Below are positions 1 to 64,000 of a DNA stretch of 64,000 bases, in pieces. The notes under the pieces were generated by a model. The model was not told the DNA's origin, did no database searches, and saw only the letters and a list, made by a program, of their open reading frames with translations. Every line of letters begins with the position of its first letter. Position 1 is the first letter of the stretch. The stretch lies in NCBI RefSeq assembly GCF_000204055.1, contig NW_006768778.1, positions 258,185 to 322,184 of the forward strand. The letters run 5' to 3'. A program made the position numbers and the translations under genes. Origin of the DNA: Melampsora larici-populina 98AG31 (taxonomy: Eukaryota; Basidiomycota; Pucciniomycetes; Pucciniales; Melampsoraceae).

Positions 1-175
1 CCGGGAACGCCTGAAGGTGTTTCAAGGATGTGAATAATTTAAACTTCTTGACTCCAGAAGCGTAAGCCTCTATCGTGGATCGGGCCCAGCCAGCTCTGAT
101 CATATGACGCTGGGCTCGAGTTAAGGGGGTCTTCTTGTCGTCTTTGATTCGAAGAAAGGATTTGATGCACTTCAT
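1..175 (-). CDS. DIRS tyrosine recombinase, N-terminal part (cut by window start)
   Basis: Reading the minus strand from the ATG at 175 to the window edge gives about 58 open residues. They include RAQRHMIRAGWARSTIEAYA followed by a basic GVKKFKLF segment. This has the form of the N-terminal SAM-like (core-binding) domain of phage-integrase-type tyrosine recombinases, where a helix ending in ST.aYa.g...f is usual. It lies downstream of, and in the same orientation as, the RT/RNase H gene at 2214-496, which is the normal gene order in DIRS elements (gag, RT-RH, YR). The catalytic RHRY domain would lie outside the window, so activity cannot be judged. The frame is open upstream of this ATG too, so the true start or a splice junction could lie further up. 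Confidence 0.6.
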   Translation of the reverse strand, partial: MKCIKSFLRIKDDKKTPLTRAQRHMIRAGWARSTIEAYASGVKKFKLFTSLKHLQAFP

Positions 176-495
176 GATGGTACCTAAGGAGAATAACGGC
201 CATCGCGAAGAGGAGGTTCAGTTACCTACGAAGACGTGTGGGGTCTCCAGTAATCCCTGGGCTTACGTGTAATAAGGTATCGTTCAAAGGTCAATCGGAA
301 AGAGAGCTACGTCGAACGAGTCTTGTCTGTGAGCGTCTAAAACGTGGGTATTCGAACTTAAGAGGGGTCGTGATACGCGTGTTGGAATGGTATGCTGGCG
401 GCGTAGAGGAAATTATTTCTGCGCGTAAAGAGGTATAAGGAAGAGTTGTGAGGAAAGGGAGTAGAGGAAATGTTGAGGGGCTCGATGAGTGGTTT

Positions 496-2214
496 TTATA
501 TTGATTGGAGGGGTGGTAGTCGTTCTATATCTTGTAGCCAAGGTGTCAAGTCCTCTGGAATTTCAATATGCACTTGGAGGTACCATGGTTTCGATGAGGT
601 CAAACTGCGGGACAGTTCGTCCACAGCGTTATCCAAAGTAGATACGTGTCTTTGCTCTAGTTGGCAATCGTGCTGAAAAAGCAAAGTTGAAATACTCTTC
701 CACTCCTTGTTTACCCAAAAATCACGGGAGGATTCGTTCCGAAGGACGCCTTCCGTGGTCGTATTGTCTGTCAACACAAGTAAGCGCTCGCCTTCCAAAG
801 GTCTAATTTTTTGTACTACCAGCAGTCCTAAGCGAACTGTTACAGTTTCGAGCCACGCTATACCTCGAGTTGGCTTTCCGAGAGGTCTTTCCCAGTTCGG
901 TTGTAATTTGAATTGAGCCCAGTTTTTACCTACTATGACTCCTATCCCGAATGAGGTTGACGCGTCGCCCACCCAACCGACATTGTTGATGTTTCTGGTC
1001 TTTAACAGAAGGCGGTTTGGGAAGGCATCTAAGGCCTTGCTCCAGACTGCTAGGTCGTCTCTCACCTGCTGCGGCATCTTTCTCTTCGCCTCCTTCTTCA
1101 CCCATTCACACTTCCAACAAAATCCGCTTCTTAGGTAGCACCTCAGCTGTGGTGCAACGTATGAAACGTGGCACAAGCGCCCGTATAATTTTTCTACCTC
1201 TTTATATGTGTAGTCTACCTTCTCTAGGAATTCTTCTAGTTGTTGGATTCTTTCGTCTAATTTCTTTTGAGGTAAGCAAACTGTCTTGTTGGCCACGTTC
1301 CATAGGAAGCCTATATATTTCTGCTCGTCGCTGAAATGAGTGAATTTAGTGTCGTTGGTTCTAACGCCGAGGTTGGTACTGTAGGAGACAATGTCATCCA
1401 TGCTCAGGTTGTCTGACTTTTCTTTGATGACTAGGTTGTCATCAACCCAGCGAAACACCTTGTTGAGACCAAACTCCAATTCGACTAGTTCCTTCCACGC
1501 ATCTGCCGGGCCACCGAAACTTCCGCAGCCTGCTACTCCCCCAAATGAGATGCACAGGTCTATGTAAAGAAGTTTGTTAAAGTCTTGAATGAGTAAATAT
1601 GGCCATCGACTATGGTGAGTGCCTATTTGGCGGTAGGCCTTTAACCAGTCAAATAGTGCGATCTGTAGAGGTACCGAGGCGTTCGCTATATGTAGAGCTA
1701 CCTTTTCGAAATTGTCCCAGGTCGTTTTGAAGTCTTCTTTGTTGACGAAAGAGTTGACGCTTGGTATCTGGGGGTTATTTTTCGGAAAAGATAGATCATT
1801 GATTGGTCTAAATGACCCGTCTCCATTCACCACTGCTCCTAATGGGCTAGAGCGAAAGAACTTATACTTTCGTGACATTTCTTCCTTGGTGTACGGACCA
1901 TACATCCGACCTGCTTCGACTTCCTGCCTTATGTTCTTTTCTATGTCTTCTCTAGCCGAAAGAGCGGACTGGTGGTTGGGTGGGCAGAAAAATTGGAACC
2001 CTTCTATCGTGTGGTTAGGTATCCCTTGGTTGAATCCGTGCTTGAAACCGTCTAGTATGAATTGCAATCGTGGTAGTAGGTTATGTTTTTCTAATGCCTT
2101 CCTCCATTCTTTTATTTTCATGTTGCATTTTGTGCCTTTTGGCCATACAGGCTTTCTTGCCTCATCGTTTCCTTTTGTCTCCGCAGGAGTTCTCTTTCCT
2201 TCGGTTGTTGTCAT
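496..2214 (-). CDS. DIRS-type reverse transcriptase / RNase H
   Basis: Uninterrupted 572-residue protein from ATG 2214. It would make cDNA from the retroelement RNA. The RT part shows FRPINDLSFPKNNPQIPSVN, then IALFDWLKAYRQI and the active-site box FRWVDDNLVI (about residue 250), where the double Asp replaces the usual YxDD. The RNase H part follows with VGDASTSFGIGVIVG, a conserved Glu in WLETVTVRLG, VLTDNTTTEGVL and a terminal STLDNAVDELSRS. This RT-RH arrangement without protease or integrase is that of DIRS elements, which is supported by the gag-like gene upstream (4820-2614) and the recombinase start downstream. No frameshift or stop is seen, so this ORF could be intact. Assignment to the DIRS group is by motif and context, since I could not run a tree. 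Confidence 0.88.
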   Translation of the reverse strand: MTTTEGKRTPAETKGNDEARKPVWPKGTKCNMKIKEWRKALEKHNLLPRLQFILDGFKHGFNQGIPNHTIEGFQFFCPPNHQSALSAREDIEKNIRQEVEAGRMYGPYTKEEMSRKYKFFRSSPLGAVVNGDGSFRPINDLSFPKNNPQIPSVNSFVNKEDFKTTWDNFEKVALHIANASVPLQIALFDWLKAYRQIGTHHSRWPYLLIQDFNKLLYIDLCISFGGVAGCGSFGGPADAWKELVELEFGLNKVFRWVDDNLVIKEKSDNLSMDDIVSYSTNLGVRTNDTKFTHFSDEQKYIGFLWNVANKTVCLPQKKLDERIQQLEEFLEKVDYTYKEVEKLYGRLCHVSYVAPQLRCYLRSGFCWKCEWVKKEAKRKMPQQVRDDLAVWSKALDAFPNRLLLKTRNINNVGWVGDASTSFGIGVIVGKNWAQFKLQPNWERPLGKPTRGIAWLETVTVRLGLLVVQKIRPLEGERLLVLTDNTTTEGVLRNESSRDFWVNKEWKSISTLLFQHDCQLEQRHVSTLDNAVDELSRSLTSSKPWYLQVHIEIPEDLTPWLQDIERLPPLQSI

Positions 2215-2613
2215 CTCGGGTTTATGCTTGTGACTTTCTTTCCTACTTATTAAGGGTGCGGATCACACAAAGTTTTGTAAGCTCTTCTTGTTTTCGTAAT
2301 CAATTATTAATATTATTCATTGCAGACATATATGGCATAAGGAGTGTGTAGATTTAAGACTGAAGCATGAGTGTATAAAAGGAACAAAGGAGTGACAAAA
2401 ACTGGGAGAAAAGGAAAAGAGCTTCATTGTCGATTGGTAAATTAATCTCTGACATATCGGTTGTTAATCAAGAGGGATGTGGAAAAGACATAATAAATCC
2501 GAAACGTGTATGCAAAATTTGGAAGGAAAGATTGAACAGAGACAGTAATGAAAAGATCAGGGGGTTGTGGGGTGGGTCTGTGATGGAATAGGCGTTATAT
2601 CTCTGTAATTTGC

Positions 2614-4820
2614 TTACCCCTCATTTCTACCGTTATGAAAACCGCCTCTTCCTCCTCTCCAACTACCTCTCCCACCTCTATTTGGTGCTCTATTGAATGA
2701 GCTAGGGCCTTGTTGAAGTGGTTGGTGGTTATTTTGGTAGGTTGAAGGGTTTACCGGTAACGGGTGGTTTAAATTCTTAGGTAATGGCTGAACCACTGTG
2801 GGTAGATGTGACGTTTGGTGAGTCGTCTGGTGGTTGCTTCTCTTCCCTCTTTTCCTTTTCAAAGGTTGACTTTCTTAATTCATTCTTGTAGATCTTAGGT
2901 TGCTATTTGTATGATTGGGATTGCTGAATGAAGTTTGTTCGAATCTTCATTAGCATATGAAGGTATGTATTATACAGAAGGATTCAATTTCTTACTTGTA
3001 AAGACCGGTCTCTGGATGACGGAACTCCATTCTCCCGCCTTTGGCGTACGGGTTTGAATCACCTCCATTTGCTTCGCCCGCTCTTAAAGACTTGTCTTTC
3101 GCTTGGTTTTTGTATTTCGTCATTAAGATACCGATGTCTTTCATTGGGGTCTTCCCTACTCTTTTAACGAACACTTGCGATCTACATAAAATGTCATACC
3201 TTAATGCTGTCATCCAGCATTCTGTAGAACGCCTGCTCATCACTAAATCAGTTATTGTTTTTTCTGTTAAGATTCACTTTACAATCTGGGTTGTGAGATG
3301 CTGCTTACTTTATGGTCTTCACGTTTTCTATGTGTAATTTCAATCTTTTTGCTAGCAATTTTTGACCATAGTATCCTGCCAAATATCTTCTAAATAAACT
3401 CATACATTCCGCCCATTCACCAAACGTTAATTTGTACTCTGAAGGTGCGTCCAGGCCTTTATTCGACTTGTTCTTCAAAGATGATGAATGATGATTCTTG
3501 TTGTATTCTTCTCTGTCTGCTCTGGCGAAAGTTTGGTCGAATACGGTTAATGGGATGGATGAATGTAAGTCCGTCATTTGGTCACTCCAGAAAGGTTGCA
3601 GTGCAACTAAATCTCCTGTCGGGACTGATCCTATCTCTATCTCTATCTCGACTTTCTTTTTGGATGACTTCGATTTGTTCTTCTTCTTCTTTAACTTCTT
3701 GTTCTTGGAACTTCTAGCTTTATCTTTCCCTTTCAATATCTTTTTGGATTTTGATTTCGACTTATGCTTCTTGTTTTTCTTGACTTTCTTACTCGAGTCT
3801 GTAACATAGAAGTGAGTTTCCCGTTAGAATTGTTTCACTCGTAAATTTATGGTGACTAAGGGTTGGTTCTAAGAAGAATAAAGCAGATCGTATTCTTTCT
3901 GGGATTTTTCATACTCTAGCTAGAAGCGAGCGATTAATACTCGAGTCCTCTGAAGTCTTATGACCAGGGCCATGAGTTGCTTTGATTTTTTTTTTCTTAT
4001 TTCGAGTCCTCTGTGCATGTTATGCCAGGGCCAGGATGTTTCGTATGGTTGATAGAAGAGAATGAGTGATAGAATGGAATGAGTGATAGATGGGAGGGTT
4101 GATGTGTGTGGTAGGATTTGTGTAGCCGATGATATTGACATCGATGGAAATAATAAGAAGGAAATAGTTGGGGTAAATCTTCCAATGCTGCTTACGTTTT
4201 TTCTTCTCTTTCCTATGTCTTCTACCATCTTCTTCAGAAGAGGAGCTGGAGTTATTGCTTGATTCTGAAGAATCTGAATACGAAGGTGATCCTGAGGAGA
4301 TCGAGTCAGTGCTTGAGCTTTCTGAGTCTGATTCGCTTGTTGACTGATTCGACTCTGATTCGCTCTCGTCTTCTTCTGAATCGGAGGATTGATCCGAGTT
4401 TGACTCTTCGCTTGAAGAACTTGAACTGCTTGAATCGCGAAAGTCGCCTGACAGACTTTCATCTTCGGATTCTGATTTCGACTCTTCTTCTGATTCAATT
4501 CTGTTTTCATCTTCATTTTCTGCATCAATCTGCATTTGCTGTGCTTGATTTGGGTCTTCTTCAACTTGTCTTTTGCCATCTTGATTCCTGTTGCTGGTGT
4601 TGCTGTTGTTTGGGTTCGAGTTGGTTACTCTCCCGGTGGGGTTCATCGATTCCCCCGATGAGTCAGAGTCGTCGCCTACATCCTTCTCTGGATCTGGAGG
4701 GAGGTTTTCACCGTCTAGGGATGAGGTTGTCGGTTCGTCGTTGATGTTGGCACTTGACTGGTTTTCGAGACCTTGTGCTCTTCTGTTAGCCCTGATAGCT
4801 CTGGACTCGGTAATCGCCAT
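2614..4820 (-). CDS. DIRS-type Gag, spliced model with four exons
   Basis: Exons 4820-4196, 3798-3309, 3232-2996 and 2869-2614 join in frame to 535 residues (1,608 nt). The donors are GTAAG-like (two share GTAAGCAGC) and the acceptors end in AG. Exon 1 encodes a Ser/Asp/Glu-rich acidic region ending in a basic HRKEKKKR stretch. Exon 2 continues with Lys-rich sequence and then the DIRS gag core (LQPFWSDQMTDLHSSIPLTV, YKLTFGEWAECMSLFRRYL). Exon 3 carries ALRYDILCRSQVF, and exon 4 ends in an RGG-type tail (GGRGSWRGGRGGF) suited to nucleic-acid binding. The role would be packaging of element RNA. Intron-like gaps inside a retroelement gag are odd. The alternative is a decayed gag with frameshifts, but all four joins hold phase, so I prefer splicing. 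Confidence 0.68.
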
Positions 4821-5152
4821 GTTGTTTACAGGTTAAGTACAGATGTAGTTAAGGTAGTGTCTCTGGGTGTTATTGTTAATTCAGAGTGAATGCGAAGTGA
4901 TTGAAGTAAGGTAGATAGTAGTGATAAGTTTGTATAAGATTTGTTTGTATAAAATTCAAAAATAAAATAGATAACTATTTGGAGTATTAAAACTCTAGAA
5001 TGGATTGTAGATTAGGAGATGGAAACTAAAGAGATGATGATAAATCAGTGAAATAAATAAATTGGACTAGAGAACAAAGTCAAATACGAATAGCTTGTTA
5101 TACAACTCTTCTCTAGGACGTGATCTGAGGACAGCAGGAATTGAGCTGTGAC
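4821..5152. other. Non-coding gap between DIRS gag and the SANT pseudogene
   Basis: No gene seen. The stretch should hold the 5' end and promoter of the DIRS element and the broken edge of the Harbinger-like element to its right. I could not find a terminal repeat of either element by eye. Confidence 0.5.
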
Positions 5153-6310
5153 TCATCCTCCTCTGAAGGTCATAGGTCCTAGATCATTTAACCTGATTGG
5201 GTTAGAGAGTTCTCTATAAGTTGTCTCTTTCCACATAATTTCACTTTCTAGGAATTGTATCTTCATAGAGAGCGCGCACTTTCTTTTCCATGGACCAGTC
5301 CCACGATGCGTGCCTTTCGTAGGAGGCAAACTTACCATGTCTGTTGGTGGCATATTTGTGATCAGAGCTAGAGGAATCATGAGCTGAGATTGGCTGGAGT
5401 GTTTGACCTGCATCCGGTAAGTCAGATCCGGATGAGTTGGGTGAAAGGGTGTGGGGATGAGTCAAACTTGATTTGGAAGCCGAGGTTGAGGGTGTTGGAG
5501 GATGATCTTGAGGGGGGTCTTTCTTTTTGACAATGGCTGTCTTGACGTACTTTGCAGTTGCTTGATGGCCCTCCACAAGCGGAGCCAAATTGTCAAAAAA
5601 GGGAAACGGTCAGCCCTTACATTGGGCATAGTCTTTAGACTTCCTGCTGTCCTTATCCTGAGAGGAAACGCAAGAAAATTAGTTAAATCAAAACAATATC
5701 AAGAAGAAAATGATAATAATAAAAACCTACCTTTCCATTTAGGATTGGATCCCAGACTTCATCTGGAAGAACAATGCATCCATCAGACCATCCTGCCCCA
5801 CTAAGTTAGGAAAGGTGTTTATAGTCGTTATAAAGACCTCGTAACTACAGAGTTGATTTGATGGATAGATCAATGTTAGTAAAGCAAGCAGAAGATGTTG
5901 AAATGAGATTGAAAGAAAATAAAAGATGTGCTTACAGTGTACCACCTTGACTTGCAGTTGTCAGCTGTTTTGGGTAAGCTAGTTTTACCATTGATAAGCT
6001 TCTTTTCACTACCTTTAAGCTTTTCAACCGCAGCATTCCAGACTGGCACCTTGAATCCATGGGCACTGGTAGCATTTTGGGGCCCAATGGGTTTGCCATC
6101 CCCTGAGCAACGTTCATCAAGGAGGACATTGATTAGAACATGACTGTCCTCATTGTCCCATTTAGCAGAGTCCCACTTCTTCTTGTCAGGTTGGGTGGCA
6201 GGTTGGGTGGTAGGATTGATTGCAAGTTGGGTGGTAGGATTGGTGGCAGAGGGAGCTGTTCTGATGGCTCGTTTTGCCCAAGGTCTAGCTGGCTTTTTGT
6301 CGTTAGCCAT
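5153..6310 (-). pseudogene. SANT/Myb-like DNA-binding protein of a Harbinger-type element, two nonsense codons
   Basis: Three exons (6310-5936, 5844-5731, 5657-5241) join in phase 0 with good splice signals. Exon 1 has a Pro/Thr-rich N-terminus and then KWDNEDSHVLINVLLDE, the first helix of a SANT/Myb-like domain, with CKSRWYT at its end. Exon 2 has LYNDYKHL and then LSGAGWSDGCIVLPDEVWD, matching the usual SGFGWDE...PDEVWD part of this family. Exon 3 has PFPFFDNLAPLVEGHQATAK and a Ser/Pro-rich tail. Two in-frame stops break it: TAA at 5808-5806 and TGA at 5612-5610, the latter where the family has Trp (KGWPF; a TGG to TGA change). After 5241 the family-like tail seems to continue in another frame to 5153. 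Such proteins usually accompany PIF/Harbinger transposases. No transposase remains here. Confidence 0.72.
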
Positions 6311-6769
6311 TGAGAAAAACACTGAAATCATCAATGATAATCAGCTTGTGATGACAACCATGATTACATTGAAAGAAAAAAAACTCACTGTAGACAATAG
6401 TTGAATACTATGTAAAACAAACTCAAGGCTTGATCTAATAAAAAAGAATTGAAAGAACTAGAAAGAAGTTTCAGTTCCTGGGTAAAGGGATAGATAGGTC
6501 AATCAATGAATTGAGTGAGATTGTAGAGGGAGCAGAAGTTGAGAGACACGGTGGAATAGACTTGAACCTGCCAATCCCCAGCCACATGAACCGTGAGCTG
6601 GGGAGGTAGCAGCCTGAACCTGTCAGTGGCGCCTCTGAGCTCCCCAGCTGGAGCGATAGTGGTTATGACAACAAGGAAAAGAAAAGGAAACTCACTATAG
6701 GCAATGTAAATGAAATTTTGAGTCTTGAGCAAATAAAAATACAGCAATTATAAAAAGAACTTGGGATTG

Positions 6770-7165
6770 ACCAATGTAAAGCTACTTGAGAATTGACCAA
6801 GTAAAATAACTAGCAGAATCTTGAGCAGATAAAAATAAGACAAATATAAAAGGAACTTGATGATTGACCAAGTAAAAGAAATTGAGACCTGATCAATTAA
6901 AATAATCAGCAGACCTAGTAAAATAACTTGAGACTTAGTAAAAAACTAGCAGACCGAGTGAAAGAATAGCTTGAGACTTGAACAAGTAGAATAACTTGAG
7001 ACTTGGTAAAAAAACTAGTAGACCGAGTGAAAATAGCAGACTTGAACAAGTAAAATAGCTTGAGATTTGATAAAAAACTAGCAGACCAAGTAAAAATAGA
7101 AGGATAGCAGACTTGAACGAGTAAAATTACTTGAGACTTGACCAAGTAAAAAACTGACAGACTTG
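6770..7165. repeat. Minisatellite-like tandem repeat (CTTGAGACTTG / AAGTAAAATAACT units)
   Basis: Loosely tandem units of roughly 30-45 bp combine CTTGAGACTTG, (A/G)AGTAAAATAACT and AACTAGCAGACCGAGT, repeated about ten times with small changes. No coding sense. It lies between the SANT start and the proposed element end, like the minisatellite in the element at 10,446-11,836. Confidence 0.7.
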
Positions 7166-7416
7166 AGGAAATAAGAGGAGCAATAAAGAGCTGAAACAGA
7201 TAGTTTCAATACAAAGAGATGATAGATGGAACAGTGAAATCAAGTAATGGGATGTCATGAAATCAAAGAGTGCTTGGAGAGAGTGGAAAAGAGACAAAAG
7301 GAAGCCTAGGTGGAAAGACTACCATATGTATCTGGAAATAGCTTATTGGTGGTGTGTGGGTAACAAGAAAAGGAGAATATGATGGATGAAAGGATGGGAG
7401 GTTGGGATTTGGGGAT

Positions 7417-7493
7417 GGGGCACATCAAGATATTGGGGCAAGATACAGCAAAAAGGCTGTATCTTGATATGGACCAATATCTCAATGTGCCCC
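7417..7493. repeat. Nested hairpin (20-bp outer and 11-bp inner stems)
   Basis: The outer arms are 7417-7436 and 7474-7493 (GGGGCACATCAAGATATTGG against its near-exact complement). Inside, CAAGATACAGC at 7439-7449 and GCTGTATCTTG at 7456-7466 form a perfect 11-bp stem with a 6-base loop. Probably subterminal structure of a DNA transposon. Confidence 0.75.
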
Positions 7494-7565
7494 ATCAGAT
7501 ATTGACCCCAGATTGTTGAAACAAACGCCGATCAGATTCCGGCTATCTGGTTGAGATTGGGCCGA

Positions 7566-7620
7566 GATACGATGTGGCCACATGTAATTTTTCTGGTGTA
7601 AATTTTGGCCACATCGTATC
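7566..7620. repeat. Perfect 15-bp inverted repeat
   Basis: GATACGATGTGGCCA (7566-7580) and its exact complement (7606-7620) are separated by 25 bases. It lies just inside the proposed Harbinger-type terminus at 7643. Confidence 0.8.
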
Positions 7621-7643
7621 TGCTCGCAGTGTCTGAACAGGCC

Positions 7644-9449
7644 CTTATTAATCATCTCAGCCAGCCAGCCAATCACGCAAAGTTGTTGGCTTCTGGAGCA
7701 AAGACTAGTGTTGGTGGACTTAGTCTTGATGCTGAATGAAACGTACTTGCTGCTATAGTCAACAATATGCACAAAGATTGTCTTGGACTCACCAACACTT
7801 CTAGTCCAGAAAAGTTGAATCTCAATGGTGGTGAATTAGCAAAACAATGGACTTGTATCAAAAAAAGATACACTGATGCCAAGTAACATTGGAAGGGTAC
7901 TGGTCAAGGATTGTGCAATAAAGACAAAGCTGATGGATTCATAAACCCCAACCATAAGAAAGAGGCTCAATGCCCAATGTACAACAAACTCTATTTGATG
8001 TAAAGCAGCAAACCAAACATCACAGCCTTATCCGTGATTTTTTTTCAAACCGCAATAACTCAGTCAATTTACATGATAAAGTTTAATAGACTATATATTC
8101 TTGATCTGTGAATACAGGAGCAGGTGCGTACAGATTTATGACATCATATGATGACATCGGAATTTTGGTGGTCAGACAGGCAAATGGCCCCACATGATAT
8201 TATGTTGAAGTCTTTTTGAAATCTTTCTGAATCTTTCATGAATCTTTCATGGAGTTGGTGGTAGGCTCTGGCCTGCCAGAGCCTAGTAGATGGGGGCTGT
8301 GAATTGTTTGCTTTTATCATTTGTAAATAATTGAATGGTTTTGTTTTATATTTTACCATCATTTGTGAATGAAATGAAATATAACTGAATATGAGAGTCA
8401 TCATAACTGCGAGATCAGCAAGAAAAACAAGTTTGATAATGATCTTATGATGAGCTGGTGAAAAAGAGTAAGAATTATGAGAAAGTTGAGTTATTTCTCA
8501 ATGAAGGCTTTTGCTCAGTATAATGATCAATTTGGATTTGCAGTGCACTGTTGCAGTGAGGGGTGGGCGTGATGTGGTGGGGAGCAGCACCGGGGTGAAT
8601 CTGATGAGATTCGGCTGCGGAAAATCCTTGGTCCAAAATTGTATTGTGTGCAAGGAAGTGCCTGGGAAATAATGTGTAAAATTGTAAATTTTGGGTAGAG
8701 CTTTATAATTCTGCACTCCAAGCACTTGCACTGCTTTTTGAGTGTAAAGGCTTTTGAATGCAAAAATGGATTTTGGCCCCTGAAAATACATATTTGCACT
8801 GATGGTTTTTACACTACAAATGGAGTGTTAAAATGTCAGGTGTAAAATTGTAAGTTGACAACAGTCCTTTCTAACTTAACCCAAGTCCAATTGTGCAAAA
8901 GCTCATGGTAACCCAAAGCCAAGGCACAAGGGACGTGCACATTAAAGAACATCTCTGGCGTGACCAATAGCCCCAAAAAGTGAAATCTGGGTCACTTTTG
9001 GATACAATCGATCCTATCTCAGTCAATATTACTTTGATCTTATTTCTGAAACTGGTTGGTATGAGTTCAGCATCTTGTACTTAACGTCTATTAGAAAAAA
9101 AAGAGAATCAAAATGTGCCAGCTCACAAGAATCCAGCTGGGAAACGAGTAACAAGTTTGTTCAAAGACATTACAGGGAGTCAATTGACCATCTCTCAAGC
9201 CTTTCTGAGGTCACACATAACAATCTTAGGGGTCACAATTCCAAATCTCAAAACAAGGAGCCTCAATGAATCAACACGATCATGAGCTCTGTTGAGATTC
9301 TGAAGAGGCCATTTCCTTCAGAGCTTGACAGAGCTCATCTGACTGTTTTTTTGGAAAAAACCCACTTGTGACTTGTGGTGGAAAAGCGAAGTTAAAAAAT
9401 GCCCACCAAAAGGAGGCTATTAGTCACGCAAAGATTGTTGTTTAATATG
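7644..9449. other. Non-coding, repeat-derived stretch
   Basis: No supported gene. Short reading frames here have no recognisable content. A palindromic GGCTCTGGC-CT-GCCAGAGCC lies at about 8265-8284. Several GTGTAAAA / TTTTACAC motifs (about 8655-8850) resemble the ends of the foldback element at 9,529-9,899 and suggest related old insertions. Confidence 0.5.
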
Positions 9450-9509
9450 CAAGCCCCCTGTGCCAGGGGCGGACGAGTCCGAGAAAAATCACCTGGCACA
9501 GTGGGCTTG
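9450..9509. repeat. 60-bp foldback with 18-bp stem
   Basis: The arms CAAGCCCCCTGTGCCAGG (9450-9467) and its complement (9492-9509) pair with one mismatch. The loop contains a second small palindrome, GGACGAGTCC (9471-9480). There is no coding sense. It may be a short foldback insertion or the touching ends of an excised element. Confidence 0.7.
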
Positions 9510-9528
9510 TTGTTAAGCTAGCTCATTT

Positions 9529-9899
9529 AGCTTTTTACACTCAATTAATTACACATCAATTACGGTACTCAAAACCACTAGGTCCGTGCTACCTTTCTTG
9601 AAAACCTGCTTTCAAAATGTTGTTTTTTGGAGAAAATGAACCGTACAGAGCTCCAAAAAAAGTTCCAGAGAATTCCCAGGAATTACCCTGCAAAAAGATC
9701 AACTTTGAGTCTATGTTTTTCACATTTTTTGAAAAAGGTGGCTTGAACCTAGTGGTTTTGAGTACCATAAATGATTACACTCCAAAATTTTGGCCGGATT
9801 GAGTGTAAAATTGTGATTCACCCCCATGTAAGTTGATTTTTACACTCAACAACTTACACTCAATATTGAGTGTAAATTCCATTGAGTGTAAAAATCTAT
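9529..9899. mobile_element. Palindromic non-autonomous element, TTTTTACACTCAAT ends
   Basis: The outer ends carry TTTTTACACTCAAT at the left and ATTGAGTGTAAAAA at the right. Inside lies a perfect 20-bp inverted repeat, GGTACTCAAAACCACTAGGT at 9564-9583 and its complement at 9747-9766. Extra copies of TACACTCAA/TTGAGTGTA stack near the right end. Size and structure fit a MITE-like foldback element. The superfamily is not clear because no target duplication stands out. Confidence 0.6.
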
Positions 9900-10445
9900 T
9901 GACCCATTGTTATCTAATTAATCATTTTAGTCGTTTTTATGGCGGTTTTTTGGTTTAATTATGATATTGATTTGGTTGTGTTTGATATATATATTTTTAT
10001 TAAAGGTTATTTTATGAAGAAGTTTTTGTTAAACATTTATTATCTTATAGTGATAGTTTTGTTGTTCAGTTCCTCACGTTTTCTTTTTAAAGTGTTCCTC
10101 TGTCCGTGGGGTGTTAGGGTTTTTAGGAATGTGAAATTTACCATCCCTTGGTTACATATCAAGGGACTTTTAGCCACACACATTCTAACTGTTTTCATTT
10201 CACTTGTTTGTGAGTGTTACAGCTATTCCATTATATGTTGGACATTGAGAAAAAAAAGAAAGTTTTTTGCTACCCAAAAAAGATTAAACCTCAAGATTCA
10301 CCACTGAAAACAAAAAAATACAGTGTTTGCTGTGTTAAATCCGGTTAAAAATACAAGCTGTAACTTTTTCCATTTTTTCTCAAGGACCAACATATAACAA
10401 AATAGCAGTACTGGATTCAAAACATTTCAATTTACAAGAAGCTAA
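9900..10445. other. Non-coding, T-rich
   Basis: A 122-codon frame (9939-10307) is T-rich and hydrophobic with no recognisable domain. I do not treat it as a gene. The TAA target duplication of the next element ends at 10445. Confidence 0.45.
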
Positions 10446-10829
10446 GGGCCCGTTCGGCTGGATTTCGAAATAATCGTTACCCAAAAACGATTTTTCGATC
10501 TGCCCCTTGAAAAAGGGGCAGATTGAAATACCGAATTTCGGCTTTTTCGTTTACCGAACAGTTGACCAAATTGGTCAACGAAAGATCGAAATAATCGTCG
10601 TTGACCATTTGATCAGCGTTCAACTGTTTGGTAAACAAGAAATGAAACCATTTTTTCAAACGAAACTTGATTGAAACTTGAAAATCAATCGTTTCGTTTC
10701 GTTTTCGTTTTCTTTTTCGTTTCCACTCATCCACTCATCCACTCATCCATCCATCTAGGTCATCAACGACCAAACTCTTCATTTTTTTTGTATCATCGTA
10801 ACATTTCACATCACGCCATTTAAAACATC

Positions 10830-10945
10830 ATGGAGCATCGTCCACGTGCTTCAATTCAATCTCTCACACCTGAGAAACGTGCCAAACATCAAAAGCTGCT
10901 CAAACTACAATTTCTTAAACAGCTCCTTGCTGTTCAACAACAGTG
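10830..10945 (+). pseudogene. 5' remnant of a gene inside the Harbinger derivative, possibly transposase
   Basis: From ATG 10830 about 38 codons look like a real N-terminus (MEHRPRASIQSLTPEKRAKH, then LLKLQFLKQLLAVQQQC). After that the frame runs into sequence that reads as the antisense of the SANT ORF. In a full PIF/Harbinger element the transposase would start near this end, so I infer that this is what is left of it. No catalytic DDE part is present. Confidence 0.4.
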
Positions 10946-11146
10946 TCGATCAGCCGTGAGAACCTCAATCATCAACAAGTCATCTTCGTCGTCCCATTCA
11001 GCCTTGACTCTGGAGGTCTTTGGCGTTTCGGTGATTGGCGGAGGGTTCGGAACGGTAGATGGCAACAAGGTCGGTTCAATACAAGATGGAAGAACTCGTT
11101 GATCTCGAATTGCTCTAGGAGCACGTGGTCGAGCGGCGGTACCCAT
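10934..11146 (-). pseudogene. 5' remnant of a SANT/Myb-like ORF in the Harbinger derivative
   Basis: From ATG 11146 the minus strand reads RPRAPRAIRDQRVLPS and then RVKAEWDDEDDLLMIEVL. The last part matches the start of the SANT-like domain in the pseudogene at 6310-5153 (AKWDNEDSHVLINVLL), and the N-termini also agree (RPWAKRAIRT against RPRAPRAIRD). The ORF ends at about 10,940, where the deletion joins it to the opposite gene. Confidence 0.6.
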
Positions 11147-11410
11147 AGGTTGAAGATAGTAAAGATAATAAAGTAAAGAAAGCTTGAAACGAGATACTAA
11201 AGTAAAGATAGTTTGAAACGACGATAGCAGGACGGTGAAATAACTTAAACGACGATAGGAAAATGGTGAGTTAGGTTGAAGATAGTAAAGATACTAAAGT
11301 AAAGATAGCTTGAAACGACGATAGGAAGATGGTGAGTTAGGTTGAAGATAGTAAAGATAGTAAAGATAGCTTGGATAGCTTGGAAGGACGACAATAGGAG
11401 TGAATGTCTT
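11146..11410. repeat. Minisatellite upstream of the SANT remnant
   Basis: Units of about 60-75 bp containing GGTTGAAGATAGTAAAGAT, AGCTTGAAACGACGATAGGA and AGATGGTGAGTTA are repeated about three to four times with shorter internal repeats. Non-coding. Confidence 0.7.
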
Positions 11411-11839
11411 GAAAAGAAGACGATAAGATGGGATAGATGGTAGAAGAAGACCCTGACGAAGGTCCTCATTGGAGACTGGCAATGTAAGAGATAGAAGAGA
11501 GATGGAGAGAGTTGTGATCAATGAAACGGGATAGAAAAGAAGAGTGAAGGAAATAAAAGGGTGGGTGAAGGAAACGAAAGGGTGGGTGTTTCATGACGGA
11601 GATGGAAGTTGATTGAGGGGCAAATACGATATTTGGATCTGAAAAACACCCTTGAGGCTGTTTTTCAGATCGGATCGGTATTTGACCAAATACCGTATTT
11701 GGGCTTTGATCAAATACGGTTTCCGAACACCGGTGTATTTGGCCAAACCCAAATACGTATTTGACCCAAATATCGTATTTGGCTTTGGTGGGGTATTTGG
11801 CCAAATACGATATTTGGAACCCAGCCGAACGGGCCCTAA

Positions 11840-12608
11840 GTCATACCATACTTTCTCCCCTTCCTATCCTGAATTCACAAACACTTTGTAGATGATTTGA
11901 ACTCCAGAAGTCTTCCATCAATATTCTTGACCCCAAAAAACTCTTCTTTCTATTCAAAGTTTGTTATTCTCAAGCATTGCAATCACCTAGATAACATCCG
12001 AGCTCGTACCAATTGGAAAATCCATCCTTGAGTTCAAACCTAATGTTTGAACCAAAAACTGGTTTTGCGTCATCGTTGTTCTACAAAAACAAAATTCATT
12101 CAAAACCATGTCAAATCAAAATACAATATGGGCAACACATTTTCTGAAGGACTCAGATGTTCAACTCTGTTTCTCCAAAAGCGGGACTTTTCCGATCTCA
12201 CAATGATCAAATCAACCATAAACCATAACTCCAATGATCATGACGTAGACTTCAAGGCCTGATTCTTATCAAGCTGTTCGTAAATACTCATCAGAAGGTA
12301 TCTCGCAGGAGAGGAACGTTGGAAAATCGAAGCAAGTCTTTCGGTCATTGGTAGACATCATCTTCAAGTCATGATATATATTTACTTTTACGTTCATGAT
12401 CCAATGAAGATTGCAAAAACAAAGTAGAGAAACACGATCATCGCTTAAACATGATATCCAATTGCATCGACTATTCATATAAAAGTTCTAAGGTATGAGC
12501 TTCAACTTAAGATGTCCACCATTTACAAATGAAGTTGAAGTTAAACTCCAGCATCAATCTCATCGCGCTATTGTTTTAGATTGATCGATGCGTTGAGTAT
12601 CCACTCAA
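11840..12608. other. Intergenic, no gene seen
   Basis: Ordinary AT-rich sequence downstream of the L1-domain gene (which ends at 12609). Nothing recognisable. Confidence 0.5.
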
Positions 12609-14176
12609 TCATTCAGAAACAGCTGTTTCAGTCGAAATCGTCGATAACCTTCGTTTCTTTCTTTGACTCTTCTCATCGACTGCTTGCCTTTTCTTTTCTT
12701 CTGCACCTTTCTTCGTTTCCACTTCATCTTGAGATGGATCTAATCCAAATCGACCAAATTGATCTGTAGTTAATGCAGCTAACCAAACTGGTAGACTAGT
12801 ACTAGTACCTGTCTTGAGATGAAGACCTTGAACATTTGTCCATCCACCTAATGGAATTCGTTTACCAACTTGATCAATGACCTTTTGAAGATTTTCTTTC
12901 ACTTCAGTTTCGTTATGTCGACTTAAATCGGCAATCTTGATCGAAACACAAGTTCCTGTACTCAATCGTAAATAGGTGCTAGAAATTCCTCGCTCCAGTT
13001 CTGCCTTGACCTTATTCGGTTCGGTGATGTTGACAGGGACTGGAAGCTTCTTAGTTTGAAAGAACTTGCTCCCCAAGAGCTTCGGTAGCATCGGAATCAC
13101 TCGTGCATCAGCCAGAAATAAACCGTGAGAGTTCATAAGCTGGCGTCGAGCTTCGAATGAGGCGTGTTTTCCTTTCAGTTTTTCGACACCACTGTTCGAA
13201 AGAGATTCCTTTAATACTCAGATCACACGAGATGGCTAGTTTCTTGGGGAAGTGATTCAGAATATCAAGGTGACTTACACTACTTTGGAAATGAATGTGA
13301 TCTTCCTCTCTTCTAGCAAAGCTTTATATTCACTTTGAGGATCTTTGACGATAAGGCATACTGGAGTGGATTTCGGATCAAGTAGCGGATGGTCTAGTGC
13401 ACTATTAGAATGATCAACATCGCAGCGCAAAAGAGTAGTCAATAAACTGCGATGCCAAATACATCTGGTGAGAATGAAACTGACATTCTGATAGGTTTAT
13501 GTTTATCCTTATTGGGAATTCGCTTCAATGTGATGACAAGACTTATAAATTGATCATTCGATCCAACATCATCCGCAAACATTTTTCCATCATCGAGATT
13601 TCGCTTCATAGTCTTATTGGAATACTCAATCAAGGTCTTGATCGCTAAAGTGAGCTGTTCGGGTTTAATTATAGGTGACTCGTAGGTAGGTCTGAAGCTA
13701 ACTTCTGTGGTAACTTTTTCATTAGATGATTTAGCAGTTGATGGTAATTTTTCGGGTCGAGAAGATTCAGATTGCTTTTTCGAGGACGAATTGGATTTCT
13801 CTTTGTTTTTCGGTTGTACGGCTTCCTCCTTCGAAACTTTTTTCTGAGAATCTTGATCTTCTTTAGTCACCTTTGGGGACTCTTTAGATTTCTTGTCATT
13901 AGCCTTTGAAGGGGTTTCATCCAGAGAGGAATTGGGTTTCGAAGGTTTGGAATTCTTTCGTTGACGTGGCTTTGACTTTGAAGCAGATCCAGCGTCTTGA
14001 GGGGTTGGTTCGATTAAAGATTGCTTTGGTACTTCATCATCTTGCTGATCTACTTTCTTCGACTCAGCATTTGACTTGCTTTTCTTCTTTTTCGATTCAG
14101 TGTTGGTTTGATCAGGTTTTGGAGTGACAGAAGCTTCAGTTTGAGCGTTAGATGATCGTCTTTTTTGAGCTCCCAT
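12609..14176 (-). CDS. Ribosomal L1-domain protein, ribosome biogenesis factor (Cic1/Utp30-like)
   Basis: Exons 14176-13485, 13401-13279 and 13191-12609 give 465 residues (1,398 nt, all phases fit). ATG 14176 is the first in-frame Met. The first ~160 residues are Lys/Ser/Pro-rich and disordered. The L1-like fold then begins at LTLAIKTLIEYSNK and runs through ISLVITLKRIPNKDKHKPIR, ALDHPLLDPKSTPVCLIVKD, GVEKLKGKHASFEARRQLMN and SHGLFLADARVIPMLPKLLG, the classic Cic1/Utp30/RSL1D1 pattern. A basic tail (EKKRQAVDEKSQRKKRRLS) fits nucleolar targeting. The protein would bind pre-rRNA or early pre-60S particles. It is divergent from the SmB gene with 299 bp between start codons. The first intron uses a GTCAGT donor, weaker than usual. 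Whether it is the Cic1 or Utp30 orthologue cannot be settled here. Confidence 0.87.
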
Positions 14177-14475
14177 GTTGAATGTTGAAGTGATGATCAA
14201 ATCTGAATGAGAAGTTGACTTGGATTGTTTTTCAAAATCGTCAACAGTCTGAAGGAAGTTTTTTGATATTTTTTAAATTTGGCTCGACCACAGCACTGGG
14301 TACGCAGCACAGCTACTGTTACACTAGTGACTGTAATATGCTTATCTGAGGAGGGCGCATACCGATACAAGGCTCATGGGAACAAGTGAAAGTCAAACTG
14401 ATCAAGAACTCATCTACAAACGCGCTTCGATCTTTCAAATTCTGAGGCCAACGCCACAGATTCATTCGGTTCAAC
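14177..14475. promoter_or_regulatory. Divergent promoter between the L1-domain gene and SmB
   Basis: 299 bp separate the two start codons on opposite strands, so both promoters must lie here or overlap. The genes serve rRNA and mRNA maturation, so co-regulation is plausible but inferred. No clear TATA box stands out. Confidence 0.55.
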
Positions 14476-15411
14476 ATGGTACGTAATCAAACTCTTTTCT
14501 TCAAGATGAACGAACAAATATCCGTGTCTGATGTCATGAGTCCATCTAACAGGCTCCCAAGCAAAGCAAGATGTTGGCACTTATCAACTATCGGTTACGA
14601 GTGACGTTGAACGATTCTCGAACTCTGACCGGACAGATGCTTGCCTTCGATCGTCACTTGAATTTAGTTTTAGCTGATTGTGAAGAGTTTCGATTCATCA
14701 AACAAAAGAAACGTAAAGGTCTCTCCACCGGACCGACACCTGACGAAAGCGAAGAATTGGAGATGAAGAGAGCTTTGGGACTCGTCATCTTACGTGGTGA
14801 AACTATTGTCAGTTTAAGTGTGGAAGGTCCACCTCCAGCGGTTGCAGACGAAAAAGGTCCCATGGTAAGCAAGGCATTCCAAAGAGTAGCACATTTTGAG
14901 CTTGATAGTCCTTGACGGTCGTTTCGAATCCTTCGATAGCTGGCTCCTGGACGTGGTACAGGTCTTCCTGCAGGACGTGGTGTCGGTTTGGCTCCTCCAT
15001 GTGAGCATACATACTTCATTCACGTTGGAGACTCGTATTGATTTCCTCTACTACAGCCGGAGTGCCTCCACCTATGATGCGAGGGCAGCCCATGCCCTTT
15101 TCCCGCCCCGGTGGACCTCCTGGAGCTCCTCCTGGGCTCGGTATGCCACCTCCTGGTAAGTTTAGTTCATTTGAAACTCTTGAACTATACTCATCTCGTT
15201 CATAATGTCTGCAGGTTTCAATCCAGGGCCTGGTGGATATATGGGCGGCCCTCCACCTGGGTTTGGTGCTCAAGGACAAGGACCACCACCCGGATTCCCC
15301 TCTGGTCAACAGTTTCCTGGTCCCCCTGGGTGCGTACCCTACGTAGCTCTGAAACCTTTGCCAACAGCGATTGACTGAAATTTCGTCTACAGTTTTATGC
15401 CTCCACGGTAA
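14476..15411 (+). CDS. SMB1: Small nuclear ribonucleoprotein SmB/B'
   Basis: Six exons (14476-14478, 14553-14864, 14940-15000, 15057-15155, 15215-15329, 15393-15411) give 202 residues with every phase correct. Exon 1 is only the start codon. The Sm fold is clear: Sm1 motif in LINYRLRVTLNDSRTLTGQM with AFDRHLNLVLADCEEFR, then the Sm2 motif LGLVILRGETIVSLSVEGPP. The C-terminal tail is Gly/Pro/Arg-rich (APGRGTGLPAGRGVGLAPP, repeated PPG motifs), as in SmB/B' of other eukaryotes. The protein is a core member of the heptameric Sm ring on U1, U2, U4 and U5 snRNAs and would act in nuclear splicing. Introns are 55-75 bp. Alternatives such as SmN or LSm proteins are less likely because of the long PPG/GRG tail. 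Confidence 0.95.
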
Positions 15412-17467
15412 ATGCTAGATACCACCGCCAAGACTGCAAAGGTCAGGATTACCACCTATTTTCTGCGATGGGGATCACTCAAGAAAATAGGATGCGAGTA
15501 TGTCTCGATGTCTCATAATGGGGTACCTACGGTCAAACGTTCGAGGTCCACAAAAAATATAAAAAGGTTGTTTCACAAGTAGATAGATGTACGAGAGTGT
15601 CGGATGGGATGTCGTGTTGACCATAAAAGCCACGTTTCAATTTTGTTATGGATTCAACGTCAAAAATGTGCGCTCGGTTTGTCTTTGTGACAAATCCTAC
15701 ATGCGCAGTCAAGAAATCCGCACTGTAAACCATGGCGAAAGGCCGCGAAACATGTAGATGGAAAGCTCATTTGTTTAAGGTTGCCTTTTTGACTTGTTCG
15801 ACATTGTCACGCGATGGTGAGATTGAGTCGAGTTTCAAAGTTGATAACTGTTTGAGTTATGGTATCTTATGAGATGAATCACTGCGACAACGAAGGGCCA
15901 GAGGAACCATAAGATCTCGGCGCTGGGCCGGGTATATTTGGTGGAGATACGATCCGGTTTTCCTTTCCTCGGAGTGTGATCAGCTTGACGCATGCCTTTC
16001 TTATGTAACTGTGCTTCATCATGAACAAGAACATGTTTCACCCCTGCTATCATTAAGCAGGGTGTCTGTTAAGGTGAATTCGCAGAATGCCTCTGATCAG
16101 CTATGAAGGAGTTCATCACGAACATATTTCACAATACGGCCGGCACCCCGCAATCAAACCCCCGGAGACTTTGAAACTATGGTTGAGAAGACTTGAATTG
16201 AGCCCTGACTCCTAAGCTCAAGTCAGAATCACTTTTAGCGCCGCATATGGGAAGCGTAGTAATGCTTCTCTCGCTGTTAAAATGAATTCAACTTTGAAAT
16301 TGAAAGCTGGAGAAGGAAGTCTTTATTGAAAGTGATCTATCTGGATTTTGAGGTGCTTGGTGTGGCAAAAGTGAATTGCATAGTAGAAGCTTGATATATA
16401 GCGCAGTGGGACGAGAGTTCTGTATTCAATTGATGATTTACAATAAAATTATCATGAGATCTTGTATGCATCAAAGTTTCTTGTTTGAAAACACGAACAG
16501 TGAAATTGCAGTTTGATTTTGTTCAAGGAAGACTGGGTCCGCTTTGTCTTTGATGAGTATGACTACACCATCTTCATACATACTTATTAGATTCATGAAA
16601 CTACGAAGTGATTGAACTAAAATTAAAAAGCTCATCTTGTTGAAGTTGAAGTTGGATTGAGATTGAGATTGAAGTTTAAGTTTTTAGAGTTTTCAAAAGA
16701 TTTCCTTTCTTTTTCCACTGCCAGTCTGCACCTCATCACTTGACCTGATTGGTTAATCAACTTGAAGGTCTTCTTCATTCTGAAATGTTGATTTGAAATT
16801 GTATTAGTAATATCACTCTCATCTTGAAGTGGGTTTGATTGCTTCACTTCTCACTTTCTACTTTGTCTTTCTTCACTACAATCTAGTCTTCCAAAGACCA
16901 TCCATCAAGCGGGATACATACAATCAATTTCTCAACATCAGCATTTTGGTCAGTAAGTGCTCATCACACCATACATTAGATTCCAGATTCAATACTTTCT
17001 TATCATCATCCTATAGAACTTCCGGACCAATCCCGAGAGGCATATATAGACTCTTGATTTCCCCAAGTTCAGCAAGAAATTAAGTTCGATTGGTTGAAAT
17101 CAACAAAAGCCTACCGCGCATTTGATCGAGCCTGAGTTCTCATCTTCCCAATCCTTCTGCGTCCACTCGATTTCTTCACCTACACATACTTGATTCCCAT
17201 TCAGGTTCAAGACTTTCTATATCATCTATATCAACAAGAATTTGATTTCCTTCTCGACTGATTGCCCTACTTCCCTGCTTGGGGTTTGATTACTTAGCCC
17301 AAAAGCTTACCCACGGGCCACTCTCGACGATCTTCTTGATTGTTAATTTGGGCACAGGGTTACTTATGATATTTCCACTGCTTGGTTACTCCATTTAAAA
17401 CTCCCAATTTTATATAGCTGTGCTCATTTTTGTGTGCCTTCTTCCGTGCTATTTGTAGTACATCCTA
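15412..17467. other. Intergenic, upstream of the Zn2Cys6 gene
   Basis: No supported gene in about 2 kb. One small minus-strand frame (16053-15835, 72 residues) has a membrane-like segment (ILWFLWPFVVAVIHLI) and could be a short membrane protein, but nothing else supports it. Pyrimidine-rich stretches near 17,100-17,450 may be the 5' UTR of the transcription factor. Confidence 0.5.
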
Positions 17468-20400
17468 ATGGCATCTAACAATATTTCTGTCGAACGTTGT
17501 TGGTCTACACCCTCGACCTCAACGTCCAACATTAACAAGGATCTTCAGAATACCAACTTCAATCCGAATGTTAATCTTCATTCAAAAAGTGACACTTCTG
17601 CTAGGATAAGCCTAGCATGCTTGACTTGTCGGTGCGAATTCCTTCCCTTTAACGATGTTTGACTTTTCTAGCATAGCCGTTGGTAGCACCTAGTACCTAC
17701 TGAATTCGTCAATCATGTTTCTGTCTTTTATTCCTCGTCTGACGTCTCTGATTCTACCGGATGGCTTGACGGATTGCCTTGTTCTTCTTTGTTCTGCAGC
17801 TCTCGTAAGGTGCGTTGTAACGGCAAATCACCATGTGCTTCATGCGTCTCTTCAAACCGGGAATGTAGTACGTTTTTAGAATATTCACTTAATTGTGATT
17901 GTAATGCCTCATTAAAATCACCCGCTCTATCCAAAACAGTTTTCGATCAAGCAAAAACAAAACGTAAGAGAAAGGCCCGCGTAGTTGAACATCAGAATCT
18001 CAAGCCGGATCGACCACCTAGCGCAACATTCCAACCCCACACAATTTCTCCCGATTCAAGAAGAAATTGCTTCCCGCCTCTTCTTTCCTCTCCATTAAAC
18101 CCTACGTCTGATTCTACTCGACATGACAGTGAACAATCGACCGCTCGAAATCCGCTCACTTTGCATCAAAACTCGTTAGACACTCATCTCAACTTCACTA
18201 GCTCACCTCGTTGTTCATCTGAAGATGATATCTCAACCCAGTCCTCGCCCCCTACGAGGTTCGTATGTTTAATTTATGAAACCTATCCTCATCCTCTAGT
18301 GTTGCTCAATTTTCTCATATGACTCGTTTGTTTTCTGAGAGTAGAATTCCATACTTTCGATTTTTGGGACCAACAGCTATTGCGCCCGGTGCGCCCTTTA
18401 GAGAAATCAGCATGAAGTTAGTTAGTCACCAAGCAAATGAAAACATGTCTGGATTTGATCGAATGGTCAATACAAATCTAGCACCAATCTCATCAAACTC
18501 AAAATCGCGTCTCTCCAATAGTATGAGTCTCTCAGACCCAACTACCATCTCACAACAAGACTTCTGTAAACATGTGGAAGTATTCTATGATCACATGGGA
18601 TCATTTATCTCTTATATCAACAAAGAGGATTTATTGATCAGTTTATATCAAGGAAAGATTAGTGAAGCTTTGAAATTAGCTATTTCTGCTTTAGCAGAAT
18701 GTATTCAACCCTCATCTACCATCTTAGACTATACAGAGCTTTGGTCACAAAGAGCCAAATCATTAGTAATCCCACATTTATCTCTACCAAGTCTAGATAC
18801 TACTTATACTTTACTTTTATTAGCTTATCTTGAATTTTCCAGAGATAAAGATTCAGGACTTTGGATGTGGAGTGGATTGGCCTTTCGAATGGCTATTGAT
18901 CTTGGACTCTATAAATCTACGACAAGTGGATTATCAACTTCATATGACCGTAAAACAGTTACATGGGATGAATCAGAATTAAGAATGAGAGAAAGTATCT
19001 TTTGGAGCTGTTACCATCTTGATAGATTGATTTCTTCTGGTACAGGACGAGTAGCAACTTTTTTGGATTCAGAAGTAGAAATTGATTTACCACCAACTAT
19101 AGCTATTCCAGAAAATTCTAAAATAATATCAGATGAACCACTCTTAGCCCCATTCCATTATTTAACTCGAATCTTGATACTATTGGGAAAAATCTCTGAT
19201 GCTTTCAATCGAAGTAAATTAAAAGATAGATCCACAAGAGAAAGCCACGCAGAAGTATTACAAACATTTAGGGTGATTACTCCAGTTACAACATTTTTTC
19301 TTTGTTCGAGCAATGTCAATTCCACTGATTCTCCTTGATGCTTGATACAAACAGCTTGAACTACACGAATTCCATGCTAGTTTGCCACCGATCTTACATT
19401 TCACGGTTGATAACGCACGCAGATATATCAATGCAAAACACGGTCAAGCCTTCCTACTTACTCATCTATGGTTTCATACCTTGGTTATCATCACTCACAC
19501 TGCCAATGTCGGTCCCGCGTGGAGTTGTCTGGATGTCGGACCGGTGGACCCAATGATGCTTGAATGGAGTCGAGGCAGTGTTCGAACCATTAGCGATATG
19601 GTAAGAGAATCTATTTAAGCAACCTGTTACGATGATCATATGACTATTCTTTTAAAAATTGTGAACTGATCCTTCAGCTTACCAACAGCTCGCCTTTGGA
19701 AACCTTTTCGATCCTGACATCTTCTTGAGCGTGCCTTTTGCGAGTCAGCCGATCATGATCGCAGCATGCGCGAGTATACCAAACAAATTATCGCATGATC
19801 CAAATGGATCTCTAGAGAACGATTCATCTTTGAATGTATCAATCACTCCATCAGACCTGAGAAATTTCGATATCTGCGCAACTGCTCTGCGTAATATGCA
19901 ACCACGTTGGCGTGGTGTTAGTTGGCTCGTTTCTACATTGAATAGTAGAGCGAGTTATGAAACAGATGTGGATCTTTCTACAACTGGTGGTGCAGAAGTC
20001 AGTACTTGTGATAATAGTTTAATGAATAAATTGGTCGAGAAAAGTAGCGACGTTTTACGACTTTCGAGGATTCGTCATGAAGCACTTGTTCCGCATCGTA
20101 AGTCATATCCTATTTCAAAAAAGTGGTAACATTTGAAGTGTATAAAGGATTGAGTTTGTTTGTATGGCACAGTTGTTGGGCTCACCGCCTCTGGTACTTT
20201 TCACGAGCCAGCTAGTGGTCGACTTTCACTTCTTCATCAAGCAAAACCGTTCACTACTACTCCAATTGAATGTCCAGATCTTTCACAACCCATCTTCTCG
20301 AATGCCCCATCAGGATGTTCTTCAATGTCAATGAATAATAACACTTCTGATAGATCTGGTTGTGCCGATTCTCCTACCAAGTCACATCCATCTCCATCCG

Positions 20401-20705
20401 TTCCTGTAATTGATTATCAAATAGGTACACCCTTCGACTTATCGTCAATGCCGATTGATCCCGACTCTTTAACTTCACTCTCATCGCCTACTTCTTCTCG
20501 ATCAATACGTCACATCAATCAAAACTTAATCAACGATTACGAATCTGATCAAACTTCTCAAATCCCTTCGAATCATAATGAAATCGGAGCTAATTTAAGA
20601 TTTGAATTAATTGAAGGAAATCATCAACCTAGTTTAACAAAAGAATTTTTAGAAGAACTTTTTAGTGGAGAAGTGGGAGTTTGGTCAAGTTTTAAAAAAC
20701 GATAA
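17468..20705 (+). CDS. Zn2Cys6 fungal-specific transcription factor
   Basis: Six exons (17468-17631, 17800-18258, 18345-19272, 19355-19600, 19689-20097, 20173-20705) join in phase to 912 residues. The binuclear zinc cluster spans intron 1: CLTCRSRKVRCNGKSPCASC plus a sixth Cys in NREC, about residues 50-80, followed by a basic KTKRKRKARV segment. The middle has RIPYFRFLGPTAIAPG and then the Fungal_trans domain (LWMWSGLAFRMAIDLGLYKS, LRMRESIFWSCYHLDRLI). The C-terminus is Ser/Pro-rich, as in activation regions. The protein would bind CGG-type sites in the nucleus as a regulator. The target genes cannot be named. Donor 3 is GTGATT, which is weak but holds phase. The gene is followed by a T-rich 3' region. 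Confidence 0.92.
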
Positions 20706-22189
20706 ACTTTTCTTTTCTTAAACCTTACTCTTTTTTTTCCTGCGCACATTTTTTTCTTCTTCTTCATAATCTCAAATCATCTTATTTATCTAAACCGAAT
20801 ATTCCACTTCTAATTTGATTTATTTATTGACTCAAACCTTATTCAAAGATACTGACATGATCATATCTTCTCTTGATGTAAAAAATCGCCAATCCAATTT
20901 TTTTTGTTGATTTTCTCTTTCTTGCAAAATTTCCATCTATATACTTCAATATCTCAATGTAAAAAGAATATCAATTTTGTTTCCGATGAAGATTATTTTT
21001 ATAAAAAATATGTTTGATTTTGTATGAAACCATCATGTGCATTGATATATGACATGTTTAAAGTCAAAAGACCATGAAGTGCAAACTGATTTTCTTTCCT
21101 ATCACGATCCAATTCACACAGGGAACAAAGATCCATCTTCCCGTTGGAGAACTGATCACATTTAATGCAGTTACTGAGTAAAATGCAGAAATATTGCAAA
21201 AATGATGCATTTGGACTCAGTAACTGCTTACATTCTTGTACTTTTGAAGCGAGCAATGATTTTCCTTTCTTGGTTTCAACTTATTGTTCTCACCAAAAGC
21301 TTGATATATATAAAACTTGATGAGGGTCACAGCCAAGAAAAATTGCAACCCGCTACTCCACTACCCAGATAGGTTAGACATGCCACCGACCTCATCCACT
21401 TGTGGAAGCCGTGAAGTACATCAAAGGTTTCAAAATGTACTTGGTATTGAAGAAAGACACGATTATCAACTAGACGGTGGTTATGATACCCAAGCGCTTT
21501 CTGATCTTCTTGACGTTCATCTCAACCTCAAATGCTTGCGCCTCCACGGGTACAATCTGAAAACTTTGACACCTGGAGAGACAGCCTTGCCAAAACTCAA
21601 ATATATCAGCTTCCCAAAGTTTTTATGTCAAAATGTGTGGCAAGGCCATTGGTGACGCTCAAGTCATCTGAGTCAGCAAGACCATCAAGTGGCCTATATC
21701 CCTCTCATTGTTTCCACATACTGTAATACTATCCCTCATGCTCTCTAACGTAATAATAATATGTACCAGCCAGGCTCAATGACTCAAATCATGTCAAAGC
21801 ATGTAATATCACTCTAGTTTACCATTTATCAGGGGTTTTCAAATTGAGATATCCTTCCTTGTAGCTATGAGTTTGAGATCGAGAAAAATTAATTCAATGA
21901 GATAGACCCCAAAATAGAAGTGAGAGAGAAATCATCAAGAATGGCAAAGAGAAGATAAACGATGATATTAGAAATTATGGATGGGAAATCTTTCACCTGG
22001 TTCATATTCACATTTACAAAAGAAAAATGATACCAAACAAAAAGTGATTATCAAGATAGGAAATCAAGTGTAAAGCTATTTGAAGTTTGTATCAAAAGAT
22101 ACAAAGAGAAGCCGATACTACAATAACACATATACAATCTTCAATCGATGAAATTCAAAAGATGAAGGACTTCGATGCGGAAAAAATGA
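20706..22189. other. Intergenic, no gene supported
   Basis: T-rich 3' flank of the transcription factor, then ordinary AT-rich sequence. An open frame at 21317-21655 has one leucine-rich-like segment (LNLKCLRLHGYNLKTL) but no start context or further domains. Confidence 0.45.
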
Positions 22190-23270
22190 TCAGACGAAGG
22201 AAGAAGAACCACTTTGAAGTATAAAATCAAGCTCATAATCGGGTCTAAAGCTCTTTAGAAAAGACGTTGAAAAGCAATTGATAACTGAAAGCTTGCCTAG
22301 TCCGGTGAAAGAAGTTGAAAGAAATCAAAAAAGTTGATGATGGTATTAAGAGACATATATGTAAGTTCCAGCCTAGAATCAAAAGAAATTCAAACATTCG
22401 GATCAAATAGGGAAGAAAGAAACCATATGTGTAAAAGAGTTATTGAAACTTGTTTACTAGGATGCGAAACGACGAGTGATAGGCCAAGAGATCCAAATAT
22501 GAAATCAAAAGACTGTTTAAAAACGTTCAAGGAGATGGAATTGTAGGATTTACCCACTGGCACCACTCTTCTATTTGTATGTATGCATCTAAATAGAAGA
22601 ATAAAATTTAGCTCTTTAAGCTTGAAAACGGGAAATGATTTTACAATTTCAAAGTTCAATGTGCCAAGGTAAAAAGAAGATTCATACCCAAACAATGATA
22701 ACCAAAGTTAAAAAGTAAAGTCAATCTCACAAAGCTTGATGAGAGTTTCAATCCAAATCACTTGAGCCTTTTGCTTTACGGGTAAATAAACCTCGGTCAA
22801 CCTTTTGAGAATCGACCGTATATGCATAAGATGTTGACAAAGCTTTAACTAGCTTACTTACATAATTTTGCCCGCAAACTCCAAGTGAATTGGTGATGAA
22901 TGCGAGCGAAGCTTCGGGCTACCATCCTCATAAGTATATAAACCTTGTTTGAAAGCTTTCTTCATCTTTTGTTTTTCTCTCTTCGGAGTTAAGGAAACCA
23001 AAGTTGAATAATAACTGGTATGTACTGAACTTACATATTTTGTATCTGAAATTCCTTTCTCTACTTTACAACTTGAGATCCAAATAAGTACATAGATTCT
23101 ACATACGAAATTTCCATCAAGATTGAAAAGAAGTTGTTCAAAGGAAGATTGCCGAGAATAGATAGGGCGAGAATGCTGGAGAGAAGGTGTAGAAAGCGGA
23201 GCCAATTTCTTGAGTAAAGGAGCCGATGTCAGATTGCCTCCACAAAGATGCCGAGTACATAATATGTATG
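22190..23270 (-). CDS. Unrecognised multi-exon gene (tentative model)
   Basis: I do not recognise this gene. On the minus strand a chain of short exons with good donors and acceptors holds phase: LLKKLAPLSTPSLQHSRPIY...LLFNLDGNF (about 23,265-23,105), an 11-nt microexon, then SLTPKREKQKMKKAFKQGLY...HLEFAGKI (about 23,015-22,861), LTEVYLPVKQKAQVIWIETL (about 22,790), YAYIQIEEWCQW (about 22,585-22,550) and a C-terminus KSFRPDYELDFILQSGSSSF ending at TGA 22,190. The first exon has no in-frame Met, so the 5' end is unresolved and may lie further upstream. The gene would be divergent from the RhoGAP gene starting at 23,685. The spliced sequence reads as a sensible soluble protein, but some joins (22,350-22,530) are weak. 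Confidence 0.35.
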
Positions 23271-23684
23271 TAGCGATTTGACGGACTCAAACCGTAAAGG
23301 AATCTTTGAAGGAAAAGGAAAAGAGAAGTTCCGAATTTTCAATCCAGATGAGTGTGATCAAGTGAAGGATGATGTGGAGTGTATAGTTAAAGTGACATAC
23401 AGGACGGGTAAAATGATTTTCGGTAAATCGATTGTACAGACAGAAATTTGGAATTTTCAATCAACACCTCACCTCTGATTCACTGACACTCTCACTCTGG
23501 TGCACACACACTCACACACTTTCACTTTCACTTTTGACTTTTACAACTTCTCAAGCAAATCTAATCAAATCCAATCAAATCGAACCACTCTGACTCAGCT
23601 TGATGGTCAAACAAAACTCACTCTACTCACAGCAAACACTTCAAACGATCATCATCATCAACTGGTAAAACTCAAATCATCAAA
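23271..23684. promoter_or_regulatory. Upstream region of the RhoGAP gene
   Basis: 414 bp with no convincing gene. The last 200 bp are rich in CA/CT (CACACACTCACACACTTTCA), a common 5' UTR composition in fungi. Confidence 0.4.
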
Positions 23685-23750
23685 ATGTCAAATGCTATGA
23701 TTAGTAACTCAAATCCAATTCAATCTCATCATCATCATCATCTCAATCAT

Positions 23751-23788
<38 letters not shown>

Positions 23789-26700
23789 CCATCAAAATCA
23801 AAATCAACATCGAAATCAAAACCAAAACCAAAACCAAAGTCTAAACCAAAGTCAAACTCAGAATGCAAATCCAAATCCAAATCCACCTCTCATCACACTT
23901 CAATCTATACTAGCTCAACATGCTAATCAACCAAACTCAGCATTATCAGCTCTCATCTCAGAATTCAATCGAATCACAACTCAACTATCTATCTCTCAAA
24001 CTCGTCTATCACAATACGAATCATCCATCACCTTAAACGAACAACAAGAACTCTTTAGATCGCGTAATAAAGCTCTAGATGAAAACAGACAAGTTTGGGC
24101 ATTGGTGACGAAATCAAAATCAGAAGTTAAAGATTTAAAGGCCGAAAATAAAGAATTAAAACACAAGTTGGCCGATCTCGAATATCGTCTTAGTATAGTC
24201 TCTGGTCAACCTTCTGGTCGGGTCACTCCTCAAGCTCATCTCAACTCTAGTAATGAACCTGACACCCGAGCAACTCCAGATCGTCAAAAGTCTAATCATT
24301 CTCGACGTGAAGCTGATCTCAATGGAAACCGAGTCAAAGCCATCCTTCCATTATCTCCTCGTAGGCCATCTAAACAGTCTTCTTCTGAGCTTGCAATCGA
24401 TCCACCTCACAGTCCTCTCAAGACTTCTTCTTCGAATCTATCAGATCCAAACTTGCCTATTAACTCTCTATCAAACTCAACTTCAACACCAGAAGATTCC
24501 ACACCCAATCAGTCTAATCAAACCAGACCTGCCCCAAACCGTTTCACATCTTTTCCAAGTCAAACAGTTCCCGATTCTGGATCACCTGTTATCGTTCAAG
24601 ATCATACCACCACGGTGCCATCTATAATCAGACGTCGAGCTTCTTCTGTTGATATGGGTCGAAAGCTTTCCCCACAAGCTCATTTCCCTCACCTTTCAAT
24701 TTCAACTGCCTCGGTTTCTACACCGACTACTTTGGTCACCCACGCTAAAGAACAGCCTGGGAAAGTTCACCGATCTGATACATCTTCCTCGGTTGGCAGC
24801 CTGAACAATCACCCGGGGCAGTGTCACTACAACCCAGATTCGCCCGCCCTCAATTCTCCCTCTACCATCCATAGTGTTATTCCTCCCGAAGTGAGAGAGT
24901 ACGTACACTCACTCATTCTCCTGCTCTTCAGATCCTCTTCATTGACCACCAGTCTTGATTTCCATTTCCATTTCCATTCCCTCTCTATTGCTCGTGTTTA
25001 GATACATGCTTGGCAACCAATTACCAATCAGCCCGCTTACCCCAACTCATTCGTCATCTTGCGACCCGATCGCTCCCACCGAGCCACCCACGTTTGCCGA
25101 AGCGACTCCTATGCCATCACATATCTCTTCAGCCTCATTCCCAACCTCTACCTTGTTGTCTTCTCAGGCCCTACAAGATTCTCACCAGTACGCATCCTCA
25201 TCATCAGATCAACCCTTGGTCCACTCAAAAGCCATTCATCCCGAATTTGATTCATCCAATCAAGGCTTTGGTCCATCGTCTGGCGTGGCACACTCCGCTG
25301 CACCACCATATTCGCATCGGCCCACGAAAACCCCGACTAGTCCGCTTCTACCCCAACAAGCATCAATACCCAACCTTGGTGGAACGTCGGCCCCACCCAC
25401 TGAAACTGTCTATGCTGCTCAACCTATGACCAAACGGAGAATGCTGACACCAACCTTTTTGCCATTCACGCATATCAAAGTAGCCAATTCACATATAAGG
25501 GCAAATGACAAAAGCAAGGAAGTCATCTCATTTTCAATCGCCATCAGTGTAGTCATCCCACCTACAAGTGATCCTGAAGGTAAAGGTGCGAAAGCAAGTT
25601 GGGTCGTAGAGAAACTTTATTCGGATGTCCTCTCCCTTGACCATATAGTCAAGTCGAAACATTCTAAAGTCCAGAACCGTAGTTTGGCTCAACTCCCCGA
25701 TCGAGCTCTTTTCAAGGATCACGCACCCAGTAAGGTCGATGCCCGTAAGGTAAGTTATCCCGCCGGATCTGACTAGTTTTTTGCCAACCAGATCTCAACT
25801 CAATTCCCTCCTGCTCTTTCTCATCTCTTTATCTTTCAATAGGCTGTGCTACAGAAGTATCTTCAAAGCCTCTGTGCTGCTCAGCTAACTGAAAAGAGCG
25901 ATGTATGCGAGTTCTTCAACTCAAATATCGTTGTTAGTGAGCGAAATTCGACATCGACCCGTCCAGGCTTCATGCAAGGCTATCTTACGAAGAAGGGTAG
26001 GAACTTTGGTGGATGGCAGACTAGGTTTTATGTCTTGGAAGGTCCTATCTTGGAATACTTTGACACGGTGCGTTGTACTTATCTTATTGTCCCAAATCTA
26101 GTATGCTGTCTAATAGGTTCTTGTGATTGTCCTTCACACAGCGTGGTGGTAATCGCTTAGGTCATATCGTCATTACCGGAGCTCAAATTGGTCGTCAGCA
26201 GCAAAGATCACAAGAAACTACTGACGACTCATATCGTCATGCGTTCCTGATACGGATGCATAAACGAGAGAAGGAAGGCGAAATTGATCACATCTTGTGT
26301 GCAGAAAGTGATGAAGAACGTGATGCATGGGTAGAGGCCTTGACATGCTATGTAACCGGACGCTACATCTCTGCCGATCAACCCACTGCTCCTTCCACAT
26401 CCACGCATATGAACGACATTCCCCGAGGAGATAGTTCGGGTAATGTACACCAGACCGATACTGGCTCTTCTAAGAGACAAACATCTTTGGATACCACCGT
26501 TAGAGCTGAATCATCACATCCACATAATTCACATCATCACTCGTCTTCTTCAACTGATCATCGTCCGGACGCCCGAGGCCGTCGAACAAATTCTCATTCA
26601 AAAGTCGAGTCTATGGGTCATATGTCTTCGGCATCTGATGGGGTGATTGGTCGTGGCCCAGCTCCTGCAGTTATCGAAGAGCACGCCTTGACCGCTGATG

Positions 26701-28743
26701 TATCTATTCCTAGCGTCGAACAGACATCAAAGAATGATTCTTACGATGGTCATCGTTCTATGAATGCTAATGTGGATTCCAAAGATAGACATCGACCCCC
26801 TACTTTAGATTCGCGTCATTCCACTTATCACCATCCATCGAATCCTCCTGGACCTACAACGCCTCGACCAGTATTGAATCCCCGACTCAATCAATCTCAC
26901 TCACATTCTTCTCCACAGCAGGAGCAAGCCGCTTCTGATGCCGATTCAATTGTCACTTCAGCTGAAAGACCCCCTACCCCTGAATCTCAACAACGTCCTA
27001 AAATCTCCGGACCTATGAATGGTGCTCCGATCACCGGTGGTTATCGCATCAAACCACCCGAAGAGAAAAAGGCCAAGTTCCGGTCTGCATTTTGGGGCTT
27101 CACTGGTAGGAATGGTGTGACTGGTAAGCTCTTGCTCACCAAAAACAGTAACATCTTGGTCCTGATTTAGACGTGCTGATCATCTTTTATCCCTTGCAAC
27201 GATCTCATGAAATTTAGATCGAAAAGATTCACGAGAGCTGCATAATTCTGTCGGATCCAATCAGGGTACTCTATTCGCACCAGCACCTCGCCCCGTGTTT
27301 GGTGTTTCCTTACAAGAAGCTGTTTCTGTGGCTCGTGTTCATGAGGGATTGGATCTTCCTGCTGTAGTATTCCGGTGTGTTGAATTCTTAGAGGCGAAGG
27401 GAGCGATTGAGGAAGAAGGCATTTACAGGCTTAGTGGTAGCTCAGTTCACATCAAGGCATTCAAAGAGCGCTTCAATACTGAAGGAGATTACAATTTACT
27501 CGAATCTTCCAAGACTGAGTTCCATGATGTACATGCTGTAGCAGGATTATTGAAACAATTCTTGAGAGAGTTGGTTTCTCCAATTCTCACTAGAGACCTT
27601 CATCCTGAATTCCTTAAAGTTATTGGTGAGTTTGATTTTCTGCTTTAGGTCTTTTGTGCTACAGACTTTTACTCATGAGATCTCATATTGTCTTCCAATA
27701 CTTTTAGATCTAACCCAAAGAAGTGACAAAGTAAACGAACTTGGTCGTCTGTGCGCTGAGTTACCCTTACCGAACTACACCTTGCTTCGATTTCTATCTG
27801 CGCACTTGATCCATATCGTTCAAAATGAAAAGGTCAACAAGATGAGTATGCGTAATGTAGGAATCGTCTTTAGTCCTACTTTGGGCATGCCTGCACCACT
27901 GTTTGCTTTACTCTTAAAGGAATTTGACTTGTGAGTCCATCCGTTGACCTTTACTAATGATTTTGTGAGATTGTTAAAAAAGTATTTTTGATTGTCGTCA
28001 TCTTTAGAGTCTTTAATATCGAGGGCGATAACCGAGCACCTATACGCCTTCCAGGAACTACTGAGCAGCCCTCACTTCCATTGGCTACTGATACGTCCAT
28101 TAAAAACAAGCGTATGAGTCGCAATTCCATGCTGTGAGTAGTTCTTGTAGTATGTCCACTACCCCTGCGCCTGACATGGATTCCTTTGAACAGCTATTCG
28201 GCCACTGGTGCAGATGTTTTGATGGAGCATACAAAACTACCAAGTCTGTCTTTCAGCTCTTGACTCTCCCATCACTCGCACAAATTACTGATCGTTGTTA
28301 CACTTTGATCATCAGGAGACAAAGCAGCATTGGAAGAAGAGTCCGACTCGGAGGTTGATTATGATTCAGCATCTGATCCAGATGAAGACAGTTCAGCGCC
28401 ATCAAAACCAACAGAATCTGCAACAAAACGACAAGCTCAAAATCATAATAATGAGACACAAAGACATCAACCCCATTCACGACATCTACCAAATTCACCT
28501 CAAAATACACCTGATTCAAATCCCTTGAGACGTAGAGCATCGGCTGAAGGTTTATCATTACGTGGACAGAGTCCAGATCCAAATCAAATCATTCCATCTC
28601 CTACACCATCTCCTAATCATCTTCAACAACATCATCGTTTACCTAACATTAGAGCACATGTATCTGGACATCATGCATTGGGTGTCTCTCGTAGTCCTAC
28701 AGCACGTTCTAAATCACCTAGACCAAAGACAGCTGGAGCTTAA
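23685..28743 (+). CDS. BEM3: PX-PH-RhoGAP protein, Bem3-like Rho GTPase activator
   Basis: Nine exons (23685-24898, 25002-25749, 25843-26067, 26142-27123, 27218-27625, 27708-27930, 28008-28133, 28194-28243, 28316-28743) give 1,467 residues, in phase throughout. The N-terminus has His and Asn homopolymer runs, a coiled coil near residues 110-165 (KSEVKDLKAENKELKHKLAD) and long Ser/Pro-rich regions. A PX domain follows (TFLPFTHIKVANSHIRANDK ... ISFSIAISVVIP), then a PH domain (GFMQGYLTKKGRNFGGWQTR, FYVLEGPILEYFD, DAWVEALTCYV), then a RhoGAP domain (VFGVSLQEAV, EGIYRLSGSSVHIKAFKERF with the arginine finger, LLKQFLRELVSPIL, MRNVGIVFSPTL). It would stimulate GTP hydrolysis on Cdc42/Rho at the membrane in polarity control. 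Domain order matches yeast Bem3. The disordered acidic and Ser-rich tail follows. Confidence 0.93.
23751..23790 (+). repeat. (AAC)n trinucleotide run encoding poly-Asn
   Basis: About 13 AAC units inside RhoGAP exon 1 encode an Asn run, flanked by (CAT)n encoding His. Likely length-variable between strains. Confidence 0.85.
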
Positions 28744-30199
28744 AAATTGAATCAATCGAATGGAAGGAACTTTTGTTCAAACTTTGGATTTCCTTTATCT
28801 CTTCTTTTTATTCTACATTTTTTTATTTTCTCGAGAAAAGAAAATAGTCAAATCTCCTCTCTCTCTCTCTCTAGGTTATCATTTATTCATTTTTTTTGGT
28901 TTTGTTCAAATTCTAAATCTGGGTAGCATTTTTTTCTTCTATCTCCTCTATCTACATATCTCTCTCGCCCTGTTCTCAATAAATTTTGAGGATAAGTAGT
29001 TTCTTTCTTCTTTTTTTCTTTCATTCAAGCATTATGGTGTGATTTGGCTTTTTTTTCTGGATTGTTTAGATTTTTTTCCTTCTTCGTCTCAGGAGGAGGA
29101 TCATCTCAGTTTCTTTTCTGATTGTGAAGTAGTCGTTCATCATATAGTTATTTTTCTTATTTTCTTTTATCATTTATCTTCAATTTTCTTTTATTTTGGA
29201 ATGTTTGGATTATTTATGGGTATGTGTGTGTGTGTGTGTGTTTGTCTTTATGATCTTATGTGTGTTTCTCTTTTACATTTACATGTTTTTTTTTCTTTTC
29301 GCTTTCGGTGTGTAAAAACTTTTTCTTTCTTCTTTTGTGTATGCGTGTGTATGTTTTTCTTCTTCTCTCTCTTCTGTCCATAGACTTAAACAATAAAATG
29401 GAAAGAAATAGAGATTTTCTTTTTTTTTACTTCCCAATTTTTGAATTTTTGAATTATCTTTTTCCTTTTCTTTTTTTTCTTCCGTTTTTTTTATTTAGTA
29501 CATATATATATATATATATCTACATATATTTCTTTTATCAACCCATTTTTATACTTTGGTTTATGGGATTCATAAAATCAAAGATTATTTTCATTTTCTC
29601 TTTGGCCGATTTTTTTTCTTACTAGAGAGACTTCAAGATTAGAGAGACCGGGAGAGAGAGAGAGAGAGAAAGTGATTGAAAGATTGAAAGATCAAAGGGT
29701 ACATTAAAGGAAAGATTTGAGTAGTAGGTTTGTCAATTGCCCTGTTTTTTATGGTCATGAATCGGGTTGTGTTGGAAGCTCATTGTACATCTTCATTGAT
29801 GGATGGCATATAATTTGAGCCTTTCAGATCTGAACTCGTTCCGTTAATCCACAATGTGAGATTTTCCCTTTTACCACTAAAGAGGAGTGCGCGGAGTGCG
29901 TCTAATTGTTAGTTTAGTGACCGGCCTTGCTGGTTTCTTCTGTACTTTTGAGTCAGACCCCTTGAGACCATCCTACGTTATTTTTTTAGCAGTCTTCAAC
30001 ATCTATAATCTCAGTCCTGTGAGTTGACGGTCGGGTCCCAATGTCTTGTGCCAAAATACAATTCCCTATTACAATGTGGTCCCCATTTTAACTTTTGTTT
30101 TAGCTTTTCTTCTTTGCGCCTTTTTTTCTGGAACTTCGCGTATTTAATTGGCTTATCTCTCGAGAGCATCGGAGCCTCCCCGAGGCAAGGGGAGCACGT
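28744..30199. other. 3' flank of the RhoGAP gene with simple repeats
   Basis: No gene. Very T-rich, with microsatellites: (CT)n near 28,856-28,873, (GT)n near 29,222-29,241, (AT)n near 29,503-29,519 and (GA)n near 29,652-29,668. Long frames here are T-rich, giving Phe/Leu-rich nonsense. The KDZ element 1 starts at 30,200. Confidence 0.6.
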
Positions 30200-30260
30200 C
30201 AGGATCCGGGTTTGGTTGCTGAGAATATGAGACTGAGAATTTCGAGAGAATTTGAGAATA
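30200..30260 (+). repeat. Left terminal inverted repeat of element 1
   Basis: CAGGATCCGGG and then a run of TGAGAAT-type heptads (CTGAGAAT, ACTGAGAAT, GAGAGAATTTGAGAATA). Its partner is at 37,242-37,295 on the opposite strand. Confidence 0.72.
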
Positions 30261-30557
30261 CAGGCCCTCTGTATTAGCATATCCAATAGCATATTGACAA
30301 AAGTCCAAAACCCTACCTTATGTTAGTTCTACCATATTCCCGGCCTGTCACACCTCCACACCTGGCCCTCCAGTTCTCCTCATACCTCTTTCCATCTTCA
30401 ATTCCATACTGTTTCACCACGCCCAAAAGGGACATCACGAAAATTTTCACTCAACAAAGACATTCAGTACAATGATCCCAAACCCCTGGCGACAATGTGG
30501 AAGCGCCTGCCATAAACATTCACCGTTTCGATCACCATTTCGATCACATTTTCAATC

Positions 30558-32929
30558 ATGGTTGTCGCTACTCTTGTCCACGAGCATTACCGGTTCATCA
30601 ACCCAGGTTACTTGCCCGAGCCGCATAAAGGTGGCCTAGTTGGCATACTTTGCCCTGAATGTTCGACGGCTCTCCGTTACTTTGCCGCCAGAGAGGACTC
30701 TTGGACAATCTATGTAAGAAGTCGTAACCCATCATTTCGAACCGTATTAATAAGTACTGATAGTATATTTATCGTCCTCTTACTGGATTTTCAATTTGTT
30801 CATTTAGTGTCCACAACGTCCCAGGAATGAACATAACTGGCGAACGTGGCGGTGTGATCAATTCAACCACGAACGCGCTCTGATCAACGCAGGAGCCCCC
30901 CTTCCCATCATTTCATCCGAAAAAGACTGGGGCCCAAGGATATCACCTTTTGGTGTCGTTCTTGGACCCAAACCAACTGTGACAACCACACGAGCAAAGA
31001 CCCGCCGGGCAACCAATCAGCTTGCTGAACTGCTCAACCCGATAGAGGCCAAAGCCCACCCTTTCTTAGGTCGACCTCAACCCGTCCCCCAACTCGAAAC
31101 ACCTCAGCTCGAGTCTCTTGCAGGCCCCGTACGTGAGGGTGTGAAGTACCCTTGTCAGCGACCCTCCCGAGGGCCCGTCGCACGTAATCATCGTACGACT
31201 GGCAACAAGGGATGTCCTCACCAGTACTGTCAATCGGCAAGTTTCTCGCATTTCCACCTGATCCCAATCACGCACTTCTTGCAGAGGCATTAACCTTGAT
31301 TTCGCATATAACTTGTTTTTAGTGTTGCATTCAATATGGTTTGGGCCCTTGTTCAAAGCATACTCGACCCGCTGGCCAACGGCGCGTCCACAACCTCCAT
31401 GATCAACCGCCTCCAGCACGTCTGCCTTCTCAACTGGTGGTGGTACCCGCGAGCGCAAGCACCAGCACCTCCTCTGCAGCTACTACATGTACTCAACCAA
31501 CCCCTGACGTCGCACGACCACGGCCCGGTGGCCGCATTCATCAATGGGCCCAATCACCTGGATCACTTGGACACATCCTGGGTTTGCGAACGGTGATGAA
31601 CATCCATAACGACCGCCGCGAGCGATATGAAACTGCCGAACGTCAGATAGCCAACAAGTATGATGAGGCCAAAGTAGTCACAATCCTACTATGGCTCAAT
31701 GTGGGTTACCATTCAAATTAACTACTCTGTCTTTCACCACTAACCGCCTCAACTGTCTTTCACCACTAACCGCCTCAACACAAGCAGGGAGACCAACCCA
31801 AGGTCATTTCTGCGCATTTTGACCAATGGCCGAAGGCCAAGCTCGAAGAATCAACACTGCTCATGCAAGCTTGCACGCAGAGCCTGGGACCTACTTGGAA
31901 TCGAGCGCTGTGTTTCTGGGACGACAAGATCGACTCATGGGTAAGGACTTTGCTCAGTATTTCTTGTACAACGCAATGGCATTTCCATAGCTGATTATTT
32001 TTCTGTTGCTGTCAGCATGAGACGATGGTGACATTCCCTCACAGGTACCCCAAAGATGTGAAAGTTGTCGTAGTACGGTCGCCACACGTGGATCCTGGGT
32101 CCCCCGGCTTGCCACAACCCAAGGCCCGCAAATTAATTCCCACCCCTGCGCTCGCCAACTCGCCGGAAACCTCCCAACCAAAAGACACCTTAGTACGAGG
32201 CCGCTCTCCTTCGCGTCCTGCAAGAACCAGCCCTCCTCCTGAATCAGATTCCGATGATGAAGTGACGGTGGTGAGATCATATTTGACAGATCGTGCCGAT
32301 GCTAATAAACGGGCCAGCACAGCAGACCCCGAAAATTCCGACGATTCCGACGAAATCGAGGTGGTGAAGAGCAACTTTGTCACTACGGCAGGGGCCCGCT
32401 CAGTCAAACGCGAGACCTCTGAAGACCTACCTATATTCGACCCTACCGATGAATCACCTCTTGTTCTGGAAGGTGAAGGTGAAGGTGACCGCGACACTGT
32501 GAGTAAATGACAAACGCTCGTGTTTCTGTCCGGTTGACATAAGAGTTGACATAAGTATGTAATCGTATATCATTATGATCTTAGGTATCAGGCACGACTA
32601 CTTCGACTTGTACTTCTACTTCGAGAGAATTGAAGCGAAAGTGGCCTGGGAAGCCAGCCATGGTGCTTGTTTCCACGCTGCTTGCGTGGTACAAGCAATG
32701 TGAGACTCGACCACCACTACAGGCATGGAAGGACGTGTGGGGCGAGGAATGGGGTTTGGCGGTTTCGACTGTGTATAGGTACAGGGCGTGGATCACCAAG
32801 GTCGATTACGACCGTTTTTACGGTCATTACCGCAAGTATCCCCGTGCCACTGTGGATGAAGCCCGAGTGATGTATAAGAAGGAGTTTCAAGCTATCGTAA
32901 ACGGGAGGGACGCTTCAACGAAAGAATAG
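30558..32929 (+). CDS. KDZ-element zinc-cluster protein (C-x4-C-x2-CC...CxxH), copy 1
   Basis: Six exons (30558-30713, 30808-31236, 31323-31700, 31788-31940, 32016-32498, 32585-32929), all phase 0, give 647 residues. No known enzyme domain. Visible parts: an N-terminal CPEC, a cysteine cluster CPHQYCQSCC followed by CSKH about residues 190-210, a Ser/Thr/Pro-rich stretch, an acidic Ser-rich region (DSDDE, NSDDSDEIEVV) and a C-terminal Tr-p/Tyr-rich domain (VSTLLAWYKQCE, STVYRYRAWITKVDYDRF). Its paralogue at 41,667-44,063 has the same exon count, phases and motifs. Intron 2 has a GC donor (TCG/GCAAGT), needed to keep the cluster aligned with the paralogue. Such proteins are common in KDZ-bearing fungal elements. 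A DNA-binding or accessory role is inferred from the zinc-type motif only. Confidence 0.78.
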
Positions 32930-33334
32930 AAAAACAAAGGGATTTCATTTCATGAATTATGTATTTCATTTTTGAAAAGGCTTTGATCTTCAATGCCTTA
33001 ACCGTTAGTCTAGATCTAGACAAGTTGCTGAAACAAGTTGTAGTTGTGAAATCACGATAACAACACTTTCCTTGGTTTTGCATGATTGACGTGAAAACCC
33101 CGTTTTTAGAGACCCTTTCCCAATTGCATACGCTACGCAACATTGTCGAACGTTCTTGATTGGAAACAATACCGACCGATGGGTGGACCCTTCTCAATTG
33201 CCCTAACCCTGCTGCCAGATGTACACTCTCTTTGGGAGGTTTCCGACCCAAGAGATACAGTCATTCCTTCCAGCTAGAGACGCTGGAAGCTATGATTGAA
33301 AAAAGGCGGATGATATAAAGATATCACCCACCCA
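32930..33334. other. Spacer between the two plus-strand genes of element 1
   Basis: 405 bp, no gene. It should hold the 3' end of the zinc-cluster gene and the promoter of the OB-like gene. Confidence 0.5.
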
Positions 33335-34239
33335 ATGCCCCCCAAGGCTCGACCACCATCAGCATCCGTTGCAGACAACAGCATGACCCCACTTACTGCG
33401 AAGATCTCAGCGATTATTACCGCGACCAGCGATGTACGGCAAACTTTGTATCCAATCTCTTTATCCTGAATACTACCACGATATACAGGAAGTTCTGACC
33501 TATTACTATTACGAACGCTTCCTAGGCCATGTTTTTGCGCCTCCGCTTGCCCGACGGTGGTGCTGCCTGGCACCAGACCGAAACCGAGTTGATCTTGAAA
33601 GATCAACGAGGCCAACCCTTGGTCTGCAACCTCACAGCCTATGGCCTGCTCATGGCGGACGACGTGCTCACACGAGATTACACGTACCACATCCATGGTC
33701 CGGTAGGTGTAGATCCCGATAGCGGAGCCTTCATCAAACACAGCTACATCACGCAGAGTTTGGTGGCCACCGTCAAGCCTCAAGAAGCCCATATAGCGGG
33801 GAAAGCCTGGATCTCTTCAACCGGCAAGGTTATTCAAGTTGCTTGGGATAATGTCAGTGAAGAAGGTGAATGGCACCTTACTGTTCAAGCAGAACATGAA
33901 ATATTTGACCCGGAAGTAAGCTACTCAACCGACTCTTTCAAAACCTGATACTGACTACTTCTCTTTAGAAGAGAACCACTTTACATTTCGCAATAACTTA
34001 TTGCTTTGGACACTTTTCTCCTGAGTTGTCCGAGATGGACAACATCCAAGTGAACACCGTGATGCGCTTCGAAGGGTTGGTAACGTCCAAACACCCGGAG
34101 TCTAATGAACTCATTGTTCAAGTGCGTGTTTTGATTGTCTACTGCCATTATAACGCCATTTTTCTCACGTTATTTTGAGTTGTTTTGGTGAATCATTATA
34201 TTTCTTCAGGTTCTCAGTCATGGTTTCGTCGTGGTCTAA
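33335..34239 (+). CDS. Element-borne beta-rich protein, possible OB fold
   Basis: Four exons (33335-33433, 33526-33915, 33969-34121, 34210-34239), all phase 0, encode 223 residues. The last exon has only 30 nt. A short basic N-terminus (MPPKARPPSASVADNS) is followed by strongly beta-like sequence: MFLRLRLPDGGAAW, YTYHIHGPVGVDPDSGAFIK, RTTLHFAITYCFGHF and NTVMRFEGLVTSKHPESNEL ending in IVQVLSHGFVVV. The last two stretches look like the closing strands of an OB fold, so single-stranded nucleic-acid binding in transposition is a reasonable guess, but no signature residues prove it. The gene lies between the zinc-cluster gene and the convergent KDZ gene. No copy is seen in element 2. Confidence 0.65.
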
Positions 34240-34652
34240 GGTTGTCTTGTCTAATCGCGTGTGATTCGATGATTTTTGATCAATGTCATCGTTGTACCTT
34301 CTCACATTACGTTCGTTTCAATCAAGTGCTGCAATGGGATCATAACATGCTCTTGTTTTGTGACCAGTCTTGGTCTTGGCCCCATGATTGAAAAGGGAAT
34401 CAAAGAAAACATTCATTTCTTTGAACATACCCCGGAGTTTTTTCAGATGAGTTGCGTGTTTGTTTCTTACAAAAATCAAGACTAATCAACTTAAAAGCAA
34501 AAAATCGAAAAGCTTCGTGTATTCGTGTATGTAATGTCAAAGCTACAAACTAATTATTTTAGTTCTTAAAATAAGTATGAAATCCCGATGATCACCAACA
34601 AAAACCATAACAAACAGCCCTTGCCCAACCACACACTCACACACTACACACT
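34240..34652. other. Convergent gap in element 1
   Basis: 413 bp between the 3' ends of the OB-like gene (+) and the KDZ gene (-). AT-rich, no gene. Terminators for both are expected here. Confidence 0.5.
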
Positions 34653-36982
34653 CTAAAAAAAACCGTTACCCATGAATTCCATGTTTTTGCGCTTGCTCAA
34701 TTTTTTTGAAAGCCAAACATTCCTTAAATGCACCATCTGTTCCAAAAAGAAGTTGTACCTAAGGGAATGCATGCTGCGGCACATAGAAGCGAACCCACCG
34801 TACCAAATATTGGTGAGTTCTGCAGCTGATGCATTGAACACCCACTTACCATTTTCTTGTATATCTGGGAACAGCTTTGGGTCCGTGAAAAGTTTACAAA
34901 ATTCGTCACTTTCCGCATGAGACCGGTGGTGGAAAGGGTCGACTGGTATGACTTTGCCTTGGAATCTGGTTGTGTCGCCATTACCGTGGTAGATGTGTTC
35001 CGTGAGGCGACAAGCGTTGTCGTAAAAAACTACTTCCGGGATGCCTTGAGGAAAAGTCTCTTCCAAAAAACACTGATACCACGTCAAAACTGTTTCAATA
35101 ACAACAATAACAAACAGAAGAAGCGGTGTATAGTGTTTATTCAACTCACCTTGACGGCACTCACAGATTCAGAGTGGTAGAATGTCTTTCTTGCCAAGAT
35201 TATACCACAACAGCCCACTACAAGTTGATCGTTGTGTGTACGGCACCTTGATACCACCAGTTTGGTATGAGCTTGCAATTCACCACCATCACGGGCGCCC
35301 TCGTGGGCACGGTTGGACTCGTCAGCTTCCCGTAAGGCCTTGATATCATTGATCTCTCCTGTTTCGGCGTCCATGTGCACGGTCGGATCAGATGGAAGAT
35401 TGCTCCCAGGTCGATTAAGGATGGCAGTGAGTGAGAAATTGGTTTTGACACGTTCTGTGAACCTAGCCCACGCCTCTATGTGGGCATTCAGGTCACACGT
35501 TTTTGATTCGGGGATAGCGTTTCTTTGGCAAGGTTGTACATGACAGCGGTTCCCCAACAGCGAGTGATGCAAAGCACAGAATCGGTCGTTGATTTTCTCC
35601 AAGGGATTGGTGCAAGGTCCTTCAGGCCGTGGTTGTCCGGATTCTCTAGTGATTTCCTCAAGTTGCTCTGAGGATGCACTGCAACGCCAGTGTCCGATGG
35701 TCAACCCATTGGTCACCACCGCGCGAATTCCTGAAAGGCATTGGATGTTAGTTTGTTAGATAGTACAGACACGGTGCTGCATCCAAAGAAATATGAATGT
35801 TATGTACCGTAAAACACTTCTTTGCCCGTCTCGGGATCCACCCCACCCGATTTTACGCGCACACAGCTGCTGCAATAGTGATCGCGGAAGCTGGTGCCTT
35901 CAACGTCCAGCCGCTCCAGATGGGAGCGGATAGCGTCGTCGAAACGAAGGTCGTCCGTTCCTGTCGCAGGAAGTAGCACTTGGTTTCCCCTGCAATCTTC
36001 GTGGGCCAGCAGGTCACAGAGTTCAAGACCGTCTAGACACACACGTTCTGACATAGTCGGCGTACACGTCTGTGCTGAGTCGAACTGAGGTACACGAGAA
36101 TCTTCAACGTATATTTCGTTGTACCAGTTCGTAAGGTTGAAGTGCGAGATGCTAGGTTCAAGCGTAATTGATAGACGTAATTGATAGAAATAGAACATTA
36201 TGAGGAGAGAATATCAGTATCAGCAAAGTGTGCGCAGAGCCATAAGAGTGAATAATCGATCAAAAGGTGATAAGAATCAATACAGAGACATTGGAACCGT
36301 GCACTTACTGAGCTAGCATTTGTATAACGCGGAAAAGGTGGCCCAAACGATTTGTGAGGTAATAGTGACAATGGACATGGAGTATGTTGACGTCACGTCC
36401 CTGGTTCAAAGTATAATAGTGTCGAGTTTTAGCGGTTGTGTAGTAACTAGGCCGATACGTTGCTCCACATCCTATTGATTGAGTCATTAAGTTACAATTT
36501 TTCCAATAACAATCGAACACTTTAGTAGCCTCACCTGGGCAATCGAGTATGACTGTCTGAACTGGGTGCACACCATCGGTGTCGAAAAGGTACCCGTTCA
36601 GGCGGGTATGAACGTGTAGGTTGCGTGAAGCTGGGCAAACAAGACATTGGGATACCGGTGGTCGTATAAATTTTTCAGGGAGCTTGAACTGGAGGCCAAA
36701 CGTGCGTATGGCGCTTTTTGGATCGAACGGTGCCAAAGGTAACAACGGAAAGACTAGAGTCCATAAATCATTCATGAGGTGCTCAGGAACCTGGGTGGAA
36801 AGGGCTGTTGTGAGGAAGGGTAGCACCGTGGGTCGGTGGGCTGTTAGACTGATGGCTTGTCCAGCAACATGGTTGACCTCGGACGCCAAGGTGAAGAACT
36901 GTACGAAATCAGTGACTGTGAGGGTGGCGATTAGATGAGGACTGGTTTCCGACATCTGACCTATAAAGTCGATGAGTAGCAT
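34653..36982 (-). CDS. CxC cysteine-cluster KDZ-type transposase, copy 1
   Basis: Five exons (36982-36535, 36471-36309, 36151-35808, 35730-35150, 35072-34653) give 651 residues, 1,956 nt. The N-terminal third holds one cysteine cluster (CLVC ... DCPGCGATYRPSYY, split by intron 1), then DHYCSSC, TIGHWRCS and the CxC knuckle FCALHHSLLGNRCHVQPC with KTCDL. The C-terminal part has VVFYDNACRL, PVDPFHHRSHAESDEFC and FNASAAELTNIWYGGFASM, which fit the KDZ transposase core including the conserved Glu of the AE(l/q)TN box. It would cut and move the element in the nucleus. The start lies about 260 bp inside the right terminal repeat. No stop or frameshift, so this copy may be active. Confidence 0.85.
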
Positions 36983-37241
36983 AGTGCAAATGGGAGTGAG
37001 CGATGTCGTTTTGGTGAGGTAGGTGCAATCGATCGGTGAAGTTGAGGTGAGGTGATCACATCGGAGGGCGGGTTGGTTGATTTGTCACAGACGTGATTTT
37101 GTGAGCAAGGAATCACACGTGTGTAGCACACGTGTGAAGCAGAGTACGTGGCCAAAAGCCATACGGTATGTCGGTATGTCCAAAAGTGGAACGAGGGGCG
37201 TATAAGCCCATACAGCCCATACACTCATGGCTTATGGCGGG

Positions 37242-37295
37242 TCATTCTCAAATTCTCGGATTCTCAGAGAATTCTCAGGGGGCCCCCGGATCCTG
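37242..37295 (-). repeat. Right terminal inverted repeat of element 1
   Basis: On the minus strand this reads CAGGATCCGGG, seven bases, then CTGAGAAT, TGAGAAT and CGAGAATTTGAGAATGA, matching the left end at 30,200-30,260 with gaps. Confidence 0.72.
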
Positions 37296-38990
37296 TAGTC
37301 TACCGGAGGCAAGGTGGAAAGTGCGGAAAGTGCAGAAACCGCGGAAAATACAGTGTAGATACAGGGCTACTCTGGAAGCCCTGTATAGAGCACAATTGTT
37401 TCAGAATCCGAAAGCAGCCAATGTGGCTGTTTTAAACACACATATCATTATCAAGCAAAAGATGTCAAGGCGTACTTCTCAAAAAACGAGAACGGATTTC
37501 CAGCACGGCTCACCAGCTGTTCACCAATCATCGGCATCCGAACAACGAGCTAGATCATATATATAGTGCTATCAGGAAGCAAGTGATACAATAAGATATG
37601 TATTACAATTTTTGGTATGGATCCGGATCCGAGTAGATAAGATCGATGGGTACAAGTAAGGACCCAGGAGTCATAAAGATCAGATTTGGAATTAAAAAAA
37701 TGACAGAGGATGTTCTTTGAGAATTTATCACAGAATAAACACAATCTTTCAGTTATACTACTCAAGTAGAACTAGTGATTTTAATTAAAGAAAAGAACAT
37801 TGTTTTCCAAAGAAAAACACTGACTTGATATTGTTCAAGTTTACTAAGAGTAATAATACAAACTCTAAAAGGAGCAAGAAGTTGATCATGGTGTTGTAGA
37901 TCATATGGAGTCGAAATCTTAAGTGCGAAACGTTCTATTTTAAAAAATGAGTTGGTCGATAAGGAACAAATTTTTGCGTCTTTCAACATCGATCTCACAT
38001 CCTACCAGTGTTTGACTTTGACCCAAATGTTGAAGATATAACACTAATTTATTGGTGAGCTTGATCCTGTTTCCCTTACCAGATGTGATTGACAAAGTGG
38101 GATGAATATGAAGGACATTCACAGAGCATGGAGTAGCAAATCAAATCGCTCAATCATGCCAAGATGTTGATATGTAATAATTCATAATTCAAAAAGGTGA
38201 GTTTCAATCAACGTTTTTAAGAATTTATTGATGATTGACTAGTGGGGAGTTGGTAGGCCTTGTTTCTCCTCATGCCCTGCCTCTTTCAATCATGTTGATT
38301 CACCTATTCGCCTTGTCAGATGATGTAGTAACATGTGCAAAGGCTAGCTTCCCAAATCGGACAATGCTCGTTGAGAGCAGCCTGTATAGGTCTGTATAAA
38401 TTCCGCACTTTCCATATCCGCGCTTCGCGCAGGCTCCAATTCTTTGGATTACTCTTGTACGCTATGGGGGCGCCATCAATTCAAAACCCGCGTGCATCAC
38501 AAGAATTGTACTCAAAGTTTAATTATACACGTGATGAGTGAGAATGATTGCCTAGGTAAATACGTCTTTCATCTTGGCAGGGTCACTTTGCACTTCCATG
38601 GGAAAAGCAATCAAGCCTTGTTTTTCATAGCAAAAAACATCATCAGAACCTTTTACATCAATAATCACTGACCTCATCTCTTGTTAAGGGTTAGTCAACT
38701 CTTTGTATAAGTAGGTAGGAAGAATGGTAATGAGTTGTAGATCTGAGTGAAGAATGTATCTTGGAGCTCACATCACCAATCCAATCTTGCCTTGCCTTGC
38801 CAGTGAATTGTCACCAAAGCTCTCAAGTTCTTGGAGTCAAGGCCAGAGTTTGAATAACAGGTATTTCTGGGGAAGAGCTGTGCTCAGTTTTTGACGCTTG
38901 GCTCAAATTTAGCTGCCTGTGGATGTTTTCACTAAAATTTTAAATCAGACACCCCTGGGGAAAGTCTCTTGGCATCAACATGAATTCTCC
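37296..38990. other. Non-coding spacer with a second inverted-repeat pair
   Basis: No gene. GGAAAGTGCGGAAA...TACAGTGTAGATACAGGGCT (37,316-37,375) is roughly mirrored by CCTGTATAGGTCTGTATAAA...TTCCGCACTTTCC (38,380-38,413). This suggests an old 1.1-kb insertion whose left end touches element 1. Confidence 0.45.
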
Positions 38991-40070
38991 AGTACTGTTT
39001 GAAACATTCACTCCTCATTTGCTTCTCATCATAGTGTAGTAATCCTCATCTGGATTACTTAAGTAAAATCTGAATTGTGAGAAGAGTAAAAGTAGATTCA
39101 TGGAATTCAAGAGCTTCACATATGGGGGTTGAGAGTGGTGAGCTTGCCACACCTCTAACACAGTGACAGGTGGCCAGTACATTGTACCCCGTTTGTTATA
39201 TGCAATATCTTGATATAAGCATGTCAACTGTGGAGAAATATGATGTGCTAACATTCAGCAATGAATAATTGTGAAGTAAGCATAATTCAACTTTGGCTAC
39301 CTTTTTATCTTGAATCATACATCAGGTGAGAATTAACTGCAGATGAACAGATATGAGAGGTAATCTTGCTGATTGGGGTCATGTCCCGTCCCATCAGAAC
39401 ACAGTGGTACTGCTCATCAGTTGGCCTTATTACACCAAAAATCCCCACAAAAGCATATTCTCTCTCTCCTGGGAAATATGCTTAACTACATGGGAAAATT
39501 CTCAACATAAAGGTATATTCAGGGCTGGTTCTTGTCAATCTCATGCTCTAACCATTATGATTCAAGCAATTTTGTTTTAGCAGGACACTTGTTGCACACA
39601 ATCCCTTGCATCACTGGCAATATCCATACAAAGGGCTTGCTTATATCAAGAGTTGACTGCACAAAATTGGTCCTTACATGCCTTTCTGTAATGACAATCT
39701 CAGCAATGGCCACATCTATACTGTACATGTGCATCCGGAAAAGATACAACACATTAGTCGGGGCCGGCAGAGTAAATGTGACGTATCTTTTACGGATGCA
39801 CTTGTAGAAGCCCCGTATGCATACCCAGTCATAGTCATCCATTCATCATCTACATATTGATTCTCACCGAAGCTGATGAATATTTCCAGATACTTTAGGG
39901 TGTGCTCAATTCTTGAAGGCATACCCAGCTGTTTTATCTATCATCTTGCTCAGTGTGATGCCTTCACATCCTGGCCTGGTGCCCAGTGGAGCTTGAGCTC
40001 TACCGTGTCCCATAGTTCTTTGATGAGTTTCTTCACAAAAGGAATAAGACATTGGCCCAATTATGGCTAG
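38990..40070 (-). pseudogene. Decayed transposon ORF of unknown type
   Basis: Protein-like fragments occur in changing frames on the minus strand: LWDTVELKLHWAPGQDVKAS (about 40,020-39,960), VDDEWMTMTGYAYGAS (about 39,860), YVTFTLPAPTNVLYLFRM with FVWILPVMQGIVCNKCPAKT (39,842-39,555), and YWPPVTVLEVWQAHHSQPP (about 39,175). Stops and frameshifts separate them. They read as one old coding region, probably from a transposon, but I cannot place the family. Confidence 0.35.
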
Positions 40071-41122
40071 CTTGGACAGTGTATTTCTCTTAATGCAAAC
40101 TGATGGTTGCTAAAACCCAACAGGTTCACTCTTACAGTATCTTCTTGCAAAAGTTGTGATGAGATTCTCATCACTCTGTTTTGTAGGAGGTCACAAAGAC
40201 TGATTGTTGTTATACCAAGGGTTGTATGAAGGGGTCATGCTTGCTCCATCTGTGTCAAGGGCAATGTTTGATATTCTCCTAAGTTCAATTTATTTGCTTG
40301 ATTTTGAAACTTTTGAAGCATTGCAAGCAATATTGTAGAACACTACATGCTGATATTGTGTTCACCAAGGCTAGTGCTGGGCAGTGCTGTCCTTGATAAC
40401 ACTGTGTCTCTCACACTGTTTTCTCACAGCCCAATAGATAGGGGGGTGACTTGACCTGTCAGGCAGTCAGTCAGATGTACACTGACTTGTGGTGCTGTGC
40501 AATGCTCAGAACTCACCATACAATGGGACACACAGATTTCATGAAGCTCCGGATTCTCTGACTGTGAGGAAACCTATGTAGAGCTTGAATCTTCAACAAT
40601 GCCTTAGCTTAACAAAGCACTCTCTGTGCAGCCGTGTCCGTGCCCTTGCAGAGGGGCTTATGACTAATCATGGATTCCTGGTGTGAGTACCACAAGGGCC
40701 AAGTGTCCTTAAGGAGTTTTTGTTGTTTTTTGGCTTCCCTCACTGACAAACATCACTTTACCCTACAGGGAAAGTTGTTCATCATCATTTTCTACATGGG
40801 GAAAACCACTCTATAATGCTGTTCTTGAGGCACATTTTTGAGCCTTATGTCCCATTTGTAAAGGGGGTGTATTCACACCCTACCCAATTTTTGAATCAAC
40901 AATTGTTATACAAATTTTCACACCACTTTTTTGGCTGCATTATTCAGAGTGCCTATCATGTTAGGCTACAAGATCATGTAGAAATTTGTTTTGAACAACT
41001 TTGCCTGCGCAGTAAAGTGAGGTTGGCTTGTGAGGGAAGCATAAAAATGTGAAAAACTGCGCAAGGACACTTAATCCTTGTACATAGTGCTCACGCCGAG
41101 GGCATGGTCGGACTCGCGGAAG
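40071..41122. other. Non-coding spacer left of element 2
   Basis: About 1 kb with no recognisable gene or strong repeat, possibly a continuation of the decayed element. Confidence 0.45.
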
Positions 41123-41666
41123 TTTGGGAACGTTCCCAAAAAAAAGGTTCCTTAACTACTTAGGAACATTCCTAAATAAGTGTCATACACATCTGATACA
41201 CGATGTGTCAGAACATAGCCGGATTCGGTAGACGCAGTGAGATAGCTAAATTTACACATGCAAGTTCAGTGACATCTAAATTTAAATAAACCCATTCGGC
41301 CAAGGCACCATGACCGCGGCCACAGCCAGTCCTCGCATCACCAGCACCTTCGCGGCATTCCCTGTTAATATCGTCCTTTTTGCATCGGATCACTCTCACT
41401 CAATCCAAGAAGGTAATACCGAGTAACTTATCAAACCCCGTTTGAGTAGTAAAAACCATGACGGTGATAAATTGCCCATGGGTTTTGATCTCATTTGATC
41501 CAAAAGCATCAACAAATGAACGAACCTACCTCTGGTAAAGCCGGGATCTATCCAATGAATTAGAACAAACAACACGAACCAGATGTTTCAAGATATATAC
41601 GTATATATATATAATATTTCTGATGTTAGCTATTTTCATCCTCCTCTCTGGTTTCTGTTTGTTTCA

Positions 41667-44063
41667 ATGTCCACTCCTCAATTACATTATCCTAAACTAT
41701 TTTATGCTCGTCGGATCCATCCCCACCGTGTGTTAACAGTCGCACTCAATCAACCAACAGGATTTCATTGCGCCGGCCCGCGCTGTAGACATCGACCTAC
41801 TCACACGTCTCATTACTACAATCCTCGTCACCAACCAAACAAGCCGTTAATAGGCCTTAAGGTACGATTTTCAATGATCTATAGACCCATTATAAATAGA
41901 TGCTGATAGTGAGCAATGATTAATACCAGTGTCCGCTTGACAAAGCAAACCAAGCAGCATTTCGGACGTACAGTCGACTCGAGTACCTTCAAGATATATG
42001 CACATTGAATAACCTATCCGCCTCTATTGTACCTGCCGCCGCTGTTTCATCCAGTCCAACAGCACATATTAGCAAAAGACACGCCAACCACCTTCCCTCT
42101 AATATGACTGAACCGAAACGATCACGCTTACCTTGCGCAGGAATCCACGGTGTCAGTACCCACGTCGGTAAAGGCAAGCCAGGTAATCGCAAATGTACAT
42201 GGCAAGTGTGTCCTGACGTACGTGTGTTACTCTTGATATGAAAATATGAATATCTAAACTGAGAAATCGATTTTATTTGCAAACACTTTTGTAATTAGTG
42301 CTGCCGTCCTCAGCGTATCGCCACAGGAACAACATGTTACACTCATGAGACTGCCGAGCGCGCGAAGGCCACCGTCGTTCCCAATACTCAACCTTTTCTC
42401 AAAAGTGTCATAGAAGCAGCAGGAAGCAGCGGCAACCTAGCATCACCAATGGAATCAAACATGCAAGAATCCGAGAATGTTCAATCTCAGTCGCTACTAG
42501 TACCTCCACCTCCGATGCATCCTTTGGCTTTGTCACGATCGACCATGCGACTTTACCATCTCAATCGCTCCAATGAAGAAGAAGCAAAGCGTGCCGAAGA
42601 GGCAGCTGAGGCAAGTTGCGACAAAAACATATCAATTTCGCTATGGCTCAAAGTACGTGCTTGTGCGATTTAGTTAACCCAAAGTAAGAAGACAACAACC
42701 GGTCGACTTATGTTAAATCCAATTACTTCGATACAGGCGGACAGTGATCCAATACCTTTCTTGTTTGCTTCTAAATCAATGAAGCACTTTGCGATATCGG
42801 AATGCGAACCTTTGATGCTTTTCATCAAGGCTAGTGAGCCACATTGGAATCAGTGCCTGCGCGTATACGACGTGAAAGCGGACAGATGGGTAAGTATGTT
42901 ATTAAATATGTTTGGCAGACATCCAATATGGCTAACTCCACCAAATTCAATCTCTATGTCTTTATATGTAGAATGTAGCATTAGTCGGGACATCCATCCC
43001 CATGTTGACACCTATTCGCGAAGCGTTGGTGTGCATGACGTCAGTGGAGCCGAAGCTGTGCTGTGGGCTGAAGGAATTGCAAGAAAGGCTCGTTCCCACT
43101 TGTATGTTGCTCAAACACACTTTGGAATTGCTACGAGCGACACCTGCTAGAACACCTACACCTACCAAACGCGGCCCTTCAGCAAGTAACTTGGCTCGAT
43201 CATCGTCAGTATCAACAGAATCGTCTTACAACTGTACTCCACATTCATCCACGCCAGAATTTACACCGGTCCAATTGGGGAAAAACAAAGACCTCAAAGA
43301 CAAAAGCAAACGCCACACCGACCGGGTTGACAAGTCACCGCGCATTTCGCCTCAATATTCTTCCAACTCTTCTTCCGGTGACGAACCAAATCCTTTCGAA
43401 GAGCCTCAAGTCGTGATCCCTCCCAGGGGACCTAGATTTTCACGTAACATCTTCAACGAGCCCAAAAGCAATCCCGAAATCAATTCTACCCAACATGCGA
43501 ACGACAATTCATTGTCTCCAATTATTGATCTGACTGACAATTTACCTACTGATAGCTTTCAAAATGGCAATTTAGATGGTAACAGTGAGACTATCAGCGA
43601 TCAAGTAGACAGTGGATTTTTCCAAGGCTCAACACCTCGTCAACCCCGACCACCGCAACAACCGCTTGATGACCAACCAGATATCGTTGGGGTCAAGAGT
43701 AAAAGGAGGACTCGCAAAACAGGTTTAGTGAGTCTCATTTGTTGTATTTTCTGATTGCAAAATTATATAACATTTGACGCATAATTTATCCAGTGGCCAC
43801 CACCGGATATGTCAATGCAGGTTATGATTCAGTGGCATTTAAAACATTTGACTACCAAGGGGAAGAGGCAAGTATGGGAGAGTTTTTTTTCGCCTCCATA
43901 TATGTGGGATCGCACTGCGATGTATCGATATATACGATGGATTACCATCGTAACTGAGGCGAGATGGGAGGAATGGTTTGCAAAGTGCACTCGGGAACAG
44001 GTTTCGCCTACGTTTGCAACAGCCAAGTTTTCTTTCAGTGGTGAATTGGCGGAAGTGTGGTAA
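41667..44063 (+). CDS. KDZ-element zinc-cluster protein, copy 2
   Basis: Six exons (41667-41861, 41930-42217, 42299-42652, 42737-42889, 42972-43727, 43794-44063), all phase 0, give 671 residues. Motifs match copy 1: CAGPRC near the N-terminus, the cluster CTWQVCPDCC with CYTHETAERA, a helix region ending in SLWLK, then SEPHWNQCLRVYDVKADRW (copy 1: GPTWNRALCFWDDKIDSW), a Ser/Pro-rich linker with DEPNPFEEPQ, and the C-terminal domain MSMQVMIQWHLKHL...TAMYRYIRWITIVTEARWEE. Exon 4 is 153 nt in both copies. Here intron 2 has a normal GT donor. There is no stop. It probably shares whatever accessory role copy 1 has. Similarity is modest, so the two elements parted long ago. Confidence 0.78.
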
Positions 44064-45589
44064 CTGATATAATTGGAAACATTCGTTTTATGAGTTCACG
44101 AAAGTGTTTGATTCCTTATTCTCTTTTCAATTTATTAAACTTTTGTGTTCAATAATTGTTCAACTTCTTATAACAAATTCCGATATTTGGTCACAGCTTA
44201 TATATATTGTCATGTATTGCAATAAGTTTTTAACAAGTGTACTAGCCTCATCGGCGGCGGGCGCCGCGTCATTGAATCATATGCAATTGAATAACCAATT
44301 GGAAACTGTTTTCTTGTGGGCATACATCGCATCCACCACCCACCCTGGAATAATTCCATGCAAGCTTCCAAATATCTCTAAGTGGACATGCATCACACAT
44401 TCAATTTCTTATGACCTACTAAAACACTCCAATACATGATCATAGCTCACCATTAAGCTCAAGAATTTTGACACAGAGCAGAAGACACTTGAAACAGATT
44501 AACGCAAACCCCTAAACCTGGTTCACAAGAAACACAATATTGTGTACATACCAATTGGGTCAAAGTATTTTACATCCAAAATCAACAATAACCATGGAGA
44601 GTCTGTCTTTGTTTTTTGTAACTTTTTCTCATAATTTCATAGTCCTCAATTTTCCTCATCAAATCCAACTTCCCAAGATTCAATAATACACCATCTCTTT
44701 TCATGTTGATTATGAAACTATTTTCTAAAGGTAAAAGTTTAATGACATCAAATAATCCCTTCCAACCAATTTCCCAAACCTTTAAAGTTTCTCTGATTGT
44801 ATTAAACCAACCATTTCCAACTCAAACTTCAATTGATGACCCCGATTTAAAGTGATAGATTTAATTCCAATACCATTGGGAACAGTTTTATCTGAACTTA
44901 TGTTTGATAATTATTGATTGATTTTCAATTATTCATTTAGTTTTCTTTTATGGATTAAGTATAACATATTGTATTGCCTGTTTGATCTTGTTTTATTGTC
45001 AAGGTACCTTGTTCATCCTAGATCAATCATTATTTGAAGTCCAACCATTTGGAACACACATTTACCTTTTCCAGAGTTTGAAGTAGGATAGGTTTGATAT
45101 ACTCCTAGAATACATATGCTCTGATCTGGTGTTCTGATCTTTCTTTCAGAAAGTCAAGCTTAAAAATGAATTTGCCTCACATGATTGTGTTGTAAAAAGA
45201 GTGTACAACTTCAATGTTCTCAACTGTTGCACTGATATCATTGTCAATAAGGTGTTATAACTGATTGCTTGCAAGCTGATGAAGGATCTGGAAGAGCTTT
45301 CAATCTGTCTTCACATACAGAAGTACCTTTCTCTATCAAAGACTGATAATCAATCTGCCTATGATGAAGCATTCCACTTGATAGCCCTGTGATTCAAGGA
45401 GGAAACTATAAATTATACACAAATCCACAAGGATGGAAACTGATTGATATGAATCTGCTCAGAATGACACAAAACCAACCTGTCAATCCGGAGAAAGAAG
45501 GCACCAAGATGCAGTTTTCCTAGACGTAAGCATGTAATCACTCAAACTTGCAAAAAAACTTGGGGAAAATACCAACAAAATCATCTATA

Positions 45590-45727
45590 GTGGTACACAA
45601 AATTGAAAACTGCATGAGAAAACTGTATGAAAAAACCGCATGGATTTTCTGGTTTTTGCAGGGAAAGCCAAAAAAACCATGCGGTTTCATGTGGGTTTTT
45701 CATGTGGTTTTCAAATTTGTGTACCAC
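45590..45727. repeat. 138-bp foldback (MITE-like)
   Basis: The whole segment is nearly palindromic. GTGGTACACAAA...TGAAAAC at the left pairs with GTTTTCAAATTTGTGTACCAC at the right, and an inner pair AAACCGCATGG / CCATGCGGTTT flanks a short loop. TA occurs next to both ends, which would fit a mariner-like target, but this is weak. Confidence 0.75.
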
Positions 45728-48467
45728 TTATGTACAACTTCAAATTTATGCGCTCCAGAGGAAAAGATTGGTGGTTCAATTGATTGTTCAATATTCACAA
45801 GACCAAATAAACATGTAGTTTGATAATCTTGTGATTATTTACTCAAAATCATGATGCTGATGACTTGAGACCAAGATTGAGGGTGAAGGATAGATCCAAT
45901 TTCAGGTGATCTTGACAAAAAGAAACATTTGGATATACCCCCTGATGGCAACTCTAAAGAAAATTGGAGCTTTGATCTTGAGTTTGTACAAACACACTCT
46001 TGTCATTATAAGAGAGCAAGGTGGAAAAGAGGATCAACTTAGTCTGTGTATTAATTGAGGAGCAAAATGATTTCATAGTCTGACAGATCCCAAGGTATCT
46101 CCAAAACATCAAAATCTATCTATATACAATGGTAATGTGTCCACTCAGAAAACACCCAATGTGAGAGAATCAAGAACTCAGAAAGTGAGTTTTCAAACAG
46201 ATTCATTGTTTTTTCTCAGAATTTAATTGCAATCAAAACTACTCCAACATAGTGGGAAATTGTAATCAAAGATATTAAAACAATATTGTTCCCCTGGTGT
46301 AGCAATCAGCTGAGTTTTTTTCAGATCCAGAATTTTTCCTAATAAATTCATATATCAGTTTCAAGGAGGCTTTGATCAATAAGTTGTGAATAAGTGAACA
46401 TGTTGAATGGACCGTGGAATTTGCATAGTGCTCTGGGAGTATTGAATACAGTGGAAGTATTATCAGTAATTGAATGCATTTCACTTGATTTACATGTTGA
46501 TTCACTTATCAGACAACTTGATTGGATGTGATGGTGATTTGGTCAACACTTGATGTCACCATTGAATTTGTGGAAGCAAAGATACTGAAAATCAATTAAA
46601 GGTGGTTCGTGGTAGATCTCTGAATTCAAAGTGTAGTGATCAAATGATTCAATCAAATTCAGTTGTTCTAGAATGATTGACACCTTTTTCTGATGATATT
46701 TGAATATGATTGTGAAATCTGAATATCCTTGAGCAGAATCAACATGTGCCATTATGTTATTTGATTTGGATTAGATCAAGGATAATCAGATGAACTCGTT
46801 TTTAGGTTATGATTCAAATGAGCTTGTAAAACTGTTAAAACATCCCAATTTCGGTGAGCAATTTAGTTACAAGGAGATTTCAATTCTATAATGCACATCA
46901 CCTCATCATGATTAAACCTCACTGATCGATCAGGTTCAAAGGGGGACAATAATCTACATATATATATTCTAAGAAAAACAATCAGTACGACTGTCATTGT
47001 GATAATATTTCCAGGTGACAGCTTCTCACCTTGTTCTCCATCTCAATTCTGTCTGGTGATGATCAGAAGAGATAACAGCAAACCATGATCGCACAGTATT
47101 TGATCCGATGTAAAATTGACAATGGTGCCTAGAAGAACGGGAGTAGTGATCTTGAGCTCGAGTAGTGAGAATTTACTCGATAAACATTGATGTTACTTGT
47201 CTCTTGGTTTCCAACAGAATGTACAACTTACCTGACACTATCAAGATGGAATTAGAAGTTGATCAGCCAAGGACTTAGAAGAAATTGGAGACAGGTATGA
47301 ATGGAGTGGCTTGTGCCCACTGAGATGCAAGACCAGAAGGTGAAATGTTTATCAAAGCAGTAGCTTGCCCATTCCGATCCTCTTATTATTGTACTATTCT
47401 ACTGCGATTGTATGATTCAGTAGATCCCTACAATGCATCTTGATTTGAGTCAAAGGAGCCTAGTTTTTATTGTTGTATGTGATCAGAGCCGTACCAAAAA
47501 GGCGGGTGGTTTGGTCTCAGGGCGTATATAATTTAAAGCGACACCGTAGATCAGTCCGAAAGGTCGAAAAAGGGAGTATCATTGTCCAGGAGTGATATCG
47601 GGTGGTAAGAACTTGACTTATAAACAGATCTTGATGGATGGTTTTGGATGTGCTGTAGGGTCAGCTGAATGAGATAACTTCATGGTACATTGGAACTCGG
47701 GAAAGTAGTAGTTTTGTAAGGTAGTGTAAGCCTTTTAAGATGCATATGATATGTCAAGGGACAGGTCACAAACAAAAAGGGACAATCACACATACAATCA
47801 GTCTGAGAGATACGATCGATCAAAATAAGATTGCAGAGGAGTCATGGTTATATTGAGACAAAGATCAAGACGTACACAATAGATTTTGATTATCAAGCGT
47901 TTTTCAGTGGCACAATTGGTATCTGTAGCTCCTTCAGCTTTCTCTAGCACCTTGATGATATCGAGTAAAATGATAATAGCCTGATATATACAGCAGCGTC
48001 TTCTAATTACCATGTATCGTCTTGTGTGAATCATCTGTCTATTTGGATTAAATCAGGCATTACCATAAGATGGTCTGCTTGAGGTTGTTGTAAGACTGAG
48101 GATCGGATGATTTGATGAATTGCCGGACTGAAGATTGGTTGATTTTGTGGATTGCTGGAAAGAAGGTTGATGGTACTGATGGCCGCACTGGTGAGTAGCA
48201 ACTCTACTATCAAGTCGAGAACTGCCATAGTTGAGAAGACAAAGTATGTGGGTCCAAGGGTCCTTGATGATCATGAGGAAAGTGAAGTATTGATGGTAGG
48301 TGATGGTGAATTCTGAAACACGTGAGAGTAAAATCCAATGGTTAGGACGTGTAAACCCTGAAATTGTAGTAGGGATTGACAGTTTAATCAAGTTTTGCCG
48401 CCGAACACGGTTTACCTTTAACTTGAATGATTATAGTTTTGCTATACTTTCAGTTTCCTTATTCTTA

Positions 48468-48745
48468 GATTTCACACTACCTTGTTATAGTTTTATTCCA
48501 TTCAGCACACTCATTCAAGTAAATTCAAACGGTTGTTTATAGTTTTTCCTCTACTCCTTACAAATCCACCTGATTTCACACTACCTTGTTAGATTTATTC
48601 AATTCAGCACACTCATTCAAGTATTTTTAAACAGTTGTTTATAGTTTTTCCTCTACTTCTTACAAATCTATCTAATTTTACACCACCTTGATATATATAG
48701 TAATAATGATTTCTGCACACTCATTCAAGTAATTTTAAAAAGATT
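48468..48745. repeat. Tandem repeat, about 103-bp unit, about 2.6 copies
   Basis: Each unit has TTTCACACTACCTTGTTA, TTCAGCACACTCATTCAAGT and GTTGTTTATAGTTTTTCCTC. Copies begin near 48,470, 48,573 and 48,676. Confidence 0.75.
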
Positions 48746-49111
48746 TTTTGTATTGATTGTTGGACCAAACTTGGATCAAAAAAATCGAAGTACCCACCAT
48801 TAAGTGGGTTTTGACTATCTTGGTAAGTGAATGATAACACGCATCCTTATTATATTAACCACGGTCATACCGTCACAATTGGCAGCTCCGCCAACTTTAA
48901 GCCCTTGCATATAATGAATATGACTCATCGTAATTACTCGTGGCATCGTTTGATGATGTCATTCTGACAAATTGACACGATCAGCACAAGGTAAGGAATC
49001 TTACATTACTTCAGTAACTCAAACATATTATATATTTAATCATTTGATTCACATCTATTGCGATACAAAGTGCTCCTTTATATTGTAACTTGTTCAACTT
49101 TCTTCACACTG

Positions 49112-50358
49112 ATGTCTCATCAAATGATCATTGATTTGGATAGCAATATGAATGAAGTAGAAGAACACCAAGAAACACCCGCATCTATTTCATCGATGAC
49201 GCACTGCGGTATCAGACCCATTCAACATGGTTTGGACAGCCAGAGGACAATATGTCCAATCATGCAGGTAAAGTGATAATCACCTTGTTGTTGAAGATGC
49301 TATAATCTCATAAATGCTCGGATGATCCAACTTTCCAGATAACAAATCTTCACCCGAACAATCAAGCCCACACACAGTTTTAGGTACCCCGTACTACGAA
49401 TTGATTGAAAATCTAGGCCGTAAAGAAGAGGGATGCCTTTACCGGTTGAAGGCAAAGGGTTTTCGAAATATGCATTATGAAGCGACGTACAATCAAGACG
49501 ATGATGTTGAATACTACAATGACCACATCACATACGTGAGCTATCAACTAGTCAATATGGAGTCGATTCCCAAAGGCTGGAGTGTTTGCAGGATCTATGT
49601 CGATCACAAGCAACTACGTGGTTTTATTCGCGGTTTTTACTTTATCAAATTCCACCATTCTTGGCACGATTTGGCCTCTCAAGGGAGGGCACACTGCTTT
49701 GCCCGCGCGGAAAGCAGTCGACACTCTGCCATGGCATTGAAACATTTTCAACACTCGTTATTCATTAAAGGAAGAAATGATACAGGCCCGCTTCAGCCGG
49801 TGTATCAACAATGGTACACGGATTCGTGCTCAATGGTGGTGAGTTTTTTTAATATGCCAGTATTAATGATAATAACTTTGTTGTTATCATATAGATTCAG
49901 CCATGTTACGTCCTGCAGTCAGCTGGTACTCCTTATGAGGGGGAACCTCGGTGGATGATATTTGAGGCCGCAACCGATAACAGCCACTCCTTTGTTACCG
50001 AAACTAACTTCAACAAACCTCCAAAAGAACATAATGCCTGGACTCGACTCATACACGCGTTCATTCACTATACATACGACCTTAGTGGAGACCAAACTTT
50101 AATTTCCAACCTGGATTGTGACGATCACGGTAAAATTAGCAACGTGACCTGCTATGTTAGAAAGTAAGTTTGAACTCCACTGCACGGATGTCGTAAGCGG
50201 TAGCTACAGCTAATACATCATACAAACACAGTAGCCCGCCATACCACAGCCGAAATAATGCGGAAATGGCAGGTATAGTTGAATGTGCCTTCAAATTGTT
50301 TGCGGAGCAACACGTTTGCAATGATATTTGTGAACTGCTTGGAAACGTTAAGATGTGA
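49112..50358 (+). CDS. Divergent alpha-kinase-like protein, copy 1
   Basis: Model exons 49112-49208, 49339-49838, 49895-50163 and 50232-50358 (330 residues). The first donor is uncertain: a stronger GTAAAG site lies at 49,268 but would break the phase. The C-terminal half resembles alpha-type kinases: SAGTPYEGEPRWMIFEAATD, AFIHYTYDLSGDQTLISNLD (cf. the F.HyTy..s...l...D segment), then the hallmark end FKLFAEQHVCNDICELLGN with the H-x-C-x3-C zinc-binding set. The usual DLQG and TDPQ boxes are altered (NLDCDDHGKISNV), so activity is unsure. Alpha-kinases phosphorylate Ser/Thr in helical substrates. The N-terminal half (residues ~35-200) is shared in outline with copy 2 but unrecognised. The gene sits inside KDZ element 2. 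Confidence 0.68.
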
Positions 50359-50887
50359 TAGCAAGGTGCCAATGTTTTTCCGCTTTATAGTAGCCATTGT
50401 TTATTGGGTAGTATAAGTATTGCTACCCTACAGATATTATCGATATTGTTAATGAACTCAGCATATTTATCAAATGATCGGCATGCACACGATCAATGTT
50501 TAAAATGTTATCCTTTATAGTTTGTCGAACCCAACCTTTGTTGTGATTTTCCTTCTGTGTATAGTGTGTTGGGTGTAGGTAGATATTTACCTACAGCCTC
50601 TTATTTGTTTCCTAAACAAATAACAACATAGGTTATGCATGTAGACCATATCCAAAAGGAACGTAATGTTATTTCCTTTTTCTCAACTTAGGATATCATG
50701 AGATATGAATAAGATTCACAACGTATCACACTTATTTGGCGTAACCAACGTTGGTGAGTTGAGCGTCACACTATATAAGCTCGCCTTAGTTAATGTGTAG
50801 GACAGTCAATCCATTAATCATTTGTAGTGATTTGTTTTTTCATCTGTCTAAATCTCCACGTCTAACTATCTTTTGTGAAAACTCATA
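50359..50887. other. Spacer between kinase-like copy 1 and the zinc-knuckle gene
   Basis: 529 bp, no gene seen. Promoter of the next gene expected. AT-rich, with palindromic TTGTTTCCTAAACAAAT near 50,607. Confidence 0.5.
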
Positions 50888-52042
50888 ATGGCTCCTAACA
50901 TTAGCGAGTTCAGAAATAATCCGATTCCCAGCGCCGCAGACTTAGCGTGGTTCAATAGTCTCGATCTCCGCTCTCAGTCGGAGGTATTCAATTGGGTTAT
51001 CACGGACCGTGCTCATCCTTGCGTGAGGGCAGGTTTGGATCAATGTTTCCTTTGTGGCAAGTTCGGACACCGTTACAACTCATGCAAAGTCAAAATAGGC
51101 GCGATGGCGTTCCAACATTGGCGACGCGCGACTAATGGCATTTCTTACAGTATGGATATGTTTAATCTGACCGATGAAGCACTGGCCACCGCAAATTCTC
51201 AATTTGAGCCTGGTATACTATACGCTAACTTATCAAGTTTGTGAAACTTTAACAACGCTCACACATGACATGTTTGATATTTTAGATGAAAACGACAATG
51301 ACGATGTAACATCTTTCATCTTGACTGATGAAGACGTGTCTAAATTGGACGCCATTGAAAAAGCTGCAGCTTCGTCCGCCAGTGAAGGTCAAGGTAATGT
51401 GGAAATTGTCGAACATTTAGCTGGTAAGTCACTTACGACTTCACCGAATCACTTATTCCAATGGCAATTGATCACGCTGTAATATATTAGATACCAACTA
51501 TGCTGGTGCGGATCAAAGTGGTGTCAAATTTCTTGAACCCACCTCCTCCTCGGTCCAAGTTGAAGGTAGATAATATGTGCCTCCATCTGAGGTTAAGATC
51601 ACAACTAAGTATGTGTCCCATATTAGAACAGATTGACAGAAAAGCTAGTGAGGATCAACATGAAGGTACCTCCAACGTGGAACGGGTCGGAGGTAGTAAG
51701 TATTTTATGAAATCCATACTTACTATTTTGGTTTCACGTTTGTATTGATGGATATATGTGACTTTGACATTAGGCCTGGTTGTAAACCCAAACAAATCGG
51801 CCAATGGCGACCAAGGAGCGGCTCCTAGGCATAAACACAACGCAGGTAATACATGCTATCATTGTTTCAACAGGGGCTTTGCCAAAGGCCGCGCTTGGTC
51901 GTTATCTGGTCAGTATTACGATGCTGGTTTAATAACTTATGTATCATCTGACATTTGGTCTTTGCCTTTTCTAGGTGCGAAACGCGCAAGTATCTTGAAA
52001 ACTTCCATTTGCAAGCGAAAGGCGTCGAGCGAAAGACGTTGA
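50888..52042 (+). CDS. Zinc-knuckle (CCHC) protein with a chain of small phase-1 exons
   Basis: Exons 50888-51212, 51286-51423, 51491-51565, 51627-51692, 51774-51845 and 51975-52042 give 247 residues. Every intron is phase 1 and splits a GAx or GGx codon after its first G. A further 32-nt exon near 51,880-51,911 is possible but would change the phase. Exon 1 has a perfect zinc knuckle, CFLCGKFGHRYNSC (CX2CX4HX4C, about residues 53-66), next to LDLRSQSEVFNWVITD. The rest is acidic or low-complexity (DENDNDDVTSF, GQGNVEIVEH) and ends in a basic RKASSERR. The knuckle suggests single-stranded nucleic-acid binding. The gene belongs to the cargo of KDZ element 2. The family is not known to me. Confidence 0.68.
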
Positions 52043-52875
52043 ATGCGTAGATACATCAATTAGCCTACTCAGTTCAGAGCTACTTGCATATATAAAGTAA
52101 CAAGATTTGGTCGTTTAGTGTGGTATAATTAAATGGCCTTCCCTTCCCATAGAAAATCGAGTTGACTGTCAGTTTTACCTATGTTGAATCTTTGCCTCTG
52201 TTGAATATTTCCCATGTATTTTTTAAATGTCTAAACCATCATACACTTACAACATCATGTTAGATACATGTTTTACAACAGGCATGGTAAATATCACAAC
52301 TTGCTTTCAATAATATACTTAGATTGGCTTCAGTATATGATAAGACGAATTCGCGCGAAACCGGTCTCTTGCTACATTTATGTAGGTTGAAGACAATGTT
52401 CATGATTGAAGATAATGTTCGTGATTGAAGATGATCGGCTGCGATCGAAGGTGATCGGCACTGATCGAAGATAATCGGCAGTGACAGGGCATGGAGTGAT
52501 ATCTAGTTGGGGTCCTCAATGTAGTATATATCTCCTGACTCCGTGCTAAGTTGATCAATGTTAATTATTTATAAGTAATTCACGCTTCCTAATGACCAAT
52601 AAATAATCAAATCATTTTTTGAGATATACATTATATTATATCAACGCACGCGATTGCTTGCGTTGATGCTATCTTCCAGTAATTGATTTAATTGCTGGTA
52701 GTTTTCTGTGTGTCACAATTGGCGATATTAAATATATAAGAATGGCTTCTTCATCAATGACTAACTAACATTTCGAGTTCGTTGTATAGTCCTCTTTCAA
52801 ATTAAGTCAAACAAACTATTTTGCATCACTTGCTTTGTTTGACTACAAACAATAATCATTTTATTATTATATATT
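52043..52875. other. Spacer upstream of kinase-like copy 2
   Basis: 833 bp without a gene. A short tandem repeat of about 20 bp (GATTGAAGATAATGTTCGT-like, GATCGAAGGTGATCGGCA-like) lies at about 52,386-52,485. GTCACAATTGGC occurs at 52,712-52,723, as it does upstream of kinase-like copy 1 at 48,872. Confidence 0.55.
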
Positions 52876-54307
52876 ATGCCATCACGCACCAACGTAGACA
52901 AGTCGGATGATGTTACCCTATCCCTATCTGAAGTTACTCCTAGTGGTGATAGCCCTTCTGCCATAACATCACCAAGATCGACATCAACCAGCTCTTTGGT
53001 TGAAATCCCAACGACCAGAAGCTCTTCACGTGGAACGTTATCTGGCCAGGGTTCTGTTGAACCCGCGGTTAAACCTTCTAACGAAACCGAACGAGCAGCT
53101 ACCAAAGCAGGTCAATCAAATCAAAATCCACGTGCAATCTACAAACTCAGAGCTCGCCCGGCTGTGAGACACGCCCCGTCTGAAGGTACACAATGATCTC
53201 ATCTTCAAATATCATTGGTAATATTATTTGAATAGATGTTTATCGATGTGTTCGTACGTTTGAAGTCGAGAATGGTGATGCAGGGAGTGTTATATGTGTA
53301 ACCATTCCGAATCGTGTCTCGTCCTTACGTATAGACTTACCATCCAAAAGAGCGGCATTTCTTTACCGCCTGGATGGCTTCTACGAGCACGGTTCCAAAC
53401 CGACATACTGTCCGGAGAACAGCTCTGGTTTCTCGGAGTCCGTTGTAATCTACGAAATGGGTCGCAAAGTTGATTTATCAAAAACAAGAGATATCAATGA
53501 ATGGCAAGTTCGGGAGTTGCAAGGTGACGGTGTTGACCTCCCTTTTCGAGGTATAGCGAGGTTTCACATGTCATGGTTGTCTATGGCTAGGTCCGGTAGA
53601 GAGAGGGCGGTTGAAGTTGTCAACGCTCACTCGTACGTGTCAAGCATGCTTCAATTATTCAAAGATAGGTTACTCAAGTTGTGGCAGCAGCAAAAGTTGC
53701 CAGATGGCGTATTAGCTATGGAGTTCTGTGATTGGTTTTTAAGTGCAGCTGCATTACATGTAATTCTAATGTTTCTTTCTTTGGATATGTATATATATAC
53801 ATGGAGAACTGACTGCTTGCTCCGTGATTTCCTCAGGTGCCTCGTGTTTATTTGATGCAAACCATTGGGTCACTTGACGATGATGTTCCTCGATGGGTCT
53901 TATGTGAAACCGCCCGCGACGCCAGCAGTCATCAATACATTTATGCATCGTTCTTCAGGGACACCATGCCGCTTTCAGATCCTTGGAAGGATCTGATATT
54001 TGCTTTTTTACATTACGTTTACCAACAGAGTGGGGGTGTTACTCTTATCGGTCAAATAGACTGTGATCATTGGGGTACAATATCTAACGTTTTGTGCTTT
54101 AATAAATCGTATGTCATATTACTTTACTACAAATTTTACCTTACCGTCATTCCATCAAATAAATGTAACATATTATTTGTGCACAGATCGTACTACTTGG
54201 AGAACAGCGACGGAATGGATCAGCCATTTTTTGATTTTAGGGGGGGGCATGCCGGTGGCTGTAACCAAATTTGCCGAGAGATTGGACTTGTACCTTTGAC
54301 TTTGTGA
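52876..54307 (+). CDS. Divergent alpha-kinase-like protein, copy 2
   Basis: Exons 52876-53185, 53236-53759, 53837-54108 and 54187-54307 give 408 residues with all phases correct. The N-terminus is Ser/Thr-rich and disordered. The middle part includes FLYRLDGFYEHGSKPTYCPE (cf. CLYRLKAKGF in copy 1) and FCDWFLSAAALH. The C-terminal half resembles alpha-kinases: VYLMQTIG, VPRWVLCETARDASS, FAFLHYVYQQSGGVTLIGQI, DCDHWGTISNVLCF, and the end HAGGCNQICREIGL, with Cys-x3-Cys and an upstream His for zinc. Exon phases (1, 0, 2) match copy 1, supporting duplication within element 2. Core catalytic boxes differ from animal and slime-mould alpha-kinases, so kinase activity is inferred only. Confidence 0.68.
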
Positions 54308-54663
54308 ATCATTTACAATATGATGTAGGAGCCCTTGATGTCAATTTGATTAGGTGAACTTCAAAGTTTTTAATATTGATTACACGTTCGTTATGTGTTA
54401 TATTCCTTGTATCCACAGCTTCCGTTTGTCTCTCTTCAATCCTCACATGTCATGTTAGTGTTGGTTTGGTAGTGGTTTGTATTTTCATTGCTTCGCGTGA
54501 GGTTTGCGACTCATCTTACCATTAATTTTTTATCAGAACATGACTCCAAATAGAACGATTGCATTTCTATTTAATTTGAGTTTACAAAATCAAAGACTTG
54601 AAAATATAACAAAGCTCCATTATTAATTAGGACTACAAACATAATTGAGGCAAAGATATAACA
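54308..54663. other. Convergent gap in element 2
   Basis: 356 bp between the 3' ends of kinase-like copy 2 (+) and the KDZ gene (-). No gene. Confidence 0.5.
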
Positions 54664-56920
54664 CTAGATGAGGGGAAAGGGACTTTGGGGAGCAAGGTGT
54701 GAAGGTATATTACAGCAGAAATGGGTTTTCCGTACAAGCTTTGTGAGGAGTGATTCATTTCTCACCCGTATCATCTCCTCCAAAAAAAATCTGTAGTTTA
54801 TTTCATGCATTCCACGACATATTGAGAGAAATCCTCCATACCATGCGTTGGTAATCTTGGCGGCTGAACCATTAAATCGCCAAGTTCCATCGGCCTTCTT
54901 GAGGAATGGCCATCGCTTTGGATCATTGTAAGTGCGACAGTGAGCATCTTTTTCTGAGTGGGTTCGCATATGAAAAGGGTCCACCGGTCTTATTGTCCCA
55001 TGGAGCCGTTCCGCCGCGGCTAGATCCTTTCTGAGAGATTTGTCAAAAGTGCATGAATTATCGAAGAATTGCACAGGTGGAAGGACAGGGAATTTTCTTT
55101 CTAATATTTCCTGTTTGGCCAAAGGGAGATCAATGGATTAAATGAATATTCGTGTAATGAGTATTTTGGCGAACTTACTCTGACCAAAATTACGGACTCC
55201 GCACGATACATTGTCTCTCTAGCCAGCGTTATACCACATGTAGCAACGAACAGCATGTTGTTGTGCGTTTTCGCGTTTGAGCAGAAAGGTTTTTTGCCAG
55301 CTGGTCGAGAGGCCTCTTCTCCGTCTTGTCCAGCTTCGTGCGCCCGATCAGTCTCATCTACCTCGATCAAAGCTTCCACGTTGAAATCGTCGGTGTCGGC
55401 ATTCAGTGCAGCAGTCGGATCCTCTGGCAATTTGGCACCCGTCCTCTGATTGAACGCGAGCGCAGCCAGTGATCGGCGTGTCTTCTCGGATCGTATTTGT
55501 ATGGCCTCTTGGTGCTCGGGTAAGTCGCAGGCCTTAGTTTTACCTATGGCATCTCGTGTGCATGGCTGTGCATGGCAAAGTTTGCCAAGCAACGGAGTGT
55601 GGACTGGACAGTAGCGGTCCTTGGGTGTTTCCAGCATGACAGTGCACGGTGGGGGGTTGTTATCCGAGGGGTTGAGTGAGACGAGTTGGTCTTTTGTAGC
55701 ACTACATCGTGGATGTCCAATGGTTATGCCATCCATGGCGATTGCACGAATCGCTGTTTGTATAGGAAATGAGTCAGTATTTATTATTAATTGTTTTCTC
55801 GATGGCTTACCCAAACCTCCGCCTTCCACATTAGGGTCGTCGATTATTTCTGTGCATTCTGAGCACATATGATCGATGTAAGGACTGCCTTTGAGTTCAG
55901 TCCATGTCATGACAGTCATTTTTGGTTCTCGGAACCTGTGGCAAGAACCTCCAGTGTTGGAGACAATCATCATGCGATTGCGGAGATTGAACTGGCGTAG
56001 AAGTCGATGTACATCCAACGCCGTATTGCAACAGTGGTCTGATAGGGCTGGCTTGAATGACTCCGCGTAATAATGATTGGGGGCCTCGGCTGAAAGCTTG
56101 TGGCTACTGTTGTATATAGTTACCAAGTTATATATGGAAACACTGATGAGCGATAACAAAGCGTCATGGTGAGTCAGCTTTCAACTTCGGTATTCTTCAA
56201 TCTGCGACTGTCACGTACTGAGCTAGGGATTGGGTATGGTTGAAATACTCAAGGAGTCGAATAGTCATGAAATAATGTATATTAACCTGAATGCAGTCTG
56301 CATCTTTTCGAACCGTGTCCAAATAGTAGGTGCGAGGTCCTTTCTTCTTCGAAAAGTACGTGGCTCTATAACTGGTCTTACATTCTAAAAATGTTCAATG
56401 ATTTAATAAGTTGATTTGATGCGACGATAATATGTAAAAATTGCTCACGTCGGCAATATGTTGTATGGTGACGAATCGACCGGACCCTGTCTAGGTTGAA
56501 AAGATAGCCGCTTAGTGCCGGTCTTCTTTCCAGAACTCGCCGTCCAGATTCCCTGCACGTGTCGTTTGGACATTCGTCTTCGTACGGTGGCCAGAAAATG
56601 CGTTCTGGAATCAGCGGCGCGCCCGCTTGGCGACTGAGGCCTTTGTCTCAAATGAGGGCTGCCGGTTCGACGTATGATGATGAGAGTGTTGGGTACAACA
56701 CGTTCCATAGAACCTCCCATGTGCCAGGTACTGCTGGTTGAGGTAGTGCAGCGTTGAGATAATCATACGGCGCGTTGTTCTCATCAATTTGTATGGATCC
56801 TTGATTGATATTTACGAAGTGACTGGCGACCGTGACAAATCGAAACACGTCGTCGGCATCAACAGATGCCATTACTGACGGGAAGTTGGATAACTGCTCA
56901 AGTATGTCGGATAAGCGCAT
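54664..56920 (-). pseudogene. CxC/KDZ-type transposase, copy 2, with an internal stop
   Basis: Exons 56920-56449, 56384-56219, 56106-55811, 55753-55179 and 55110-54664 total 1,956 nt, the same as copy 1, with introns at matching places and phases. Motifs: an N-terminal DVFRFVTVASHFVN, ALSGYLFNLDRVRSIR, CKTSYRATYF, DHMCSEC, GITIGHPRCSAT, YCPVHTPLLGKLCHAQPC with KACDLPEHQ, then VQFFDNSC, RPVDPFHMRTHSEKDAHC and FNGSAAKITNAWYGGF. Two defects: an in-frame TGA at 56650-56648 (likely from CGA) about 90 codons in, and Lys in place of the conserved Glu of the SAAE box (copy 1: SAAELTN). So this copy is probably inactive, unless the stop is read through and the Glu is not essential. Confidence 0.8.
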
Positions 56921-57167
56921 TGATAGTTAGTATGGTTGGTGAGGAGTATTGGTGAGGTGTAATGATTTGATCTGAATCTGATCAACTTTACTTTTTTTAT
57001 TTTTATTTGTCATGTCATGTAGTAGAGGTACTAAATATAAGGGACGGCATAGGCATAGATCAATTGGGAAGGGTGTCTGTATGTGAGAGAATGTCACACG
57101 TATGCGGTGTGTATCTAAATTTCATTTGTACGAAAACAGCCTGGGAACTACATTCCTTAAGTAGTTA
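56921..57167. other. Right subterminal region of element 2
   Basis: Upstream of the KDZ gene start. It includes GTCACACGTATGCGGTGTG (about 57,089), in the same relative place as the CACACGTGTG pair of element 1, and ends with the inverted repeat ATTCCTTAAGTAGTTA at 57152-57167. Confidence 0.45.
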
Positions 57168-59626
57168 CAGTCAAACCCGCGCAAATGCATACCCGCGCAA
57201 ATGCATAATTGGCCAAATTGCATAGGGTGTGGGTTCCACCAAGCCGGTGCAGGCCATATTTGAAATTATTGCATAATTGAATAATGCATAGCCCTTAGAG
57301 AAAAAAAGCGGATCTTGGTGGCAATAATGCATAGAGCCCCGGGGCCGGCCCCGGGATCTTGGGGCTCTGAAAGCCAAACTGTTTGTTTTTGGGTCCATTC
57401 TATCATTGCTCAACTCAATCAGCATCATGCCCGCTTTAATACCTTCTTTGGGTGTGGTTGCCCTTAGTTTTGACAACTCTAATCCTATTCATGCCACACG
57501 GATCGGAAATATCATATACCTTGCAGCTTCAGACCTCAAACCAACCCTTTTACCACCACACATTGCTTCCGAAGAGCACGAACTACATCAATTGGAGAAA
57601 GGACTTGAAAAACTTAAAAAGGATTATCAGGCACGTAAAGACCAGCTTGAATCCCTTCGAGATCTTGGACAAACACTGTCTGCAGAGGACGATGAGTGGC
57701 TTGATAACGGCGGAAACTTGATCACGGAACAACTTCTCATTGACACCCTTCTCGAACTTGAAGACAATTATCCTTACAAACTTGAATCAGACTACTTTGA
57801 TTCCTTCCAATCTATGATTCAATCCTATCAGTCTGAACTCACTGCAGCTTCTGAAAAAAAAATGTCTGAAAAAAAAACGCCATAATGATAACTCACAAGA
57901 TTCCCTCACTTCTGGAAAGAAATTTTGCCCTTCCCTCTCAAAACCGGTTGATTCCAAAAGAACCAAACGCAAGAACTCATCTTCCAAGCAAAGTCTCACT
58001 TATAACCAACGACTCGAAGTCATTGAATGGTACCACGCCAACAGCAAAAGTCAATCAGCAACCTTTCGCCATTTCTCTGCTCTGTACCCCAACTTGGCAA
58101 TTAGTCAGCCAAACATCAGTCGATGGGTCAAAGACGAAGCAAATATTAAAGAGAAAGCCTTAACCGTCAGTAGTCAAACAAAACGAATTGCCGAAGTTAA
58201 ATTTCCTAAGATTGAAGAATTACTTGTTACTTGGATCCGAGCGTGCGAGAAGGGTGGTCGGTTTATTGATGGAGATCAAATTATTCAAAAATGGAAAGAT
58301 TTTGCACGACTAGAAAACATCAAAAGCTCCGAATGGCTTAGTCTTACTAACGGATGGCTCGACTCATTTAAAATCAGACACAACCTCCGGGAAATGAAAC
58401 GGCATGGTGAGGCTGCTTCAGCAAAACCTGAGACGGTTCAAGACGAGAGGAAGCGTGTCCTTGAAATCACTGCTGAGTTTGAACCAGCTGATGTCTACAA
58501 TATGGACGAGACCGGACTTTTCTATGCGTAGGTCTAGTCTTTGCCTTTTCTTTTACACCAATTTGGTATTGAAACTTTCTGTATGTACAACAATTTGATT
58601 CAGGATGCCCCCAGACCGTGGCTTAGCGACCTCCAGCACTGCTGGTGTGAAAGGAAGTAAGGCTCGATTAACTGTGGTGTGCGTTACAAACGCCAATGGG
58701 ACCGATCGAAGACATCTTTCCTTCATTGGCCGATGGAAATCCCCTCGAGCCTTCAATAAGAAGACCACAACTCAACTTGGAATTGATTACTACAGCAACG
58801 CTACCTCATGGATGACTTCTGTCATCTTTGAGATGTGGCTTTCTTCTTGGGATCGAGAACTTCGAACAAAAGGGAGGAAAATCCTCTTGTTACTTGACAA
58901 CTTTGCTGGTCACACAGTCCCAGCCAACTTAATTACCAACATCAGACTCCACTTCTTTCGGCCAAACCTTACAGCTCATGTCCAACCACTTGATGCTGGA
59001 ATAATCCACGCCTTCAAATGTCATTATCGCAAACGTTATCTCAACCGCGCCTTTCGACTTCTGAATGCCGATGATAAGGCTAGCAACGTCTATGACATCG
59101 ATATCCTTACTGCTATGCGCCTTGCGAAATGGGCTTGGGAGAGTGTCAGTCCCGAATCGATCAAGAACTGTTGGAGGCACGCTGGTATAATCAATTTCAA
59201 AGATGATGTTGTGTAAGTGGTCTGTTGCTTATTTTTTGCAAGTGTGCTGACTGACACTAACCTTTGTTATCATCTGTACATAGGATGGCCGAGATCGATC
59301 GACATAACCTTCCGATTCCAGATGGTTTGGATCTCGAAGGCCAACTGCAACGTCTTCAAGATGTTGGGCTTCTGTCATCCAGAAATCGAATGTCGCTCTC
59401 TGAACTCCTCAATCCGGAAGATGAAACTCCATCCCATTTATCTCAGCAGCCATCTGCTGAAGACATCCTCGATCAATTCAATGAACCGAATGAACCCGAA
59501 ATGAATGAACCTGAACCGGCCCCAGTTCCAACCGCTGCTGAGACCTATGCAGCTATCTCAGTAGTCATCGCTCATATTGAGGGCCACCTGAGAAGTACAG
59601 ATGCTTCGGTATGTAGCCGACCCTAA
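57168..59626 (+). mobile_element. pogo/Tigger-type DNA transposon, left end and transposase
   Basis: The left end begins CAGTCAAACCCGCGCAAATG directly after a TA (57166-57167), as expected for pogo-group elements. CCCGCGCAAATGCATA is present twice in tandem at the tip, and GCATAATTG / AATGCATAG motifs recur to 57,335. A GC-rich palindrome (CCCCGGGGCCGGCCCCGGG) lies at about 57,336-57,354. The transposase gene follows. The right TIR (complement of the tip) was not found downstream up to 61.6 kb, so the 3' end is lost or diverged. The end coordinate given is that of the gene. Confidence 0.7.
57427..59626 (+). CDS. pogo/Tigger transposase (DDE_1) with a frame change at A9 runs
   Basis: Part 1 (57427-57885) is a 152-residue protein with a coiled coil (HQLEKGLEKLKKDYQARKDQ). 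Part 2 lies in the next frame from about 57,875: a basic region, an HTH (TYNQRLEVIEWYHANSKSQS ... NISRWVKDEANI), a CENP-B-type second HTH (EELLVTWIRACEKGGRFIDG ... WLDSFKIRHNL), then the DDE_1 core with VYNMDETGLF, ILLLLDNFAGH and HVQPLDAGIIHAFK, so all three Asp are present. Introns at 58528-58603 and 59213-59283 hold phase. The frames overlap at two runs of nine A (57854-57862, 57869-57877), where an indel or ribosomal slippage would fuse them. It would cut and paste the element at TA sites. Confidence 0.86.
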
Positions 59627-59834
59627 CCGTATACTGTACGGTCGGCTAGTTGCCGATGAAACCTGCCAGATGCTTGCAGGCGAGTCAGACGATCACCTTA
59701 AAGGCACAACATCAAGTTGTACTTTTAGATTTTTGTTTCTCACTCTCAAATTCGTCTATTTTCTGATTTTGAACCACTCAAGTATGCGGGAAACATGTTT
59801 TACGTTCAGTTGAAAGATTTCAGGATCCAAGCGC

Positions 59835-60345
59835 CAAAATTCAGATGCAGAGGCAGATGCATCTGACTTTACACGCCATATACACATCTTCACAACCAGA
59901 TTCATCTGTATGTGTACACTGCACAGCAAGTACAATACCAGATGAATCTGGATATGTACTTATGCACATCTTCACAATCGGACTCATCTGATCCCAAACA
60001 CAGATGAATCTCCACCAGCAGATTCATCTGTGTTTTCACACTATGTACATGACAAGTGCAATGCCCGATGGATCTGGGTATGTACGCACTACACCAGACA
60101 CGTCGGCCTACACAACAACACATTCGAGGTCAAACTAACCAGACACATCTGGTTACATCGGCACGCCTCATCTGAATTCAACCAGATGCACCTGATTCTC
60201 TACACACACTGCACACTACAACACCAGATGCATCTGGATTGATCTGCTTCACCTGATCTAAAGTTATCCAGATGCATCTGGCAACGTTCTCTACACACTA
60301 TCAACTTCAAAGCAATGAACCACAGATGTATCTGACTCATCTCCA
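59835..60345. repeat. Palindrome array, block 1 (CAGATNNATCTG, about 122-bp period)
   Basis: CAGATNNATCTG or close variants begin at 59854, 59897, 59939, 60019, 60140 (CAGACACATCTG), 60183 (CAGATGCACCTG), 60225, 60269 and 60323. Surrounding sequence repeats with a period of about 122 bp (compare 59,897-59,960 with 60,019-60,082). Non-coding. Confidence 0.8.
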
Positions 60346-61335
60346 CAGAATTTTCGTGTCCTCCACGGCATCCGTGTGAGACAGATGCATATGCAAACCA
60401 ACGCTCCTCAACATGAGATACACATCTGCTCATCCTTCCCTCCAATCTCAACATTCATCTGGCTTCTCATCAAATACCTTTGATGCTCTTTGCTTGAATT
60501 CAATATGTTTTGCTGACTTGACAAAGCACCTCTCGGACGTCTCGGACAAACTGTTTGTTAAATTGATACATTTGGCAAAGACAGGTTTTCTGTGAACCAT
60601 TTTGCCTGCCTCTTGCTATGTTGATGTTATCAAAAAATAAGATTTTCCTTGAAACTTGGATAAGAATAGGTGTGAATCGATGTTAATAAGAAATTTAAAT
60701 GAATTAAAAAAACAAAGAGCTGAATAGAGATCAGTATATAATTCACAAAAACTAAATCGAAGACCTTCGAACTAAATGCGAACTAAATGGCTTAGATGAG
60801 ATAACTGAGATGAGATCACTGCCCGAAGTTTACACATGTTCAATTTGTATATAACACCTTCACTTCAAGATTCAACAAAAACAAAGAACTCGCATTCTGT
60901 AATACAACTTGATAGATGAGTACGTGAGATGAGATACACAACTGCCAGAAATCTCTTCAATTTGTATACCCCGTTCCACTTCAAGATTCAACGGAAGAAG
61001 AACAAGTCGTTAAAAAGAAAAGAAAGGAAAATATTTCAATTTAAATTGAGCGATCAATCAAAGAAAGATCTGACAAGCTTGTTAAGTTTGACATACGATC
61101 TGTTTATTTCGAGGTGGTGGTCATCCTTGTCAATTGAGTACTTTGTCCATATATTACGTTGTAATTGATTAACTTTTTATAATTGATACAATTCTTAGCA
61201 TATATCTCTACGTATCGTATCTTTGTGAAAAAAAGTGAAAATAAAAAAACGATTGATTTTGGTCTTATGAAGGAGGTATCAGACTATCAGATGCATGTAA
61301 TTCAACTAATCATATCTATATGTGATGCCTCTACT
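60346..61335. other. AT-rich spacer between the two palindrome blocks
   Basis: About 1 kb, no gene. Contains repeated AACTAAAT(G/C)GAA and CGAGATGAGAT(C/A)ACA phrases and short pieces of the same palindrome family at its edges. Confidence 0.5.
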
Positions 61336-61515
61336 CAGATTCATCTGATATGGTACGTTCCAGAATACACTACTCAGGTTGAATGGCCCTTTTGAGCCAT
61401 CTATCCAGATCCATCTGGTATATGTAGTTAATTTACCCAGATGTATCTGGATAGGTTGTCAGATCAATCCGATATGCTACGCTCCAGAATACACTACTCA
61501 CTTGAGCTCTTTTTA
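61336..61515. repeat. Palindrome array, block 2
   Basis: CAGATTCATCTG (61336), CAGATCCATCTG (61406) and CAGATGTATCTG (61438), plus a duplicated CCAGAATACACTACTCA (about 61,359 and 61,485), giving a period of about 126 bp, close to that of block 1. Confidence 0.75.
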
Positions 61516-61593
61516 TGACATCAGTTTACTTTGTAATATACTGTGTATATTGTGTTGCAATTCAAGAGAAAGAAGAAACAACATAAGAGGAAG

Positions 61594-63803
61594 TTATAAG
61601 TGAACACATTGATCACCTATTTCACCATCACCACCACCAGTTCCAACTCCATCACTATCACCACCGGGTCCGACTCCACCACCAGTTCCAACTCCATCAC
61701 TATCACCACCGGGTCCGACTCCACCACCAGTTCCAACTCCATTGCTATCACCACCGGATCCAACTCCACCACCAGTTCCAACATCGCCACCATCGCCGGG
61801 TCCGACTCCTCCACCAGCTCCAACTCCATTGCTATCACCACCGGAGCCAACTCCTCCACCAGTTCCAACATCGCCACCATCGCCACCAGGTGCAGCTCCA
61901 TTACCTCCATTACCATCATCACCCTCTTGAATTTCGCCTCCCAGGACCGACCAAGGCTCATTCACAGGAGAGTCCTTTGTGACCATCATAAATTTCTGAT
62001 CCTTGATGTCCTGAAGCCAATGTCGCCGACCAAGAGTTTTCATGCCATCAAATCCTAGCATGAACTCGCTGATAGACATCGCTGATTGTGTATGGCGGAG
62101 AAATTTGAGATTAATTTTATGTTTATCAAACACAGCCGGTAGATCTGGACCTCGTGGAAAACCTCTAGTAGGGAGAGTAATGTCAAGTGCCTCTAAAAAG
62201 TTAAAAAAGGTTGTGTCAGTCAAAATTAAAAAGTAGTATCATCTGATATCGTTCAACTGACTGGTCTGTGCTAGCAACAAACTTGTGAGCTCAGTACTTT
62301 CGCGGTCTGACTTATTTGGAGGACGAGTGAATTTGTTGGTATTGGTGTTGTTGCCTGCCGCGGCAGCTGCGCCAGCCGCTTCAATTTCCTTGATTTTGGG
62401 TCTGGCTTGGGAGTAGATTGGAAAGATTGTCTGAAATTTGATTCGCTCGTCCATCCAGGTGCTGATCTCAGGTAAAGAGGTGAATTCTTCACACCAACCG
62501 GTTCCCAAGGTCTTGCTACACCCAATTGCGTAGTAGTCGAAGTCGGCGAGAGCGGCATCATGGTGAAGCTTTGTGAAATGGTAAATGAAGACATAGTCAG
62601 TCAAAGACGTGTCAGATTTGTTGTTTGATATTATAAATCAGATAAATAGAAGATAATCCGGACGACAAGTAACATGAGATGAATCAGAAAGAGGAGAGAG
62701 ATTGAAGATAAAGAGCATAAATGGTCTAGGTCAAAGAGTTTCAAATGAGACATACCTGTTGAACCCTCTTCTTGAACGCTCGGAGGGAGAGCCTTTCTTT
62801 TTTTTCGGGTGAATCAGCCTTGAATCTTTCCCGATCTTTTGCAACTTTTGCCGAATCGACTAGCTTGTCGTATATAGGACGATACAGCGCTTCCTCTTCC
62901 GGTGAAAGCGCGGGCACCTCGGGGATCAGGACTTCGCAGTCCCCGGCAGTCTCATGATCTTCTACATTGATTGCTGAATAGTCGGGATAGCCTCCCAAGG
63001 CGTGGAAGATGCGCGAAGTGAATATGGCGTATTCGTCATCGTTCAACTTGTCGTATGCTTTACGGTTGGCTTGGTTTCGCATGGCTAGAACCGGACCTGC
63101 GTCAGGAGCGCCCCGCAGGGGCACTGGAAAGAAAGAATTATCCAGTAATTAGTTACTTTTAAACAATCATATGTACATTCAGTGCTAAATTGAGCTCGGA
63201 CTTACTAGGGTTTTTGTAAGCCAACTTTGCAAAGGCTAGGAATCGATTCCATGGATGCGTAGCCCGAGTTCTGCCTGCGATACCGCTATCAAGATAGATG
63301 ATACAACAGATACAAAAGTTTAAATGATGAAAAAGTGATGAATGAAGATGTTGCAAATGATGTACTTACAGATGTGATTTCAGTGTGTTGAGGTGAATTT
63401 GTCCAATCATTGCAAGCATGTGAAGCGAGTGTTGAAAAGCATCGTGAAGCGCTTTTGCTTCGGCCAGGATGAGGGGATTAGGACGAGAGTTATTATCAGC
63501 GGTCTGTGACTTCAATTGCTCCTCAATTTGTTGCAACGTCCAGAATTTCTTCTGATCTCCATAGTTATGGACAGTAATTTCTTCCAATTCAAGCGCTTCT
63601 GAAGGTGATTGTTGGGACTGATTTTGGGGCTGATTGGATGATTGGTTGTTCGGTTGAGTTTGATTTGAAGTTTGAGTCTCTAGCCTACGGCGGCGAGTGT
63701 CAGCTTGATCTCGTTCAGCTTCCAGCTGCTGACGCCGTTTGAGTCCGCGGAGGTTGATTACTCCAGGTGGGGTCTTTTTGCGGCTTCGAGTATTGACGGG
63801 CAT
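61594..63803 (-). CDS. Rust-like repeated-family protein with a Gly-rich repeat tail
   Basis: Five exons (63803-63370, 63285-63206, 63123-62756, 62568-62262, 62192-61594) give 595 residues, all phases correct. The N-terminus has MPVNTRSRKKTPP and a Gln/Asn-rich basic coiled region. Then come HPWNRFLAFAKLAYKNP, YAIFTSRIFHALGGYPDYSA, LSPEEEALYRPIYDKLVD, an HHDAALADFDYYAIGCSK segment, and EFMLGFDGMKTLGRRHWLQD. I recognise this pattern as a high-copy hypothetical family of rust fungi, probably mobile-element-borne, but know no function. The last ~110 residues are a Gly/Val/Asp repeat (GGGVGPGGDSDGVGTG), encoded by a minisatellite. The promoter side lies at the window end, and the palindrome arrays lie just downstream. 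Confidence 0.75.
61617..61925 (-). repeat. Coding minisatellite (Gly-rich tail)
   Basis: Units of about 48 bp and half-units read GGTGATAGTGATGGAGTTGG and ACTGGTGGTGGAGTCGGACC on the minus strand, six or more times. Likely length-variable. Confidence 0.8.
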
Positions 63804-64000
63804 GGAGGGCGCTAGCGATGTACGTAAGGACTTGAACTAACAAGGAAAAATAAATGACGATGAGAACTTGAAATAACCGCAAAGGTGGATTGGAAAACTG
63901 GAAACCACTATGTACGTATGATCTTGAACTCACTAACGAGTAAAAAAGAAGAACAACGAGAATAACCAGAAAGGTGGAATGGAATACTGAAACCTGAGTA

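Follow-up and report, generated by a model that had tools for sequence, protein, structure and literature searches.

Two neighbouring elements in the window (the whole 64-kb stretch of DNA that was analysed) are, on comparison of their sequences, old relatives within the genome of their host, Melampsora larici-populina. It is likely that both are members of an old cut-and-paste DNA transposon family of rust fungi, in which a CxC5/CxC6 protein of about 650 amino acids would be the transposase, a convergent zinc-cluster gene its usual partner, and the inner slot a selected accessory module. In this proposal, the outer pair lies near element ends that carry short imperfect terminal inverted repeats (TIRs) and 8-bp target-site duplications (TSDs). 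In one clade the slot would hold an OB-fold protein of the SSB type; in several others it would hold alpha-kinases, which a zinc knuckle accompanies in the element-2 clade. Slot content follows the clade of the transposase, and among element-2 relatives the inner genes have changed order or been flipped as a block. Presumably the zinc-cluster protein helps the transposase bind DNA; the predicted OB protein might protect single-stranded DNA, and the alpha-kinases might act on the host.

Two related elements with different inner genes

Element 1 spans 30190-37305, a correction of earlier limits, and is bounded by an exact pair of the TSD GAGGCAAG (30182..30189 and 37306..37313). Its TIRs, GGGAGCACGTCAGGATCCGGGTTT on the left (30190..30213, + strand) and CGGTAGACTACAGGATCCGGGGGC on the right (37282..37305, - strand), are identical at 15 of 24 positions. 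Termini resembling the left TIR are also present at loci L013, L014, L016, L018, L019 and L023. Exon models of the outer genes in both elements were built by hand. The zinc-cluster gene E1z (30558..32929, + strand; exons 30558-30713, 30808-31236, 31323-31700, 31788-31940, 32016-32498 and 32585-32929) has one intron with a GC donor, and its product matched no Pfam family at E<=1. The CxC5/CxC6 gene E1k (34653..36982, - strand; exons 36535-36982, 36309-36471, 35808-36151, 35150-35730 and 34653-35072) encodes the likely transposase, in which Pfam recognises both cysteine clusters (CxC5, E 4.7e-32; CxC6, E 1.3e-20). An AAT (Asn) codon at 35708..35710 (- strand) stands where 27 of the 30 proteins aligned at this site have Asp (one further protein of the 31 has a gap there). 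Because Asn replaces the usual Asp in E1k, element 1 may be inactive.

Between these genes lies the cargo gene E1o (33335..34239, + strand; exons 33335-33433, 33526-33915, 33969-34121 and 34210-34239), to which MELLADRAFT_105533 is 100% identical. The first-pass annotation had called its product OB-like, and structure prediction bears this out: the model contains a five-stranded OB fold resembling SSB or PriB at about residues 122-223, with a mean pLDDT of 48 for the model. A sequence-profile search of solved structures returned no SSB and a single match at chance level. Judging by the predicted fold, E1o is likely a single-strand DNA-binding protein.

Element 2 begins with the terminus GAGGGCATGGTCGGACTCGCGGAA (41098..41121, + strand), which matches the termini of loci C11 and C48; its left flank is CTCACGCC, and C11 has the 8-bp TSD AGTGAACT. 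Terminus and TSD patterns revealed no right terminus in the 64-kb window, because a pogo/Tigger-like element begins at 57168, exactly where the sequence of element 2 ends. This pogo/Tigger-like element (57168..59600, + strand; end approximate, right end not found) matches DDE_1 (7e-39) and HTH_Tnp_Tc5 (1.1e-9). Element 2 is a relic. Its zinc-cluster gene, E2z (41667..44063, + strand; exons 41667-41861, 41930-42217, 42299-42652, 42737-42889, 42972-43727 and 43794-44063), is a paralogue of E1z. It is followed by the alpha-kinase gene K1 (49338..50358, + strand; an uncertain first exon is left out), the zinc-knuckle gene ZK (50888..52042, + strand; end placed by eye), the alpha-kinase gene K2 (52876..54307, + strand) and the CxC5/CxC6 gene E2k (54664..56920, - strand; five exons), which has an in-frame TGA at 56648-56650. 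Both kinase-like genes that had been proposed here exceed the PF02816 cut-off of 21.3 bits (K1, 47.1 bits, E 3.8e-12; K2, 25.6 bits, E 1.5e-5) and thus belong to the alpha-kinase family. The last exon of K1 has an H-x-C-N...C motif, which we take to be that of alpha-kinases. The first exon of ZK (50888-51241), the part that was tested, has a CCHC match (E 0.012) that falls under the cut-off; copies of ZK lie within C11, C17, C194 and C9.

The re-modelled genes agree with the gene content, order and orientation reported at first pass, and they uphold the paralogy of the outer genes. E1z and E2z each have six exons, with all five introns in phase 0 at corresponding places, and are 26% identical over a 742-column alignment; E1k and E2k each have five exons, with intron phases 1, 2, 1, 0 in both. 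The inner genes do differ as described, with the OB-like gene in element 1 versus K1, ZK and K2 in element 2. A cargo swap between the two neighbours was also proposed and finds no support: exon 4 of their transposases is 45% identical, and as old relatives they show no recent swap.

A conserved frame across the genome

Linkage of zinc-cluster genes to the genes labelled KDZ-type, predicted from this pair, is found genome-wide: of 61 zinc-cluster loci, 48 have one of the 79 related transposase loci within 10 kb, against 1.1 expected. The pair is convergent at 49 of the 50 transposase loci that have an inward zinc-cluster gene, the sole exception being C17:595938. The two cargo types are mutually exclusive. 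Among the 79 transposase loci, an OB-like gene is present at 29, an alpha-kinase at 27, both at none and neither at 23; 17 loci are without any zinc-cluster, OB, K1, K2 or ZK partner.

The prediction that inner genes would be bounded by TIRs was likewise borne out. Exact 8-bp TSDs with matching TIRs were found at 7 of 16 loci, and the other nine failed this strict test. Elements bounded in this way enclose OB-like genes (element 1, L013, L014, L016 and L023) or kinases (C11). Family termini are GGGAGC/CGGTAG or GAGGGC/CAGAAC. In the element-2 clade, the outer genes stay in place while the genes between them have changed order and been inverted. Values of dN/dS are well below 1, indicating purifying selection.

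History of the inner genes

Of the modular family with exchangeable cargo that was first envisaged, the conserved convergent pair and the differing inner module stand, but free exchange is not supported as first put: cargo tracks the transposase clade. In a 45-row transposase tree, all OB cargo falls within a single clade, and kinases are spread over four clades, one of them that of element 2; a 50-row tree of exon 4 alone did not resolve the OB group. In four pairs, OB and transposase genes have dS values of comparable magnitude, and the OB tree is compatible with the transposase tree. The restriction of OB genes to one clade, the similar dS and the non-conflicting tree would together fit one or a few ancient replacements.

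Frequent swapping of inner genes between elements is rather unlikely given these data, even though it would account for different cargo within one frame and for the reordering of inner genes. It would also predict conflict in the kinase tree, where K1 of element 2, C194 and C11 is not monophyletic (p-AU 8e-60) and K1 of element 2 and C194 are not sisters (p-AU 0.0001). However, both tests took in rows from Melampsora americana and others of unknown context. With known-context rows only, p-AU is 0.0055 with C11 and 0.36 without this long branch, so the conflict hinges on one branch and we have withdrawn it as evidence of exchange. High transposase but low kinase identity in the element-2 clade was similarly set aside as a sign of different ages; the transposase is saturated at synonymous sites as well, so the contrast reflects constraint. 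Far less probable still is an origin of the inner genes as host genes that were caught by chance between two transposon genes. Of the 147 alpha-kinase loci, 124 indeed have none of these transposases within 10 kb, and neither do 21 of 28 typed zinc-knuckle loci. Nevertheless, the same inner families recur at many loci, the TSDs flank the whole unit at seven loci (one of which, L009, has no cargo match), and the low dN/dS also speaks against chance trapping. A selected module that follows its transposase clade is the reading that we prefer.

Affinity of the transposase

The KDZ-type label agrees with the cysteine clusters and the 8-bp TSDs of these elements, but no KDZ core was detected. CxC6 is present in all 31 transposase homologues and CxC5 in 30, and Pfam describes both as associated with KDZ transposases. 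These could therefore be ordinary KDZ (Kyakuja/Dileera/Zisupton) transposons that have captured genes and whose core has diverged too far for Pfam, a reading to which we give somewhat less than an even chance. The same TSD length is reported for a Dileera family of rusts, as in Zisupton-1_PGr (excerpts of PMC12730594), and for Cryptococcus KDZ1 (excerpts of PMC12810828), and a (Y/F)DN(A/S)C motif stands opposite the KDZ YDIGC in a non-significant alignment. Against this, Pfam searches detected no KDZ core (PF18758) in E1k, in the part of E2k that was searched or, at E<=1, in any of the 31 homologues. Profile alignment to the core with hhalign scored 16.3, versus a maximum of 22.0 among 30 shuffled controls, and none of 146 typed PF18758 loci overlaps the 79 transposase loci (among the matches listed, 150 of 207). 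Pleurotus CxC5/CxC6 ORFs also have no KDZ gene nearby (excerpts of PMC7641404). No other known transposase core was detected in the CxC5/CxC6 protein, and its structure model, of poor quality, gave no structural match at E<=0.001. Asp, Asp and Glu sites are conserved among CxC5/CxC6 proteins, at 341, 545 and 612 in the numbering of protein P0003. We tentatively raise the possibility, although we would not bet on it, that CxC5/CxC6 proteins are not KDZ accessories but the transposases of a separate fungal DNA transposon superfamily, one that has a zinc-cluster partner of its own and whose inner slot takes fitness modules (an SSB-type protein or alpha-kinases).

Membership in IS3EU is quite unlikely. 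According to excerpts of Kojima 2025 (PMC12730594), TET+ IS3EU families in rusts have a TET gene between the transposase gene and an oppositely oriented alpha-kinase gene, and such opposed genes in hosts of the same order recall element 2. However, IS3EU has 6-bp TSDs and TAYGG..CCRTA ends there, neither of which is found in the present family, with its 8-bp TSDs and other termini. The first-pass annotation regarded kinase cargo as unusual; alpha-kinases are already on record in rust IS3EU transposons.

Comparison with known systems

The two end genes of this transposon family are kept convergent; the module between them comes in one of two types and, in one clade, has been reshuffled. If selected as proposed, alpha-kinases and the SSB-type protein would join TET/JBP as selected genes of rust transposons. 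PF02816 is listed in the domain table of a rust genome paper (excerpts of PMC5295586) and is among rust proteins under diversifying selection (excerpts of PMC4150398). Where rust alpha-kinases have been treated as host genes, a transposon origin is worth checking. In the open-access literature searched, we found no description of this gene arrangement and no SSB protein in fungal DNA transposons, and PMC12730594 alone brought together Zisupton and alpha-kinase.

In Pleurotus ostreatus, CxC5/CxC6 ORFs of 660 and 739 aa have 44 to nearly 60 copies, and one belongs to a 6,792-bp insertion that disrupts MSH4 (excerpts of PMC7641404). The authors tie these ORFs to Copia retrotransposons, and those excerpts mention neither TIRs nor TSDs. 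Their abundance without an adjacent KDZ transposase has been a puzzle, to which our findings offer a testable answer, as the same kind of gene here belongs to complete elements that have TIRs and 8-bp TSDs. The present data suggest that the Pleurotus repeats are a DNA transposon of their own. If the separate superfamily exists, the insertion that abolishes sporulation in Pleurotus would be a DNA transposon rather than a Copia by-product.

Cryptococcus KDZ1-KDZ3 resemble the present elements: they too are fungal DNA transposons of gene size that have a cysteine cluster, and their TSDs are 8 bp in KDZ1 and 4-8 bp in KDZ2 and KDZ3. They differ in that their KDZ core, which comes with CxC1, can be detected and their TIRs are 139-241 bp long (excerpts of PMC12810828). 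The IS3EU and Dileera families, as excerpted from PMC12730594, are likewise rust DNA transposons that bear accessory genes. It is by termini and TSD length that the present family is set apart from IS3EU. Unlike the TET+ IS3EU and Dileera elements described there, it has a CxC5/CxC6 protein with its usual zinc-cluster partner, and its cargo is either a predicted SSB-type protein or, as in element 2, two kinases and a zinc knuckle.

A family of gene-carrying transposons

Spliced gene models show the same outer genes in elements 1 and 2: a zinc-cluster gene and a gene for a CxC5/CxC6 protein, the likely transposase (hereafter, transposase). The zinc-cluster genes (E1z and E2z) each have five introns at corresponding places, all of phase 0, and the transposase genes (E1k and E2k) each have four, of phases 1, 2, 1 and 0. 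The alignment of the two zinc-cluster proteins shows 26% identity; thus, the relationship between the elements is old. The inner gene of element 1 is OB-like, its model being 100% identical to MELLADRAFT_105533, and those of element 2 are an alpha-kinase gene (K1), a zinc-knuckle gene (ZK) and a second alpha-kinase gene (K2).

The 98.3-Mb genome of Melampsora larici-populina 98AG31, in which the window lies on contig C14, was searched with the proteins of both elements. Exon matches were merged by hand, and the resulting counts are lower bounds: at least 79 transposase loci (E1k and E2k), 61 zinc-cluster loci (both proteins), 44 OB-like loci, and, among typed loci, 23 for K1, 13 for K2 and 28 for the zinc knuckle. 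The alpha-kinase family PF02816 gave at least 147 matches, with 150 of 243 candidates scored. The first-pass annotation had proposed a modular KDZ-type family in which a conserved convergent outer pair encloses exchangeable cargo. The modular frame stands: 48 of the 61 zinc-cluster loci have a transposase locus within 10 kb (1.1 expected), and 49 of 50 zinc-cluster–transposase pairs are convergent. In these pairs, the zinc-cluster gene lies inward of the transposase locus at a distance of up to 20 kb; the 50 transposase loci are matched by 49 distinct genes, because one is common to two loci on contig C42. The sole exception to convergence is a fragment, C17:595938.

Cargo genes are also found within 10 kb of transposase loci, including OB-like genes (29/44, 0.8 expected), K2 (12/13, 0.2 expected), K1 (12/23, 0.4 expected), zinc knuckles (7/28, 0.5 expected) and PF02816 kinases (23/147 among candidates scored, 2.6 expected). 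Within 10 kb inward of the transposase, 29 loci have an OB-like gene and 27 have a kinase (22 through PF02816, 18 through K1/K2 searches). No transposase locus has both, versus 9.9 expected under independence (hypergeometric P 1e-7, a value that overstates the exclusivity because element copies are related). We conclude that these gene-carrying DNA transposons form a real family with well-linked genes.

E2k contains an in-frame TGA at 56648-56650. E1k carries Asn where 27 of 30 aligned proteins have Asp; when 46 exon-4 rows were scored by pattern at this site, 32 had Asp and seven Asn, one was misaligned, and six were missed.

Element ends and target duplications

Element 1 is complete (30190-37305), with termini GGGAGCACGTCAGGATCCGGG and CGGTAGACTACAGGATCCGGG and a flanking exact 8-bp duplication, GAGGCAAG. 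Similar ends with differing exact 8-bp duplications occur at four other OB-carrying loci (L013, L014, L016 and L023). OB-carrying L018 has like ends and an 8-bp duplication with one mismatch, and L019 has the left terminus of the other OB-carrying loci plus an exact 8-bp repeat, with a right-end match at chance level. A strict test of 16 loci, demanding an exact TSD plus TIR identity of 15/24, was passed by seven: element 1, L009, L013, L014, L016, L023 and the kinase-carrying element on contig C11. Among mismatched left-right control pairs, 3 of 240 passed. L012, L015, L017, L018, L019, L021, L022, L024 and L034 failed.

The C11 element has the TSD AGTGAACT and termini GAGGGCATGGTCGCATCC and CAGAACATGGTCGCACC. 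The left terminus of element 2, at 41098, is of the same kind (flank CTCACGCC). No right terminus was found within the window, because a pogo/Tigger-like element (HTH_Tnp_Tc5 and DDE_1, the latter with E 7e-39) begins at 57168, where the right part of element 2 stops, and runs to about 59600; pattern searching did not find its right TIR.

Other features were observed in the window. A 140-bp foldback inside element 2 (45589-45728; 44-nt arms 82% complementary, TA at both flanks) resembles a small nested non-autonomous element. Three tandem-like copies of a ~102-108-bp unit lie upstream of K1 (48468-48748), and the stretch 59840-60260 is densely filled with repeats built around CAGATG(C/A)ATCTG-like palindromes. 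To the left of the elements (23604-27170) lies a gene, probably of the host, that encodes a PH domain (E 5e-6).

Elsewhere in the genome, the OB-carrying copies L019 (C9:240487-250486) and L021 (C4:2553160-2563159) are 99.5% identical, either through recent copying or through duplication. The sequence that they have in common stops inside exon 1 of the transposase gene, and one copy is therefore cut at that point. Three CxC5/CxC6 elements, L009 (TSD TCCTGATC), L010 and L011, are 96-99% identical, with a distant zinc-cluster C-terminal match and no OB or kinase match.

Inner genes and transposase phylogeny

Read from zinc-cluster gene to transposase (> and < for orientation), the inner order of element 2 is K1> ZK> K2>. 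The entire block is inverted (K2< ZK< K1<) on C11, C25 and C46:613725, and other orders are ZK> K2> K1> (C194), K2> K1> (C35) and ZK> K2> K1< (C9). The element 2 order recurs in a ~30-kb copy, G000:C17:595938-627208, where an additional, wrongly oriented transposase fragment adjoins the zinc-cluster gene. C11 and C194 were read from fetched sequence; C9, C17, C25, C35 and C46 derive from search coordinates only, with TIRs unchecked. Fetched sequence of C48 had no cargo match. The OB-like gene is oriented as in element 1 at 20 loci and inverted at nine. Thus, the arrangement of the outer pair is constant, whereas that of the inner genes is not.

In a transposase tree built from exons 4 and 5 (45 rows of 79 known loci, partial row L025 left out), OB is restricted to a single clade (support 99/98) in which 16 of 17 rows carry it. 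Kinases are found in the element 2 clade and three further clades. The OB group was not resolved in an exon-4-only tree (50 rows; five inverted-OB loci added, L039 dropped). A 17-row zinc-cluster tree places the same two clades apart (100/100). Transposase and OB dS values are of the same order in four OB pairs (0.58/0.61, 1.42/1.05, 1.12/0.88 and 1.01/0.72), and an inner group of element 1, L012, L013 and L014 is common to the OB tree (100/99) and the transposase tree (94/89). Therefore, it seems that the OB module moves together with its transposase.

For K1, a single clade of element 2, C194 and C11 was rejected in a first test, and a grouping of element 2 with C194 was likewise rejected in a second, both including rows of unknown context. 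With known-context rows, p-AU is 0.0055 with C11 and 0.36 without it, and the rejection hinges on C11, whose branch is long. Among element 2-clade transposases, synonymous sites are saturated, so these lineages are old. The free exchange of cargo that had been envisaged is not borne out on present evidence.

Comparison with known elements

Kojima (PMC12730594) describes rust IS3EU transposons with TET/JBP that have an alpha-kinase gene in opposite orientation; thus, kinase cargo in rust transposons is already known and is not new. The same paper reports 8-bp TSDs made by a rust Dileera element. Cryptococcus KDZ elements and rust alpha-kinases are covered in PMC12810828, PMC5295586 and PMC4150398. 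For Pleurotus ostreatus, PMC7641404 reports 44 to nearly 60 CxC5/CxC6 ORFs with no KDZ gene close by, ties these ORFs to Copia elements, and describes an MSH4 gene interrupted by a 6,792-bp insert containing one such ORF. Our analysis suggests that CxC5/CxC6 ORFs like those of Pleurotus may be DNA transposons of their own rather than Copia-linked.
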